Notes under the pieces: generated by a model
Seen by the model: only the letters and a program-made list of their open reading frames with translations
Database searches by the model: none
What the model was told of the DNA's origin: nothing
Shown: positions 1 through 64,000 of the stretch, piece after piece
Layout: every line of letters begins with the position of its first letter
Numbering within the stretch: the stretch's first letter is position 1
NCBI GenBank assembly: GCA_964036045.1
Contig: OZ038381.1
Span: 103,235,367-103,299,366, forward strand
DNA: 64,000 nt
DNA from: Eutreptiella sp. 'Long Island Sound 2002'
Taxonomy: Eukaryota; Euglenozoa; Euglenophyceae; Eutreptiales; Eutreptiaceae
Direction of reading: 5' to 3'
Made by a program: the position numbers and the translations under genes

Positions 1-200
1 TTGTGTTGCCATGGGGTGGACAAAGGGGGGGGGGTACTTTTCACGTCCGTGTTGGGCCTGTGTCAACACAACACAGGAGGGGGTGGGGGGGTACTTTCCA
101 CCTCCGTGTTGGCCGGCCGTGTTAACACGCCGAATCCCTTTGAGGTGCAAGACTGTGTGAGGCAACCCTGCAAGGAGTTACATGGGTGTGCACCCATGCA
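1..200. repeat. End of an unidentified element that interrupts TE-A copy 1
   Basis: This stretch has no counterpart in TE-A copy 2; homology between the two copies begins at about 200 (matching about 8692). It carries short repeats such as CGTGTTGGCC and GTGTTAACAC and two G-tracts. I read it as the edge of another insertion or a rearrangement that removed the 3' end of the TE-A transposase gene. The rest lies outside the window, so its class cannot be determined. Confidence 0.4.
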
Positions 201-1152
201 ACAGCGCGCCTCTTCGTGAAGCCATGGTGTTGTACAAGAGCCCTCCAACAACCATCAAGGCCACTGTGAGTAACACGTGTCACCCCATGCAATGCATAGT
301 CAGGAGGCCTGTACTTGGGCAAAACTCTACGTAGCACCTGCCCGTACCAGGTCCAGTGTGACACAATGGGTGAAAGTCCCTTCCCAAAGTCGCGATCGCA
401 ACGTGCCCGGCATTTTCCACATACCCAACACACCGGGTCTACACTGGTGCAGTTCCATCTTTTGATGCCTGCCATTGCCTGTTGTGCCACGACATCTGCA
501 ACCAGGAAGATATTGGGTTTTTCCATGTAACCCCCTTGTGCTTCATACTTTGTGTTTAGGGCCTCTTGCACCTGCTCATCCATTTTGCTAACCCTTCTGA
601 GTGATCGTAGCACAGCACGTTTTTCAGAGCCGTGTAAAATGCACCAGCTACCAAGCGGGTTACCCAATCCAAGCACTCCAAGCATAAAATGCTCGAAGTG
701 CCGCTTGTGTAGTTGTGTACCATCCACGCAAAGGCGTACCTAGAGGTCCGGGTACAAATTTCCTTTACGGGCGGCCATCATGAGTCCCAGTTTCTCCCTC
801 AAATTTGTACCGTCCCCCAGCAATTTGTGGTCCCCGTCCATTGCATTGTAGTCAACTACTGGAGGTGCACTAAGTTGGTCCTTCACTCTTTTGACTTCGT
901 CCAGGGGGCATTTAATCCGGGACGTGGGGATGGAGTGCTGTAGGGCCCGCCAGCTTTTGCCCTCCGTGCGGCGATCCCACAGGAGCACCTCTGCATGCCA
1001 CATCTGGTTTTGAGGCATGGGCCCATCCGTCGTTTTCAAAATGAGGGTGCTCACGTTTTCGTCGGTTTGCACTTGCCAGGCCAGACCAAGAATTTCCGTG
1101 ACTGCCGTTTGCAGTTCGGCCATCCGTTCCCATCTCTTAGTCCTTCGCAGCT
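201..1152 (-). pseudogene. TE-A copy 1 transposase (last exon, broken)
   Basis: This minus-strand exon begins after a likely acceptor (AACAG before CTGCGAAGG, about 1152). Its product is collinear with the exon at 8300-9617. Blocks shared with the TE-B and TE-C transposases are [PAY]D[LV][WF]V; an [AG]SW block followed by [DH]G and then L[QR]; and a hydrophobic strand ending LVAD with QAMAG downstream, then a W/C-rich segment. A TAG at 738-740 replaces a Trp codon that is intact in copy 2. The C-terminal part with the presumed third acidic residue is lost at about 200. I infer a DDE-type transposase from the spaced acidic blocks and the element context; the superfamily is not recognised. Confidence 0.6.
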
Positions 1153-1559
1153 GTTCTTACTCCTTGATGGGGGCATGCTCCTTGAGTGGGGGGGGGGGGA
1201 CCCTAGGGAAAGACAACAAGGGGGGGGTGCATGGACACAACAAGGTTCGCACGTATAGGCACCAGTGCAACACTCAACACGTACGTGTGCGCGTACGAGT
1301 CGGCACAGCAACGCGTATGCGTTTCATTTTTAATGCGTACGTTCCACACCAGCGAATCGTACCTTTCATGAACCTAACGCGTACGCGCCAGAACAGCGAA
1401 TCGTACTTGTCATGAACCCAGCGCGTACGCGCCAGCACAGCAACGCGTAGGATGCAACACCGTACCGCCTACGCACTCCGCACTCAAACGCGTACGCGCC
1501 CCTTCCACAACGGGTGCGTGTTGACGGATACTGCACCCATGGCACATGCTACCCGGCAC
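1153..1559. repeat. Intron with TE-A motif array (GCGTACG)
   Basis: The region is dominated by GCGTACGCG/ACGCGTACGTG-type near-palindromes (about 1263-1500) between the transposase exon and the HxH exon. There is no credible coding. A poly-G run at about 1182-1200 adds to the low complexity. The array resembles those at 3471-3730, 5908-6108, 7110-7530 and 11143-11345. Confidence 0.7.
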
Positions 1560-2140
1560 ACAGCCTGAACCCGGGACTCTGCAGCAGCAGCAGGTCCTCC
1601 CACGACACCTTGCCGAGGCCGACCTGGGTAAAAAACACCAGTGCATAGCGTTCACCACGCCACGGGGCTGGCAGGTGCAAAGCACCACTGCAAAAAAACG
1701 ACCCCTTTTCCGGGCATCCAATGCCACCCCATCCTCATCCACCCTGTCATGCCCCTCTGGCCCTGCAACACATGCCATTGTGTAGGGGCGGGTTCCCCTT
1801 GTTGGGAACAAGAGCCCCGCCTCCTCCACGCAAAACTCCCAACCTAAAAAATCACCAGCAGTCACAATGGCACTCAAGGGCAGGTGGTCGTGGTGCTTAT
1901 GCCCTGGCATTGTGGCTGAAGGGGAAACAGCATGGTTCACTTGGATGGCAGTCCAAGTGAACCACGATGGCAACCTTGCGCGCCCGTAGGCATTGATGGC
2001 TGCGCACACCTTTGGGAAGTTGCGTGTTGCAGCAGCCACACGGACATTGCCACGCTGCACCACAATCGTACTCCCCACCTGTCCTTGGACTGCCATGCCC
2101 CATCCAACCCCTCCAACAAAAAACATATGTGAGGGGAGGG
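1560..2140 (-). CDS. TE-A HxH jelly-roll-like domain exon
   Basis: Read on the minus strand, this exon contains a WFTW.AIQV block, then PGHKH followed by LSAIV, then a glycine-containing FCVE segment and GRFFAVV near the end. The same order appears in TE-B (39240-39885) and TE-C (31258-31830). There the corresponding blocks are WF.W..IQV, [LG]HxH, LSA[IL], GG.[FV].VE, and a terminal H..P.PW.GER[WY]. The arrangement resembles a double-stranded beta-helix oxygenase (HxD, distal H, then Arg), but the first motif is HxH, and in this copy the distal His is not apparent. The biochemical function is unknown. The neighbours are the coiled-coil exon on one side and the transposase exon on the other. 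Confidence 0.5.
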
Positions 2141-2161
2141 GAGAGCAGCAGCCCCTGGGAG

Positions 2162-3433
2162 TCAACTGCCATTACCACCATCACGGCCTTTGCCACCGCC
2201 ACTACTGCTGCCACCGGGCTCCTCCGCCGCCTTGCCTAACTGTAGACTCTGCACAGTGTACTTGTCCCTCAATGATGTAAGGGCTTTCGGAGTCTTCTCC
2301 CCTTGTGTCGACTCCTTGCCTCTTGCATCGATGAGTGAATCCCTCAGTTCCTCAATGGATGTGGTGGCCTGGACAAGGCCATCCTTGATTTCCATTGCTG
2401 CCAGTTGCAAAACATTCTTCTGGTCTTCCACATCTTTCCCCCCCTCCCTAGGGCCAGGGCTAGCTGCGCCTTTCTTGCTTGCCCTCACAGAGGCATCCTT
2501 TAGCTTCTCTCTTAAGTCCCTAATCTCATTGTCCTTTTCTCTTCGCTCATCCTCCCACTTTGCACGCTCTTCCCTCAACATGTCCTCTGCAGCTTTCTGT
2601 GCCTGGTCACTCTGCTTGCGCACCTTCTCAAGTTCCTCAATTCGCGCCCTTAGCTGCTGCTGTGTGTCTTTGAGGTGCTCACGCTGTGCTGCTGAGGGGG
2701 AGGCAGTGGGCCCAGTGGGCATTGTAACCGAGGGCCCTCCCTTGGCACCAAGCTTTGGTTTCTTGGCACGGGACATACGAGAACCGTGGCGCGTTTGGTC
2801 AATGTCATAGCCCTCCTGTGCCCCCGTACCCGTCTCTCTCTTCCCCCCAACCTTCCCCGCTAGGAGAAGCTTCCAACTCTCCATTGCCCCATCCACCTCC
2901 GCAACAACAGCAGCGTCGGTGATTGGGAGGTAACCCGCCACCCGTGACCATTGAACACGCTTGGCCTGCTTGAGCTGCCCTCCGTGCACACACCATGTCT
3001 GCATGTAACTGTGGCTGTCCCTTTTAATTTGGTGCAAAGTCCCCCCAATAAAAACTGCTTCTGGATCCCTCCCAACGGCATGCCCCTTCATCCACATGGG
3101 AAACTGGACCATCACGGGCTCAGCCCATGTGACCGCACCATGGTCTTCCTTTGTTCGTGCCTGCAATGTAACCTGATCATAAAAACTATACTTAGCAACA
3201 TCCCCAATATGGACATTGTCTACAACCTCCTCCTTACTCACGTGCACCATTTGCCCTGGAATTGTCCCTATCGACTTAGGGGCCGGGGCCACCAGTGGAG
3301 CGCCTCCCGGGGGGCTTTGAAGAAGGCCCTTCGGCTTCAACACCTTCCGGCGTTCATTCGGAGGCGTCGGGCGCACTTGTGCTTCAGAGGGCCAAGGGCG
3401 CCGCTCCTTGTACTTGAAGGGGGTCACGTGCAA
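2162..3433 (-). CDS. TE-A beta-domain plus coiled-coil protein (exon)
   Basis: The exon starts after a good acceptor (CTCTTGCAG, 3434-3440 on the minus strand) and reads about 424 codons to a stop at 2162. The first 60 residues are basic and Pro-rich. Residues about 60-200 form a strand-rich domain also found in TE-B (27318-28067) and TE-C (30113-30720). A basic linker follows, then a long charged coiled coil (roughly residues 240-330, repeated E/K/R/Q heptads with QLRARIEELEKV-type patterns), and a Gly/Ser-rich tail. It is the longest intact open segment of TE-A. Equivalent coiled coils are present in TE-B (38907-39215) and TE-C (30990-31230). I suggest an assembly or DNA-bridging partner of the transposase, but this is inference. 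Confidence 0.6.
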   Translation of the reverse strand: MHVTPFKYKERRPWPSEAQVRPTPPNERRKVLKPKGLLQSPPGGAPLVAPAPKSIGTIPGQMVHVSKEEVVDNVHIGDVAKYSFYDQVTLQARTKEDHGAVTWAEPVMVQFPMWMKGHAVGRDPEAVFIGGTLHQIKRDSHSYMQTWCVHGGQLKQAKRVQWSRVAGYLPITDAAVVAEVDGAMESWKLLLAGKVGGKRETGTGAQEGYDIDQTRHGSRMSRAKKPKLGAKGGPSVTMPTGPTASPSAAQREHLKDTQQQLRARIEELEKVRKQSDQAQKAAEDMLREERAKWEDERREKDNEIRDLREKLKDASVRASKKGAASPGPREGGKDVEDQKNVLQLAAMEIKDGLVQATTSIEELRDSLIDARGKESTQGEKTPKALTSLRDKYTVQSLQLGKAAEEPGGSSSGGGKGRDGGNGS

Positions 3434-3750
3434 CTGCAAGAGAAGAAGGATAATGGTCACACCGTGTGCGTACCTCAGTGCAATGGCACCCGTGGTCAGC
3501 ACACGCAACGGGTACGCGTTGGTACATTAGCGCGTACGATCTACTCGGGCAAGACGTACGTGTTGGTAGGGCAACACGTATGATCCGCTAGGGCAACCCC
3601 CACATGTTGCTACCCCAACACGTACGATCTGCCTCGCCGACGCGTACGTGTCGGCAAGTCAACGCGTACGCACGAAAAATGTAATGCGTACGAGGCACGT
3701 ACACCGTACGTACGCGGTGCGTATGTGCCACATGCGCACGAAGTACATAC
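3434..3750 (-). repeat. TE-A intron made of GCGTACG-type repeats
   Basis: The minus-strand donor GGGGAG/GTATGT lies at 3751/3750 and the acceptor CTTGCAG at 3434-3440. The interior is nearly all CGTACG-containing repeats (3471-3730). It is one of the clearest cases in which the element's private motif fills an intron. Confidence 0.65.
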
Positions 3751-5800
3751 CTCCCCATAATTCTCACCATAGTCCATGCACCCACATGAGTACTCCACTC
3801 CGCCGCCTGCCGTCGGCCGCTGCACCACCCAATTTCGCTCCACCGCCCCGCAACACTGGCCGGCGCGACATGCGGGGCATGCCCCATGGCTGCCCACTCC
3901 ATCCATGCCGGCCCATCCTCATCCCGCCTCAACGTCCAACCACACGTGGCAAACGTGAACACCAACGAACCTTTCTCAACCGTAAACTGTGTCCCACCGG
4001 CAAAACTCGCCTTGGGGAGGGACCAACGGTGACACCGAGCCAAAGATAATTGTGGCTCCTCGGGGCTTGGGGGGCAGTTGAAAAAGAAAGTTGCACATTG
4101 CACACCATGGCCGAAAATCACAACATCACCACAATAAGGGACAGCTTGCCGTCGCCGAACAAGCAACGGAGCCGAAAAAGGGTAAAGGATTCCCAAGGAA
4201 TAGGGGCACCTTCGGCATCTTTCAGAAATTGAACCATAGGAGGAAGAGCATACAATTGGCGAGCCAAGTGCACCTTTGACATGGTGGCAGCATGCTCCAA
4301 AGGGACATACGGGATGAACAAAGTGTAGCGCCCTTTTTCTCCATCAACCGCCCCGCGATGAAAGGTGCAGCCTTTTAAAAGAAGGATGTCACCCAATTCC
4401 ATGGAACACACATCCCAACGATTGGACTCATGTTGCCCAACCTGATGTGAACCCACACCGACTTGCAAAGCACACTCGGGACGAACATTGTCCAAGGGAA
4501 TGAACACTTGGATGCAATCCTTCATCCAAGGCGGACCCATAATGTTGTGATCCGAATGGACCAACTGATACCCATACCATGGGTCGCATGGGGTACAATG
4601 CAGCAATTTCACATCCACTGGTTTCAACGCACTCCACTCAACGCCAGCAATGCACGTCACCACACCCAACACTTGCGCGCGCAAACCCTCGGGCAACCAT
4701 TTCGACGACCGTTTTGTTTGCTTCCAAACCACATTGGCACTTGCATAAGTGTCATCTTCCAACGTAATAACCTTTCAATCCCGGGGGGCAATGTCAATTT
4801 TTAAAATCGCTTTGGCAATATCGGCATCAAACGAATTACGTTCAATGAAGTAACCGGCATGTGCAAACCCATGCACATTGTCAACGGGTGGGGCGGGAGG
4901 CAACTGATTTGAGGGCAACGGCATATCACAAAGAAATGGTGTGGGTGCACCGTAACCCATTGCAAAAACTTTAGCTGCGGTTGCATACACATATGGCGTC
5001 GAGCAATCGGGGTGGTATTTTACGGAAAGGGATGGGGGCACGCATTGAGTGGGGCCATGCTCATTCCATTCATCCGATGCGCAACCCATGTACCGCACAA
5101 AGGAGTCCGTGCGACAAATGCTCTTCACGGTACTCTCAACGGGATCGGGGAAACGGGTACCACCGTTGAGCACGGCATATTTTTGCGTAAGGGTCTTTGC
5201 AACTCTCTTACGCAAGCACCCATTCATAGTTGTGAAACGTGCGTCACGCTCACCAACACTCAAACTAATGGAAACCATGAGCAAAGGCTCACCCACAAAC
5301 TCAAACAAAGCCGCAGGGAGAATGGTGTGGGGCATTGCATCGGCATTGGGCCATGCAAGAACGGAACGACTATCAGTAACAGCAATAACACCTAGTGCTT
5401 GCGCATTCACATCCAAAAGCAAAACATCGTGCCATGAACTTGGCAATCCTGGAAGACCCTTAAGGTCTTCGTCACCCAACGTTAAACGGACAACAACAGC
5501 ACCATGAACACCATGTGCAAGATCTCCTGCCTCACGAGTGTCCGTGAACCAACGGACCGCCGTTTCATCCGCGTCCAACTCCCCGACCTCCAAGGCCCGC
5601 TTCACAATCTCGGCGGGCCTATTACCTTCGGCCAGCACCTCAAAATCCTCCTCCTCCTCCTCCTCCTCCTCCTCTTCCACCACCACCCCTCGACCCTCAC
5701 TTGTCCTCGGCGCCATCTTTGCTATGGCCCCAGCTTCGGCGGCAGGCACGGCGCCTTTTCTTGCCACCTTCTTCTTTCCGGGTTTTTTCTTTCCACCCAT
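3751..5800 (-). pseudogene. TE-A copy 1 Fe(II)/2-oxoglutarate oxygenase-like protein (broken)
   Basis: The likely start is the second Met (5800-5798), before a Lys-rich N-terminus (MGGKKKPGKKK), followed by a Glu tract encoded by a CTC repeat (about 5650). About 360 residues of unrecognised sequence precede the oxygenase-like core. The core shows VHSDHN (HxD iron ligands), a GSHQVGQH turn, and FHRGAV with a downstream GRYTLFI (distal His and 2-oxoglutarate Arg). This order matches phytanoyl-CoA-hydroxylase-like dioxygenases. A TGA at 4775-4777 replaces the TCA (Ser) codon of copy 2, and a frameshift near 4150-4190 separates the last part, which runs to a donor at 3751. Such an enzyme could act on nucleic acid or protein; the substrate is unknown. 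Confidence 0.65.
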
Positions 5801-5879
5801 ATGGTACAAAAAAGCACTGAGAAAAGGAAGACACACATGAAGCAAAGAAAAAGATTTTCTTTGTCACATCAAAAGGAAC

Positions 5880-6137
5880 ACAATTCAACCACTAGTACTG
5901 CAGACAGCGTACGGGCACCACAGGCAGCGCGTACGCGTTGCAATCTGAGTGCGTACGCGCTAAAATACCAACGCGTACGGGCCAAAATACCAGCACGTAC
6001 GCACTCAGATCACAACGCGTACACACTCAGATCGCAACGCGTACACGCTGGTTTGCTAGTTCGTGCGCGTTACAAAATCAGTGCGTACGATAATGCGTAC
6101 GCATACATGTGAACAACATGGGGCAGATCTTAGCAGT
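5880..6137 (-). promoter_or_regulatory. TE-A 5' subterminal motif array and terminal repeat
   Basis: Dense GCGTACGCG/AACGCGTACG repeats (5908-6108) lie directly upstream of the oxygenase start and run to the terminal repeat at 6124-6137. Position and content match 11143-11375 in copy 2. It probably contains the promoter and transposase-binding sites, though no core promoter element is recognisable. Confidence 0.55.
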
Positions 6138-6188
6138 TACAGGCTCCCGTTCCACTGCTTCCGCCGCACTCTTCTTCTTCTACACCTC

Positions 6189-6290
6189 TTAGACTTGCCA
6201 CGAATCCTTGGGGGGCTTGGCCACCGTCACGGCCTTGCCCTTGGGCCCCGTCTTGGGCTTAGCCTTGCTGCCGTTCTTCTTGGCAGGCAT
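6189..6290 (-). CDS. Small Lys-rich ORF beside TE-A copy 1
   Basis: A 33-codon minus-strand ORF starts MPAKKNGSKAKPKTGPKG and ends at a TAA (6189-6191). Its style recalls the basic N-terminus of the TE-A oxygenase protein (MGGKKKPGKKK). It could be the first exon of another element into which TE-A copy 1 inserted at the TA at 6138-6139. There is no homologue elsewhere in the window, so confidence is low. Confidence 0.25.
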   Translation of the reverse strand: MPAKKNGSKAKPKTGPKGKAVTVAKPPKDSWQV

Positions 6291-6299
6291 GGGCACCAC

Positions 6300-6743
6300 C
6301 CTTTAATGACGTTTTATTATAACAACACGACTAACAGGACGGAAGGGAAGAAGAACAGCAAGAAATTGTGTGGTGCGTTGTGTCATGGTGTGTACATGAT
6401 TGCAGACAACAAGGAAGCAAGCAGAATCCGGTACAACCCCCTTTGGGGACGCTTTATTACATTTTTCGGTATTTGGCACTCCAAATCGCATTGGGGGGCG
6501 TTGGCTTGGCTCGATTTGGCTTCAGGCCGTTGCTCAACTGTATGCGTTCATATTCATGCAGTACGTGCACCAATTCGTTAGGCAACGGAGCAGTCATTGA
6601 CACGGAATTTTCCACGTGGCACGTTGCAACACATCAAAAAACCAATCACTTTTGCATTTCACCACGTCAAAAAAATTGGACGGACACATTTGCATGCAAA
6701 TGTACATACTACACCCCTCTCCCCTTAAATTTAGCTAACAAGC

Positions 6744-6744
<1 letters not shown>
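6300..6744. other. Unassigned spacer
   Basis: I see no supported gene here. A T-rich segment (about 6300-6320) and unique-looking sequence lead into the CAA-repeat tail of the adjacent retroposon. Confidence 0.4.
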
Positions 6745-6777
<33 letters not shown>

Positions 6778-7062
6778 CGTCACCGTTCCGTTTGGGCCAT
6801 TGCACCTTCCCATCGCCTCTGGCTTAACTCTACTTTAGCCCACCTAGAGCCTAGCTGGTGGCCTTGCCAAATCAAAGGTATGAGCCAGAAACTCACCGCT
6901 GGCGGCCCGGGGCGGTGGCGCCAAGTCAGGAGGTGCCCTCCCGAATCTGCGCAGTTTTGGGCAAAAAACAGCCATTTATCGCCCCAAATAGCCTCCAAAC
7001 CTAGGCGAAACGCCCAAACGAAGGGAAACGGTAGCTACACCCCATGTGCGCCTTGACTTCGC
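6745..7062 (-). mobile_element. SINE-like retroposon with (GTT)n tail, copy 1
   Basis: On the minus strand this sequence is collinear with 16150-16498 (plus). Shared landmarks include AAACTGCGCAGATT, GGGAGGGCACCTCCTGACTT, TTGGCAAGGCCACCA and a terminal (GTT)n tract (here CAA repeats at 6745-6777). There is no coding capacity. A 3' microsatellite tail and dispersed copies fit a SINE or a LINE 3' end. The 5' side is cut at 7062 by TE-G. Confidence 0.6.
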
Positions 7063-7099
7063 CGTGTCAAAGAGCCCTTTTGTAACCGCTAAGATCTGT

Positions 7100-7535
7100 T
7101 CGCATGGACAGGTACGTGTTGAAATCTTAACTCGTACGCGTTGGTTTTCTCTTTGTTGGAAATTTATCATTCTTCATGGAAAGTTCATGTGTGGGGTATC
7201 ACCTTACCCAACCCCGCCCCTTTTTGCACTTCCCCTGTACCACTAGGTGCCACTGCAGACATTGCCGACCGTAGGTCGCCTTCTCCCTCCGCATAGTGTC
7301 CCGAAAACCATACTGAATTTCCCAAAACCTTGCTTTTGGATTGTCCTCTGACACGTACGTGTTGGCAGTGCAACGCGTACGCGTTGGCTGCGCGGCGCGT
7401 ACGTGTTGGTGTTTCGACGCATACGCGTTAGTAACTTAACACGTACGCGTCAGCTCACCAACGCGTACGTGTTAGATTACCAACGCGTACGTGTTTATCT
7501 GCTGGTGCGTACACAATTCGTACGCACCGCTTACG
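7100..7535. repeat. TE-A left subterminal GCGTACG array
   Basis: Repeated ACGCGTACGCGT, ACGTGTTGG and CGTACGCGTTGG units (about 7110-7160 and 7350-7530), with a less repetitive segment between. This is the same motif as the other TE-A arrays. Confidence 0.65.
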
Positions 7536-7539
7536 TGTT

Positions 7540-8050
7540 ACGTGGTATGGCAGCTGGTTGGTCCAGGGGTATGTGCATGTTCCCTACGTTTCGAAACCCT
7601 GGGTTCAAACCCTTGCATACATACTGTGTCTGCATCGCAGGAAGGAACCGCAAGACCAGGGGCCCACAACGGACGAGGAGGACTTACCCCATGGGGTGCA
7701 ACCAAAAAATACAGGCGCTGAAGATAGGCAATCAAATGTGATCACCAGTTGCCCTTTGTTTTTTTAGCAATAAGTCCTCCCGAGGGCTGGTCTGTTGTGG
7801 CTGTCCCAGCGTGCGCTGGGCTGGTCTTGTTGGAGCCACCATCACTTTGCCGGAGGCTGTTCGACAACGGAATGGCTAGTGCTGGGCTGGAGCTATTGTT
7901 GGAGTTGGCCAGGCCAGGGTTCAAACCAAGGAGCCCTGCCGCCGGAGTCTACGCCCATAATCACTCATCCACAGACGAACGTTGCTCAGTTTGTTTGCCG
8001 TACCCTGAACCACCCCTCCCTTGCAAAGAGCATCACTGCACCAGAATAGC
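7540..8050 (+). repeat. tRNA-derived SINE-like sequence(s)
   Basis: 7570-7625 resembles a degenerate tRNA. GGTCCAGGGGTATG looks like an A box, CCTACGTTTCGAAACCC like an anticodon arm, and TGGGTTCAAACCC like a T arm with B box. A second B-box-like GGTTCAAACC lies at about 7920. There is no aminoacyl-stem pairing, so this is not a functional tRNA gene. It is interpreted as one or two SINE insertions in the TE-A 3' region. Confidence 0.45.
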
Positions 8051-8299
8051 ATGTTGAATGAAAAGTGCATTGAAGACGAAGTATACTTGCCCAAAGCAAT
8101 TCAATGGAATCCCAAATCAAATATCATACACAACAGCTGAAACACCCTACAGACTGCTAAGGAGCATTGGCCTTCCAATACGTTTTGTGTTCCTTCACGT
8201 GTGGTTGTTGTGTCCATGCACGCACCCATACATCCCACCCCCTCTTTGACAACCCCAATCCAGATTACCATTTTTTACAACTTCCCTCCACCTTTTCAC

Positions 8300-9617
8300 G
8301 AAAACTCGCCTCACGAGTCTACCTCTCCGTCCCCGTACCCCCCCCTTTTACTTTCCTTGCCCCCCCCTTGAAGCTCCTAAATCGAATCTCCGTTTTCAGA
8401 GTCTTGTGCCTTTCTTCTGCCTTGAAGGCAGCAAAGGCACCAAGGGCATGCCACTGCTTAGCAAACCCAACCATGTGGTCAACCCAAAGGTGCACCCACA
8501 GGGTTTGCACCAATTGGCACCTTTTGTGATGCACTGCCATTTGCGGTAGCACGTTTTCTAGGGTGTCAATTTCTTGGGCTCCTGAGAGACCCTCCTTTTT
8601 GGCAATGGTTGCACTTTTGTGCAAACAGTCCCACCACCAATCAAAATTTTGCGCCCATGTGTGTCCCTCTTCCACGACATGTTGCCAGAGACAGCGCGCC
8701 TCTTCGTGAGGCCATGGTGTTGTACAACAGCCCTCCAACAACCATCAAGGCCACTGTGAGTAACACGTGTCACTCCATGCAATGCATAGTCAGGAGGCCT
8801 GTACTTGGGCAAAATGCTACGTAGCACCTGCCCGTACCGGGTCCAGTGTGACACAATGGGTGAAAGTCCCTTCCCAAAGTCGCGATCGCGACGTGCCCTG
8901 CATTTCCCACGTACCCAATACACTGGGTCTACAGTGGTGCAGTTCCATCTTTTGATGCCTGCCATTGCCTGTTGTGCCACGACATCTGCAACCAGGAAGA
9001 TATTGGGTTTTTCCATGTAACCCCCTTGTACTTCATACTTTGTGTTTAGGGCCTCTTGCACCTGCTCATCCATTTTGCTAACCCTTCTGAGTGATCGTAG
9101 CACAGCACGTTTTTCAGAGCCGTGTAAAATGCACCAGCTACCAAGCGGGTTACCCAATCCAAGCACTCCAAGCATAAAATGCTCGAAGTGCCGCTTGTGT
9201 AGTTGTGTACCATCCACACAAAGGCGTACCCAGAGGTCCGGGTACAAATTTCCTTTACCGGCGGCCATCATGAGTCCCAGTTTCTCCCTCAAATTTGTAC
9301 CGGCCACCAGCAATATGTGGTCCCCGTCCATTGTAGTCAACTATTGGAGGTGCACTAAGTTGGTCCTTCACTCTTTTGACTTCATCCACGGGGGCATTTA
9401 ATCTGGGACGCGGGGATGGAGTACTGTAGGGCCCCCCAGCTTTTGCCCTCTTTGCGACAATCCCACAGGAGGGCCTCTGCATGCCACATTTGGTTTTGGG
9501 GCATGGGCCCATCCGTCGTTTTCAAAATGAGGGTGCTCATGTTTTCGCCAGCTTGTACTTGCCAGTTCGGACCAAGAATTTCCGTGACTGCCGTTTGCAG
9601 TTCGGCCATCCTTTCCC
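8300..9617 (-). pseudogene. TE-A copy 2 transposase (last exon)
   Basis: This is the best copy of the TE-A transposase C-terminal half. Minus-strand blocks in order: an N-terminal segment beginning near MAELQTAVTEIL (shifted out of frame by a 5-bp deletion near 9330 relative to copy 1), PDLWVRLCVDG, LGSWCILHG, IFLVADVVAQQAMAG followed by KRWNC, and a final helix with AEERHKTLKTEIRFRSFKGG. The last block aligns with SSIPTE...K...FKGW in TE-B and SSIPTE...K...FQGW in TE-C, so its Glu is the candidate third catalytic acid. A frameshift also separates the final exon part (about 8741-8319). The family is DDE-like and not assigned. Confidence 0.6.
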
Positions 9618-9618
9618 G

Positions 9619-11038
9619 GAAGGATGTCACCCAATTTCATGGAACACACATCCCAACGATTGGACTCATGTTGCCCAACCTGATGTGAACCCACACCGAC
9701 TTGCAAAGCACACTCGGGACGAACATTGTCCAAGGGAATGAACACTTGGATGCAATCCTTCATCCAAGGCGGACCCATAATGTTGTGATCCGAATGGACC
9801 AACTGATACCCATCCCATGGGTCGCATGGGGTGCAAAGCAGCAATTTCACATCCACTGCTTTCAACGCACTCCACTCAACACCAGCAATGCGCGTCACCA
9901 CACCCAACACTTGCGTGCGCAAATCCTCGGGCAACCATTTCGACAACCGTTTTGTTTGCTTCCAAACCACGTTGGCACTTGCATAAGCGTCATCTTGCAA
10001 CGTAATAACCTTTGAATCCCGGGGGGCAACATCAATTTTTAAAATCGCTTGGGCAATATCGGCATCAAACGAGTTACGTTCAATGAAGTAACCGGCATGT
10101 GCAAACCCATGCACAATTTCAACGGCTGGCGCGGGAAGCAACTGATTTGAGGGCAACGGCGTATCACAAAGAAATGGTGTGGGTGCACCGTAACCCATTG
10201 CAAAAACTTCAGCTGCGGTTGCATACACATATGGCGTCGAGCAATCGGGGTGGTATTTTACAAAAAGGGGTGGGGGCACGCATTGAATGGGGCCATGCTC
10301 ATTCCATTCATCCGATGCGCAACCCATGTACCGCACAAAGGAGTCCGTGCGACAAATGCTCTTCACGGTACTCTCAACGGGATCGGGGAAACAGGTACCA
10401 CCGTTGAGCACGGCATATTTTTGCGTAAGGGTCTTTGCAACTCTCTTACGCAAGCACCCATTCATAGTTGTGAAACGTGCGTCACGCTCACCAACACTCA
10501 AACTAATGGAAACCATGAGCAAAGGCTCACCCACAAACTCAAACAAAGCCGCAGGGAGAATGGTGTGGGGCATTGCATCGGCATTGGGCCATGCAAGAAC
10601 GGAACGACTATCAGTAACAGCAATAACACCTAGTGCTTGCGCATTCACATACAAAAGCAAAACATCGTGCCATGAACTTGGCAATCCTGGAAGACCCTTA
10701 AGGTCTTCGTCACCCAACGTTAAACGAACAACAACAGCACCATGAACACCATGTGCAAGATCTCCTGCCTCACGAGTGTCCGTGAACCAACGGTCCACCG
10801 TTCCGTCCGCGTCCAACTCCCCGACCTCCAAGGCCCGCTTCACAATCTCGGCGGGCCTATTACCTTCGGCCACCACCTCAAAATCCTCCTCGTCCTCCTC
10901 CTCCTCCTCCTCTTCCACCACCATCTCTCGACCCTCACTTGTCCTCGGTGCCCTCTTTGCTATGGCCCCAGCTTCGGCGGCAGGCACGGCGCCTTTCCTT
11001 GCCACCTTCTTCTTTCCGTGTTTTTTCTTTCCACCCAT
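9619..11038 (-). pseudogene. TE-A copy 2 oxygenase-like protein, truncated and fused
   Basis: It starts at MGGKKKHGKKK (11038) and reads without interruption through the Glu tract, the central domain and the HxD motif (VHSDHN) to LGDIL. There the deletion replaces the distal His/Arg motifs with out-of-frame transposase sequence. The open frame of about 560 codons is therefore a chimera and not a natural protein. Copy 2 keeps the Ser codon where copy 1 has TGA, showing that copy 1's stop is secondary. Confidence 0.65.
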
Positions 11039-11142
11039 ATGGTACAGAAAAGCACGAAGAAAAAGAAGACACACATGAAGCAAAGAAAAAGATTTTCTTT
11101 GTCACGTCAAAAGGAACACAATTCAACCACCAGTACTGCAGA

Positions 11143-11345
11143 CAGCGTACGGGCACCACAGGCAGCGCGTACACGTTGCAATCTGAGTGCGTACGCGCTA
11201 AAATACCAACACGTACGCGCCAAAATACCATCGCGTACGCACTCAAATCACAACGCGTACGCACTCAGATCGCAACGCGTACACGCTGGTTCGCTGGTTC
11301 GTGCGCGTTACAAAATCAGTGCGTACGATAACGCGTACGCATACA
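11143..11345 (-). promoter_or_regulatory. TE-A copy 2 5' subterminal motif array
   Basis: A GCGTACGCG-type array upstream of the oxygenase start, collinear with 5908-6108 and differing by scattered substitutions. It ends just before the terminal repeat at 11362-11375. Confidence 0.55.
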
Positions 11346-11377
11346 TGTGAACAAAATGGGGCAGATCTTAGCAGCTA

Positions 11378-12335
11378 CATTGGTGCCCTCCAACACCACG
11401 ATATGTCCGAGAAACGGCTGAAAAAGGCGCCAAAAAGCCCCAAAATGTGCGCAATGTGCACCAACACCGCGAAACCAAGCACGGGCCGTATCTTGGGCTA
11501 CGTGGCATAAAATCCGATTCCAAGGGCACCTAGTCCACCCGCAACCCCCCACCTTTTGTGGTTCCAAGTCCCAGAATCGCCCAACGAGACGCCTAGTACC
11601 CCGTACCTGTGGTCACTTGGTGCAGCCAGAGGGCAACCTAGCACAGTGGGGGCCAACAGTGGGTCCACCAGGGTCCCCGGGGCGAAAAAAATCATTTTTT
11701 CCAAAGTTGTTCCGAGACCACTTGGCATGCTCAAACAAGTGTTTTCAGGCCGTTTTTGAGCCCGTAGTGGCATGTTTTGGCCCACAGAAAATCCCAAAAG
11801 GCCTTGAAAATGGGCCGTTTTGGGACCAAAAAGGGGTCAAAAAATGGGTCAAAAACGCATTCTTCCAAAAGTGACCCTGGACCATTCGGGGTGCTCAAAT
11901 ATATCCTCTTATCTACACCCCTCTCCCCAGCTCGAGGTGGCTCCAACATACGGCTCTAAGGTACGTGCGAAGGGCACAACGTGGTGCATACATGTGGTGT
12001 AAGGGGCTAAACACGGTTAAATTGGACTTAAAATGGGCTAAAAAAACTTTTTTGGGCATCCCAACTTGTCCAGGATCCTTTTTGTAAAAATCCGTTTTTG
12101 ACCCATTTCTGACCCATTTTTGGTGCCAAGACAGCCCATTTTCAAGGCATTTTGGGATTTTCCATGGGCCAAAAGGCGTCACCACGGGCTCAAAATGGGC
12201 TAAAAACACTTGCATGAGCATCCCCAATGGTCCAGGATCACTTTTGGGAAAATGTGTTTTTGACCCATTTTTGACCCATTTTTGGTCTAGGGGGAGCTAG
12301 GGGTCGCAGGCGGTCGCAGGCGGTCGCAGGCGCTT
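11378..12335. repeat. TE-G left arm with internal degenerate tandem units
   Basis: 11390-11830 is inverted-homologous to 12940-13390 (landmarks CCACGATATGTCCGAGAAA, AAAAAGGCGCCAAAAAGCCC, CCCCGGGGCGAAAAAAATCA). Beyond it, units of about 150 bp with GTCCAGGATC, GACCCATTTTTGACCCATTT and TTTTGGGATTTTCC recur twice (12045-12170, 12180-12290). The arm ends in GGTCGCAGGC repeats (12302-12335). Confidence 0.6.
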
Positions 12336-12883
12336 GAGATGCCGTTTTTTTTATTTTACCAAAAACCCCCTTTTGGGAGCTCTACATGAGCGGACTATGG
12401 GTTTTGACCTCTCTACATACATATTTTCTGATGCTCTTTGACATGAAAGTACTTTTGGCACCATTTTATTTTTAACCGAAAAAACCGTCTTCTTACCTAA
12501 AAGCAACTGTTTCATAGGCAGGTGACATCATGACTATGAAAAAGGTGATGATTAATTCCCTTTGTTTTCTTGGGGTGTGGAAGAAGATCCAAATGTCATT
12601 TTTTTCTGCATTTATTTCTTTTTTCTCCATTTGTTTTTTTTTCGTTTCATGGATGGTGCCTATAGTGGTCGCCCACATCTTGTTGCACTGCCAATTGCAT
12701 TGCCAAAGGTATTGTTTAGTGCAAGACACATTTGTGATACGTCTTTCCATCAATCCGTTCATGTGTTGCAGCCTTGTGGGGAAGGAGGGAGCAAGGGGAG
12801 AGGGAGGGAAGGCGGGCCCGAGGGAGTGAGGGAGGGAGTGTATGGGTTATGCTAGCGCTAGACGTGTACGAAAATTTTCTCAA
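12336..12883. other. TE-G central region
   Basis: An A/T-rich segment and a G/A-rich segment (12770-12840) without convincing coding. Open frames here are short and compositionally biased. Confidence 0.4.
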
Positions 12884-13403
12884 GGGTCGCAGGCGGTCGC
12901 AGGCGGTCGCAAGCGGTCGCAGGCAGTGGGCTCCCCCCCCAAAACACTCATTTTCAAGGCATTTTGGGATTTTCCGTGGCCCAAAACGCGTCAACATGGG
13001 CTCAAAATGGGCCAAAAACACCTGTTTAAGCATCCCAAGTGGTCTGGGAACAACTTTCGAGAAAATGATTTTTTTCGGCCCGGGGACCCTAATGGACTCA
13101 CCGTTGGCACCCGCCGTGCGCGGGCCTGGCTGCCCCCCGGCTCCACCAAGTGACCACTGGTACCGGGGTCTTGGTGGTTCGTTGGGCGATTCCGAGGCTT
13201 GGAAACCACAAAAGGTCGGGGGTTGCGGGTGGACTAGGTGCCCTCGGAATTCGGATTTGAGCCACGTAGCCCAAGATACGGCCCTTTCTTGGTTTCGGGG
13301 TGTTGGTGTACACTGCGCAGATTTTGGGGCTTTTTGGCGCCTTTTTGGGCCATTTCTCGGACATATCGTGGAGTCGAAGGGCAATACAGGGCTCTTTGAC
13401 ACG
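12884..13403. repeat. TE-G right arm
   Basis: It begins with GGTCGCAGGC repeats (12885-12927, direct orientation relative to those at 12302). From about 12940 it runs as the inverted copy of the left arm to the terminus GGGCTCTTTGACACG. Confidence 0.6.
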
Positions 13404-13449
13404 TGTGGGTGTGCTGGTATGCCACCTGTTCTGCACAGTCTGGTCCGAG

Positions 13450-15575
13450 GTGACTGCAGCTAGCGACACCTACCCCTGGTTGAGCGCTCCAGTCGCGCAT
13501 GGAGCACCCCACCGCCTACGCGCTTTTGGTTTGCGAGGAGGTGCGTGGGATAAGGCCCTCTTCAAGCCTGCAGGTTTCCGCAGCAAGTTGTTTGAGCTCC
13601 ACAGGATCAGCACGATCATTTTCGGTAACCCCTTTTCTGTTTGGGGCCGGTCTACCTCTTCTCATATAGCCAGGGCTATGGTGACTAGGGAGATTCTCAC
13701 CCGGGCGCGCGAATCACGGGTTATCGCCGACGCAATTCGCGCTAAGCGACTCCGTAAAATATTTCGGACACACCAATCGGTGCACACGTGGGTTGAGGAT
13801 TTTCTATCTTCGAGACACCCGCCTGACCCTGACCGCGCGACCCCGAGTGACCCCTGCAACGCCGAAGCGAAACCCCCCCCCCCCCCTTCGTTAGAGTACT
13901 GCCCCAAGCCCCTTGTGTGTTTGAACTAATGAAGTCGAAAAGCAACGAAACGGTGGCTGATGGACTGAAGTGGAAAGACATTGTGTCTTTCAAAAACCAT
14001 CCCCTACAGCAGTGGTCCAAAATTATCAGCCATAGCCTTCAAGCTCTCGTCAAGTTTTTCTTTGATTTGGGGTTTCGGCTGGGGTTTGCCAAGATGCAGG
14101 GTGTCAGGGATCAAGTCCACACAGCACAACGCATGGGAACCGTCCCGGAAAGGACAGTCTTCGCTGAGGAAGACATGGCCGATATGTTTTGGGAGATACA
14201 GGCCGACGAGGTTAAACAGGCAGCCCGCTGGGCCATGCAACGTATGTGCGCCAAACGGCGCGTTAAGCACGCCCTGTTTTCCATTTCCCGCGAGAGCAAA
14301 CACTTGGACCGGGTGGGTACCTCTGCTGCACAGTCGTTTCTTGTGGTGAGCGAAGCTGCGATCATGCGATTCTTAGATCTCGACTTAGACCAAAATGTAC
14401 TCTCCACAGCCGGTGGTGTGGTGGTGGCCCAGGGGGGCAAAGGCGTGCCAATCGGCGGGTTTATTTCCGCCCAGGCAGCCGAACTCTGGGCTATGTGGAG
14501 GGAACATCACCTGTTCCACTCCGCCTTGACAGGGGCCTGCCCAAGAGGCGTGGCAGTCGGTTGTTGATGACCCCCTCCCTGCTTGGAGTGAGCTTTGCCC
14601 CACCTACCTCCCCGCACGACCCCCGGCTCAAGTGGTTCTCATAGGGCCTTGCGACTGGACTATGGCCCCGTCTATGGCCTCGTCTATGCCACGGGTTGCT
14701 CATGACATCCCCCAATGCGCGGCGTCACTGAACACGACCTGAATGAACGAGGCTTTCGGGGCTGGTGGGCTGCTGTAGACCGTCTCCTGGGCACCATTCA
14801 GATTGACTCCCAAGTGGTCATGCTGACAAATACCGCCCTCTAGGACGGCGCCCCGTGCGGGCGCCTGCATACCATCGTGCGCCATACCACAGCACTGCAA
14901 CGGGGGAGGGTCGGTGATTTTGTGAAGTGTTGCCACCCGGTTTCTAGGGTGGTTGGCGAAATCTTGCAGCCATCACCGTGGGACGCACCAGTGGATGCTC
15001 TGTCATCCGATGATGAAAATATCCCCTTTGTCGTGCTCAGTAGGTACCGAGACAACCTGTATATAAATTTTGCGAATATTCTTGGGGATATCCTGCCCAA
15101 TGTGCGTTTTTGTGTCGCTGCCCTCCTGCGCACCACTTACGGCATTGCGCTGAAGTGGGAAATCCATGCCTCTGTTGTTGTGTGGGGCGAAGGGGCAATC
15201 TCTTGTCCCTTCGAGGCGCACCTCCTCTCCCTCCTCCGTAAAGGCGCCTCCCGCGCGCTCGAGGAAGCCATACATGGGGAGCACCTGAAATGGATTCATC
15301 TTGCCTCCCCCAATGCACAGTATGTGTGGCGATCACAACTTCCAGCACTTGTCACAAAAAGCATCTGGCATGCGTGGTCGACTGACGACTTGGTTACTAA
15401 CCTGCGGTCTTTGCTGTGGAACTTGATCCTGAAGGGCTATCCGGTGGGCTGGTGGAAGCCACAGTTTTTGCGGTGTTGGGACAAGTATCAGTTACAACGA
15501 GTGTTCCCCCTCCACCTGCTCCATGCCTGGATTCGTGAGGGAAAGCAGGGTAGGTGTCGTCTCCCCGGATCCTAG
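13450..15575 (+). pseudogene. PLE-1: Penelope-like reverse transcriptase, frameshifted
   Basis: Coding pieces in order: 13456-13920 (N-terminal linker), 13917-14540 (fingers/palm) and 14877-15575 (palm/thumb), in different frames. RT motif A is EEDMADMFWEI. Motif B is GVPIGGFISAQAAELW. The motif C position reads SRYRDNLYI (YxDN rather than YxDD), followed by LKWE and a Trp-rich thumb (GYPVGWWKPQFLR). The order and spacing match PLE-2 (22325-23860). No GIY-YIG domain remains with this copy. A C-tract at 13870 and other indels break the frame. It is a fossil copy. Confidence 0.65.
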
Positions 15576-16130
15576 AGCCGCCGCCAGGTATGTGCATGCA
15601 ATTGTTCGACCGGGCACATGGCGAGGCAGCTCACGGCGCCACTGCTCCTGGCAACCCTGAGATGCGTGTCGCCCCCACACAGGTCAGTGGGTGGGCTTTC
15701 CCTTTTTTTTTTTATTTGAATGTATTTTTATTTGCCACTGCCTCTGCATGGCAGTTTTGTGTTTTACACTGTTTGTATACTTGCAACGGATCGTGTTCCA
15801 ATATGTCCATGAATTTTTGTTAGTTTGGTGTATCAAAGCAAAACAATGAAAGGCAGGGCGTGAGGCGCTAGGGACAGCGACAGAGTGTGAACCTACCTCC
15901 CCATACACAATGTCTAAGCCCCGACCGAGTGTGAAGTGTGCTAGTGATTGACACCCCATGCAGGGTGCCACTGCTTTACCCCGGTTTAACTTGTGAACCG
16001 TAGTAAAAAGGTAGGAAGAACCGGTAACTAGACATGGGTATGCCTTCAACCTGTAACCCATGCAGGTACACTTCCCACTCTCGATCACTGTCGTTGTTGC
16101 GTTTTAGCCTATGGCCGGCCACTGAGAATT
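15576..16130. other. PLE-1 3' flank, no gene seen
   Basis: It contains a T-tract (15702-15715) and unique-looking sequence. No supported coding or structured RNA. Confidence 0.35.
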
Positions 16131-16498
16131 TCTTTCGTGCCTGCTTTGTGCGAGCGTTGAATTGAAGTCAAGCCGCACGTGGCGTGTAGCCACCATTTCC
16201 CTTCGTGGGGACGCTTCGCCCAGGTTTTGGGGTGATTTTGGGCGAAAAATGGTTGTGTTTGGAGCAAAACTGCGCAGATTTGGGAGGGCACCTCCTGACT
16301 TGGCGCCACCCCCCCTGGGCCGCCACTGGTGAGTTCCTAGCTCAAAACTTGGATTTGGCAAGGCCACCACCTAGGCTCTAAGATGGCTACATGGGCAAAA
16401 GACCCGAAGCGTCGGGACGGGGCAATGGCCAAAACGGCATGGAGACGTGCTTGTTGCTTGTTGCTTGTTGCTTGTTGCTTGTTGTTGTTGTTGTTGTG
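16131..16498 (+). mobile_element. SINE-like retroposon with (GTT)n tail, copy 2
   Basis: Collinear with the minus strand of 6745-7062 and ending in TTGCTTGTTGCTTG...(GTT)n at 16450-16498. TE-F begins immediately after the tail (TA at 16499-16500), so the microsatellite was its insertion site on this side. Confidence 0.6.
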
Positions 16499-16500
16499 TA

Positions 16501-17140
16501 GGGCGGTAACACGGTCAAATTTGGGGTAACATGTCACTTTTTTCATGTTGCGCTATGTCGGGGTTTTTTGAGGTGCCGAAGCTTGGTAACATACTGTCAC
16601 CCTCCCATTCAACACATGTGACAGCAAGAACCCCAAAGTTTTCCTTTTCGTGCTTGTTGTTACCCCAAATGTGTTACCCGATCACTTGATCTCGTGCTCC
16701 AAACCTTGAGTTTCGCGGTAACAGCTATACGGGGTAACACCACAGCGGTTCCATCGGCGATACCAATAACCAAATAGGTAGGGGTACAATAATAATTGAA
16801 AAAAAATTCCCTCAAGAAAACGCGACTTTCACGACCCTGTTGGTACGATCTTAACACCCTAGCACTCCACAATGAATTTTTTGGTCTGGATTTGACGTGG
16901 CTATTTCTTGCAAACCTTAAATTGTGCCCAACAGATCTGCAGAGGCATTTCTCCCCCTTGGTAACGGTTTTCCTGGGTAACAGGTCAGCGGTTACACCTG
17001 CGGTAACAGTACACATCTGCCCAATAGATCTGCACAGGCATTTCTCAATCTGGCTAACATTTTTCTTGGGTAACAGGTCAGCGGTTACACGTGCGGTAAC
17101 ACTACACATTGCAATCATGTGCCACCAGGGCCTTTTTTTT
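16501..17140. repeat. TE-F left terminal repeat and GGTAAC/GTTACC array
   Basis: After the terminal repeat (16501-16550) come repeated units such as GGTAACAGGTCAGCGGTTAC and TGCGGTAACA (16585-16610, 16715-16740, 16960-17000, 17070-17100). Two near-identical units at 16930-17010 and 17035-17105 form a direct repeat. The array is matched at 48270-48790, 49585-49775, 50370-50490 and 52400-52620. Confidence 0.65.
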
Positions 17141-17149
17141 CCCTCATTA

Positions 17150-17325
17150 TGCCCCTGCCACCGGTTCCCAAGAAGTTTTACAAGGAGCTGATCGCCGGAT
17201 CAACGCTGCACAGCGTCCGTTTGGGTGATGTCGCGAAAGCCGGGGCTCCTGTGGTCCTTAGGTATCCCCCTTGCAATATTGCTTGGTGTGCCTGGTTTTC
17301 AACGGGTCGGGTAACACGTTCCTGA
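17150..17325 (+). CDS. TE-F first coding exon (candidate)
   Basis: It begins MPLPPVPKKFYKELIAGS and continues about 55 codons to a region of GGGTAACACG, a plausible donor within the element's own motif. The following spacer (17325-17380) is a GGTTACACAGGTGGTAAC array ending in TTTTTTGCAG. This placement at the 5' end of TE-F suggests the N-terminus of its protein. I cannot recognise a domain. Confidence 0.4.
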
Positions 17326-17380
17326 CACCGGTTACACAGGTGGTAACATACCCCATTAGTCCTCTTACCTTTTTTGCAGT

Positions 17381-17590
17381 TGAAGGCCAAGAAACAAGGT
17401 CAGCCCACTTTGTTTGCGGCTGGGTTTCCAAGGGCGGCCCTTCGGCCCTGACCATGAAGACGGCGTTGGCCTAGGACGTCGATGAGGGTGAATGTCCGGG
17501 CATTCAAACCCTCCACGGGCCAGTGACCTTTCAGTCCAAGGAGTGTGGCAACACCTGGGGTTTTTACAAAGGGTCGGATGCGCTGTTCTA
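17381..17590 (+). pseudogene. TE-F second exon, interrupted by TE-B
   Basis: After the acceptor TTTTTTGCAG (17371-17380) the frame reads a basic stretch with KKQGQPTLF. This resembles the linker that often follows zinc fingers in transposases (family knowledge). Frame changes occur near 17450. The exon is cut at 17590 by the TE-B left end. A possible continuation in another frame appears at 47616 (RTLHPRGQEKAKGKE). Confidence 0.4.
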
Positions 17591-18016
17591 GGCCGTGGTG
17601 TGGAACCCCCCCCAATTTTGGTGTTGTTAATATGGCTGGAATCCGGAATTTCACATGTTACATGGGTGCACTATGATGCAACAATGTGCCTTGCATGTCT
17701 CGTTTGTTCGGTATTGCCCGTTTTGCACTTTTTGCGATTTGGTCTTTGTGTGATCTAACTAGTTAGAACGGGATTAGAACAGGGTTAGAGCACTAGTTAT
17801 CGCGTGGGTTATCGCGCTAGTTATCGCGCGACAACTAGTTATCGCGCGAGTTATCGCGTAGGATATCGCGCTTCATTTTCTCTTGTTCCATGTTTCCCCT
17901 CTTCGCTTTAGCTCTCAAATACTCTACAATGGCCCTTGCTGCTGCCCATGCTTGGTGCGAGCACCATCAAAAGCCCCTTGGGGTCCGTCGCCTTGGCGGT
18001 CCTGAGGGGATTTTAC
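17591..18016 (+). mobile_element. TE-B left end, duplicated copy
   Basis: Collinear with 24649-25133: the same terminal GTGGTGTGGAACCCCCC, the same TAGTTATCGCG array (shorter here), and the same start of the N-terminal gene (MALAAAHAWCEHHQK at about 17932). Homology stops at about 18016 where PLE-2 begins. It shares the flanking GGATGCG.TGTTC with the second left end. Confidence 0.7.
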
Positions 18017-18202
18017 AGCTGTGGATTTTACTGCTGGAGTGTCCTTGCCAAAGGGTAATACGAGAAAGAGGTCCGGCGAGCGTGCGTGCAAGCCGGTGAC
18101 CTTCAAGTTCCAGTCGAATGATGTCAAGGCGCCGGCAAGTCATCAGCTACCAGTGGCGGTCCAGCGACCGCGATCAGTCCGACGCCGGGGATTACGGCCA
18201 CT

Positions 18203-18925
18203 GTGGATGTGAAGCAGCTTGAAACGGAGGTTCGTGGTGTAATGAGTCACGTGCGTGTCCTCAAGGACTCCGTGGCTTCACAGGAACATAGCCACGTCAA
18301 AACTGACGTGTACATGGAAATGCTGCTGCAAGCTCAAGGGAATTCCCTGGACCAGGCCAAGTCCCGTATAGAAGCGGGCAAGCAACACCTACGGTTGTCA
18401 CAGCAACAACGAGGACTGCTAGTACCCCCAGCGCCTCCGACCACTCCCGAACGCCCGCGCAAAGGCACGGGTCTCGCCGTGCTGTCACCGCAAGCCCATG
18501 CGGAGGAAAGCGCTGAGTCCACCACCGAGCACAGTGGTGCACATACCGCCATCAGTGTCGACGACCTCTCCCAATCGGATTCGTCACAGAGGGCGTGGAA
18601 ACGTGAAATAATGGAAGGAGACGCGCAGCCGTCTTTAGCCATTGCCCCCACGACGATTCCACGTGACGCGAAGCCATTTCATGAGTGGGAAGAAGCGGCA
18701 ATCATGGGGGCACTCGTACAGTGCGGTGGAGAAAGGGCCCTGCAAAACCTCAAGTACAACACGAAGTCCGACCTGGTCGCAGCCTTAATTCACGCTGCAG
18801 AGGATGGTCTCCCGTTTATTACTCGCATCCTTGAAGGTGGAACATACACCCAGTGGTGGACCACACGATGGGGCGTGTCTGTGCCATCACGCCCAAGGGA
18901 GCGCTCAGTTGCGCCGAAGGTGTAG
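18203..18925 (+). CDS. PLE-2 N-terminal coiled-coil ORF
   Basis: The ORF has 240 codons. Residues 1-75 form a charged helix with heptad-like spacing (VKQLETEVRGVMSHVRVLKD). A Pro/Ser/Thr-rich linker follows (about 75-150), then a C-terminal part with HEWEEAAIMGALVQCGGERALQ. An upstream frame (18021-18203) may extend it. The function is unknown; a nucleic-acid-binding or multimerising ORF1-type role is an inference from its position. Confidence 0.45.
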   Translation: MDVKQLETEVRGVMSHVRVLKDSVASQEHSHVKTDVYMEMLLQAQGNSLDQAKSRIEAGKQHLRLSQQQRGLLVPPAPPTTPERPRKGTGLAVLSPQAHAEESAESTTEHSGAHTAISVDDLSQSDSSQRAWKREIMEGDAQPSLAIAPTTIPRDAKPFHEWEEAAIMGALVQCGGERALQNLKYNTKSDLVAALIHAAEDGLPFITRILEGGTYTQWWTTRWGVSVPSRPRERSVAPKV

Positions 18926-19479
18926 GTGCGCAGCGGCCGTTCTTAGCGGGACGCGGTTGGTCCCACATTGTTGACGCGCGCCAACAATATGACATTGGAC
19001 TGACGCATGTCTTTGCCACAGCGGAAGCCGCCGACACCAAGGTTAGGCAACTGAATCCGCCTCTTAAGAAGCCGTGCACAGAAGAGAGTAAGGACCAAAG
19101 CCTGCCTTCTGCTTCGGACCCCACATAGCCAGTCCTGGCCAAATATGCTAGCGACGCGACTTACCAAAGTCCGCCGAGCAAAACAGATTGCAGTGCCGTC
19201 TCACCGATGACGTGGCTTGCAGGAGTTGACATCGGGGACCCAGGGTGCCCAGCTACGCAACTGCACTTGTCCCCAACGGGGTCCGTACTAGACGATGACT
19301 TCAACCGAACGCCTCAGTTCGACTTGAGTGATAGAGAACTGGGCTGAAGTATCGAGACCGCCCCATGAAGACCCATTGCCTCTGATATCATTGTTACTAT
19401 GAGTGAGTACTTGCAACGGCTGTTTGCTGACTTGCTTGAAGCTGTCCGTCATGCCGTTGTATGACAGCTGCAGCAGGTC

Positions 19480-20298
19480 GTGCAACGGGAAACCTTAATT
19501 GCTACCATCTCGACAAACCTTGGTGCAGCTGGGAATATTGCGTCGCACCTGCCGACCCATGCTAATGCCAACCCCCCGGTGCCATTACATGAATCATTTG
19601 CTAACACACTGCACAGTCCTGAGTCCAATACCGGGTATGCTCACACATGCGGAGAGAGGGGTAGTCCACGGCATAGTTCCCAAGACTCCCCCCCACTACT
19701 GACGGACCCTGATGCACTGCGGACGTCCCAACTGCTGAATGTGTGTACGGCACCGAAGAAAAAACTCCTCCTTTGTCGCACAAGCACTAGGTTATGGGAC
19801 TTATATATGCAAGCACATCACTGCACCACATGGAAACAAGTGAGCTTAGTAATGATTGATGCCTTTTCTACGCACGGGGCGTCCATCTTGCATGACCCTA
19901 CGAGGCACCCACTGTCCAGTGTCTGGAACAGGTTCACAGGTGCATTTGAAGCGATGTTACAAGGTGTCTTGGGGGTGACGGCCTCCCTGTGGGGGGCCCC
20001 TCTAACCACAATGTCCGCAGCGTTTCATACGCCAGTTCCGGAGTTTAGAGCCTTCTCCACGATCCACTCCTCCTTAGGTAACGCCTTGCGACAGCACGAG
20101 TCTGTCTTCCTGCGATCAGACCACCACCCCTCGCCCTCACTCCAAGAACTAAAAATTCGGGATGACAGACTGCGCAGCCCCCTACCCCTCCGCTGTGCCG
20201 TGCTCCTGAGGCGTGACGTGAGTGGACATGGAGCGCATGGGTGGAGAACTGGGCGGAGAAAGGGAGGGCACATCAGCTTTTCGCTACACAGACGATGA
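19480..20298 (+). CDS. PLE-2 ORF of unknown function
   Basis: A 272-codon open frame lies between the coiled-coil and GIY-YIG ORFs. A Pro/Ser/His-rich first half is followed by a more globular part (LWDLYMQAHHCTTWKQVSL; SVWNRFTGAFEAMLQGVLG). No family is recognised. It could be the N-terminal extension of the polyprotein, separated from the next ORF by frameshifts near 20240-20450. Confidence 0.4.
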   Translation: MQRETLIATISTNLGAAGNIASHLPTHANANPPVPLHESFANTLHSPESNTGYAHTCGERGSPRHSSQDSPPLLTDPDALRTSQLLNVCTAPKKKLLLCRTSTRLWDLYMQAHHCTTWKQVSLVMIDAFSTHGASILHDPTRHPLSSVWNRFTGAFEAMLQGVLGVTASLWGAPLTTMSAAFHTPVPEFRAFSTIHSSLGNALRQHESVFLRSDHHPSPSLQELKIRDDRLRSPLPLRCAVLLRRDVSGHGAHGWRTGRRKGGHISFSLHRR

Positions 20299-20448
20299 AA
20301 GTTAGACGCTTTCAGCCGACGCAAGCAAAAGAGCAGCGGCAGTTTCTAGAGGGACCGTGGGAAGTGTACATTATTGAGGGAGGTTGTATGCCCCTTGGGA
20401 GTCGATCGATGAGGTCCAGTTAAACGACGCCCTGCAAGGGTTCACTAG

Positions 20449-21864
20449 ATGCAAGAAGTATCACTTTGCGCATTATCCCCTCCCATCACATACACACACC
20501 CGCCGAACATTGGATACCTACAGCATGACGAATTTTGGAGACAGTGGGATGACATCGCACATGCACGTGCACAACTTCTTGCGCAGTTCCCTTGCCCCTG
20601 GGACAGCGTGGCAGCGCCCCTGATGCAATCCAACCGGTCGCTTTTGAAGTGCCCGGATCGTAGACGCAGGAGGATTGCTAGGCTGTCCCAGTTAGCTGAC
20701 TTTGAGGATTCGAACGAAGAAGATCGATTTATATACGTTATTTGTGGCCCCTTTGCCCCGTATGTTGGTCAAACCGGCTGCATTACTGCAGCGCGGTCGC
20801 TCATGCAACGTTATAAAGACCACCTCAAGAGAGCGAAAACATTGAACAAACATTTCCAAGGCCCAAAGCGGCGCAGGTATCGGAAGCTCTTCGCTCTCGG
20901 CAAGCTCCCCTCCCTAGCGCGCCTGGTAGCACGAAATGGGCCCGCCCCGGCCACCATTTTTCCATTGCAGAAAGTGAAGCCTGATACCCACGGGGGACAA
21001 CCAGAACGGTGGTGGGTGAGAGTTCTCGCGCCCACGCTCAACAAAGTTTTACCTTTTGGTGGCACAGATAGATTACGATGGGAGGCACTGTTGCAGCAAA
21101 CGCAACCCACAGCTGAGAACAGCACTGTAACGGCGTGGATCCAAGATATTGTGAATGCACAAGGTCAAGGTTACTCCGCCGAGCACGCGCTTGCGCTGGC
21201 AACCGAAGCAGTGGGACACGTAGGACACAAGCTTTTTGAGTGTTTCTTCCATTGCGTGCAGAATCTTGCGAAGGCAGAATGGGGCATCCCACCGTCTAGA
21301 CGCCTGTTGGTCCGGATACCATGCTACGATGAGCAGGTCATCAAGCAGGTCCAATATACCCTTAAACGCTCCCTCTTTTGTACGAGTCTTCCGCTTGTCG
21401 TGTCGACTTGGTACGCAAAGGCATTGAGGGTCTTGCCTGACTCGGCAGACTCCGTGGCAGCTGCGACGCGGCCCATGACACGCCCCAACACCCCCTTGCG
21501 CGTTGCGCGGCTACTGTCCACCAACCAAGTTGCGCTGCAAGCGCAGCAACATATTGTCCACTGCGCCGACAAACCTGTATTGAAGTACACAACATTGCCA
21601 GACCCACAGGCCTCGAAGCCGATGGGACACGCGATGGTGGAAAACCAACGGTATTGTGCCGGTACCTACCTGCAGCAGCAGCATACCTTGCTCCAAAATA
21701 ATGTAGGGCACCCGGTGCTGAGGCACCCGTGGCAGTGGGGACTTGTGATCTCCAAAATTCCGGCATACCTTATGGGTAGTAAGGCACTTTCCAAGGTGCT
21801 AGACTGCCCGACCTCCCTTGAACCGGCCATGCAGAGACTGCAAAGCAGTTTGCAGAAAAAATGA
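20449..21864 (+). CDS. GIY-YIG endonuclease domain protein of PLE-2
   Basis: The open frame is 471 codons. Residues about 98-200 fit a GIY-YIG nuclease: RFIYVICG (GIY-like strand), YVGQTG (YIG strand), then R..Q.YKDHLKRAK (Arg and His helix) and, after LYRKLF-type and P-rich segments, an E..W motif (QPERWWVRVL) that supplies the catalytic Glu. In retroelements of the Penelope group this domain nicks target DNA for target-primed reverse transcription. Residues 220-470 are helical and unassigned. The initiator Met is uncertain because the frame is open to 20449 only. The stop at 21862-21864 is followed by a broken stretch before the RT. Confidence 0.65.
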   Translation: MQEVSLCALSPPITYTHPPNIGYLQHDEFWRQWDDIAHARAQLLAQFPCPWDSVAAPLMQSNRSLLKCPDRRRRRIARLSQLADFEDSNEEDRFIYVICGPFAPYVGQTGCITAARSLMQRYKDHLKRAKTLNKHFQGPKRRRYRKLFALGKLPSLARLVARNGPAPATIFPLQKVKPDTHGGQPERWWVRVLAPTLNKVLPFGGTDRLRWEALLQQTQPTAENSTVTAWIQDIVNAQGQGYSAEHALALATEAVGHVGHKLFECFFHCVQNLAKAEWGIPPSRRLLVRIPCYDEQVIKQVQYTLKRSLFCTSLPLVVSTWYAKALRVLPDSADSVAAATRPMTRPNTPLRVARLLSTNQVALQAQQHIVHCADKPVLKYTTLPDPQASKPMGHAMVENQRYCAGTYLQQQHTLLQNNVGHPVLRHPWQWGLVISKIPAYLMGSKALSKVLDCPTSLEPAMQRLQSSLQKK

Positions 21865-22324
21865 ACTCCGCAGTGCGCGACCCGCCCCTCTAACACGGCG
21901 TCAGGCGACACACCGCTGATGCAATCAGAGCAGGCGATTGATACCGTGCAGGAGCTACGTGCACTGGTTACAGCAGAGGCGGACCGGCGTGCTATGGGGA
22001 ATGCGTTCCACGCTGCACGAGGCACGCATCTTGCGCGATATCCTCCTAGGTGACAGATTCCTGGTGTGGGGCTCGGCGGCTTTGCCGGCTATGGCGAATT
22101 AAGGCGGTGGCGCTGTTCCAGATTGTTGACAAAGCCAGGAACCGAGATGTGGTTTCACACGCCCTGCAGGCGCGTATGGGCCGAGCCTTCCTACGTAGTT
22201 AAGCAACTTTTCTGCAGTGGCTGGGGGAGGTCCTGTCTAAGAAAGCTGAGCACGGTGCCACACCACCCCCGTGGGATGTGGCCCCACCATCCTTTTTTAA
22301 TATGCTAAAATAGAAGTCACAGGA

Positions 22325-23860
22325 GTGTCCCCCCGCGACCCCCCTTCTGAAATGGCGAGATGTGATCTCATTTCTGAAACACACCTTTGGAGGATGGGGG
22401 CGTCTGGTGGGACGCGCATACAACTGGTTGTGCTGGACGTAGCAGGACGGGTGTTTTCTTTTGGGTCTCAAAATATGTTAGGTGTCAGGGACCAAATTAT
22501 GGCAGCTACGAGGTTAGTTGGGCGGGAGGGGGATATGCGTTGCCTGGAGCAAGACATGGAAGATATGTACTGGGAAGTGCCTAAAGATGAAATGCTGCAA
22601 AGCCTTACGTGGGCGATAGACCTATTGTCCAAAGGAAAAACTGAACTGTTGTTCTCCCTCGCCAAAGGTGGACTCAATGAGTTGTACAGAGTATGCACAG
22701 CATCCAGCGACCACTTTGTGGTGATTACTGGACGGCAGGCGAAAACATATGTCGAATTTGAATTGTTTGACAATTGTTTTTTCACCATGGGACCTTTGAT
22801 CATGTTGCAGGGCACCACAGGTATTCCCGTTGGGGCTTTCTTAAGTGCGCAGCTCACGGAACTGTGGTGTATCTGGCGCGAGGTGACGCCAATGCGTCGG
22901 GACTGTAGGGTGAAGACAGAGGAGAAGTTTGCTGCACACTGCACACACCATTTTGCAGTGCCTGCCACCCTACACCTGATTAACCCGTTGGATTTTTCTA
23001 TGAGTCCTGATGGGCAAGGTATGATAAGCGAAGCAGACATTCATCACTCCCCGAATGTGCCTGAGGTCACCCATGATGTCCTGATTGAGGGAGGTTTTCA
23101 AGGGCCGTACAGATCAATGGAAAAGCTTTTCGGCTGCATTCAGCTACCGGGTCTAACACTGTCCCTCGTCAGCTCTACCCCCTGGGACGGTTCGCCGATC
23201 GGTAGACTGGGAGTGCTACTGAAGAACTGCCCGCGCAAGCAAAGGGACAGGGTGCGTGAGTTTTACTCAGATTTCTCACCTGTGGCCGCCCTACTAGGGG
23301 AGATGTTGAGTAATGAGGAGGCGCCGACCGTGGAGCCAGGTGATTCACCGCTGTGTCTGATTTCACGCTTTCGCAACAACATCTATCTGTTGCTTTGCAA
23401 TGTGCCGACAAGCTGCCTGCCACAAGTTAAGCAGGCGCCAAGTGCCCTCCTCAGGGTGGTATACGGCATTAGGCTGAAGTGGGAGCCGCATGGTGCATAC
23501 GTTGCCTAGGGGGAGGGCAAAATTTCTAAACGGCATGGGACCTCGGTCCAACTGCTGAGGAAGGCCTGTACATTATCACTGGATGATCCACCGAGTGATG
23601 TTGAATGGGGTTACTGGGTTGATAAAGCTAGCCCTCATGCGAAGCAGGTCTGGAAGTCCCAATTTCCTTCCCTGTTGGTGAAATGTATGTGGTATGCCCT
23701 CACCACGACAGATTTTGTCACCATCTCCGCTCCGTGATGTGGGGGATGGGGGCCAAGTCTTACCCGGGGAAGTGGTGGCACCCCACGCTCCGGCGACTAT
23801 TCCACAAACACGCCTGGCATAGGGTGGTGTGCGTTCAAAAGCTGCTGCAGTGAGTTGACG
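22325..23860 (+). pseudogene. Penelope-like reverse transcriptase of PLE-2 (degenerate)
   Basis: The frame is open to 23509, then shifted pieces follow to about 23850. Motif A is EQDMEDMYWEV, and motif B is GIPVGAFLSAQLTELW. The motif C position reads SRFRNNIYL, so both aspartates of the usual YxDD box are Asn. YGIRLKWE follows, and the thumb (shifted frame) contains GKWWHPTLRRLF, matching GWWKPQFLRC in PLE-1. The missing catalytic Asp and the frame breaks argue for an inactive copy. PLE-1's YxDN suggests the box was already divergent in the family. Confidence 0.65.
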
Positions 23861-24603
23861 AGGGCACTTGCCGGCGCGCAACTGACCATGCTATGATTTT
23901 ACTCTGACCATCATACGTGAAGCCACACTGTGGGTGGAGGGGCATAGGGGTGAGGGAAAGTTTCGGGCCGGCGAGTGCTGCGCACTACGCAACAGCCCTA
24001 CTCTTTCCCTCTTTCACATTTTTGTGGTGTATGCAGAACTGTTTCCGAGGTGCACACAGGACCACGGTTGGCGGTGTACAGCGCGTGCGACCATTGGCGC
24101 GTGAAAGAACCCGCAGATGCCAGAATCGCCTGTTCAAAAGTGGGGTTTGAGACTAACTTGCAGATTCTGTAGACCAATGCCAGTTTTTTGAGTACCAATC
24201 TTATTTTTAATACTAGTTTGATTTTTGTGCACGTGCAAATCCAGTTTTCCGACCTGGCGAAATGACCGCAAGCTGTGCAGTGTGACAACTTTTGATTCCA
24301 CCAGCCTCAGACAATGACCAGACACACCACAGACCCGTCTCCGCTGTTTAGTTGCTATGTATGGCGTATGGAAGCATGAGATACGGTTGTACAACAAGTC
24401 CACATGGTATGTGCACAAACAAACTACATAAGCCAAGAGGGACACCAAACGAAAGCGATAGGGCGCAGAGCAGAGATTGAACACAATTGAAGTGATGTGC
24501 TTGTCATGGAGAACACGCCGTTCAATAATGTCTGCAGCTCATGTACATGTGAACAGTCTTCGTGTTTGGACTCGTCGTGACCCTCTTGGCGCTGTAACAA
24601 CTA
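23861..24603. other. PLE-2 3' region, no gene seen
   Basis: No supported ORF. It holds AT-rich and unique-looking sequence up to the junction with the 15-bp TE-B segment at 24604. Confidence 0.4.
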
Positions 24604-24819
24604 TGATGGGTGACGTCAATTAATTAATGTGTGGGATGCGTTGTTCTAGGGCGTGGTGTGGAACCCCCCCAATTTTGGTGTTGTTAATGTGGTTGGAACC
24701 CAGAATTTCACATGTTACATGGGTGCACTATGATGCAACAATGTGCCTTGCATGTCTCGTTTGCTCGGTATTACCCGTTTTGCACTTTTTGCGATTTGGT
24801 CTTTTTGTGCTCTAACTAG

Positions 24820-24995
24820 TTAGAACGGGGTTAGAACAGGGTTAGAGCACTAGTTATCGCGCGGGTCATCGCGCGATAACATAGTTATCGCGGGGGTTAT
24901 CGCGCGATAACCTAGGTATCGCGGGGGTTATCGCGCTAGTTATCGCGCAATAACTAGTTATCGCGCGAGTTATCGCGTAGGTTATCGCGCTTCAT
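24820..24995. repeat. TE-B 5' subterminal TAGTTATCGCGCGATAACTA array
   Basis: Repeats of GTTATCGCGCGATAAC and CTAACTAGTTAGA-type palindromes lie before the acceptor (TTCTCTTTAG, about 25029) of the first coding exon. A shorter version is at 17760-17870. Confidence 0.7.
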
Positions 24996-25050
24996 TTTCT
25001 CTTGTTCCATGTTTCCCCTCTTCTCTTTAGCTCTCAAATACTCTACAATG

Positions 25051-27130
25051 GCCCTTGCTGCTGCCCACGCTTGGTGCGAGCACCATCAAAAGCTGCTTGG
25101 GGTCCGTCGCCTTGGCGGTCCCGAGGGGTTTACGATGGGTGACGTCAACACGAGGCGCCCTGTGGCGAGTCGTTTTGAACATGGTGTGGACTTTGGACTC
25201 ATCGTCCATAAGTCCCCCTTCATGGCCGACGAGAAAGACCCCCTGGTTCTCAGCAACTACATCTTCGAGTTGCTAGAGGTAAATCCAGGGGTTGCTGGAT
25301 TTTTGATGCAGCTGCATCCGGAGGATGTGGACGCGGTGGTGGAGTCCGTCACCGCCCATGCCGAGAAGGGTGCGGGGACGAAGACGACCTTTTATGTGGG
25401 TCAGGAGGAAGAGGAGGAAGTGGAGGAGGAACTGGAGGAGGTGGAGGAGGTGGGGGCTGGGAGGGGGAAGGGCAAGCCCCACAACCCCCTCAGGATTAGT
25501 GTCTAGAAGGTAACGATCCGACCTGGTAAGGGGAAGGGGAAGTCGAATGGTTGGTTCCCCCAACCCCTCACCCACAACACCCGCCGGGTCTGCACAGAGG
25601 ACCCCGAAACCAAGCTCCCCATGCACTACCTTTGCCCCCCAAGGGAGTGGGAGCGTGAGTGGTATGGGGTCTCCACTCCCAACATTTTTTCGGGGCACGG
25701 GGTGATTATTTATCCTTTTGGGGCAACACCCCCCCTTGTTGGGGAGGCGGAGGAGGTGGTTGCCGCCGAGCCGTTGGGGGCCTTTAATAGGGACCCCAAT
25801 GACCTTGTGCTCAATGTGGGGGGAAGGCTGGTGGTCAACCACGTCCTGGAGCAAGATTTTTTGAGTGGTGTGCAGCTGGACACCCTTTTGGAAGATGTGG
25901 ATAGGGTGCCTCTCACAGAGAAGGCACCCATCTTCAACGAGAACCCCCCCCATTGTGGGCAGGCCCCAAGATTCTGGGACCCGCCGCACATTGTATGGCA
26001 ACTATGGGGCCGCCAACCACCACAAGCACAACCCCCACAAGCTCCACTATCTGCCAGCCCTCGAAAGGGTCGCAGATCGTGTGCTTGAGACTGCGAAGAA
26101 GAGTGTGGTGCGGGGGGGTTGGGTGGAGCTGCACCATCCTTGAAATGGCTGAACTTTCGAGCTATGACCACACCCCCCAGCACCTTCATCGCGATGCCCC
26201 CCCCCTACACCATTCCCGAAGGCACATTGATTGTCAATTGCCTCATTATGCTCACCCATAATCATGAGGCCGAGGATGGGTCGCATTTTCTTTTTGTGCC
26301 CTCCAGCAGTTCGGGGTTCTCTGACCCTTGGGTGGAGAGGGCTCTGCCAGTCAAGAGGGGCACTGCTTTTTTTTTAATGCCCTTGATGTCCACTGGGGGT
26401 CGGGCATTCCAAAGGCCTCGCCCACTAGTGTGACCAATCCTCGCCTCATGGCATTCTTTGCAATCGAGCTAACCCAAGGCCCTAATCTTCGATTCCCCAA
26501 CCTGCATGTCACCCAGTCCATCAAGCGGCCCCAGCTGGGGGCACCTGGTGGCCGGGTGGCCAAGACCGTCCCCTGTGAGGGGGCGGTTAGGTGTAGGGGG
26601 AAGGTCGTAGCCAAGTGCTACGGCTGCCACCGGGCGGCTTTGTGCGCAACCCACAAAGATGGCCTTTGTGTGCCATGCCATGAGGGGGAGGAGGTGGAGC
26701 GGGGGGAGGAGGAGGAGTTGGTGGAGGACCCCAACGGGGTCAGCCTTGAGCAATGTGCTCAGTGCTTGCTCCCGGTGGGAACAACCACCGCGCATTTTTT
26801 GTTGTCGGGCCGGGGAGGGGTCGTAGGCCACCCTGATCAGTGCCCCTTGGCCAAGGTGTGCCATGGGGAGGCACTGCCTTGGCCCACCCTGCAAGGGCAT
26901 GTGTGGATTAGGGTGCCGCCGGGGTGCATTTTGGTGGTGAGGAAGGGATTGTATGGAGGAGTGGCAAGGGTGGCTCTTGAGGTGGAGGGGGTGGCCCAGG
27001 TGGTGAAGTGGAGGCAAGTGGGGGAGTATGCAGCCGTCACGGACTTCGTGTGGCTGCGGAGGATGAACCTGGTGCTGGACGACCCCAAGAAGGAGGGCAA
27101 AGCATGTGCCCATGTCACCAGGTATGAAAA
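25051..27130 (+). pseudogene. TE-B N-terminal protein and oxygenase-like domain (broken)
   Basis: It starts MALAAAHAWCEHHQK and reads about 150 codons with a Glu-rich stretch. A TAG follows at 25504-25506 (CTAG, probably a former Trp codon), then the same frame continues to about 26088. The oxygenase-like core is shifted: HLHRD (about 26180, HxD) lies in one frame. The following IPEGTLIVN, LDVHWGSG (distal His) and NPRLMAFF (Arg) lie in others, with T-tract indels near 26370. The TE-A equivalents are VHSDHN, FHRGAV and GRYTLF. Downstream (26530-27130) is a Cys-rich segment with KCYGCHRAALCATHKDGLCVPCH (possible zinc binding), then a strand-rich domain ending near a donor at about 27120. Confidence 0.5.
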
Positions 27131-27317
27131 CCGCCCACTACACCTTGCACCAACCCCTGCTCTAACTAGTTATCGCGCTAGGTTATCGCGTTCTAACTAG
27201 GTGCTCTCACTAGTTATCGTGCTGGGTTATCGCGTTCTGACTAGTTATCGCGGGGGTTATCGCGGGGGCTATCGCACTAGTTATCACCTGGTTTTTTTGT
27301 TTTTTTTGTTCTTCCTA
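27131..27317. repeat. TE-B intron filled with TAGTTATCGCG repeats
   Basis: It starts after the candidate donor CACCAG/GTATGA (27121) and ends in TTCTTCCTAG (about 27317). The interior contains CTAACTAGTTATCGCG and GTTATCGCGG repeats plus a T-rich acceptor tract. Confidence 0.65.
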
Positions 27318-28067
27318 GGCCACCGTCCTGCGGCTGCCGCGTGTCTTCGTCAATGAGGCAGCCGAGGCAGCAGCAGCAGCAGCAGCAGCAAGAGGAGCAG
27401 CAGAAGCAGCACGGGCACGGGCCGCCAAGCCGGTGGCGGGCCCTGCGGAGCTGGAGGGGGAGGGGAGGCTGCCGGAGGGGGCAGCCTGCATTCGGGGGAG
27501 CCGGCGGACGAGACCTGCCGGATGGGGGGGACCGGATGGTACCGGCACGTCACCATAACGGAGAAGGAGGGGGGGTATGAGAGGAAGACCAACCTCACCC
27601 TCCCCTCCTATGTGTGGGTTGGGGGGTAAACGGCCAAATGGCCGAATGCCGCTGAGGGGGAAACGGTGGCGGTTTTTTTGTGTTTGTCTGGGATGAGTGA
27701 CCCCCCCAAAAGGAAAAATTATTTTTTGTTGAGGTTGTGCTTCAAGTTTAATTTAATTTAAATTCATTGATGAAACATCGGGGGAGTACACTGGGAGGAA
27801 AGTGTAGCAAAAGCTGCACAGGGGGGGGGGGGGTGCATCCACCAGGTTGGGGGGTACGAGGCCCCCCAATCTGTGTGTGATGCAACCGCCGCATGGGTCC
27901 AGTTGTATGCGCCCAAGGGGGGAAGGCCCACCAAGCATATGAAGTGGGGGGCTGAGGTGGTGGTCGTTGAGCTCGATGCCCCCCCCCCCCCCCCCCAAGG
28001 GTAAGGCCCCCACCCCCTCCCCCAAGCCGTCGAAGGTGGCCAAGGTGGCGGCCCAGCCCCCCCCTTA
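27318..28067 (+). pseudogene. TE-B beta-domain exon, split by TE-C
   Basis: After the acceptor, an Ala tract encoded by CAG repeats (27366-27390) is followed by a shifted frame with YERKTNLTLPSYVWVGG. This corresponds to the TE-A exon segment with MVQFPMWMKG. A later frame (WVQLYAPKGGRPTKHMKWGAEVVVVELDAP) runs towards the TE-C insertion at 28066-28067. The coiled-coil half is on the other side (38763-39215). Confidence 0.45.
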
Positions 28068-28259
28068 TGGTGAGCATAACCTGGCATACTAGGAATACCT
28101 GGTAGGATACAGGTAAAAAAGGGGGTTTTGGGAGAAAGGAGTACGTGGCACGTACAAGTGGCTACTAATATACAATGCACAATGCATGCATAGGTGAGTT
28201 GGGGAATACCTCTAGTTTGCCAATTGTGATGATCAATGTTGTGTTTGAAACTACCCCAT

Positions 28260-28360
28260 TTGGGGCTCTTGGGGTATACGGCCGTATACTCAAGGCTCCA
28301 ATACCTCAGTATCCGGCCGTATACTCTGGAGTATACGGCCGTATACTTGGGGTATTTCAT
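28260..28360. repeat. TE-C 5' subterminal GTATACGGCCGTATAC array
   Basis: GTATACGGCCGTATAC and half-sites (GGGGTATACGGCC, CTGGAGTATACGGCCGTATA) lie in the leader before the first recognisable exon. Further copies are at 29870-30040, 31855-31930 and 38464-38560. Confidence 0.7.
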
Positions 28361-28555
28361 GGCACCACGTGGTTGTTTCAAGTTGAAAAATTCCATTGTT
28401 GTGCCTGTTGTGCCCATCTTGTTGCATGCTTTGCCTTTGCCAAACAATTGCACACCACTTGTAACCAATCTAGGCTCATACTTCACTCATGATTGCAATG
28501 TATGTCTCCATGTGTGTCCATTTCAATCCATATTTTATTGCTTCTTGCTCTCCTA

Positions 28556-29034
28556 GGCCCTCTTTTTCTGGCACCGTGACTGATGTGGGCACTCATGCCT
28601 TGCTGAAGAAGTGGGCCGACCACGTAGCTCTCCGCACAGTGCACAGAGGTGTTTACAACCCCGACAGCACACGCGCTGTGTCTTGGGCTTCTCTTGAGAA
28701 TTGTGCTTGGTCCACATTGGACACCCTTGTGGCCCTGGTGAAGATAACGCAACCCGGCGTTGCTCAACCCCACAGCCTCACTGACCGTTTGTTGTCGTTG
28801 TTTGACAACCACCCTAATCTGCAAGCTATTGTGCTGCAGCTCCATGACACGGATGCCCGCGCTGTCGTGGAGCACGTTAAAAAAAGCTGTGGGGGACCAA
28901 ATAGGGGGATGAGTTTGTATTTGAGGGAATGGGAGATGCCGGATGGCTCACTGGCGATTCGAGTCTCGGGGGACCTAGCTGCTTGGTGGCGCAAATGGGA
29001 GCGCAAGGCCCAGCAAGTGCAACGGAGGCATTAG
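28556..29034 (+). CDS. TE-C N-terminal protein exon
   Basis: After the acceptor TTGCTCTCCTAG (about 28555) the frame is open to a TAG at 29032-29034. It is a helical protein of about 160 residues, with LQLHDTDARAVVEHVKKS aligning with MQLHPEDVDAVVESVTAH of TE-B. The upstream start codon exon is not identified. The role is unknown; the position matches the first gene of TE-B. Confidence 0.5.
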
Positions 29035-29700
29035 GAGGACACCGCCCCCCTCTACTCCCTCCACTCCCAATCGCCATGGTCCTGGCATGCCGATTTGGAG
29101 GGCGACACCCTCCCCACCGGGTACAAGGGTACTGGGATGCACCCCTCCCTTTTCTTCCCCCTCACCACCACCCCCCTTTTTGGTGTTGAACACCATAGTG
29201 TCTCCATCCCCGTTGAGGTCGTCGATCATCGTCATGTCCACGACCAGGATTTCAAGCACTGGGGCCATGCTTTCCAAACTCGCTTAATTCTTGTCGATTG
29301 GATGGACAAGGTTCAGGATGAGTATGGGGAACTTAGGGGGGATGCGGGGGTCAACATTTTTTTAATGAGGATTGGCCCGCTGAGACTCGTGCAGGGGACA
29401 GTTACACCCGCCGCACATTTACTCCACCGGAGGGGGGTGCAATGTACAATTTTGCAAGGGAGGTCCTTGTACCCCACTTGGAGACTCATTTGGGTTGGAA
29501 CTGTCCGGTCGTGAATGTTACCACCTTTATTGTGGTGAAGGCCGGTACAGTGGATGTGGAAAAAAAACAGTGTTGGCCCTGGCACCGGCATGGGGGGAAG
29601 TGTGTTGTTGTTATTCATTAAGTGTCATGCATGTGAAAAGGCATGGTCACCGGTGGGTTTTTTTTTTGCCTGTCGTCAGCGCCTTGGTTGCGGCACTTCA
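29035..29700 (+). pseudogene. TE-C strand-rich region (broken)
   Basis: The frame at 29095-29514 contains SIPVEVVDHRHVHDQDF and LILVDWMDKVQDEYGELRG and stops at 29512-29514. Coding-like sequence continues in another frame to about 29620. It occupies the position of the TE-A/TE-B oxygenase region, but I cannot see a clear HxD plus distal His/Arg set, so the oxygenase may be lost or too diverged. Confidence 0.4.
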
Positions 29701-29839
29701 ATTTGAATTTTTCTTTGATCATCAACGTTTTCAACTTCTTCGCGGGATTCTTCAATGGCGTACAAACGTTTTTGCATGTTTGAGGGCGTTACAGTTTGAA
29801 CCAGGGATTTTACGGCGCAATTGTAGCATGCATACCTCA

Positions 29840-30112
29840 CACCCACCCGGTGCCATGGTTTGGCAGTATGGCCTTATACCTTGTGTATACGGCCGTATAC
29901 CCACGGTATGTGACCGTATACTCCCAGTATACGGCCACATACCGCGAGTATACGGCCGTATACCTGCCCACCCATTTCGGGTATACGGCCGTATACTTAG
30001 GGGTATACAACCGTATACTCGGGGGTATACGGCCGTATACTCATATTATTTGTTGCCAATTCTAATCGATTTTGACTTGTTCTTTGTTAGAATTCCACCC
30101 TTTCTTCCCATG
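29840..30112. repeat. TE-C intron with GTATACGGCCGTATAC array
   Basis: Five or more GTATACGGCCGTATAC-type sites lie at 29875-30040, followed by an AT-rich tract and the acceptor TTCCCATGCAG (about 30114). The following exon is in frame with the beta-domain protein. Confidence 0.65.
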
Positions 30113-31230
30113 CAGGTCCAGTACGGTCCTTGGCCACTGCGGAGCATCACTGATTACGAAGTGGCCGACCCCGAGGTGGAGTTGATGGCGCCGAAGGCTG
30201 CCGCGGGCCAAGTGGTCTCCGGTCGGGAGTACGTGGAACCCATTCCGGTGGGTCGGGGGGATGTTGCCAGTGCGCCCTCCGACCTGGCATGCACCACTGG
30301 CAAAGACAGTGGGTACTATTCCCGACTGAATGTCCGTGCAAGTGGTGCACTGTGTGATATTCGCCTGCCCATCAGGGCCATTGCGAATTTGAAGCAGGGG
30401 GTAGTGGTGGCCATTTGGGGGGCTGCACTGTGGAGCAAGAGCTCAGGGAAGGTGCGGGTTTTTTTGAGCACCACGGGGGGAAAATGGAGCATTGCGGACT
30501 CCATCATGGTGCTCCAAAGTTTTGGGGGGGAGCCTGTCCCCCTGGAGCAAACCCTGGCCCTCCAGGCCGAGTTGGCCGCAAGGGCGGGAAACCAGCTTGG
30601 GGGGAGTGGGCTGAAGCGGGCTCATGATCAGCCCGCTGCGGTGAGTGCCACCCCTGCAGCCCCCCCCCACCCAGAAGGTCCCCAAGTTTTCCGGGTCTGC
30701 TGCTGCTGTTGTTGCTGTGAGCTCAGGGGGGCTTGAGGGGTTTGGGGGGGTGGGGGGGGATTGAAGCGGCTGCCCGCCGTGGCGCATGGGAGGCCCTCGG
30801 GGGCCTCGATGCGCCCAGCACCACTGGCATTGTCAGTGGTGTTGTGGCGGGCTTTGGAGGAGTCCCGGCTGAACATCTTCAAGGAGATTGGGAACTTCAG
30901 CCGGACTTCCCTGACCTCGTTAAGGGAGGCCAAAGCCTCAGGAGCTGAAGGCTGCCCATGCTCAGGGTGACGCCAAGGAGAGGAGGATTGTGGACCCTGA
31001 GACCAAGTTGACCGAGGCCACCACAAGTGCCCATGACTGGCATCTCAAGGCCAAGGAGTTGGAGACGCAACTCCAAGCGGCCAAGGCCACTGAGGAGTGG
31101 GCGAGGTCCATTGTGGCCCATATTGTCACACGGACTGCACCCCCACCCCAAGGGTCTGGGAGTCAGGGCAATGGGAGTCAGGGCAGTCAGTCCGCCTCCC
31201 CAGCACGTGGCCTGCCCCCAAAGCCGCAAT
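30113..31230 (+). pseudogene. TE-C beta-domain and coiled-coil protein
   Basis: The first part (to about 30720) reads VQYGPWPLRSITDYEVADPEVE..., then a strand-rich block with VVVAIWGAALWS and VRVFLSTTGGKWS. This corresponds to the TE-A block with AVFIGGTLHQ and WCVHGGQLKQAKRVQW. After frame breaks around 30730 (G-tract), the coiled coil (30990-31230) reads DPETKLTEATTSAHDW and KELETQLQAAKATEEWA and ends in a Gly/Ser-rich tail. It is equivalent to 2162-3433 in TE-A and 38907-39215 in TE-B. Confidence 0.5.
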
Positions 31231-31257
31231 GACTACCCCCATCCAACCCCGCTTTTG

Positions 31258-31830
31258 CAGATTTGTGCCGAGAGTTGGTGTACCGCAAGGTGCACATCTC
31301 GGGTGTACAAGTGCACAATGTGCAGTTTGGGGCTACAGGGACACACAGGCAAGGGAAGGATTGGCGCTGTGTGCGCTTGTGCAGCGGGAACTAAAGGCAA
31401 AGGGAGCTAATCTGCCTGTCAAATGCACATGCGCATGCAAATTTTCCGAGGTGGTTTCATTGGACCACCATTCAAGTGGTACAATGCAATACTTCACAAA
31501 GAATGCCGGGCCATAGCCATATGAAGGATCCTTCTCCGCTTTCCGCCATTTGTGTTGTCGGGGCGCATAGTGGTGGGGAGGTCTGTGTTGAAACAGGTGG
31601 AGTGCTCCCTGGTCCCACGCAAGGGACCCCGATGCGGTTGGATGTACATGGAGGTGGTGTTGTGGATGCGAAGGCCTAAAAGGGCTGGCCGGGACTGGTT
31701 TTCAACTCCAAAGCCCACCACGGGCCTGCCCCATGGAGGGGGGAGCGCTATGCCATTGTTTTCTACAATGGGTGCAGCACAGATTACCTCTCTGATGAAT
31801 CTTTTGAAGAGTTATTGGCCTATGGCTTTC
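31258..31830 (+). pseudogene. TE-C HxH jelly-roll-like domain (broken)
   Basis: A frame starting at the end of the CTTTTGCAG acceptor (31251-31259) reads RELVYRKVHISGV. It then has WFHWTTIQVVQ, PGHSH, LSAICVV and a GGEVCVE block. Later come KAHHGPAPWRGERYAIVFYN (distal His, then Arg) and AYGFRPWG. Stops interrupt it at about 31393 and 31680. The conserved first motif is again HxH, as in TE-A and TE-B. Confidence 0.5.
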
Positions 31831-31839
31831 GTCCTTGGG

Positions 31840-31935
31840 GCCACTAGTGATCACCGTATACTACAAGTAGACGGCCGTATACCTCCGAGTATACGGCCGT
31901 ATACCTGTGAGTATACGGCCGTATACTCGAAATAT
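31840..31935. repeat. TE-C intron/spacer with GTATACGGCCGTATAC sites
   Basis: Three to four GTATACGGCCGTATAC sites (31875-31930) lie between the HxH and transposase coding segments. Confidence 0.6.
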
Positions 31936-32039
31936 GCGTTGAACGGTTTGCGCTGAATCCTGCATGCTGTGCGCCTGTTGCATGCGCCTGTGCGCATGGT
32001 TCCATTGGGCAACTGGCCCACATATGCCTGGAACATGTT

Positions 32040-32732
32040 TCTACAGCAATTATTCTAACCACTATGTTTGCGAATGCCCATCCGAAGGAGAAGGGGCTCT
32101 GTTTGGAGAGTATTCAAGAATTTTGTGAGGGAATCAAACGCCGGCAATTGACCCCCTATGCAGTATGCGATCTGCATTCACAAACGTCAACGCCACCACA
32201 TTATTTTGTTTCACATCATATGGCCCACCTTGTTTTTTTTACATTAGGATTGCGGGGAAAGAGGGCAACGGCAAAGACGTTTGTGGATGCAATCGGTAGC
32301 ATCAGCATTGCTTGGTGATGATGTACTTTTACGACCCCATGCCCAAGGCCTCATGATTATTGTAAAAGATGGTGAGGTGGATGCGGCCGACAAGGAGGCA
32401 ATTAACCTACTCCGATGGATGCGGCGGCATCATATTTCCATCCGGGCATTGAAGGGTTGCATGCGGGGAACATGCACTTGGGAGCATGTGATGGCAATGC
32501 GTAAGACCATCACACCTTACCTGTCCAAGGGGAGGGGTTTGGAGGTGGCCACTAAAGGGGGTACGCGGACATGTGGGGTGGTGGAATTGCATGATATTGT
32601 CACCACCATGCTTGCATTTGCCCACGCTGAGGACAGCATTCGGAAGTATGAGGAAAATGCATATTTGGCGGTTGTAATATGTTCAGATGCCGTTGTTTTT
32701 CAGTTCACTCAGTTTTTAGTTCACCCTTGGTA
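32040..32732 (+). pseudogene. TE-C transposase, 5' part (interrupted by TE-E)
   Basis: Frame pieces at 32064-32318 and 32281-32732 read basic and helical segments (e.g. LRWMRRHHISIRALKGCMRG, RKTITPYLSKG), then YLAVVICSDAVVFQFTQF. The reading frame at 32731-32732 (TA) joins directly to 37018 when TE-E is removed. The upstream exon boundary is not clear. Confidence 0.5.
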
Positions 32733-32737
32733 CACGC

Positions 32738-33000
32738 TAGAATACCCACTCTCGTTCTAGCCTAGAACCGGCTAGAGCGGCTAGAACGAAAAAAAGAGGG
32801 GGATATGCGGGGGGGGGGGGGCGAGGTGTCTAACCTGGACCCCCGGATACATACTCGGGGGCCCATACTTTTTTTTCACAATTTCACTGTTTTCACCTGA
32901 TTTTGGTGTCCAAAAATTTTTCGTTCTAGCAAGCGTCGCTAGAACGCCGCTAGAACGCCGCTAGAACGATATATATGAAGGCTCCGCCACTCCTCAAAGA
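32738..33000. repeat. TE-E left subterminal CTAGAACG array
   Basis: Multiple TTCTAGC/GCTAGAACG units (32755-32790 and 32925-32975), with a G-tract at 32805-32822. The right counterpart is at 36930-37010. Confidence 0.65.
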
Positions 33001-33149
33001 GAAGCTGCCCCAGCTACCATGGCTAGCCGTGGTCAATCACAGGGTCCCGATGCTGGACCCGACTCACGGAGCGCCGGGTTCCCCCCCCCCACCCCCCGGT
33101 TAGCCCAGCTAGCCCCCCACCGCACCCCATAGGTCACTTGGAAGGTCAC

Positions 33150-34200
33150 TTGGCGGGCCGGCGCCGGGTCACTTGGTGGTGGGTTAGCCCGATTACCCCG
33201 GTTAGCCCGATTAGCCCCCCTGCCCCCCAAGGCCCCCATTCGCGAGTCGCGACACGCAGGTTACCCCTCCTGCGTGGTGGGGGGTTGCCGGGGCTCATCC
33301 TTGCTCCCGGCACCCCCCTTCTCACCCCCCGTGTCCGCTTCCTTCTCACCCCCTTGTCACCCCCCACCTCACCACCCTTGTCACCCCCCTCCCCCTTGTC
33401 ATCACCCTCGTCCCCCTGGTCATCCCCGTCATCCCCGTCGTCCCCCTCGTCCCCGGCCCCCAAAGCCTCCCGGAGGTGGGCCTCCGCCTCCTCCCGGGTG
33501 CGGAAGAGAAGCTCTCCCGGCACCCGGAATGTGCCCCCCTCTTTCTCCCGCTTCCTCTTCTTCCCCTTCTTCCCCTTCTTTCCCCCCTTCCCCTCCCCAT
33601 TGGCCCCCTGCCACACAACCCACACACATCCCCGGGTCCAACTCCTCATCCCAATCCCCCAAGACCGTCACTTGGCTGACGGTCCCCCCATTGCCCCCCT
33701 CCGCCCAAGGGACATACCGGGTGTCCCCCACACCCGGCACATTCCAATAGGGGTCCCGGCCCCTATCTTGCAAGGGGGGGGCTTGGGGTTTTGGGGGGGG
33801 GGTGGCTTTGCCCTTGCCCTTGGCCTGGGGCTTGGCCTTGGCCTTGGGCTTGCCCTGCTGCCCTTGGGGGGGGGGGGGCTCTTCGTCGCTACTCTCGAAG
33901 TGGCGGTGTTTTTTCCTGGGGGCTTTGGGGGGGGGTCGTGCTGCTGCTGCTGCTGCTGCTGGTCTCCCCCGCCCGGTCCTGCACCCTCCTCCAACCCTTG
34001 CGCTGCGCGTCCATACCCCCCGCTCTCCTGCCCGCTTCTCACCTACCCAAACCCTCCAGCACCGAGAGGGCCAAATTGGCTTCTGTCCCCATCATCCGGC
34101 CGGATTCGGTGACCCCCAGGAGCCGCGTCCGCCCTCCGCCATCGCGCCACTCCACGCGAACCCCGCGGGGGTCGGCTCCACACGTCTGCACGCTGACAAC
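33150..34200 (-). CDS. TE-E accessory gene, 3' exons
   Basis: The exon begins at 34200 after the acceptor GTCTTCAG. It continues in phase 0 from the previous exon: VVSVQTCGADPRGVRVEWRD and LLGVTESGRMMGTEANLALS, to a strong donor-like GGGTAG/GTGAGA near 34050. Downstream coding-like parts lie in other frames: a Gln tract (CTG repeats, 33940-33960), a Lys/Pro-rich linker, DPYWNVPGVGDTRYVPWAEG (about 33750-33690), and a basic/acidic tail with FRVPGELLFRTREEAEAHLR. C/G tracts complicate the frame. The function is unknown. Confidence 0.4.
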
Positions 34201-34355
34201 CTGAAGACACAAACAAAATGCAGGTGCGTTCTAGCGGCGTTCTAGGCAGCTGTTCTAGCGGCGTTCTAGCGACGTTCTAGCGGCTGCGGCACATCGTCGG
34301 CTAGATCAAGACTAGTACGGTTCGCTAGATCAACGCTAGAACGCAATCAACATAC
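34201..34355 (-). repeat. TE-E accessory gene intron 2 (CTAGAACG array)
   Basis: The donor GTATG (minus strand, 34355-34351) and acceptor CTTCAG (34206-34201) enclose repeated GCGTTCTAGCG/CGCTAGAACG units. The flanking exons are both phase 0. Confidence 0.7.
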
Positions 34356-34655
34356 CCTGCCTTGGCGCTCAAGGGCGGGGGAGATGGCCCCCAGGGCCTT
34401 GGCGAAGGCGTCCTGGGGGTTGGGGGGGTGCGGCTGCGGGGGGGCCCCAGCGGGGGTTGCGGCGGGCTTGGGCTTGGACTTGGGCCGGGAGGCGATGCCG
34501 TGCACCACCCCGGCATACACCCCCTGGTTCGCCGCCTTGGGGTTGAAACCCCCGAAGTCCAGCAGCGCCGACCAGGTCGGCGTCCAGACGCAGGCCTTCC
34601 CCACCTGCCTCTGCGCCTCCAGCACCTGCGCAATCAGCGCCTGGGTCGCCGCATT
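34356..34655 (-). CDS. TE-E accessory gene, exon 2
   Basis: Exactly 300 nt (100 codons) between the acceptor GCTACAG and donor GTATG. It is a helical N-terminal part (NAATQALIAQVLEAQRQVGK), then VWTPTWSALLDFGGFN and a Pro-rich linker (SRPKSKPKPAATPAGAPP), ending ALGAISPALERQG. Both junctions are phase 0, and the frame is clean, so this is one of the best preserved exons in the window. Confidence 0.65.
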
Positions 34656-34803
34656 CTGTAGCAGCCACAGGAGCGTTCTAGCGGCGTTCTAGGCAACTTT
34701 TCTAGCGGCGTTCTAGCGACAGTCTAGCGGACGATCGTGCTGCCTAGATCAAGACCAGAACGATTCCCTAGATCACTGCTGGGACGCACAACACGACATA
34801 TAC
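34656..34803 (-). repeat. TE-E accessory gene intron 1 (CTAGAACG array)
   Basis: The donor GTATATG lies at 34803-34797 and the acceptor CTACAG at 34661-34656. The interior repeats GTTCTAGCGGC/CTAGAACG units. Confidence 0.7.
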
Positions 34804-34842
34804 CTGCTTCAGCAGCTCGTCCATCAACTCTTTCGATGCCAT
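34804..34842 (-). CDS. TE-E accessory gene, first exon (13 codons)
   Basis: A 39-nt exon encodes MASKELMDELLKQ, starting at ATG 34842-34840 and ending at donor CAG/GTATATG. It joins exon 2 in phase 0. It lies about 120 bp downstream of the transposase stop, so the two genes are in tandem on the minus strand. Confidence 0.65.
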
Positions 34843-34964
34843 GTTGCGTGATAGTCTGGTTCAGGGAAGCCTGCATGTGGCCCTGGCCCCTCCTTACCTC
34901 CATGGCATCCCTTCCCGATCATGGCACTTGCGACCGCGGCCCCCCATGCACAACCCACGACACG

Positions 34965-35919
34965 TCAAAGTATGCAAACAACCATGTCATGCACTGTGCT
35001 TGCACGTTGGCCTCCCTGTGGATGGTCGACCACTGACGACCCGACACCTCGTGCACCCCCTCCACCCGACAAGCCCCCCCCCCCCCCCCCCCCCCGGTTG
35101 CTGTGCTCGTTGTGACCATGTTTCAGAAAGCGGTTAATGCTTTCCGAAATGTCACCCGAGAACATAGCCAGGCCAAATGGCTTAATGTTCTGCAACATGG
35201 TATCTACATCATGCTCAAGGCTTAATAGATACCATGATGCTGCTTCGACAGTACAGTGGCGCCGGAAATCGCGGGACAGGGCAGCACAATTCAATGGATT
35301 AGGGCCCTGATATGTACAATAGAGGGCCTGCAGCAGGTCCCACATGTTCGCGATGGCCTTGTAGTTGGCCGTGCTTGGCCTAATGCCGAGGCACCTAGCG
35401 ACATCCGGCCATGCGTCAAAAAAATTGGCCGTCGCTTCCCAGTCCGGGGAAGCTGACCCATAAACGCTCCAACCTGCACGCCCCTCCGACAGGAGAACTT
35501 GCAGGTCCTGACGGAGCGCAGGGGTGACCGACCTAGCCTCCCGGTCGACAAACTCCCCCAACAAGCGGCCCATGGCCATTGTCAAGTGCAGAATGCACAA
35601 GACGACCCAGGCACGTGGCAATTTCAAAATGCGCTGCGTATTGCAGCCGGCGGCTTGCAAGGAAGGCGTCCCAAGGATGAAGGCCGTGTAGTTGGCCTCA
35701 TCACCCTCCATCGTCCGCGGGTTAGCACTGCCCTCCCAAGTCTTGGTTTGGGCATTCCATATCCCCCCATTGAACATGGAGTCCACTTGGGGGCATGTGG
35801 ACACCCCGATCACCCTTCACGTCCACCGTTTACTCCCCCCCGAGGATCACCTTTGCCTCCTCCTTGGAGGCCCCCCATCGGACCAGCCCCGTGTCGATGA
35901 TATCCTGAATCACCTAAAC
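34965..35919 (-). pseudogene. TE-E transposase, 3' exon
   Basis: After the acceptor GTGTTTAG (about 35920) the frame reads VIQDIIDTGLVRWGASKEE. A stop and frame change occur near 35840. The long frame from 35813 then has a helical region (ILHLTMAMGRLLGEF) and ends with SGDISESINRFLKHGHNEHS followed by NRGG and a Gly tract (G-run 35076-35095). The ESIN...K...SNRGG block is the candidate third catalytic Glu helix. The protein ends just after the tract. The family is not recognised. Confidence 0.55.
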
Positions 35920-36040
35920 ACGGGACATGTGGGGTGGTTAATTTCGTTCTAGTCTAGTCCAATCTAGCGTCTAGCGAGCGGTGTTTGAGGCCGACTAGAT
36001 CAAAACTAGAACGAGCGAAAGGCACTAGGTGAGAGGAGTA
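35920..36040 (-). repeat. TE-E transposase intron (CTAGAACG array)
   Basis: The donor AG/GTACTC (about 36040) and acceptor TTTAG (about 35920) flank a short intron with GTTCTAGTCTAG and CTAGAACGA repeats. It is a third intron in TE-E with the same motif. Confidence 0.65.
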
Positions 36041-36811
36041 CCTCCCAATTGCTCTTCCACAACGTCCCAAGGGTGTCCATGGCCTTGTCATCGCAATTGG
36101 CCATGCTCAACACCCAAAGGCCCGCCGGGGAGCGGGCCAAGCGGTCGAAGTTGGCCAAGGAGATGGTGAGTTGGGTCCAATTGCCCCCGGCCACGGGGTA
36201 GCCATCTCCCCGGACGATGAACGTCAACGGGAAGGTGCGGTTGATTGACCGCACCAAGCCCGGCCGGGAGAGGATGTATGCGACCCATGAGGCGAAGGGC
36301 CATGAGATCCCGGTGGCCTTGGGCAACACCGTGGCAATGGGGTCATCCAATTGCACCGGGGCGACCAACTCCTTCCAACGGGCTTGGAAAGCCCGCTCAG
36401 TACAAATTGGACGGGAGTAGGGGCCACTAGGGACGGTGCGGTGGTACTCCAACTTACGGAGCTTGTAGAGCTCCGAGAGGGTCCTCCACGAGGACTTGGG
36501 GGCCCTCATGTTGAGCACTAGTTCACACATGGCGGTGGGGGGGGGGGTAGGGAGGCGGCGTATGCCTCAACGGCGGCCTTGCATGCCTCACCCGTGGTTT
36601 GGGTAGAAGTGGCGGAGTTCACATATTGGACGGCGTTGTTGAATTGCCGCCGTGCTAGGGGGCATGATAGCGCCCACGTGGCCAAGTAATGGCCCACCTG
36701 CTCATCCTTGAGGTTAGATGCCCCACTCAACTCCCGTAGTGCCTTAGAGAAGAGGGAAGTATCCTTCCCGGTTGATGAGGGAGCAAGGGGGGAAGTGGCG
36801 GGGCGTTTCAT
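36041..36811 (-). pseudogene. TE-E transposase, 5' exon
   Basis: It starts MKRPATSPLAPSSTGKD (36811) and reads about 90 codons to a run of C residues (minus strand, 36538-36549), where the frame shifts. It continues at MCELVLNMRAPKSSW to the donor at about 36040. Key blocks are FIVRGDGYPVAGGNWTQL (first candidate Asp), then LANFDRLARSP and LWVLSMANCDDKAMD. A homopolymer indel is the only obvious break, so this copy may be recent or the shift a sequencing artefact. Confidence 0.55.
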
Positions 36812-37015
36812 TGCAAAGAAATGTGCAATATCTAAGCGGGAAAGAAGGAAGCATGGGACAATGCACTACGGACAATAGCAAGCATGCACGGTGCAAAAAT
36901 GAAGAACTTGGCACATCTGGGTAGACATTCTATCGTTCTAGTATTGATCTATTCTAGGCTAGAACATCCAGGCTAGAGTGTTCTAGGCTAGAACGAGATT
37001 GGGTCTTCTAGCGTG

Positions 37016-38204
37016 TACCAAGGTAATGCCAGTGCCACACACTATGACGTGTTTGTGGACCTATAGGAGGGTAGGGGGGCACACCATGATGGTCAGGCAT
37101 GGGCCTCATGGTGGATTTTTGATGGGGGGGATGATATGGCCCACCTGCAAAGGATGGATCCCGTGGGGAAATTGAATGACCAAGTCAAAAAACTTGAAGC
37201 GGAGGGCGGTTTAGAAATTGGGGGAATCCCCAAAAAATTATTGTGTTTTAACAGTCGGAATGTGAAAGTCATGATCAGATGATGTCGGGTTCGTGTGGGA
37301 AATGTTGGAATTGCAATCTCAAGTATGACCAATTCCGATCCCATTTATTTTCAATTGCAGACTTTCCAGTGCTTCCTCGCATTGGGTCCCTTATGTCTTG
37401 CATTCCTCCCGTCCGCAATGTTGGAGATGTGGCACATTGTTGTGCAAGGGTGGGGAGAGGCATTGGGAAACGTCTCAAGGACAGTGCCCGCACATGGGGC
37501 TCACCCCGAGCCCTACGGGCCGTGTCCCATTTCATTTCTAACCTCCGACAAGAGGCGAAGCACATCCCTGTGGCTGAGAGAGTGATGCGTGCTCCCTCGA
37601 AAGAGAAGCAAATCACTCTCGACATTAACGCCTCCCGCCTTTTTTTTTTGAAACACCTGAGTTGCATGCCGAGTTGGTGCGCATTGTTGCAATGTGTTGT
37701 ACCCATGTTGTGAGGTGGGAGGGCAACAGGTGGCTCAAAACCAGTGCCGTCCTGCACCTCATGTTGCAAGCGTGTTACTATATGCAAAAGATTTGGCGCC
37801 ATGTGGGTCATGTTCACATGGATCAACGCCAACATTATGCATGCATGGTTACACAATTCGCCGAGGCATGGGGGGCACTGGGGTGGAGTGTTCCGGTTTG
37901 GGTGCATTGGGTGGTGTGCCACAGTGGGGCACACCTCCAAAGGTTGGGGAATTTTATTAAGTTTTCCTCCATTCCCACGGAAGGGAGGAACAGAAGTTTT
38001 AAAATGCACATCCGCCATTGTTTTCAAGGGTGGAAGCTGAGCAAGCCTTATGTCACCCGATGGGGACTGAGGCATGCTCTGCACCTGGATGCCCTTGATT
38101 GGGGCATCCGGTTGTGGTTTGGGGAAAAGGGCTTGGGTAGAGAGGGGATCAGGCTCGGCATGCAACACATGCGGAAGAAGCATCGTGCACCAAAGCACAT
38201 GTAG
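37016..38204 (+). pseudogene. TE-C transposase, 3' part
   Basis: It resumes in frame at the TA (37016-37017): YQGNASATHYDVFVDL, then TAG at the position where TE-B has Trp, then ASWWIFDGG. Later frames give GKCWNC, an Arg-rich helix (GRGIGKRLKDSARTW), a T-tract frameshift near 37640, and finally WVHWVVCHSG and FIKFSSIPTEGRNRSFKMHI followed by FQGW, ending at 38202-38204. The last Glu matches TE-A (AEERHK) and TE-B (SSIPTE). The Asp seen in TE-A/TE-B after the second block is not evident here. Confidence 0.55.
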
Positions 38205-38454
38205 GTATATATCATGTGATATGATATGATGTGCAATATGCATAAGTATGTATATTAGGTTTATATAACATGCGGAACCGGATCACATTTGACATTTCGG
38301 ATGGGACATCAAACAAGGATGCTTCTTGTGGTCTTCTGATTTGCTCATATGGTGCTCTTTTGTGTGTACAATGTGTTTGGGGGTTGGAGAGTCATGAGCA
38401 CTTGCAGGGGGGGGGGGGGTAGTTGATGAGAATGGTGGCATGGGTGGGAGGCAG

Positions 38455-38570
38455 AAAGTCCCCGTATACTCCAAGTATACGGCCGTATCCTTCCGAGGAT
38501 ACGGCCGTATACTCCGAAGTATACGGCAAGAATACTTCTCCAATACTTCGAGTATACTGCCAAATACCTC
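38455..38570. repeat. TE-C 3' subterminal GTATACGGCCGTATAC array
   Basis: Sites such as GTATACGGCCGTATCC, GGATACGGCCGTATACTC and AGTATACGGCAAG lie between the transposase stop and the right terminal repeat. Confidence 0.65.
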
Positions 38571-38762
38571 AAAAAGTGTAGATTGCCACACAAAGGTGTT
38601 GGTGTATGGAATTGGCTTTGTGGTTTTTTGACCCCCGCCACCCATTTTCAGGGTGCTAAACTCATTTTTTCATATCCCGCGGGCACACGGAACGACTAGG
38701 TACATGTGACAAAATGGCTGTTTTTGGGGGGGTATTCTTGGTATGCCAGGTTATGCTCACCA

Positions 38763-39215
38763 TACTGAGGCCCTTGATGTGGAGGCCTTGGGGGCCAGTG
38801 TGGCCACCCACGTGACGGAGGCTTGCTAGACTTTGGTTGAGCAAGCAGCCGCCACGGGGGTCGAGGCCGTACCGGCCAAGGGTCGGGCGGTCGACCACAA
38901 GACGGCTTGGCGAAGGCCGTAAAGGTCCAGGGCAACCCTCAGCGTGCCCTGGACCAGGCCCTCAACCTGGCCGCTAAGAGGGGGAAGGAGCTGGAGACGG
39001 TGAGGGGGGCCCTGAGTGAGGCCGAGGAGGGGAGGCGGAAGGCGGAGGTGGAGGCGGCCAGGCTGAGGGTGGAGGTGGAGGCGCTGCAGAGGAGGGGGGA
39101 TGACCTCCAGCAGCGCCTAGGGCTGGCTGAGGCGCAGGTGCGCAGCCTCACCTCCACCCTCAGTGCCACCTTCACCACCCAACAGGGGCTGGGTCCGCCA
39201 GGGGTGCAGAGTTAG
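38763..39215 (+). CDS. TE-B coiled-coil exon (continuation after TE-C)
   Basis: From 38766 the sequence reads TEALDVEALGASVATHVTEA in one frame. From 38907 a 102-codon frame (MAKAVKVQGNPQRALDQALN) forms a strong coiled coil (KRGKELETVRGALSEAEEGR, VEVEALQRRGDDLQQRLGLA), ending LGPPGVQS at 39213-39215. It is equivalent to the TE-A (2162-3433) and TE-C (30990-31230) coiled coils. Confidence 0.55.
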
Positions 39216-39239
39216 GGTAGCGGGAGCATGAATGGGAGT

Positions 39240-39885
39240 CAATGACTCCTGGGTTTGCTAAGGGGGTTGCCTAAGTGCATTTTTCGTTGGGAGGAGCGAT
39301 ATGGGGCCCAAGTGGACATATGCCACTTCGGCCTAGTGGGAAGCGGAAACCCCAACCCCTCTAATTTTAGGGCGACCCACATGGCTGTTGCTACCCTGAG
39401 GCCTTCCCTCACCCTGTTGGTTGTAGAGCTGAATGAGTATTGCACTTGGAATGCTCCACCGTGGTTCACATGGTGTAGCATCCAAGTTGTTCGCCCCCAA
39501 GGGACGGACACCATGGGCCTTCACGCCCATTTGCGTGATGGGGCGCTCAGTGCGCTGATTGTGTGTGTGAGGTCTTTCACGGGGGGAGATTTCTAGGTGG
39601 AGAGTGGTGGCTTGCCGAATCCCTCCCTGAGGGACAAAAAGCGGCACACCCGTGTGTGCAAGGGTAGGGCGTTGGAGGGTTGGGCATGCAAGGCCCCACC
39701 CCAAGCCCTGGTGTTGTTCAACACCAGGGCACTACACGCTCCATTGCCATGGGAGGGCGAGCGATGGAGCGTGATTTTTTACCGTGCGGGGGGGGGGGTG
39801 CTGCACTGCACGCCTACGTGGCGGCAGCAGCTTGTGGCCATGGGTTTTAGGGTGCCCAATGCTTCCTCTAACCCCTCCAGCTAGT
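39240..39885 (+). pseudogene. TE-B HxH jelly-roll-like domain
   Basis: Blocks: ERYGAQVDICHFGLV, PPWFTWCSIQVV, LHAH with LSALIVCV, SFTGGDF then TAG (39594-39596, CTAG, where Trp fits the pattern) and VESGG. Further on are ALHAPLPWEGERWSVIFYR (distal His, then Arg) and MGFRVPNASS. Apart from the TAG the frame is open for about 210 codons, so this is the best copy of the domain. It precedes an intron with TAGTTATCGCG repeats. Confidence 0.55.
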
Positions 39886-40096
39886 GCGCAGTAACCTCTG
39901 CTCTAACTAGTTATGGCGGTAGTTATCGCGCTCTAACTGGGTGCTTTAACTAGCTATCGCGTTGCGTTATCGCGCTCTAACTAGTTATCGCGGGGGGTTA
40001 TCGTGCGATAACCTAGTTATCGCGGGGGTTATCGCGTGGGTTATCGCGTGTGTTTTTTGGGCCCTTGCTTCAAACCTCTCCCTCATTTCCTGCCCA
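39886..40096. repeat. TE-B intron with TAGTTATCGCG array
   Basis: CTAACTAGTTATGGCG, GTTATCGCGG and CGATAACCTAGTTATCGCG repeats (39900-40050), followed by a T-rich tract and the acceptor CCTGCCCAG (about 40098). Confidence 0.65.
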
Positions 40097-40697
40097 GGCC
40101 CTCTTATTCTTCATGGATAATGCTGTTAATGAGGCCCTAAGGGCTCTCAATTCAGCTAATCTGCGGCGGTACACCGATTTGCAATGCTCCAAGGCCCGGC
40201 GGCGGTTGTTGAAGGCTGTTCAGCGGCTGGTGCGAGTTCTATTGGGGGATCCCAACATTGTGTGTGGCACCAACACCAAAGGAGAAGGTTGTTGAAGTGG
40301 TGGGTCGTGCACTGCCCTGTCTGCCCCACTTGGTGGCCATCTTGCATTCACAGCTCAGGAGCATGAGGCCCTGAGCATGCTACGCATGGCATGCAGCATG
40401 CATCTTTCCCAGCGGGCCCTTTTGCGAATGCCCCGCCGTTGTACCCAACGGGACCTAAGGACTGTTCGGCAACGGGTCATGCCCTACTTTCCCCAAGCAA
40501 CCATTGTAAAATCTACCACAGGCTGCAATAGGGCAGCTGCCCATGTGCCTTTGCAGTCAATTGTACATAATGAGATTTCTATGGCCCGAGTCATTGGGAG
40601 ACCCCCACCTAGTGGCGTTGCCATGGTTGTCATTTCAGTTGATGTGACTTCTTTGTGGAAGGCATCCTCTACCTGTGCGGATGTATGGGTCAATGTA
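40097..40697 (+). pseudogene. TE-B transposase, 5' part (interrupted by TE-D)
   Basis: After the acceptor it reads ALLFFMDNAVNEALRAL and a basic helix (CSKARRRLLKAVQRLVRVLL). After a stop/frame change near 40295 comes a frame open from 40377: RMPRRCTQRDLRTVRQRVMP, then VAMVVISVDVTSLWKA and CADVWVNV at the TE-D insertion. It aligns with the TE-C block around VVICSD and DVFVDL. Confidence 0.55.
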
Positions 40698-40971
40698 TGT
40701 ACCCTTCGTGAACCGGCCGTTTGAATCCGAGATTCACGGTACCGTGAATTTCACCAATGTTTGCTGCGTTTTGCTCGTAATTTCGTGCCATTGTTTGTGT
40801 TTCTCGTGCTATCTTCGCCCAAAGTGAGATCCAACAAATGTGTGCAAATTAGAGGTTTTAAGTAGCCACATGGTTCAACACATTTGGTGAGATTCGCGTG
40901 AATGTGACATTCACGCACCAAAATAAACACAAAAATTGACGAGACTGTGAAATTCGCCTAGATACACGCTA

Positions 40972-41098
40972 GCACGCACCATTTTGTTCTAGCCTAAAAC
41001 GACATTGCGAGGGCATTCTAGCCTACAACATTTAGCTAGAACGTAGACTAGAACACGAATCATTCTAGCCTAGATTTGTTCTACACTAGAACACAAAT
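40972..41098. repeat. TE-E-like fragment or MITE inside TE-D
   Basis: Contains ACACGCTAG, TTCTAGCCTA, GCTAGAACG and CTAGAACAC units like the TE-E termini and arrays, and unlike the rest of TE-D. There are no clear borders. Confidence 0.35.
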
Positions 41099-41699
41099 AA
41101 CAAATCAAAACATGACACGTTACATTTCTTAATCTTTGTTGCATTGCTCACAAATTTGTTGGGAAGGGCATGGGTTATAGGTGATAGTGGATGCAGTGGT
41201 GGGGGGGTCCATTGGGGTCAAACCATTGTTGCATTGCTCACAAAGTTGTTGGGAAGGGTTGCTAGTAGATGCATGAGGGTGGGGTTGGGGGTTCCATTGG
41301 GTGAAACCATAGGAGCGTAATCAACCACGTCTAGGGTTGGGAGGGGGGGGGGGGGGCAAGGAGACCCCCCACTTACACCCCCTGAGTGTCTGGGTGTGGG
41401 GTTATGAGGGTGTCTTGCCTGTTGCAGTGCGGTTAAGGTTAGGGAGGGTATCCTTTTTCTCTTCACAGGTTTTGTGTATCCCCATGGCTCTCGTGTGGCA
41501 GTTGCTCATGCTTTGGCAGCAAATAATCAAGTCAGCGCCGACTCTACAGCCTACCCGTAGCTTCTCAAATTATTAATTTCAAGCTTCATATATTCCTCTC
41601 AGTATCCTCCCAGCACTGGCCGTCAACACTTGGTAGGGTGACCGCAAGTGCTGGGCCATCTCTGCCTCAACTTTTGACGTGATCTGTGCTGATATGAAA

Positions 41700-41747
41700 G
41701 CAAACAGGTATGTGTGTGTTTGTGTTTGGGTGTGTGTGTTTGTGTAT

Positions 41748-41782
<35 letters not shown>

Positions 41783-41880
41783 TGTGTCTGCGTGTGTGTG
41801 CGTGTGTGTGTGCCGGGGGGGGGGGGTATAGGGAAATGTGTGTGCTTGGTTCTTTGGTCACCTCACGCCGTGTGTGTGTC
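41700..41880. repeat. (GT)n microsatellite
   Basis: A GT-rich tract with a G-run at about 41815-41826. All open frames over it are translations of the repeat. Confidence 0.7.
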
Positions 41881-41899
41881 TGTGTGTGGGGGGGGGGAG

Positions 41900-42326
41900 C
41901 CGGCCGGCGATGGCCGGGCTGTGGCAGGGGGCGAGTCTGCTGTGGCCCGTGTGCGAGCGTGGACGGCTGTCTACCGTTCTGCCCCCCAGGCAGTACAGGC
42001 CCCCATGCTGGGGCGGGACCCAGAGGGTCCTCTGGTATTCGGACCAGCCTCTGCCCAAACGCTTGGGGCGTTGGCCCCGGGAGGTCCGCGAGGCGGATTT
42101 GGTCATCATTGATGGGCCGGGCGGCCTGCCGCCGCGGCGGTTGGCCTGGCTCCTTTCGTACGGACCACCCTCCCGTTATATGGGGTTGTACAAGGCGCGG
42201 GGGGCGCAAGACCGTCGCCAAGTGCGCCAGTTGCGCGATATGCTGATGGCCACCTTGCGCATGGCCGGTTATCAGCCCAGGGTCTCTTACCAGTTGCTGG
42301 GGTTGGCTTTGCGGCAACCCCGGTGA
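41900..42326 (+). CDS. Possible TE-D exon, unknown product
   Basis: One frame is open and of mixed composition through this GC-rich segment (e.g. RVLWYSDQPLPKRLGRWP, ADLVIIDGPGGLPPRRLAW, VRQLRDMLMATLRMAGYQP), ending at a TGA at 42324-42326. It sits between simple repeats. There is no family match and no second copy, so it is only a candidate. Confidence 0.3.
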
Positions 42327-42864
42327 TCCCCACGCTACGCCTGGACCCAGGTGTGTTCCAGGGGTGCGAACCGGCGGGACAGGGTTGCAGCAGTCGGCAG
42401 TTGGGTGGAGGGCCCCGCGCACGGGCGCCTTCGTCAGAAGTGCCGTGCGCGGGGGAGGGAGGGGGGATTGGGCCACGGACCAAGCCCCCGTGATCCACCG
42501 GCCAAACGCCGCCCAGTCGGTAGTACCTGGCGGCTAAGGGCCCACACCCGTGAGACTGCGTCCCCCTTCCCTTGGGGGGGTGGTGGACCGTGCCGGAAGT
42601 GGAGCCGGCGCTCCGCCTCGCCCCCCATTCCGTGCCCCTGGGGGGTGATCCGGCTACGTGTAGGGCGCGGGTGCATGCACGTGGTGTGGACCAGGGGACA
42701 AGAGGAGGAGACGAAGAGGAGAGCCGCCGCTATGATGCTTAGCCGGACGGGTTGGGATGTAACCCCCCTCCCGGTCGCGCGCCAGACCGTGGAGGGCCGG
42801 CGGGCACCATTGGGATGTGCCGCAGGGGCGCCCTACCGGGGGACCGCATCTCCTCCTCCTCCTC

Positions 42865-42866
42865 CT

Positions 42867-42926
<60 letters not shown>

Positions 42927-44288
42927 TGTGTGCGGTGTGTGTGTGTGTGTGTGTGTATGTGTGTGTGCCGGGGGGCAGGTATAGGGAAATGTGTGTTGGT
43001 GTGGGGACTTCGGTACATGCATAGGTGGTGTTGGTGTGGCTTTTCTGCCAGTGTCCTGCAAAAATGGTACGAAATTCGTACGAAATACGTACGAAGTTCG
43101 TGCGAAATTCGTACGAAATTTGTGCGAAATTTGTACGAAATTCGTCCTCAAAGTGCCTCACAGATAGGTGCTGTGAATGTGGTTGTTACGAATTTCGTAC
43201 GAATTTCGCACGAAGTTCAAAAAATTTGCATGAATTTGTGTCATTTTCGTGTGTGGGTGTGCCTGGTCGGAGGGGTTGTTGTTTGTGTGGGCGTGGGTGC
43301 ATGGTGTGTGCGTGCCTGGGTGATATGTGCATGCATTGGTGGTTCTTGGGTTCTTGGGTGGGTTTGTTGAATCATGTGGGACGATACTTTTGTGCTGCTT
43401 GTAGTTTGTGACTGTGTGTTGTTTGTGTTTGTTGCTGCTGATTGTCATGATGTGTGTGTAATGCCTCTTTTCGGCTGTGTTGGTATTGCTGCTTTGCTTG
43501 CTGCTTGTTGTGCTTCGTGTGTCTGCTGCTCCTCACTGGTGACTGTTGCTGATGACCTGACTGTGTTGTTCTTCTGTGTTCTTGTTGTGTTGCTGTGCTG
43601 TGTGCTATGGGTGGGTGTGGATGGCTGGATGGGTGGCTGCCTGTTGTTGAATCATGTGGGACGATACTTTTGTGCTGTTTGTAGTTTGTGACTGTGTGTT
43701 GTTTGTGTTCGTTGCTGCTGATTGTCATGATGTGTGTGTAATGCCTGCTTTTCGGCTGTGTTGGTATCGTTGTTTTGCTTGCTGCTTGTTGTGCTTCGTC
43801 TGTCTGCTGCTCCTCATTGGTGACTGTGGCTTGTGGCTGATGACCTGACTGTGTTGTTCTTCTGTGTTGCTGTTGTGTTGCTGTGCTGTGTGCTATGGGC
43901 TGACTGTGTTGTTCTTCTATGTTGTCGTTGTGTTGCTGTGCTGTGTGCTATGGGCTGATTGTCTTTGTTCTGCACAAAAATGATACAAATTCATGCAAAT
44001 TGTTCGAACTCTGTACGAAATTCGTACGAAGTTCGTACAAATTTCGTACGAAATTCGTAACAACCACATTCATGGTAACATGTTGAGGCACTTTGGGGAC
44101 GAATTTCGTACGAAATTCGCACGAAATTCGCACGAATTTTGTACGAATTTCCCACGAACTTCGTGCGAACTTCGTACGAATTTCGTACCATTTTTGCAGG
44201 ACACTGGCAGTAGAGCCACACCAACACCACCTCTGCATGCAACGGAGTGCCCACACCCACACACGTTTCCCTGTACCGGCCCCCCCGG

Positions 44289-44337
<49 letters not shown>

Positions 44338-44400
44338 GCACACACACACACACAGAGACACACACACACCCGTGCACAAACACACACATACCCTCAATGA
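42865..44400. repeat. TE-D long inverted repeat with tandem loop
   Basis: Arms about 42867-43240 and 43980-44370 are inverted copies. They share a (GT)n tract, GTGCCGGGGGG, the string GGTGGTGTTGGTGTGGC, and a TTCGTACGAA array starting TGCAAAAATGGTACGAAATT. The loop (43260-43965) contains a direct repeat of about 285 bp (GAATCATGTGGGACGATACT at about 43367 and 43652). Confidence 0.65.
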
Positions 44401-44693
44401 AAGCAAACGGCCCCCCACTCGACCCACACCCACACACTGCCCAATGAAAGCAAACAGCCCCCCACTCGACCCACGCCCACACACCCTCGTACGTACCCGG
44501 ACAGTGGATGTGTCACGGTTAAGTGTTGGGGGGGGGGGGGTTTGTGTGTGTGTGTGTGTCTGCCTGTGTGTGTGGATGGGTTTCTGCGGATGTGTGTTTT
44601 TGTGTGGGTGGGTCGGTGTGTGCATGTGTAGTTGGCAGTGTGGTTGTGTGTGTTTGTGTGTACGCGCGTGTTGGTGTGAGGTGCGGGAAGGGT

Positions 44694-44738
<45 letters not shown>

Positions 44739-45390
44739 GCTTGTGCGTATATGTGGTTTGGTGCTCCTCACATCCTCACCCCCCCCACACACAGGCGCAC
44801 GCCCACACCCAGAACCAAAAAGACAGTCATACACCCCCCCACCCACCCACATACCATCAATGAAAGCAAACAGCCCCCCACTCGACCCAGACCCACACAC
44901 CGCCCGCCAACACACCCTCATACGTACTTGGACAGTGGATGTGTCACGGTTAAATGTTTAGGGGGGGGGGTTCTGTGTGTGTGTGTATGTGTGTCTGCCT
45001 GTGTGTGTGGATGGGTTTGTGCGCATGCGTGTATGTGGGTCGGTGTTTCCATGTGTAGTTGGGTGTGTGGTTGTGTGTGTTTGTGTGTGCGCTCGTGTTG
45101 GTGTGAGGGGCGTGAAGGGTGTGTGTGTGTGTGTGTGTATGGCTTGTGCGTATATGTGCATGGTTTGGTGCTCGTCACATCCTCAACCCCCCGCACACAC
45201 AGGCGCATGCCCACACCCAGAAACAAACAGACAGTCGTACATGTACCCCCCCCCCCCACACACACACACACCCACATGCCATTAGTGTAATGAAACCGCC
45301 CTGCCACCCCACCCACACCCACACACTGCCCAGCCACACATACGCACACACACCTGAATAGTGGATGTGTCGTGGTTAGGTATGTGGGGC
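44400..45390. repeat. Tandem repeat, about 430-bp units
   Basis: The landmark GGATGTGTC(A/G)(C/T)GGTTA recurs at about 44506, 44937 and 45363. It is preceded each time by an AATGAAA..CCGCCC/CCCCCC segment and followed by GT-rich sequence. There are three partial units. Confidence 0.6.
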
Positions 45391-45789
45391 GGGATCATTG
45401 TGGGTGTGTCTATGCATGTGTGTGTGTGTGTGTTTTTGTGGATTGGTTTGTGTGCGTGGGTGCGTGTTTGTGTGTGGGTGTGTATCCATGGGTCCGTGGT
45501 TGTGTGTGTGGGTGTTGGTGTGAGGTTTGGGACGGGTTTGTGTGCGTATGTGGTCGGGTGGCCCCCACATCCTCACACACACCAACACACAAACGCACGC
45601 CTGCACATAGAAACAAGTCATGCATCCACCCACATGCAAACCCAACCATACATCCATACACAAACCCACACAAACCCACACACCCCACACAAAGGCACAC
45701 CCACACACATGTGCACACGTTGCCTGTCGCCAAGGTGCCTGTAGGGGTGCATTGGGGGGGGGGGGACCCCGGGTGTTAGGACAAATGAG

Positions 45790-45895
45790 GGGGTGCACAA
45801 GGGTGAAATTTGTATGCATTCGCGTGAATTCACGTGAAATTCATACGAAAGTCGTACGAATTTCGTACGAATTCACGTGAATTCACGCTTATGAA
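45790..45895. repeat. TE-D right subterminal TTCGTACGAA/TTCACGTGAA array
   Basis: GAATTCACGTGAAATTC and TCGTACGAATTTCGTACGAA repeats near the right terminus. Related TTCACGGTACCGTGAA sites lie near the left end (40730-40750). Confidence 0.55.
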
Positions 45896-46147
45896 TCGGC
45901 CACAGGGTTGCCGGGTTTTGGCACCTCTGGTTTTGGGCGCGGTTTGGGCATGGTGGATTCTTTTGCGGCGGGACCTTCATTGGATGATGCGTAATGAAGC
46001 TGGGGGAAGAATTTTACCCCCTCAAATCCCTCAGAAGGAACCAAAAATATGGCGTTTTCTCCCGAAAGCCTCAAAATTTGGGTCGATTCACGTGAAATTC
46101 ACGCATTTATTCAAACGCCCACCTATTCCCCGTTCACGAAGGGTACA

Positions 46148-47226
46148 TATGGGGGGGTGGGGCAAAGTATGCTTCGAAGGTGAAGCTATGGGCCTCATGG
46201 TTTTGCATGGATGGCAGGGATGAACAGGCTTTTTTGAGAAGCCTGGACATCTCCGCCAACCTCAACCAAGAGGTGAGGGATGTGGTGGAGGACGTTGTCC
46301 TCTTTCAAAACCAATTTTTGACTTGCATTGTTATTTTGACGGGGGATGGGAAGGGGATGCAAGCAATGGGGGGGGGCTGGGTATAAGTGTTGGTTGTGCA
46401 AAGACCCCAATGGTATTGTTGAGCGAATGGGGGTGGAGTCCACCTCCAGATGGGGGGCATTTTTGAGATGTGTTACCCCTGATAGACGGCCGGGGGACTA
46501 CCAACATGCAGCATGCCGCATTCTAAATGGCATTGCAAAGCGCACTGAGACCACCCTTCAGGCCCTCCCCCCTGGTACCCTTGGTGAGGCCCAAGCTCTT
46601 GCAACTTTGCAGGCCTTCAAACAAGCCCTGAAGGATAAGACCTCAGGCATCCCTCTGAGGGAACGTCTCCCCTCGGCCTCAAGGGCCAAAGAAAAAGATT
46701 TTGATCTTACAAGCACCAAAGTTTTCCTAAACCCCCCCCCTTCCAAAGGCAATTTGTGGATTGCCTCAAAGATCATGTCCCCACAGTGACGACCCCTGGG
46801 GGACCTCCGTTATGGGTTGTTGTGCATGTCATGGTAAAATGCATTGAGGGTTTGTATGAGCTTTGGAGGGTCAGGGAGATGTACACTCTAACCCAAGTGG
46901 AACGCTACCGTGCGTTGACCACAAAATTTTCAAAAGCTTCGGGAGACTCAGGTTGGTCCCCCACCAAGTGGATCCATTCGTGCTTGGCACATTCCACTTT
47001 TTTTGCCGAGAAATGGAGGAACATTTATCAGTTTTCCTCCATCCCAACGGAGTATGGGGTTGGGCCTTACAAGAGAAGACTCAAAAATTGTTTCAAGGGT
47101 TGGTCCTTGGTGAGGCCAAGTATGTCCCTCCGCCACATGCACCATTGCATGTCCATGACCGCCCTGGAGCAAGGGCTTTTGGGACTGGAGGCAGCCAAGG
47201 CCTCAGACATTGACGACTTTGTATGA
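46148..47226 (+). pseudogene. TE-B transposase, 3' part
   Basis: It resumes exactly in frame after one TA: VWGGGAKYASKVKLWASWFC, then MDGRDEQAFLRSLDISANLN and a strand ending VILTGDGKGMQAM (second candidate Asp). A G-tract frameshift near 46375 leads to YKCWLCKDPNG. A C-tract frameshift near 46735 leads to the last helix: KWIHSCLAHSTFFAEKW and FSSIPTEYGVGPYKRRLK, then FKGW, ending at 47224-47226. It is the best preserved transposase of the A/B/C family, with only two homopolymer frameshifts. Confidence 0.6.
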
Positions 47227-47289
47227 AGAAACACCATAAATGCTTTGTGCCAAGTGTTTTGTGTTGTTTGTCGTAGTGAGGGATGGAGG

Positions 47290-47455
47290 AGGGGTGCGCG
47301 ATAACTACCCGCGATAACTGCGCGATAACTGAGTCATCGCGGGATAACTGAGTTATCGCGCGATAACTAGTGCTCTAACTAGTTAGAGCAAGGTGCTCTA
47401 ACTGCGTTCTAACTCTGTTCTAACTCTGCTCTAACTCTTTGACCCCCCCCCCCCA
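47290..47455. repeat. TE-B 3' subterminal array
   Basis: GCGATAACTGAGTTATCGCG, GCGATAACTAG and CTCTAACTAGTTAGAG repeats and a C-tract, followed by about 130 bp of less repetitive DNA to the right terminal repeat. Confidence 0.65.
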
Positions 47456-47615
47456 AAAAAAAGCACCCCTACGATGAGGGTTGTGTGGGGAAAGAAAGGG
47501 GACGGGGGTTTCTGAGGGTGCTGAATCCATTTCGTTAGGTGCTTTACCCCAAAATTGAGGCTAGGTGGGTGTTCCAGAAACTTTGCTCTTACTAGGGGTT
47601 CCGCACAACCCCCTA

Positions 47616-48255
47616 GAACGCTGCATCCCAGGGGGCAAGAGAAGGCCAAGGGCAAGGAGGTGCAGGCAACAGGCAGTGGCAGTCATTCAGTAGCAGCCAG
47701 CAAAGCCCCCACCAAATTCGTCTTGAAGCCCTCAAAGCAGACCCGAACACTCACCCCAGCTTGAGTTGCAGCCAAGGCAGTCCGGTAGAGGTCCCAAACG
47801 GATGTTGACAAGGACGTGGACAGTGATGATGATGATGACCAGGGAACAGGTGAAACCCCTTAGGAGGTTCAGGAGGAAGGAACCCATGAGGAGGATGAAC
47901 CAGTACCACAAACCAAGGGCAAAACAAAAAAGGCGAAAGGGAACACCGCACACCCCAGTTTTATGTTTACCGGTGCGGCTTCTGGTCGGGCAAGGTCTAT
48001 CTCTGCCCGCCCCATGAGGGCAGAAAAAACCCTTACTTCAACAACCTACCTACAACACTTTGAACGGGCGAAGCCCCATGTCAGGGAAGAGTTGGGTTTC
48101 AGCCTCAAACAAGTTGCAACCCACTACCAGCAGTGTCTGGCGGTGACAGGTGTGGCCATTGTGGTTGAAGATGGGACCCCCCACAATGCGGAAGAAGACC
48201 CCAGAGGCACAAGTGCAAGAAGAAGAGAAAGCTTTGGATGGGCAATGACCGGAAG
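47616..48255 (+). pseudogene. TE-F exon resuming after TE-B
   Basis: It reads a basic, low-complexity stretch (GQEKAKGKEVQATGSGSHSV), then after stops an acidic run (SDDDDDQGTGE) in another frame. From 47963 it contains TSTTYLQHFERAKPHVREEL and TGVAIVVEDG, ending at the donor GGAAG/GTGTGTG (48256). I infer a continuation of the exon cut at 17590. The domain is unknown. Confidence 0.4.
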
Positions 48256-48364
48256 GTGTGTGATTCGCGTTACCATGGTAACGGGTCAACAGTTACACAG
48301 GTGGTAACAGCACATTGGTATGTTTAATTGCCATCTTCCTGTTTCCCACTGTGTTCCTATGTAG
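48256..48364. repeat. TE-F intron with GGTAAC/GTTACC repeats
   Basis: Contains GCGTTACCATGGTAACGG and AGTTACACAGGTGGTAACAG, and ends TTCCTATGTAG. Donor and acceptor are both canonical. Confidence 0.65.
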
Positions 48365-48522
48365 GTTGGAAATCACCATCCCTGTCATGGTCAACCCCAT
48401 TGGGGCTCGAGGGGCACACACTAGAGCTTCCCCGATGTGCCTGGATCGGCTGAGGCAGAAGTGGCGGGAGGAGTTAGGGACAGAGGGGTTGCTCAATGAT
48501 GATGAAGGCCGAAGTGAAGCAC
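48365..48522 (+). CDS. TE-F internal exon
   Basis: An open exon between TATGTAG and AC/GTATGT: LEITIPVMVNPIGARGAH, then CLDRLRQKWREELGTEG. It is helical and unassigned. It is flanked on both sides by GGTAAC arrays (48560-48790 downstream). Confidence 0.45.
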
Positions 48523-48811
48523 GTATGTTGTTTTCCTTGGGGGTGGTTCCCAATTTTCTTGCTGGTAACGTAAATCGCCGGTAACAGATCAGCGGTTACA
48601 TGGGTGGTAACACTGTGTGTCAGGTTTTTGCTCCCGGGTAACACTTTTCCCGGGTATCAGGTCAGCGGTTACATGGGCGGTAGCACTACATTTCGGGTTT
48701 TTTGCTTGTGGGTAACAGTTTCGTCTGGTAACAAGTATGCAGTTTCAATGGTGGTAACAGTTCGCACTGCATTTTATGTCCCTGGTAACATGCTTTGCAC
48801 TCTTTGTCACA
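48523..48811. repeat. TE-F intron with GGTAAC/GTTACC array
   Basis: Repeated GGTAACA.GTCAGCGGTTACA.GG.GGTAACA units at 48560-48790, ending TTTGTCACAG (about 48814). Confidence 0.65.
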
Positions 48812-50310
48812 GTGAACCTCCTGCTGGTGGAACTCAGCTGCGACGGGTGCTCTGCTCTGAAGGACGTGGAGGATGATGATGCCGAAGCCCCGAAGAGGCA
48901 CCCGGAGAGGCACGGGGAGGGCTGCACAGCAGCTCAGCTCAAGGGAGGCCACGAGAAAGCCCACAAAGCTAAAAGTGCATACTCAGGTATGGTGTGGCAA
49001 TCCTGGGGTGTTGGACAAACTGACTTTCTTACTTTCAAACGTACCATTAACTCTCTGTCTGCAGGTTTGTCCCACCTAGAGAAGCTCCTTGTAGGCCTTC
49101 AGAGTGGTCCCACTATCCCCGGGTCGCTGCAGCTAAGGACCCAGGACCTGGCGGAAGTCAGCCAGGAAGACCTGGATGCAAGGATCGTTCAAACCTAGCG
49201 TCACATCCGGGTAATGCTGCATCTGAGGTCCACCCACAAGAGCCCACCCCCACTCGAACTGCCTGGCCAGTGGCGTCCATGTCTCGTTGGGACCCTCCGG
49301 GAACAGCAGGAGAGGCCTCGGAGGTACAAGCGGAAGTACTACAAGGTCAGGAATATGCACCCGGGTCATGAGTTCGGGAGTGCAACCAGCAGCAGTGACA
49401 GCCAGGAGAGTGAGGGGGCCAAGATGCGGAGGAAGCAGCGGAACAAGCAGAAGAAGGCGCGGAGGCTGGCCCGTTAGGAGGAGGCGCGGCAGCGGCTGGA
49501 GGGAGTGCGGAACGCGCTGCTGGCGAGGGTGCACGCAATGGAAGTGGAGGCCAGACCACCAAGCCTTGGTATGTTTTTTGTGCTCTGTTACTGTTGGGTA
49601 ACACAATTTTCTGGGTAACAACCCAGGGGTTACAGAGGTGGTAACACTTTACAAAGCAAGGGTAACACAATTTTTGGGTAACACCCCTGGGGTTACAGAG
49701 GTGGTAACACTTTACAAAGCCCGGGTACCACAATTTCGGGGTAACAGCCCAGGGGTTACCCGGGTGGTGACACTTTGCAAAACCACTGTGTGTGTCTCTG
49801 TGTTTTCAGGTGGTTCCTTGGCAAAGGCCTACTCACCCCTGACGGCGAGGGAGTTGAGCAGCGGGGAGCAGGCGCCCCAGGAGGCAACCTCAGGCCAAGG
49901 GCGCCCCAGAAGGCCTCCCAGAAGTCCCCAAACCCGGCAGTGCCGAAGCACAGGCTGCCGAGGTTCCAGAAGCCCTTGGCCCCGACACCCCTGCCCTCAG
50001 GCATCGGATCCGGGCAGTCGCGGGAGCGGTGATGCCCCCTTGTGCCAGGCCGCTCCCACCAACAGTCCCTCAGGCCACGGCGGCCACTCAATTGGCCCCT
50101 CCGACCCAAGGCTGCAGCAGAACAGGCTGCCATTGCCCAAGAGGCAACCCAGCCCACCCAATGGGCCCCATCCACTCAAGCCAGTGAGATGCCGTTGTGG
50201 TCGCAGGAGGCAGAGGATGCTGGCGAACACGGTGGGGAACGTGCGGAGACACCGGCTGAGGAACCGCCACCAGAACCGGCAGCTGGGGCCGACGATGACA
50301 CGCCGATGTG
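48812..50310 (+). CDS. TE-F further exons (approximate)
   Basis: Several short exons are likely. About 48812-48985 is charged, coiled-coil-like, with EDDDAEAPKRHPERHGEG. From 49066 it reads SHLEKLLVGLQSGPTIPGSL. 49214-49560 is very basic, with TSGSTTRSGICT-type sequence in one frame and a KMRRKQRNKQKKARRLAR tail in another. From 49810 it is Pro-rich. GGTAAC arrays at 49585-49775 separate the last two. Frames are uncertain. The region links the TE-F N-terminal part to the piggyBac core. Confidence 0.35.
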
Positions 50311-50359
50311 ATGATGTGCAAGGGTGTGTTTCTGTATTTGTACCCTTTGTTTTGTGAAT

Positions 50360-50790
50360 GGGGAACTGTGGTGACACGTTACCGGGGTAACACCCCAGGG
50401 GTTACATGCGCGGTAACACACAGGTATTCACCTCCGGGGGTATGGCAGCACGTTACCTGGGTACCAACCCAACGGGCACATGTGTGGTAACATCGTTCCG
50501 CAATGATCCTCTGTTGTTCTCAGGCCCAAAAGTGAGTGTTGGAGGCTCTGCGTCGTGGACGTGATGGCGTGGGAAGCATGGACTTCACGGACCGATGCAG
50601 CAGCGACGTCGGATGGGTTCTTTTTATTTTCTTAAGGCCTTTTGTGGCCTCTATGTTTGTACAATGTTTCCATGGTCAGTGGTGAATGTTACCACCCTTG
50701 TAACCGTTACATGGTTACCAATGGTTCTCAATGGTTGCCAGGTGCTACCAGTTACCAGTGGTATTACCTCGTCGTCCTCATTCTTTCCTT
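50360..50790. repeat. TE-F GGTAAC/GTTACC arrays before the transposase core
   Basis: Units at 50377-50490 and 50685-50770 (GTTACCGGGGTAACA, GGTTACATGCGCGGTAAC, TGTAACCGTTACATGGTTACC). There is no convincing coding between 50540 and 50880. Confidence 0.55.
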
Positions 50791-50887
50791 CAAGCTTTGC
50801 CTCAGGGTTGAGGGTTAATTTGTGAACGATGTGCACGTGTGCAAGGGGGGGGGTGTTGACCTGTCCACCCATTTCCCCTTTTTACAG

Positions 50888-51451
50888 CCACCATGCCCAT
50901 CCGACCCAGCCGGCGTCCATTGCGGAGAGCAATGGTGTTCGTAAGGAGGGGAATACCCCCCAAGCATGTGCGAGGGGCCCTATGAGCAACTACCCTTGGG
51001 GGACATCCTAAAAAGAAGTATGCCACCATTATAGAGGCCATGGTTGACATGTTCCACCCAATCCTACGCTGCCTCAGTGAGGCTTTGGCGAAAAGTGGAG
51101 CCAGCAAATTGATACCCAAGCTCACCAACTACATCCTATTCAGGATCATGCTGGGCATGTGGCGACCCAAACGAGTCGATGATGTATGGCATCCCACAGA
51201 TTTTTGTGCTCACAAAGGATTGGCCTCTCTATTAACCAGGGAGGAGTATTATAAAATACACCGCCTGTCCAATTGTGGTACTGCAGACCTACTTGAGGCT
51301 GTTCATGCCCATTGGTCCAGCCTATGGGTATGGGGGTGGGCTGCCGCAGGGAATGAATCCATTGTCCCCCACAAGGGGAAAAGGGCTGGACCCATGCGGC
51401 AGTTCATCCCCAGAAAACCCTATAGCAGAGCCATTAAATTATATGTGTTGG
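50888..51451 (+). CDS. piggyBac-like transposase, core exon 1
   Basis: After the acceptor CTTTTTACAG (50887) the frame reads a basic leader, then VDMFHPILRCLSEALAKSG and a helical region. Next comes GNESIVPHKGKRAGPM followed by QFIPRKPYSRAIKLYVLG. This is the piggyBac DE..(V/L)..FKG....Q(Y/F)(I/M)P.KP block, but the first catalytic Asp position is Asn (GNES for .DE.). The exon ends in phase 1 at a GTGACT donor. Confidence 0.65.
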
Positions 51452-51496
51452 GTGACTAAGTGCACCCTTTTATAACTGATATTTTTTTGTATGCAG
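51452..51496 (+). other. 45-nt intron of the piggyBac-like gene
   Basis: GTGACT...TATGCAG. Removing it joins G to GC and keeps the transposase frame open across the junction. It is the only intron seen in TE-F that lacks the GGTAAC motif, perhaps because it is too short. Confidence 0.65.
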
Positions 51497-52275
51497 GCAA
51501 AAGGGTCAGGGTCTTCCGGGATCACCCCCAGGTGGCTGGACCTCGGACTGCCCGCGAGATGGAACACCGATGGGCGGACCTACTCCCTACTCGCACTGCA
51601 ATTGTGTGCGACTCATACTTTGGAAGCCACCTAGTGGCAAACCAAATGGCACAGCGTTAGCACCCCTTCTTGTTCCTATGCAAAAGGGATCAGGAAGGGG
51701 TTTCCCTGGCAAGGGATAGTATGCGACCCTCCATTGCAGCAGAAACGTGTGTCAAAGGAGGCAAGTATAGCCTCCATGTGTACAAGAACCCAAAAGTGGG
51801 TAGCAAACCGGCGCGTGTGGTTCCATTTCTGTCAAAGTGTGTGTTGGACAATGAGTGGGTGCGCCACAGAGGTGGTTATGAGCTTCCACCTGTTGTGGCT
51901 ACATGCAGGCAGCTAGCCAACGGTGTTGACAGTGCCAATCAAATGGCACTAGAACACCGTGAGACAGGCAGGTTCAAGAGTTGGACCCGTGCCTTGAAGG
52001 CCTTCTTGTTTAGGTACGCGATTGTAAATACCTTTACAGTCTGCCGACTCCAGGGTTTGATACCCAAAAAGAAATCTCTTTGGGACTTCCAATGGGATAT
52101 TTTGGAAAATATTGTCTCCCCTGGGCACGCTGTGCACACGCCGGTGCTTGTAGATACCCGAGGGACTTGCAAAGTATGCAAGGGGCACACTTGGTTCAAG
52201 TGTGCTCATTGCGATGTGCATTTGCAATCCTACAGTGGTTGTTTCCACAAGTGGCATTCAGAACTAAAACCTTGA
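51497..52275 (+). pseudogene. piggyBac-like transposase, core exon 2 and Cys-rich tail
   Basis: It continues KRVRVFRDHPQVAG, then TAIVCDSYFGSHLVANQM (second catalytic Asp present). A TAG follows at 51658-51660, after which the same frame runs to 52275. It has a PARVVPFLSK strand, NGVDSANQMALEHRETGRFK (third Asp in GVD present; the fourth position is Asn in ANQ, where DQ is usual), and a helical region. The C-terminal Cys-rich domain is CKVCKGHTW with KCAHC and CFHKWH, typical of piggyBac tails. Two Asn substitutions plus the stop suggest an inactive or strongly diverged enzyme. Confidence 0.65.
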
Positions 52276-52389
52276 ACGCAGAAGAAACAACACTCCTACG
52301 GCGCATTGATACTTCTTGCAGGGCAGGGAGGGAAGGAATTGTGCGTGCATGACAGTGTGCGCAGCCACAATGGGGCAACTAAAACAAAG

Positions 52390-53168
52390 TGTGATGAAGG
52401 GGTTACATGAAAGGTAGCACATGGGGTAACTAGTGACAAAGTGCTATTGGAAAGGGGCATGGCTACCCGGGCAACACCCCAAGGGTTACAGCGGTGGTAA
52501 CAAAAACAAACAACAACAAGAGCGCTTGGGTAACACATACATGTTACTGGTAACATAGGAAGTCCCTCGGGTAACACATGGGTAACATGCTCGGTAACAT
52601 GTGTTGCCCAGGTAACAAGCATTTTTCCCCATCCGAAAAATAAAAAAGCTCAAATATCTTCACCTGTTTTCTTGGGCAAAAATGGTTTACCCAGACCATA
52701 TGGATCCCTGAGTACTAACCCTAGATAAGGCAATGTTTTTTATATATGTATATCTATATAGGCTGAAATATGGGTGAAAACGGAGGTGCTTTGCCACTTT
52801 TACGTGTCCCGCACCACACCACTCCCATGTACATGCAACTATTGTCCTTTGCTGCCTTTCTGCGCACGTAAAAGGGTGTATTTGCGTGGTTACTATAAGT
52901 TTAGCTCGGATGCTACGGTCGATATACGGGGCATATGCCCCGGGATATAGCGCAGATATCCGGGTCATAGGCCCAATTTTGGTATAGAATTGAAAAAAAT
53001 GGATAAGTAGCCCAGATCCGCCACCACGAAAAACCCCCATAGGTGTTGAGGAAAACAAAGGCACCCGTAGCCTCTGAACCCCCCCCCCCCGTATCCTTGT
53101 AGATAGAGTAAATTTCCCCAACATGAAAAAAATGACATGTTACCCCAAATTTCACCATGTCACTGCCC
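52390..53168. repeat. TE-F 3' subterminal region and right terminal repeat
   Basis: GGTAACA/GTTACC units at 52400-52620, then AT-rich sequence with a palindromic ATACGGGGCATATGCCCCG (52926-52944) and C/T-rich spacer, ending in the right terminal repeat (53119-53168). Confidence 0.6.
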
Positions 53169-53183
53169 TAGATAAAGGAATAT

Positions 53184-53560
53184 CTAGGGCCAGGCACGGA
53201 AACCACGAGGGAGGGAGACGACAAAGACGACCCGACCAGGTCCACCAGCACCTCGGTGGATAGTTGTCCCATTGAGGATTGTGACGCTTTGCGTGGGTTG
53301 CACCACCAGGTCCCACCGGTAGGAATCATGGTAGCCCTTTTGGGTTCCCGCGGCCACTTGCAAGCTCTTGGAGGGTGGGATCTCATCGAGCCAAATGAAA
53401 ACGACACGGCCGTCCACGGCCTGCTTCCGCCACAAGGCGAAGTTCTGGTGTGGCCACCGAAACCCCTTTCAGGGGGCTGCGGGCAACCGGTCAAACATTT
53501 TGGCCTCAGTTGGTCTATGTCCTTCAGCTAAGGCAGGGCATCCTCCAATGCGCCCGTGAG
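53184..53560 (-). pseudogene. Fragment of another oxygenase-like gene
   Basis: The minus-strand frame ends at TAG 53184-53186 and reads NFALWRKQAVDGRVVFIWLD, KSLQVAAGTQKGYHDS and NGTTIHRGAGGPGRVVFVVS. These align block by block with the TE-A oxygenase (ALQVGVGSHQVGQHES; KGCTFHRGAV...GRYTLFI), with distal His and Arg conserved. The HxD position reads HQN. The start and other exons are not found. TE-F inserted just beyond its stop. Confidence 0.5.
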
Positions 53561-53599
53561 CTCCCTCAACAGGTCGTTATCCATCCAATCACCTATGTA

Positions 53600-54275
53600 A
53601 CTACGAAGTAATGTTTCTCAGTAAATACCGCAAAAAGGAGGTAAAAATGGGGCAAAAATGAGGAAGTGGTGGAAAACATCATTTTGGTCGTAAATGAGTA
53701 TGAAATTCAAATCTGGCGTGCTAAAAATGCCCCCATGGCTTGGGTTCTACGTTGGAAACACACGTGGTGGTCCCCTACCCCTACCCGCAGTGTTCTTCTG
53801 TGCTTTCGAGGCCTAGTACTATGCTTGAGGCCCTTTTGCGTGCGTAAATTGCCCTTTTTACTTACCAGATATTTTTTCACTCGGGACGCAAAATACCCCT
53901 TTTACCTACACAAAATCCAGGTAAATGCCTGCTTTTACCACCCCCCCCCTTTACACCCAAACACAAACCCACATCCCGGGTCCAATGCATGCCATGCGTA
54001 CAAACAAACATGGAGGCAATTGCAGGGATCTTTCCTTGCATTGTTCCAATCAGTCACTCACACGTGTCCAAGTGGGATTCCACCACCAAATCACCAAAGT
54101 ATGCACAACAGAATTGTAAGATTGTAAGACAAACATGTAAGGAACCCTACAACTTCCCCTTTCGCCTCACCCCTGCCCAATACTGCTTAGCACTCCCATA
54201 TTCCTTTGTCTACAACGTAAATGACAAATCGGGTGCTTCTACGGGACGGGAGAAACACCCTTGCTTTTACAACGC
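53600..54275. repeat. GGTAAA/TTTACC-rich spacer
   Basis: Repeated GGTAAA, TTTACC, CGTAAA and TTTTAC elements (53630-53660, 53845-53945, 54260), possibly the intron array of the adjacent oxygenase-type element. There is no supported coding in the plus-strand frames here. Confidence 0.4.
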
Positions 54276-54529
54276 TTCCGGTTGTTTTTTGAGGTGGACC
54301 GACGCACTGGCGCATTGGTTTTCATGCTGTTCATCCATTTTCAAGGAGCGAAGCACTTTGCATGTTGCCTCTGCCTCTGCTTCCATCGTTCTCGGCGTTG
54401 TACAGGTGCCGCCTGGCGGCCGCGTTTTCCGCGTTCCGCTATGGTGCTTCCGCTTGTGCTTCTGGAGGTATGTTTGCTTCGCCTGCCGCGTTCTATTCTT
54501 CTTCCCCGTTTCCCCTGAGGACCTCTTCT

Positions 54530-55301
54530 CACAAAATGACCAGCCCACTGTACCCCAACAACTCCAAGCAGTGGATGAAGGCTGATGGGTCGTTGGAGAA
54601 GTGGAAGCCGAAGGAGGCGGGCCATTGACAGATGAGTTTCGTTGTTTTCCAGCTGAAAGCGCAGACATGTATGTGCCCGCAACATGCAACGTTCTTTGTC
54701 CTCGTTTCTTTTGTCCGTCACGTGCTTCCTCGACAGTGCCTCTTGCTTCCGTTGCCCATGCTTCCCTACTCTTGATTGCATTCTTTCCTACACAGCGGGG
54801 TACTGGTGCGGCTGGGTCGAGTCGAGTGCTAAGAAGCAGAAGAAGGTGCCGGTTGGTTGGCATGCGACCAAGAGCTTCTACTTGACCACCGTGCAGCTAT
54901 ACCACGTCAAGGTGCTGTAGGCCGTGCAGAAGGGGGCCCTGCCACAGGTATGCGACTGCCGCAGCAAGCCAGATCACTGGTTCAAGTACGAGAGGGTATG
55001 TCAATGCGTTGCAAGTGTGCCTCTAGGGGCAGGGTGGCCTCTGCTGTGCTTTCCTCGTTCCCGACATGCTTTATCATTGTCTCCGAACGCGCTTCTGGGA
55101 ATGTTTTGCGCGTTATCCACGTTGTAGTTAGAATTCCGCGTGTTCGGGTTTTCTGCCTCCAGTGCTGCTTTTGGATGCACGTCTTGCGTTATCCGTGTTC
55201 CGTACGTTCTTTTTCAGTTGCAAAAAGACCGGGTTTGGGCTTGGGCGGAGGACACGCCGCAAGGCGAAGAACAGGAGGAGGAGGAGGAAGACGAGTCCTC
55301 C

Positions 55302-55338
<37 letters not shown>

Positions 55339-56450
55339 CCAGTGCCAGCCCAGTGGCAGTGGTCGTGCAACCACTCCGGAGAACAAGGCCCCAAGGAGTA
55401 CCGTTTTGGAGAAAGACAAGGACAAAGAGAAGGAGAAGCACAAGGAGAAGGAGAAGGACAAGGAGAAGGGGGGGGAGGCAAAAGGAGAGGCACTGGGGCA
55501 GCGGAAGACGGAGCTTGCAGCGCCGGCAGAGGAAGTCGTGGTAGCGGAGGGTGCGAAGGGGAAGGAAGGGAAACTCAAGGAGGGGAAACGAAAGGGCAAA
55601 GAGAAGGGGAAAGAGAAGGCGGGTGGTCTGGGCCAGGTGGCCTTCAACATCGAAGGGGCGGCGGGTCCCCAAAACTCCGTGCCGGCGAAGACGACTCGCT
55701 TCGAGCACTACAAAGAGATCACGCAATTCATGAACGGCATGCAGGTGTTAGTCACGTCCCATGTGTTATGTTGTGCATGCCTCCAACAATGCTTCCAAAG
55801 GCGTTCGCCGCGTTATGCGCGTGATCCGCGCTCCGGTTCCCTGCTTCCGGACATGCTTTTCGAGGACATTTGTACGTTTTTCGCGTCCTTCATGTTCTGG
55901 AGTTCGAATTGGCGGAGTATGGGGTGACACTGGGACGGCTGGAGAAGCACTACCGAGTGTGCTTGCGCGCCAGTGGCCGGAAGGATGCTGCTCCTGTCAC
56001 CCCGCTACACAGCCAGGTGCGCCCGGCCGTGGTACAGGGTCTGCTGGCCTGCGGCGTTAAAAACGCGCAATCACCCTGGGCCGCCCCGGAACACTTGGAC
56101 CGGGTCTACCGGACGTCGGGTCACTGCGCGGTCACGGATGGGATCCTGAAAGGGATATCCGTTTGTACCGGCTGTGTGGAGGCCCCAGAGAGGCCGCCCC
56201 GCCCGCTCGCGGCAACAGAGCCAGGGGGTCCGGAGCTGCACGGGATGCAGAACACAGAATACACAGGGGCCCTACCTGGTTCGGTTTGCATCGGACCGGA
56301 TTCGACCATTGCTCTCTCCCTTGACCGTGGTCGCTCGCACGGCTCCACGTACGCCCCTTCCTTGCCCCGCCACTCCCACTCCCACTCCTCCTCCATCTTG
56401 ACCTACGGGTCCGGCTCCGGCTCCGACATCCACTCTTGGGGTTGATGGTG
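54530..56450 (+). CDS. Gene J1: multi-exon gene of unknown function
   Basis: Exons recognised by splice signals and similarity to J2 are as follows. About 54532-54640 has SPLYPNNSKQWMKADGSLEK. 54796-54995 has YWCGWVESSAKKQKK, a TAG at 54918-54920, and CDCRSKPDHWFKYER before GTATGT. 55218-55744 has RVWAWAEDTPQ, a poly-Ser tract from CAG repeats, very basic K/E repeats in the alternative frame, and RFEHYKEITQFMNGMQ before the donor. About 55903-56450 has FELAEYGVTLGRLEKHYRVC and GLLACGVKNAQSPWAAPEHL, ending in a His/Ser-rich tail. Introns are built of GCGTT.CGCGTT and GCTTCTGGA-type repeats. No domain is recognised. Confidence 0.45.
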
Positions 56451-56632
56451 CAGTTCGTAGGGGTGGTGTTGGTGGTGGTGATGGTGGTGGTAGTGATGGT
56501 GTTGGTGGTGGTGCGGGACCGGGCGCGGGAGATGGGGGTACCCAAACGGGGGTGGCGGACGCAACTGGGATCCACTCCGAGCTTCACCAAGACTCGCCGC
56601 CACCTGCAAAGAAATCAGACAGAACAACGATT

Positions 56633-56914
56633 TTACCCATGGAGGCACATCCGGAAGCAGGATTGCGGGAGCAAGGATGATGCGGCGAACGCGCAGAACA
56701 ACCGGAAGCAGCTCGAGAGGCGCGTTGGCAGGCACACAAAGTGAACATACAGAACGCAGCATACCCGCAGCCTTGCCAAACGCCTCTTTTTGATCATTGT
56801 CCACGCGCCCGTCGGCGGCTGCTCGTCCTCGCAGTCTTCGGTGAGGGTATACGCCATCATCCCGGCCATTGTGACCGTTCTCTTGTATCTCTCTTTGAGG
56901 TCGTCGGTACTCAT
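56633..56914 (-). pseudogene. Inverted fragment related to gene J2's last exon
   Basis: The minus-strand frame reads YKRTVTMAGMMAYTLTED and PPTGAWTMIKKRRLAR, matching plus-strand 60310-60444 (FVRIVRMAGLMAYELEEE; PASGAWSLVRTRELAAKK). The orientation is opposite to the neighbouring J1 exons, so an inversion or a separate copy is implied. Confidence 0.45.
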
Positions 56915-57419
56915 GTACCCAAGATCTTCGGCGGGCAGGCTCGCAAGGGACGCCGGCGGACACTTCTGCTCCCCCAGGGGATGCTGCCCCTTTAGCGCCG
57001 CCGAGGGGACCCGATTTCGATCAGGCTTGCAAAGGCGTCGGCCGCGTTTTCGGCGTCAGCCGCGTCCCGTTTTAGTGCTTCCGGTCATGCCTGTGGGAGC
57101 GCTTGCACTGTCCTGCACGCTTTTGGCGTCCCCTCTACAGGGCACCGCGCCGATAGGGACCGGAGCATCACGCCGCTGGAGCAGAGGTGAAGAGACTGAG
57201 ACGGGATCTGTCGAAGAGAATATGATGCTGGAGGTTGTTTTGAGTTCGGGTTCTGTCGGTGTGCACGTTGCGCGCGTTGCACTACTGTGCCTCCGACCAT
57301 GCTTCTGGGAGCAGCCGCCGCGTTATGCGAGGCATCCGCGTTATGTTCGCCATGCTTCCGCCATGGTTCTGGAATCGTTACGCTCGTTATCGACGTTCCG
57401 CACGTTCTGTTTGCTGTCC

Positions 57420-57800
57420 AGATTCTGCAGCAACACCCCAGAAGAGTATGACGGCCGTCGGAACCGACTTCGAGAGTACACTGACCTGGCCAACGCCAGG
57501 TTCAACGGAGTGAGCGGCCTGCTGGCCGGATGCCGACGAGGCCGCCGGCCGTAAGGCGTCCCAGCCCCACCCCGTTCTGCCCGCATGGGGCAGCCCAATG
57601 CTAGCACCCCTTACCCAACAGCCCCCCCACTTGTGGCAACGCGGGGAAGGCACTTCGTGGCCTGTCCCTTGAACCGGCCGCAAATCCCCCCACAACGCTG
57701 TCAGTTGATTATTACACCGCCAGAGGTCCCAGCGAACCCGCATGGTGGGAAGGTGGAGAGATAGCATTCACAGATACACGTTCTGTTTGGAAAAAGAATG
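57420..57800 (+). CDS. Possible exons between J1 and J2
   Basis: Short coding-like pieces: 57424-57554 (TPEEYDGRRNRLREYTDLAN, stop at 57552-57554) and about 57700-57790 (TARGPSEPAWWEGGEIAF). GCGTT-type repeats flank both. Relationship to J1/J2 is uncertain. Confidence 0.3.
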
Positions 57801-58027
57801 CGACCCACTGCTTTCTGCGTTGTCTGCGTTCTCTGTGCTCTGTTTTGTGCGCCTCTCCCATGCTTCTGAAAGCTAATGGATGTGTTGTACGCGTTTTCCG
57901 CGTCATCTACGGTCCGGTTACTGTACCTTCCAACGTGCCTCTAGAAGCTATACAACCTGTGCTCCGCGTATTTCTCGTGTACTGTGTCTCTCATCATTGT
58001 TACCAACATCATTTTAGTGCAGTTTAA

Positions 58028-58260
58028 AATGCCCCTGAGTCTCTCAGCTGGTCGCCTCCGCAAGGAGGATTGTGCTCTTTCAATTGAGTACGGTTTACGA
58101 CCTGGGGAGTCCAACCTTGATGAGCTGGACACAGATGGCATATTCCTTTGTCTACCACGCGCAGAACGGAACCAACATTTTTTGTTCGTCAAAAATGAAT
58201 CCATAAAGTTTTGTTGTGCCGGGGGGTTTTCGAACGTGCCGGATGTCATAGAAGCATGCA
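58028..58260 (+). CDS. Possible exon upstream of J2
   Basis: A clean frame beginning MPLSLSAGRLRKEDC and running through LRPGESNLDELDTDGIFLCL and FLFVKNESIKFCCAGGF. It is followed by GCGTT-type spacer. No homologue is seen in J1; the function is unknown. Confidence 0.35.
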
Positions 58261-58559
58261 TTTTGTTCATTTCCACCGTTTTCCATGTGACAAGCGTATC
58301 GTGCCGTTGCCTCTCCCTTGGCTTTCGTCCTCCGTGTGCCGCGCATGTTACGCGTGTTCAGTCCGTGTCTTCGCTCTCAACTCTTCCTTAAGTTACGTGT
58401 TCTAAGCTTTTGATTCTAGGTGTGCCTCTGGAAACCAAATAACAGGTGTTGCATATCCGTGCAAGGCGTGTTCCGCGTGTCGCGCGTAACGAACACCATG
58501 CTTCGGGAGGCGGGAGCCCACGTTTTGTGCGAGCTACACGTCCTCCTGTACCTCAGCCC

Positions 58560-60444
58560 ATTCTTTATGCCCGCATCCCTTTTCCCAGACAGCCACAAGC
58601 AGTGGCTTGCCAAGGGTGGGCCACCTGGGTAGTTGGGGGAACACGGCCAAGCTGAAGCACAACGAGTTCATCGTGTTCCAGATCAAACAGTATGTGCTTC
58701 TTCAATGGGGTGGAGCGGGGGTGTTGTGCCTTTTGATGCCTCCCACGTCGATGGCGTTCGTTTCGCCTTTTTGTTTCAGCTTCTGGGGCCGTGCCACACA
58801 TTTCTTCACAGGCGGCCGGCACGCAGCTTGGGTGAACCGCAAGAAGGTCGACAGCGAGGGACGACGAGAGGATGAGATGTTCCTCACCAACGTGACCTAT
58901 CCATGCATGACACGTGCCATGTTGTTTTGTATGTTCGCACCGTTCCGAGTGCCCATTATCATTTGCTGCCTGCAGATTTAGACGAAGGAAGGAAAGCCGC
59001 GCGATTCCCGCGAAAGTCCAAGTTTGCCGCGCCAAGCCGGATGGATGGTTCGAGTACACAAAGGTTATATTGCGCGTGATGCGTGTTGTATCTGTAAGTG
59101 ATTTTTCCCCGTGTCATACGGGCGTTGCGCGTGTTGCGCGTTCTGCGCGTTCGGGTAATGTGCCTCTCGTTTTGCCTCTGGGGGCGCCGCCATTGTGCTA
59201 CACGTGCTGCGCGTTTTGCAGATCCAACAGAACCGGTTGTGGACCTAGTCGGAGGGCGAAGAAGAAGAGAGTGAGGAGGAAGAGGAGGAGGAGGCATCAG
59301 CAAACGACGGAGACGAGGAGGAGGAAGAAGAGACCGAGGAGGAAGACAAGGACAAGCTAGCCCATGGCAAAGAGCGGGCCCGAGGCGCACCGAAGAAGGA
59401 GCATTCCGAGGACGACCCAAAGGACCCCGTTGTTCTGGAGAAACACTCCTCTTCTTCTGCGAAGGCAGCACGGTCCACCGTGCTGGAAGTCAAGCAGGAG
59501 CCACAGACAATGACAGAGCAAAAGAAGCGGAAGTCAGAGGAGCGGAGCCCGCCCAACGTGCCACCAAAGAAGTCCGAGGCGGAGATGCCCAAAAAAAAGA
59601 AGGACAAGGACAAGGCGCCCCGTAGTAACGTGTCCTTTCCGATTTCCGGGAAGGGCCCGCAAAAGAGCATCAGCGCCGCACAGACAAGAGCACAGAGGTA
59701 CCAGCATGAAGGCGGGTACGACCGTGATGTGGTCACAATGCAGAGAATCTTGGAGACGGACGTCAATGCCAGTTTGGGCAGATTGGTGATGCACTACAAA
59801 GATGGCTTGTTGGAGTAATTCAAGTCCAGGCGAGAGATCGGTTTGGTATTTCTGCTTCACACCAGTTTCCCGGCTCTAAGCGTGCAAAGCGTGCTGAGAT
59901 GCGGGACCAAGAACGCCCAGTCGGCTGCAACAGCCCGTGAGTACTTCGAAAAGCGGTATTCATCGAGCAGCCCGCGGCAAGTGGCCCAGGAGATATGCAG
60001 GGCCTTTTGGTTGGTACGGGTTGCGCCACCGCACCGCAATGTGCCGTGGACCTCAGCCCGCCATTGGAGGGTATCAATCTGGCCGAGGGGAAGATGGATG
60101 GCCTCCGAAGTGGTCGTGGAGGTGGCGGGGCCGATCGGGTTAGCGCAATGGGCATCGAAGACATCGTTGACATGGAAACGGATGTTTTGAATGTGTTGTG
60201 CAGGGAGCTCTGTTGTGTTTCTGCATAGTCGTCCGCGCGTCATGCGCGTTCCGCGCGCTTGCTTCTAGCCTGCCTCTGGAGGAAAATTCCTGTGTTCCGC
60301 GTTCTGCAGGAGAAGTTCGTCCGGATAGTCCGGATGGCCGGCCTAATGGCGTACGAATTGGAAGAGGAAGGGAACCTCGAACTGCCGGCGTCCGGAGCAT
60401 GGTCGTTGGTGCGCACCCGAGAGCTGGCGGCGAAGAAACCGCGG
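58560..60444 (+). pseudogene. Gene J2: paralogue of J1
   Basis: About 58580-58640 (DSHKQWLAKGGPPG) matches J1's NNSKQWMKADGS. Exon 58810-58913 (GRHAAWVNRKKVDSEGRR) is followed by a 62-nt intron (58914-58975). Exon 58976-59063 has VCRAKPDGWFEYTK, like VCDCRSKPDHWFKYER. Exon 59222-59817 starts RLWT, then TAG where J1 has Trp, then acidic and Lys-rich runs, ending LVMHYKDGLLE. 59870-60180 has VLRCGTKNAQSAATAREYFE, like J1's GVKNAQSPWAAPEHL. Exon 60310-60444 follows. J1 and J2 therefore arose by duplication. Their introns carry the same GCGTT.CGCG/GCTTCTGGA repeats. Confidence 0.45.
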
Positions 60445-60828
60445 GTATTTGTGTGCTTTGTGGTGACGGTGGTGTGCGTGACATTGCCCTCGCCACGCCT
60501 CTGGAGGTCCATGGTTGCCTGATGCGCGTTTTGCGCGTCTTGCGCGTATGATTCCACGTACGCTTCTGGAGGACAACTTTCCGTGTTACGCGTTGCGAAG
60601 ACTGCCGCTTGGGATTGGGAGCCCCCTCACATGAGCGGGTACCGATGTACTCTGTATTGTAGTTCAGGCAGAGGATCTCGGTAAGCAGGGTGAGGAGCAG
60701 TCGCAGCCATTGCTGTCATCAAGAATGCATATCGCTGCATTGTTCATGTGTAGTCTTTTTTTCATTTTTGCATTAGCAGACAGGCCCAATCGGAGGCACC
60801 CCGCGACTACGGGTGCCTTTCTCATGCC
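60445..60828. other. Spacer between J2 and the gag-like region
   Basis: It holds GCGCGTTTTGCGCGTCTTGC-type repeats to about 60600, then unassigned sequence. No supported coding. Confidence 0.4.
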
Positions 60829-61623
60829 GTGGGAGCGTCACAGTTGTCGACAGCTTGCCAACGTCCAGAAGTGGTCCCGGACGACGACGAGCAGACCAGC
60901 CGGTTGGGATATCAGGACGCGGGCGAAGTCGGGCCGCACCGTGGTGCGCCTAGTAATGACGGCGGTGGGGAGCTCGTGGGCGCAGCCGATGACAACCTGC
61001 CTCAGGCCCAGCCCGGTAGCGGCGATTGCGGGCGAGGTCGGGGATGCGAAGGCGGACGGAGCCCAGGAGACCACGGTGAGGATGTGCCCTGTGCCCCCCC
61101 CACGGCGACGAAAGCCGATGATGCCCACGAAGCAGGCCAGCCTGGCGATGGACCCTACTGTGATGATAGTGAGAGGCTCGCTAGGTCCAATGAAGGCCTC
61201 CCTTTGAACCGGTCCAGTGGCGACGGCTTTTGGCAAGGGCAGGGATGCAGCGGCGGCAGGAGCACAAGACAACCGGGTACGGAGATGCCTCGTGACGCTC
61301 CCGCGGCGGCAAACGCCAGCGGTTCCCGCGAAGCAGACCAGCCTCGCGATGGACCCTACTGTGACGATAGTGAGAGGCTCACTAGGTCCAACTACGGCCT
61401 CCCTCGGACTCTGTCCAGTGGCGAGGGCTGCTGGCGAGGGCAGGGATGCAGCGGCGGCAGGAGCACAAGAGATTTGGGTATGGAGGTGCCTTGTGACCCC
61501 CTAGCGGCGACACACGCCGGTGGTTCCCGCGAAGCTGGCCGGCCTAGCGATGGACCCTACTGTGACGACGGTGAGAGGCTCGCTAGGTCCCACGATGGCC
61601 CCCCCTCAGACCCGGTCCAGTAG
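60829..61623 (+). CDS. Repeat-containing protein segment
   Basis: An open frame of 264 codons made largely of a roughly 65-residue repeat. The landmarks DGPYCDDSERLARSN and DGPYCDDSERLTRSN and DGPYCDDGERLARSH recur at about 61149, 61341 and 61551, each preceded by a GQGCSGGRSTR segment. A more diverged unit precedes them. The frame ends at TAG 61621-61623, where the other repeat units have TGG at the same base positions. Low-complexity Gly/Asp/Arg-rich; the function is unknown. Confidence 0.4.
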   Translation: MGASQLSTACQRPEVVPDDDEQTSRLGYQDAGEVGPHRGAPSNDGGGELVGAADDNLPQAQPGSGDCGRGRGCEGGRSPGDHGEDVPCAPPTATKADDAHEAGQPGDGPYCDDSERLARSNEGLPLNRSSGDGFWQGQGCSGGRSTRQPGTEMPRDAPAAANASGSREADQPRDGPYCDDSERLTRSNYGLPRTLSSGEGCWRGQGCSGGRSTRDLGMEVPCDPLAATHAGGSREAGRPSDGPYCDDGERLARSHDGPPSDPVQ

Positions 61624-61689
61624 CGACGGCTGCTTGCGAGGGCGGGGGTGCTGCGGCGGCAGGAGTGCAGGAGAGCTGAGTACAGAGGT

Positions 61690-62150
61690 GCCTGGTAGAC
61701 CCCTTGTGGCAGGGGAAACTGATCTTGGGGTTGTTGCTCGTGCAGCTGATGATGAGCTCGTGGAATGGTGGCAGGATCGAGAAGAAGGTTGGGATTCGGA
61801 TGCGGTACTTAATGAGTGGGATAGCGTGCAGACTAGTGACGGCTACGCTGAAGTGCACAAAACAGTGTTTTTTCTGGAAGGTGTGGACGAGCGGCCGCTG
61901 GACCCGGAGGGGCAGCTACTGGTATGGGGTCGACACGTTCTACTGCGTGACTTACGAGGAGCTGTACACCGGGTACCAGTGCAGCTCAACGCTGACTACC
62001 AACAATTTGCTGCATGTTGTACTGAACAGCGAGAGTACGTCCTTCATCGCGGGGGCTACGGTATTGGTGAGGAATGTGACCCAACGAGACCATGGTGTCG
62101 CCCCAGGGATGCTGTTGGAGATGAGGGCCCGTCTTAAAGGGGGGGATGGA
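61690..62150 (+). pseudogene. Coding-like segment between repeat protein and gag-like ORF
   Basis: One frame has DDELVEWWQDREEGWDSD and VHKTVFFLEGVDERPLDPEG. Another continues WYGVDTFYCVTYEELYTGYQ and SFIAGATVLVRNVTQRDH. The switch near 61930 implies a frameshift. Unassigned; probably the N-terminal part of the downstream gene. Confidence 0.4.
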
Positions 62151-63174
62151 GACTCAACACCCGCTAGCGGCGCTGGCTGTCTTCCGTGTGCAGAAGTACG
62201 AGACCTGGAGGGAGTATTTGGTGGGGTCGCCGGCGCCAGCCGGGGCGCTGACACGTGCCAGAGAAGATGATAGGCAGGTTTGCACGCAACTTGCCTTCTG
62301 TGTTGACGGACGTCGGCGTCAACTGCCCGGGGCTGGAACCAGAGCATATGTGGGCGTTACGGGGATGTTTCGAAACGTATGCAGGTGCCCCGTTGGATTT
62401 CTCCGTGATGAGATATGTGTAGGTTCGCCGCGAGGAGTATCACGACGTGATGACTTGGATGCTTTACAGGAGGCCCGCAGAGAATACGACGAGGTGGAGC
62501 ATCAAGTCCGGTTGGAAGGAGTGAACAGAAAGGAGCATGACGATCGCCTGGGGGAACTGGAAAGTAGCGACGAGGAAGAGAGCCCGTACGAGGTCCTGAG
62601 CCTGGAGAACGTGCGCAAAATGGGGAAAAGGCCAGGTGCGCCCAAATGGACAGTGAGCCCCAGCAAGGACCTTCGCGAGTACCTGCAGCATCCAGAAAAG
62701 GCGGGCGAGCACGGTCTCGCAAATGCCATATGGGACATCATGCGCAAGACGGATCGCCAAGGGAGTGCTTACTTGAAGGAAGAATGGAAGAAGAAGCACA
62801 AGAAAGAGAAGTAGAAGCGGCGCAGGGAGCGCAAGAAGGCGCAACGGGCGGGCCACAAGAACAAGAAAGGTAAGAGGCGCAGGTCGAAGGATACTGAATC
62901 CTCCAGTGGAACTACCAGCGAGTCAAGTGACAGTTCGGAAAGCTCGTCATCCTCCAAGTCCAGTGGCACGAGTGGACCTCAAAGGGCCACCCAACCAGCC
63001 AGCTCAAGAAGCAAAGGACAAGTGGAAATCCGGGTCGTGGACGGGCGGCGGGAGTTTTGGTCTAAGAAGAGCCAGAAGTGGATCGACTGTACCAACCCGC
63101 CAGAGGTGCCGTGCTTCAAGTGTGGACAAAGGCACTGGTGCCACGAGTCAGAGGCCTTCGGCTGTGGAACTTGA
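62146..63174 (+). pseudogene. Gag-like ORF with atypical zinc knuckle
   Basis: One frame is open from 62146 except for a TAG at 62812-62814. It has charged helical segments (ALQEARREYDEVEHQVRLEG), PYEVLSLENVRKMGKRPGAP, a Lys-rich run, a Ser-rich run and VVDGRREFWSKKSQKWIDC, then CFKCGQRHWCHESEAFGC. The last motif resembles a retroviral-type CCHC knuckle but has three residues between Cys2 and His instead of four. The order (helical domain, basic/Ser linker, knuckle) suggests a retrotransposon Gag. The stop is at 63172-63174. Confidence 0.45.
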
Positions 63175-64000
63175 CTACGAGAGCAGGGCGGCGGGGGGGG
63201 GGGGGGGGGGTTGGATGAGGTGGACAGGGGGGGTCGGGGACTCCGTGAGGCGGTGCCGCAGTACTTGGATGCCATCGAGTCGGAGCCGGGACACTCGTGG
63301 CTGTCGGCGGCAGCACATGCCATGTAGGACACCACTAGGAAAGGGTACGCGGTGGCACTCCGGAAGCTACGGAAGCGAAGTCGAGAACAGTTTGTAGTGA
63401 GCCCCCGCCATGTTCTTGAGTTGGAGATCAAGGAGATGATGGGAGGTGCGAACACGGAAGGAAACCTCAAAAAGTTATTGTCCGCGTGTAGACAATTGGA
63501 CAAGTTACGGCTTCATCCCAAGATTGTGGAGACAGGTGACTGACAGGTGGTCAAGTGGTTGGCCAAGCGGACAGCGTGTCCAGTAGCGAAGAAGAGTACC
63601 GGTTCATGGAGTGGGACCGCTGATGAATTGGAGGCCTTCGGCAGGCAAGTAGAGAGACTTATGCGGTTGCCCGCGAAGGCAAGAGGGCCTCGTTTCAGGA
63701 GGGCCGCTGGCGCTGGGGAGGCTGGGGGCTACCATCGACCAGCAAAGGGGATTGGGAAGACTGACGCAGGCCCTGGCGACCAATTTAGAGGAGGGTCTCA
63801 GTCAAGCGTCCTAGGACTCATACTATGATGATGAGAAACTGGAACCAGTGAGCCTGAAGCTTCCCAGGCCAAGGATCGGAGAGGTGGGAAAAGTGGAGAT
63901 GGCAGATTCCATTTGGCGGTGTTGCGTACCGGGTGACCTGCTGCGTACATACCAAGCATGGGATGAGAAGTATGCCAGTGGTATACCAATGGTGTACTAC
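63175..64000 (+). pseudogene. Downstream retroelement-type coding, runs off the window
   Basis: Pieces in changing frames: 63330-63540 (ALRKLRKRSREQFVVS and EMMGGANTEGNLKKLLSACR), 63547-63790 and about 63800-64000 (LPRPRIGEVGKVEMADSIWR, then VPGDLLRTYQAWDEKYASGI). A G-tract at 63191-63210 and several stops break it. It is probably the continuation of the gag-like gene or a following pol region; too little remains to identify it. Confidence 0.35.

Follow-up and report, generated by a model that had tools for sequence, protein, structure and literature searches.

Private motif arrays in matching non-coding slots of DNA transposon families from a Eutreptiella genome

Introduction

In Arabidopsis, the protein VANC21 binds the motif YAGTATTAY in the introns, the intergenic DNA and the terminal DNA of VANDAL21 transposons, while VANDAL6 carries a different motif in its non-coding DNA (PMC5735166). 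Both the binding and the hypomethylation were shown experimentally for VANDAL21 and VANC21; the step from binding to the loss of silencing is left open there, as is the question of whether other kingdoms share the host machinery (PMC5735166). Fungal DNA transposons that encode TET/JBP proteins carry a dioxygenase gene that is proposed to counter silencing by methylation, and Kojima speculates that the transposon TETs of Agaricomycotina act without target specificity (PMC12730594). CACTA/En-Spm elements have family-specific subterminal repeats that diverge between families and are bound by an element protein, as TNPA (PMC2613891). Introns with repeats are found in Amoebophrya, where introners have spread genome-wide (PMC7789003).

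Here, we analysed a window of 64,000 nucleotides (the whole stretch of DNA under study; contig OZ038381.1, positions 103,235,367 to 103,299,366) from Eutreptiella sp. 'Long Island Sound 2002'. Its transposons resemble VANDAL21/VANC21 and VANDAL6/VANC6 in that short family-specific arrays, rare in other families and different between related families, lie in intergenic and terminal DNA and, as inferred from sequence, in introns. A preliminary description of the window had regarded motif-bearing introns that differ by element as previously unknown, which the VANDAL motifs contradict (PMC5735166). The VANC21 motif is a 9-mer in one orientation, whereas the motifs of elements A, B, C and D and of family J are CpG palindromes; gene 1 here is oxygenase-like. 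No Pfam match to a MULE transposase or to the VANC protein (DUF1985/DUF287) was found in the gene-1 and gene-2 ORFs tested. The likeness to the fungal transposons lies in the dioxygenase-type gene, with a TET-like pattern in A, B and C. However, the available text on those elements describes no arrays of targeting motifs ('subterminal' has 0 matches; PMC12730594), and here the TET-like domain, which is not recognisable in J, comes after another oxygenase-like domain. The available account of CACTA/En-Spm describes no intron or intergenic arrays (PMC2613891), and CACTA terminal inverted repeats were found neither at the B ends (TGGGATGC..) nor at the C ends (TGGTGAGC..). The introners are scattered over their genome (PMC7789003), whereas here the array-bearing intron has a single position in transposon genes. 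What is new relative to these systems is that the slots and the spacing are the same while the letters are swapped.

Results

The motif of A is GCGTACG and that of F is GGTAAC. Motif matches are grouped in discrete clusters in the window, and the table of motifs by mapped territory is nearly diagonal, with matches in the own territory and elsewhere of 43 vs 3 for A, 31 vs 0 for B, 22 vs 1 for C, 18 vs 2 for E and 50 vs 11 for F. Against 100 dinucleotide shuffles of its own territory, each of A, B, C, D, E and F had more matches than any shuffle (observed vs shuffle mean: A 43 vs 0.65, B 26 vs 0.01, C 22 vs 0.02, D 8 vs 0, E 18 vs 0.06, F 50 vs 4.4, with a shuffle maximum of 11 in F). The diagonal table and these counts bear out the view that each element has its own private motif. 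The motifs had also been called palindromic; those of A, B, C and D are, as is that of J, and they contain CpG, but those of E and F are not palindromes. An exact match to one listed motif, TAGTTATCGCGCGATAACTA, is missing from the window, where its half-site GTTATCGCG recurs. Matches are few in exon-matching DNA compared with elsewhere: 3 vs 610 for A, 0 vs 34 for B, 0 vs 47 for J and 10 vs 93 for C, where all 10 are alignments that enter or touch arrays. In the window, the array units are tandem repeats, and array blocks are alike between slots of the same element (B 86%, E 80%, C 85%). The evidence for E and F comes from the window copies. Element G is a further window element, with its own array GGTCGCAGGC. 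A left-end piece related to F lies at 16499-17572.

Table 1 Features of the transposons in the window. Introns are putative.
Feature	Coordinates	Strand	Remarks
A gene 2 exons, putative transposase	122..1156	-	
A array past stop of TET-like ORF	1291..1497	-	
A second oxygenase pattern, which we take to be TET/JBP-like	1552..2171	-	residue pattern
A coiled-coil-like exon	2165..3433	-	
A intron 1 with array	3434..3750	-	GTATGT..TTGCAG after CGC (CxC) motif; 6 core matches
A gene 1 exon 1, oxygenase-like protein	3751..5800	-	
A array (GCGTACG), upstream of gene 1	5907..6102	-	motif clusters; precedes OX match in 20/20 A copies
A further array, terminal side	7375..7525	-	
A second copy, internally deleted	8691..11379	-	array 11145-11334; 94.7 and 96.5% identity
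Element G, long inverted repeats and GGTCGCAGGC arrays	11384..13383	not assigned	
Element B, interrupted by C (with E) and D	24632..47642	+	imperfect inverted ends TGGGATGC..; extent as we read it
B upstream array	24850..24989	+	
B intron 1 with array	27122..27318	+	GTATGA..TTCCTAG after CPC motif; 5 core matches
Element C, interrupted by E	28066..38764	+	inverted repeats TGGTGAGCATAACC..; TA target duplication as we read it
C upstream array	28274..28345	+	
C intron 1 array	29885..30040	+	acceptor about 30115; fuller C copy L031
C array after ..PWGH-stop-stop	31871..31925	+	
Element E	32725..37023	-	44-nt inverted repeats (95%)
E candidate intron with array	34201..34355	-	array-blind gene model
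E candidate intron with array	34656..34803	-	array-blind gene model
E candidate intron with array	35920..36040	-	GT..AG ends; absent from array-blind model
C gene 2 3' part	37252..38201	+	homology to B; 541-aa open frame in copy L029
C 3' array	38475..38527	+	
B TET/JBP-like region	39246..39881	+	
B array between gene 1 and gene 2, probably no intron	39889..40048	+	after ..NPSS-stop, before gene 2 ATG
Element D region	41691..45899	not assigned	arrays 43068-43205, 44014-44182, 45844-45866
B gene 2 3' part, putative transposase	46340..47223	+	homologous to C 37252-38201
B 3' array	47297..47370	+	
Element F, piggyBac-type, GGTAAC arrays	47643..53190	+	
F candidate intron with array	48523..48812	+	array-blind model; same sites in splice-chain trial
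F transposase region	50986..52275	+	DDE_Tnp_1_7 match in 50986-51459

Elements A, B and C belong to one superfamily, unclassified, with homologous exons and a common gene order. Four slots hold their arrays: upstream of gene 1, in an intron of gene 1 that follows a CxC motif, in the gap between the genes and at the 3' end. The slots match among the three elements, and the letters of the arrays are wholly different. Intron 1 lies after the CxC motif in five families, A, B, C, J and H, while the arrays differ or have diverged, which makes it likely that the intron predates its array.

Other genomic copies, hand-picked for a good exon match, keep the arrays in the same slots. For A, 212 candidates gave 40 listed matches, of which 20 were fetched at 9-10 kb and all 20 counted, with loci L001-L008 left out of the counts. 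The C sample comprises 6 copies of 150 listed matches, the B sample 1 of 150, and the H and J sample 4 of 150. The first look returned 4074 candidates with the C query and 5094 with the B query, 150 being scored in each, and both families are apparently abundant. An array lies before and after the OX match in all 20 A copies, in 19 of which the second array can be aligned with the reference intron, and there is an array between the TET-like and TN0 exons in 10 of the 11 copies in which both were matched. Arrays occupy all four slots in C copies L029 and L033; in L031 the 3' array is absent although the locus extends beyond the expected site. The B copy L036, which is free of the insertions of C (with E) and D, has arrays in the same slots.

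Family J was fetched as a test, after three related families had already been seen. It carries a new palindrome, AGTTGGCGCGCGCCAACT, in all four slots, and none of the motifs of A, B, C and D was found in it. The possibility that J is a B element with a replaced motif and the end of B kept was rejected. The adjoining 119-bp B fragment, at 100% identity, ends abruptly, and J was therefore probably inserted in a B copy.

Array spacing is 21-22 bp in 31 of 38 cases in C and 29 of 33 in J, 22 bp in 126 of 196 in A, and 11 bp in 16 of 19 in D. The E arrays gave two pairs in all, and no periodicity was seen in F. Such regular spacing could come from tandem duplication itself.

The intervals described earlier as array-filled introns fared differently. 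The candidate introns A 3434-3750 and B 27122-27318 (previously 27131-27317) have GT..AG ends and an intact frame across them in other copies (A L028, B L036), but the window copies show frame changes nearby; exon 1 of A gene 1 also has an in-frame stop near 4775, with a frame change further on. A gene model blind to the arrays, from which the motifs were withheld but whose splice-site weights had been set after such introns had been read, returned E 34201-34355 and 34656-34803 exactly, whereas 35920-36040, also with GT..AG ends, was not predicted. The arrays of the intron slot lay inside introns drawn by the model in A L028, in B L036, in 2 of the 3 E candidates and in 1 of the 5 F candidates, but not in C L029 or J L035. 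Among the splice sites tried, no open chain was found through the five candidate introns of F. The model also placed introns where there is no array, two in E, one in F and several in A and in B. Frame breaks point to additional array-free introns in gene 1 of A, B and C. The claim that the motif fills the introns of its element needs the correction that some putative introns have no array.

In A, B and C, the same model also ran introns through the between-gene slot, and its introns took in most of the A upstream array. If correct, the former would speak for the earlier listing of B 39886-40096 as an intron. The model cannot end one gene and begin another, and its introns through the between-gene slot were therefore discounted. 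A stop codon precedes the between-gene array in all three elements (..NPSS-stop in B, ..LCAG-stop in A, ..PWGH-stop-stop in C). The interval B 39886-40096, once listed as an intron, is better read as intergenic, because the upstream frame is closed by a stop ahead of the array and gene 2 has its in-frame ATG downstream of the array.

Gene 1 looks like an oxygenase, as judged from residue patterns and one sub-threshold Pfam match. An HxD..HRG pattern is found in A, B, C and J, and HQN in H, with the R poorly aligned; B gene 1 matched PF13640 (E=0.04) and PhyH (E=0.27), both below the cut-off. The TET/JBP-like residue pattern of A, B and C, which reads HxxD in B and C, gave no Pfam match. The AlphaFold models were too poor to use, with a mean pLDDT of 37.9 for the TET-like protein and 26.0 for gene 1. 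A search of viral contigs with query P0002 gave 134 stretches that matched a pattern, of which 0 were confirmed. No TET-like domain was recognisable in J and no oxygenase was recognised in E and F, so the presence of arrays is not bound to that of oxygenases. B and C gene 2 matched no Pfam or NCBIfam family above the cut-off, KDZ included, a search that could miss remote relatives, and B gene 2 matched nothing above chance among PDB sequences. Element F encodes a piggyBac transposase, with a PF13843 (DDE_Tnp_1_7) match at E=1.2e-5 and 25.2 bits against a cut-off of 22.4.

Discussion

Among the roles put forward earlier, self-recognition fits best, given the matching slots, the similar spacing, the family-specific letters and the scarcity of matches in exons. 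We propose, with modest confidence, that the arrays serve as binding sites for a DNA-binding protein which the element itself encodes, that this protein recognises its own family and that its main job is probably anti-silencing. Such a protein would bind the array and find other members of its family in trans. Homodimeric binding would be most likely in the A/B/C/J/H superfamily, where the palindromic sites are mostly about two helical turns apart. The protein would maintain or bring about an unsilenced state of family copies, like VANC in the VANDAL elements of Arabidopsis, perhaps through the oxygenase-like gene-1 protein. While the private arrays, their slots, their spacing and their swapped letters can be read directly, we infer the protein binding, the identity of the protein, the anti-silencing effect and the action by oxidation, as well as the splicing. 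As to the methylation tagging suggested earlier, C-to-T type changes are rarer per copy at CpGs in the motifs than at spacer CpGs (ratio 0.42), a difference that is clear only by cells and not significant when counted per column (p=0.32).

A more far-reaching version is put forward tentatively. One genome would hold many DNA transposon families of more than one superfamily, each using a private word as an address at set non-coding places; a family-specific oxygenase of the A/B/C superfamily would read the CpG palindromes and strip methylation from its own copies only, and the word would be swapped while the slots and the helical spacing stay.

It is possible, though somewhat doubtful, that the arrays are instead sites for the transposase or for a TNPA-like accessory protein, needed for synapsis and excision, with internal copies that autoregulate transcription and with no anti-silencing. 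The arrays do lie near both ends, E and F have them with no recognised oxygenase, and in CACTA elements the subterminal repeats, which differ from family to family, are the target of a DNA-binding protein (PMC2613891). However, the intron and intergenic arrays of the A copies have about as many matches as the outer ones, and excision alone needs none of these. That the arrays are passive tandem repeats, expanded under weak selection and spread within the element by gene conversion, is unlikely. The tandem units and the blocks that can be aligned between the slots of one element speak for such repeats, but the same four slots and the 21-22 bp spacing recur in C, J and mostly A with unrelated letters, J has a new motif in all four slots, and all 20 A copies have arrays on both sides of the OX match.

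An action in RNA or as host-factor sites, in splicing, termination or promoter function and not in self-recognition, appears very improbable: arrays are found in putative introns and beside gene starts and ends, but also in terminal DNA on either side, and a common host factor would need no family-specific word. Least credible is that the introns arose from subterminal DNA, as had been suggested, or from introner-like insertions. Intron arrays do share the motif and some longer blocks with other arrays, but for A, B, C, J and H the idea is disfavoured by an intron 1 that follows CxC in all five families while its array differs or has diverged.

In the self-recognition reading, the private array word looks like an address by which a family could recognise its own copies. 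The VANDAL elements of Arabidopsis provide a documented case of sequence-specific anti-silencing, and no targeting is named in the available text on the TET-bearing transposons of fungi (PMC12730594). Here, oxygenase-like genes and private arrays occur together, so that targeting, the swapping of words and the co-evolution of protein and site become directly testable.

Results

DNA transposons form a nest in the window, which belongs to a 2.28-Gb assembly. Each of six elements, A to F, had been described as having a private motif that is scarce in its neighbours, and the counts bear this out. Motif-by-element counts over the window territories are near-diagonal, dense in the own element and rare elsewhere, and the own-element count exceeded all 100 dinucleotide shuffles for every motif. 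The reverse-transcriptase-like regions, used as a negative control, have one match of the C motif, two of the F motif and none of the other five, and no repeated 8-mer is outstanding in them. No motif arrays were seen around the open reading frames that we take to be GIY-YIG-like and reverse-transcriptase-like, including the presumed second copy of the latter. Four query pieces of the window recur, as 96-100% matches, about 252 kb downstream on the same contig, which would be a recent segmental duplication or an assembly duplication.

Features of the nest by position in the window
Position	Feature	Remark
11384-13383	Element G	Inverted repeats, ~84%
12281-12341; 12874-12934	GGTCGCAGGC arrays of G	One more private array in the window
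13800-16100; 18013-24600	Reverse-transcriptase-like regions	Negative control
13851-15575	Second reverse-transcriptase-like copy	Presumed from its pattern
20449-23734	GIY-YIG-like and reverse-transcriptase-like frames	Presumed from their patterns
28066-28099; 38731-38764	Inverted repeat of C	TATGGTGAGC at one end, ATGCCAGG near the other; a host transcript might thus lose an inserted C by splicing
52719-53190	CCCTAGATAAAGGAATATCTAGGG palindrome and CCCTAGATAAGG end, ~470 bp apart	F may end in a small piggyBac-like element
53187-53468	Family H oxygenase exon, truncated	Adjoins right end of F
60996-61604	Three tandem units ~201 bp apart, inside an open frame	73-75% identity to first unit

Elements A, B and C have homologous exons in the same order and form one superfamily. 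Gene 1 comprises an N-terminal region, an oxygenase-like domain, a coiled-coil-like region and a TET/JBP-like domain, and is followed by gene 2, a putative transposase for which family searches returned no assignment. In the oxygenase-like stretch, HxD and HRG align across A, B, C and the related family J, while HQN occupies the first site in the related family H; the downstream R aligns poorly across families, and Pfam gave no more than a sub-threshold match, for B. The TET/JBP label is our assumption from a residue pattern (F-T-W-T..HxD..GGEF..H..GER), which no search confirmed; the first site reads H-x-x-D in B and C. In a J copy (L035), gene 2 is present, as are the oxygenase-like and the coiled-coil-like region of gene 1, but no TET-like domain is recognisable between these regions and gene 2.

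The arrays occupy four slots: upstream of gene 1, in its intron 1, between the genes and at the 3' end. All 20 fetched A copies have an array before and another after the oxygenase match, and 10 of the 11 with both exons matched have one between the TET-like and gene-2 (TN0) exons, the exception being L012, whose TET-like match is truncated. All four slots are filled in the B copy L036 and the C copies L029 and L033. Three are filled in L031 (C), where no 3' array was found; in the C copies without gene-1 matches, L030 and L032 keep the intergenic and 3' arrays and L034 the 3' array. L035, fetched specifically as a test of this rule, contains 47 matches of CGCGCCAA in four clusters, in the same slots, and none of the A, B, C or D motifs. 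The J intron array recurs in L038 and L039, and in a decayed H copy (L037) both intron 1 and the upstream slot retain a related core, TTGGCGCGCGCCAA. The C query gave 4074 first-look candidates in the genome, and among the matches listed many have identical score, identity and 541-aa open frame, which together suggest recent activity.

Motif matches in exon-matching DNA versus elsewhere number 3 versus 610 for A, 0 versus 34 for B, 0 versus 47 for J and 10 versus 93 for C. The ten of C comprise eight from an L029 exon match that overruns into the array of the intron, and two at the margin of the TET-like match of L033.

The preliminary description placed arrays also in GT-AG introns, which probably holds for intron 1 and probably fails for the array between the genes. 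Intron 1 follows a C-x-C motif in A, B, C, J and H, and this common position indicates that it is probably old, its contents having been replaced. Read in phase 0, exon 2 begins with a short hydrophobic stretch in all five families; open frames on either side support this phase in L028 (A), L036, L038 and L039. Frame changes occur near intron 1 in the window copies of A and B, the acceptor reads CAC in L031, and the normal exon-1 end is missing in L029. A stop codon precedes the array between the genes in A, B and C, and in B, C and J gene 2 offers an in-frame ATG beyond it, although a gene model made blind to the motifs drew introns through it.

Palindromes, claimed for every element, predominate among the motifs of A, B, C and D, and also J, but are no more frequent than chance in those of E and F. 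Spacing was counted between neighbours 8-80 bp apart in the window arrays and in 6 of 20 A, 3 of 6 C and three J loci. The distance between palindrome centres is 22 bp for 126 of 196 pairs in A and 11 bp for 16 of 19 in D; in C and J it is 21 or 22 bp, for 31 of 38 and 29 of 33 pairs respectively. For half-sites of B it is 12 bp in 20 of 42 cases; periods other than 10.5 fit equally well (11 for A, 12-14 for C), and the p-values ignore relatedness. E offers two pairs only, and F has no period.

Within one element, array blocks align between slots beyond the motif itself, with identities of 86% (B, intron and intergenic), 80% (E, two introns) and 85% (C, intron and intergenic, inverted). Copying of blocks from one slot to another would be expected to give such a pattern, which is similar to the way tandem repeats turn over in VANC targets. 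In A copies, C-to-T type changes affect 48 of 2411 motif CpG cells, 73 of 1542 in spacers and 193 of 6041 in exons, a motif/spacer ratio of 0.42 (bootstrap 0.25-0.61). Counted by column, motif and spacer CpGs do not differ significantly (41 of 151 motif versus 31 of 93 spacer columns, p=0.32). These counts would be compatible both with hypomethylation and with its absence.

Discussion

Private words, fixed slots and regular spacing are best explained as putative sites to which a protein encoded by the same element binds, for which VANC of Arabidopsis is the nearest tested case. Among titles and abstract openings of open-licence papers, the VANDAL/VANC system, TET transposons of fungi and the subterminal repeats of CACTA elements came nearest, and none described private arrays in fixed slots across several transposon families of one genome. 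The oxygenase-like domain of gene 1 suggests a possible way of removing marks, but since J lacks the TET-like domain and no oxygenase was recognised in E or F, the reader may be a protein other than the oxygenase-like one, or transposition and anti-silencing may be combined in one system.
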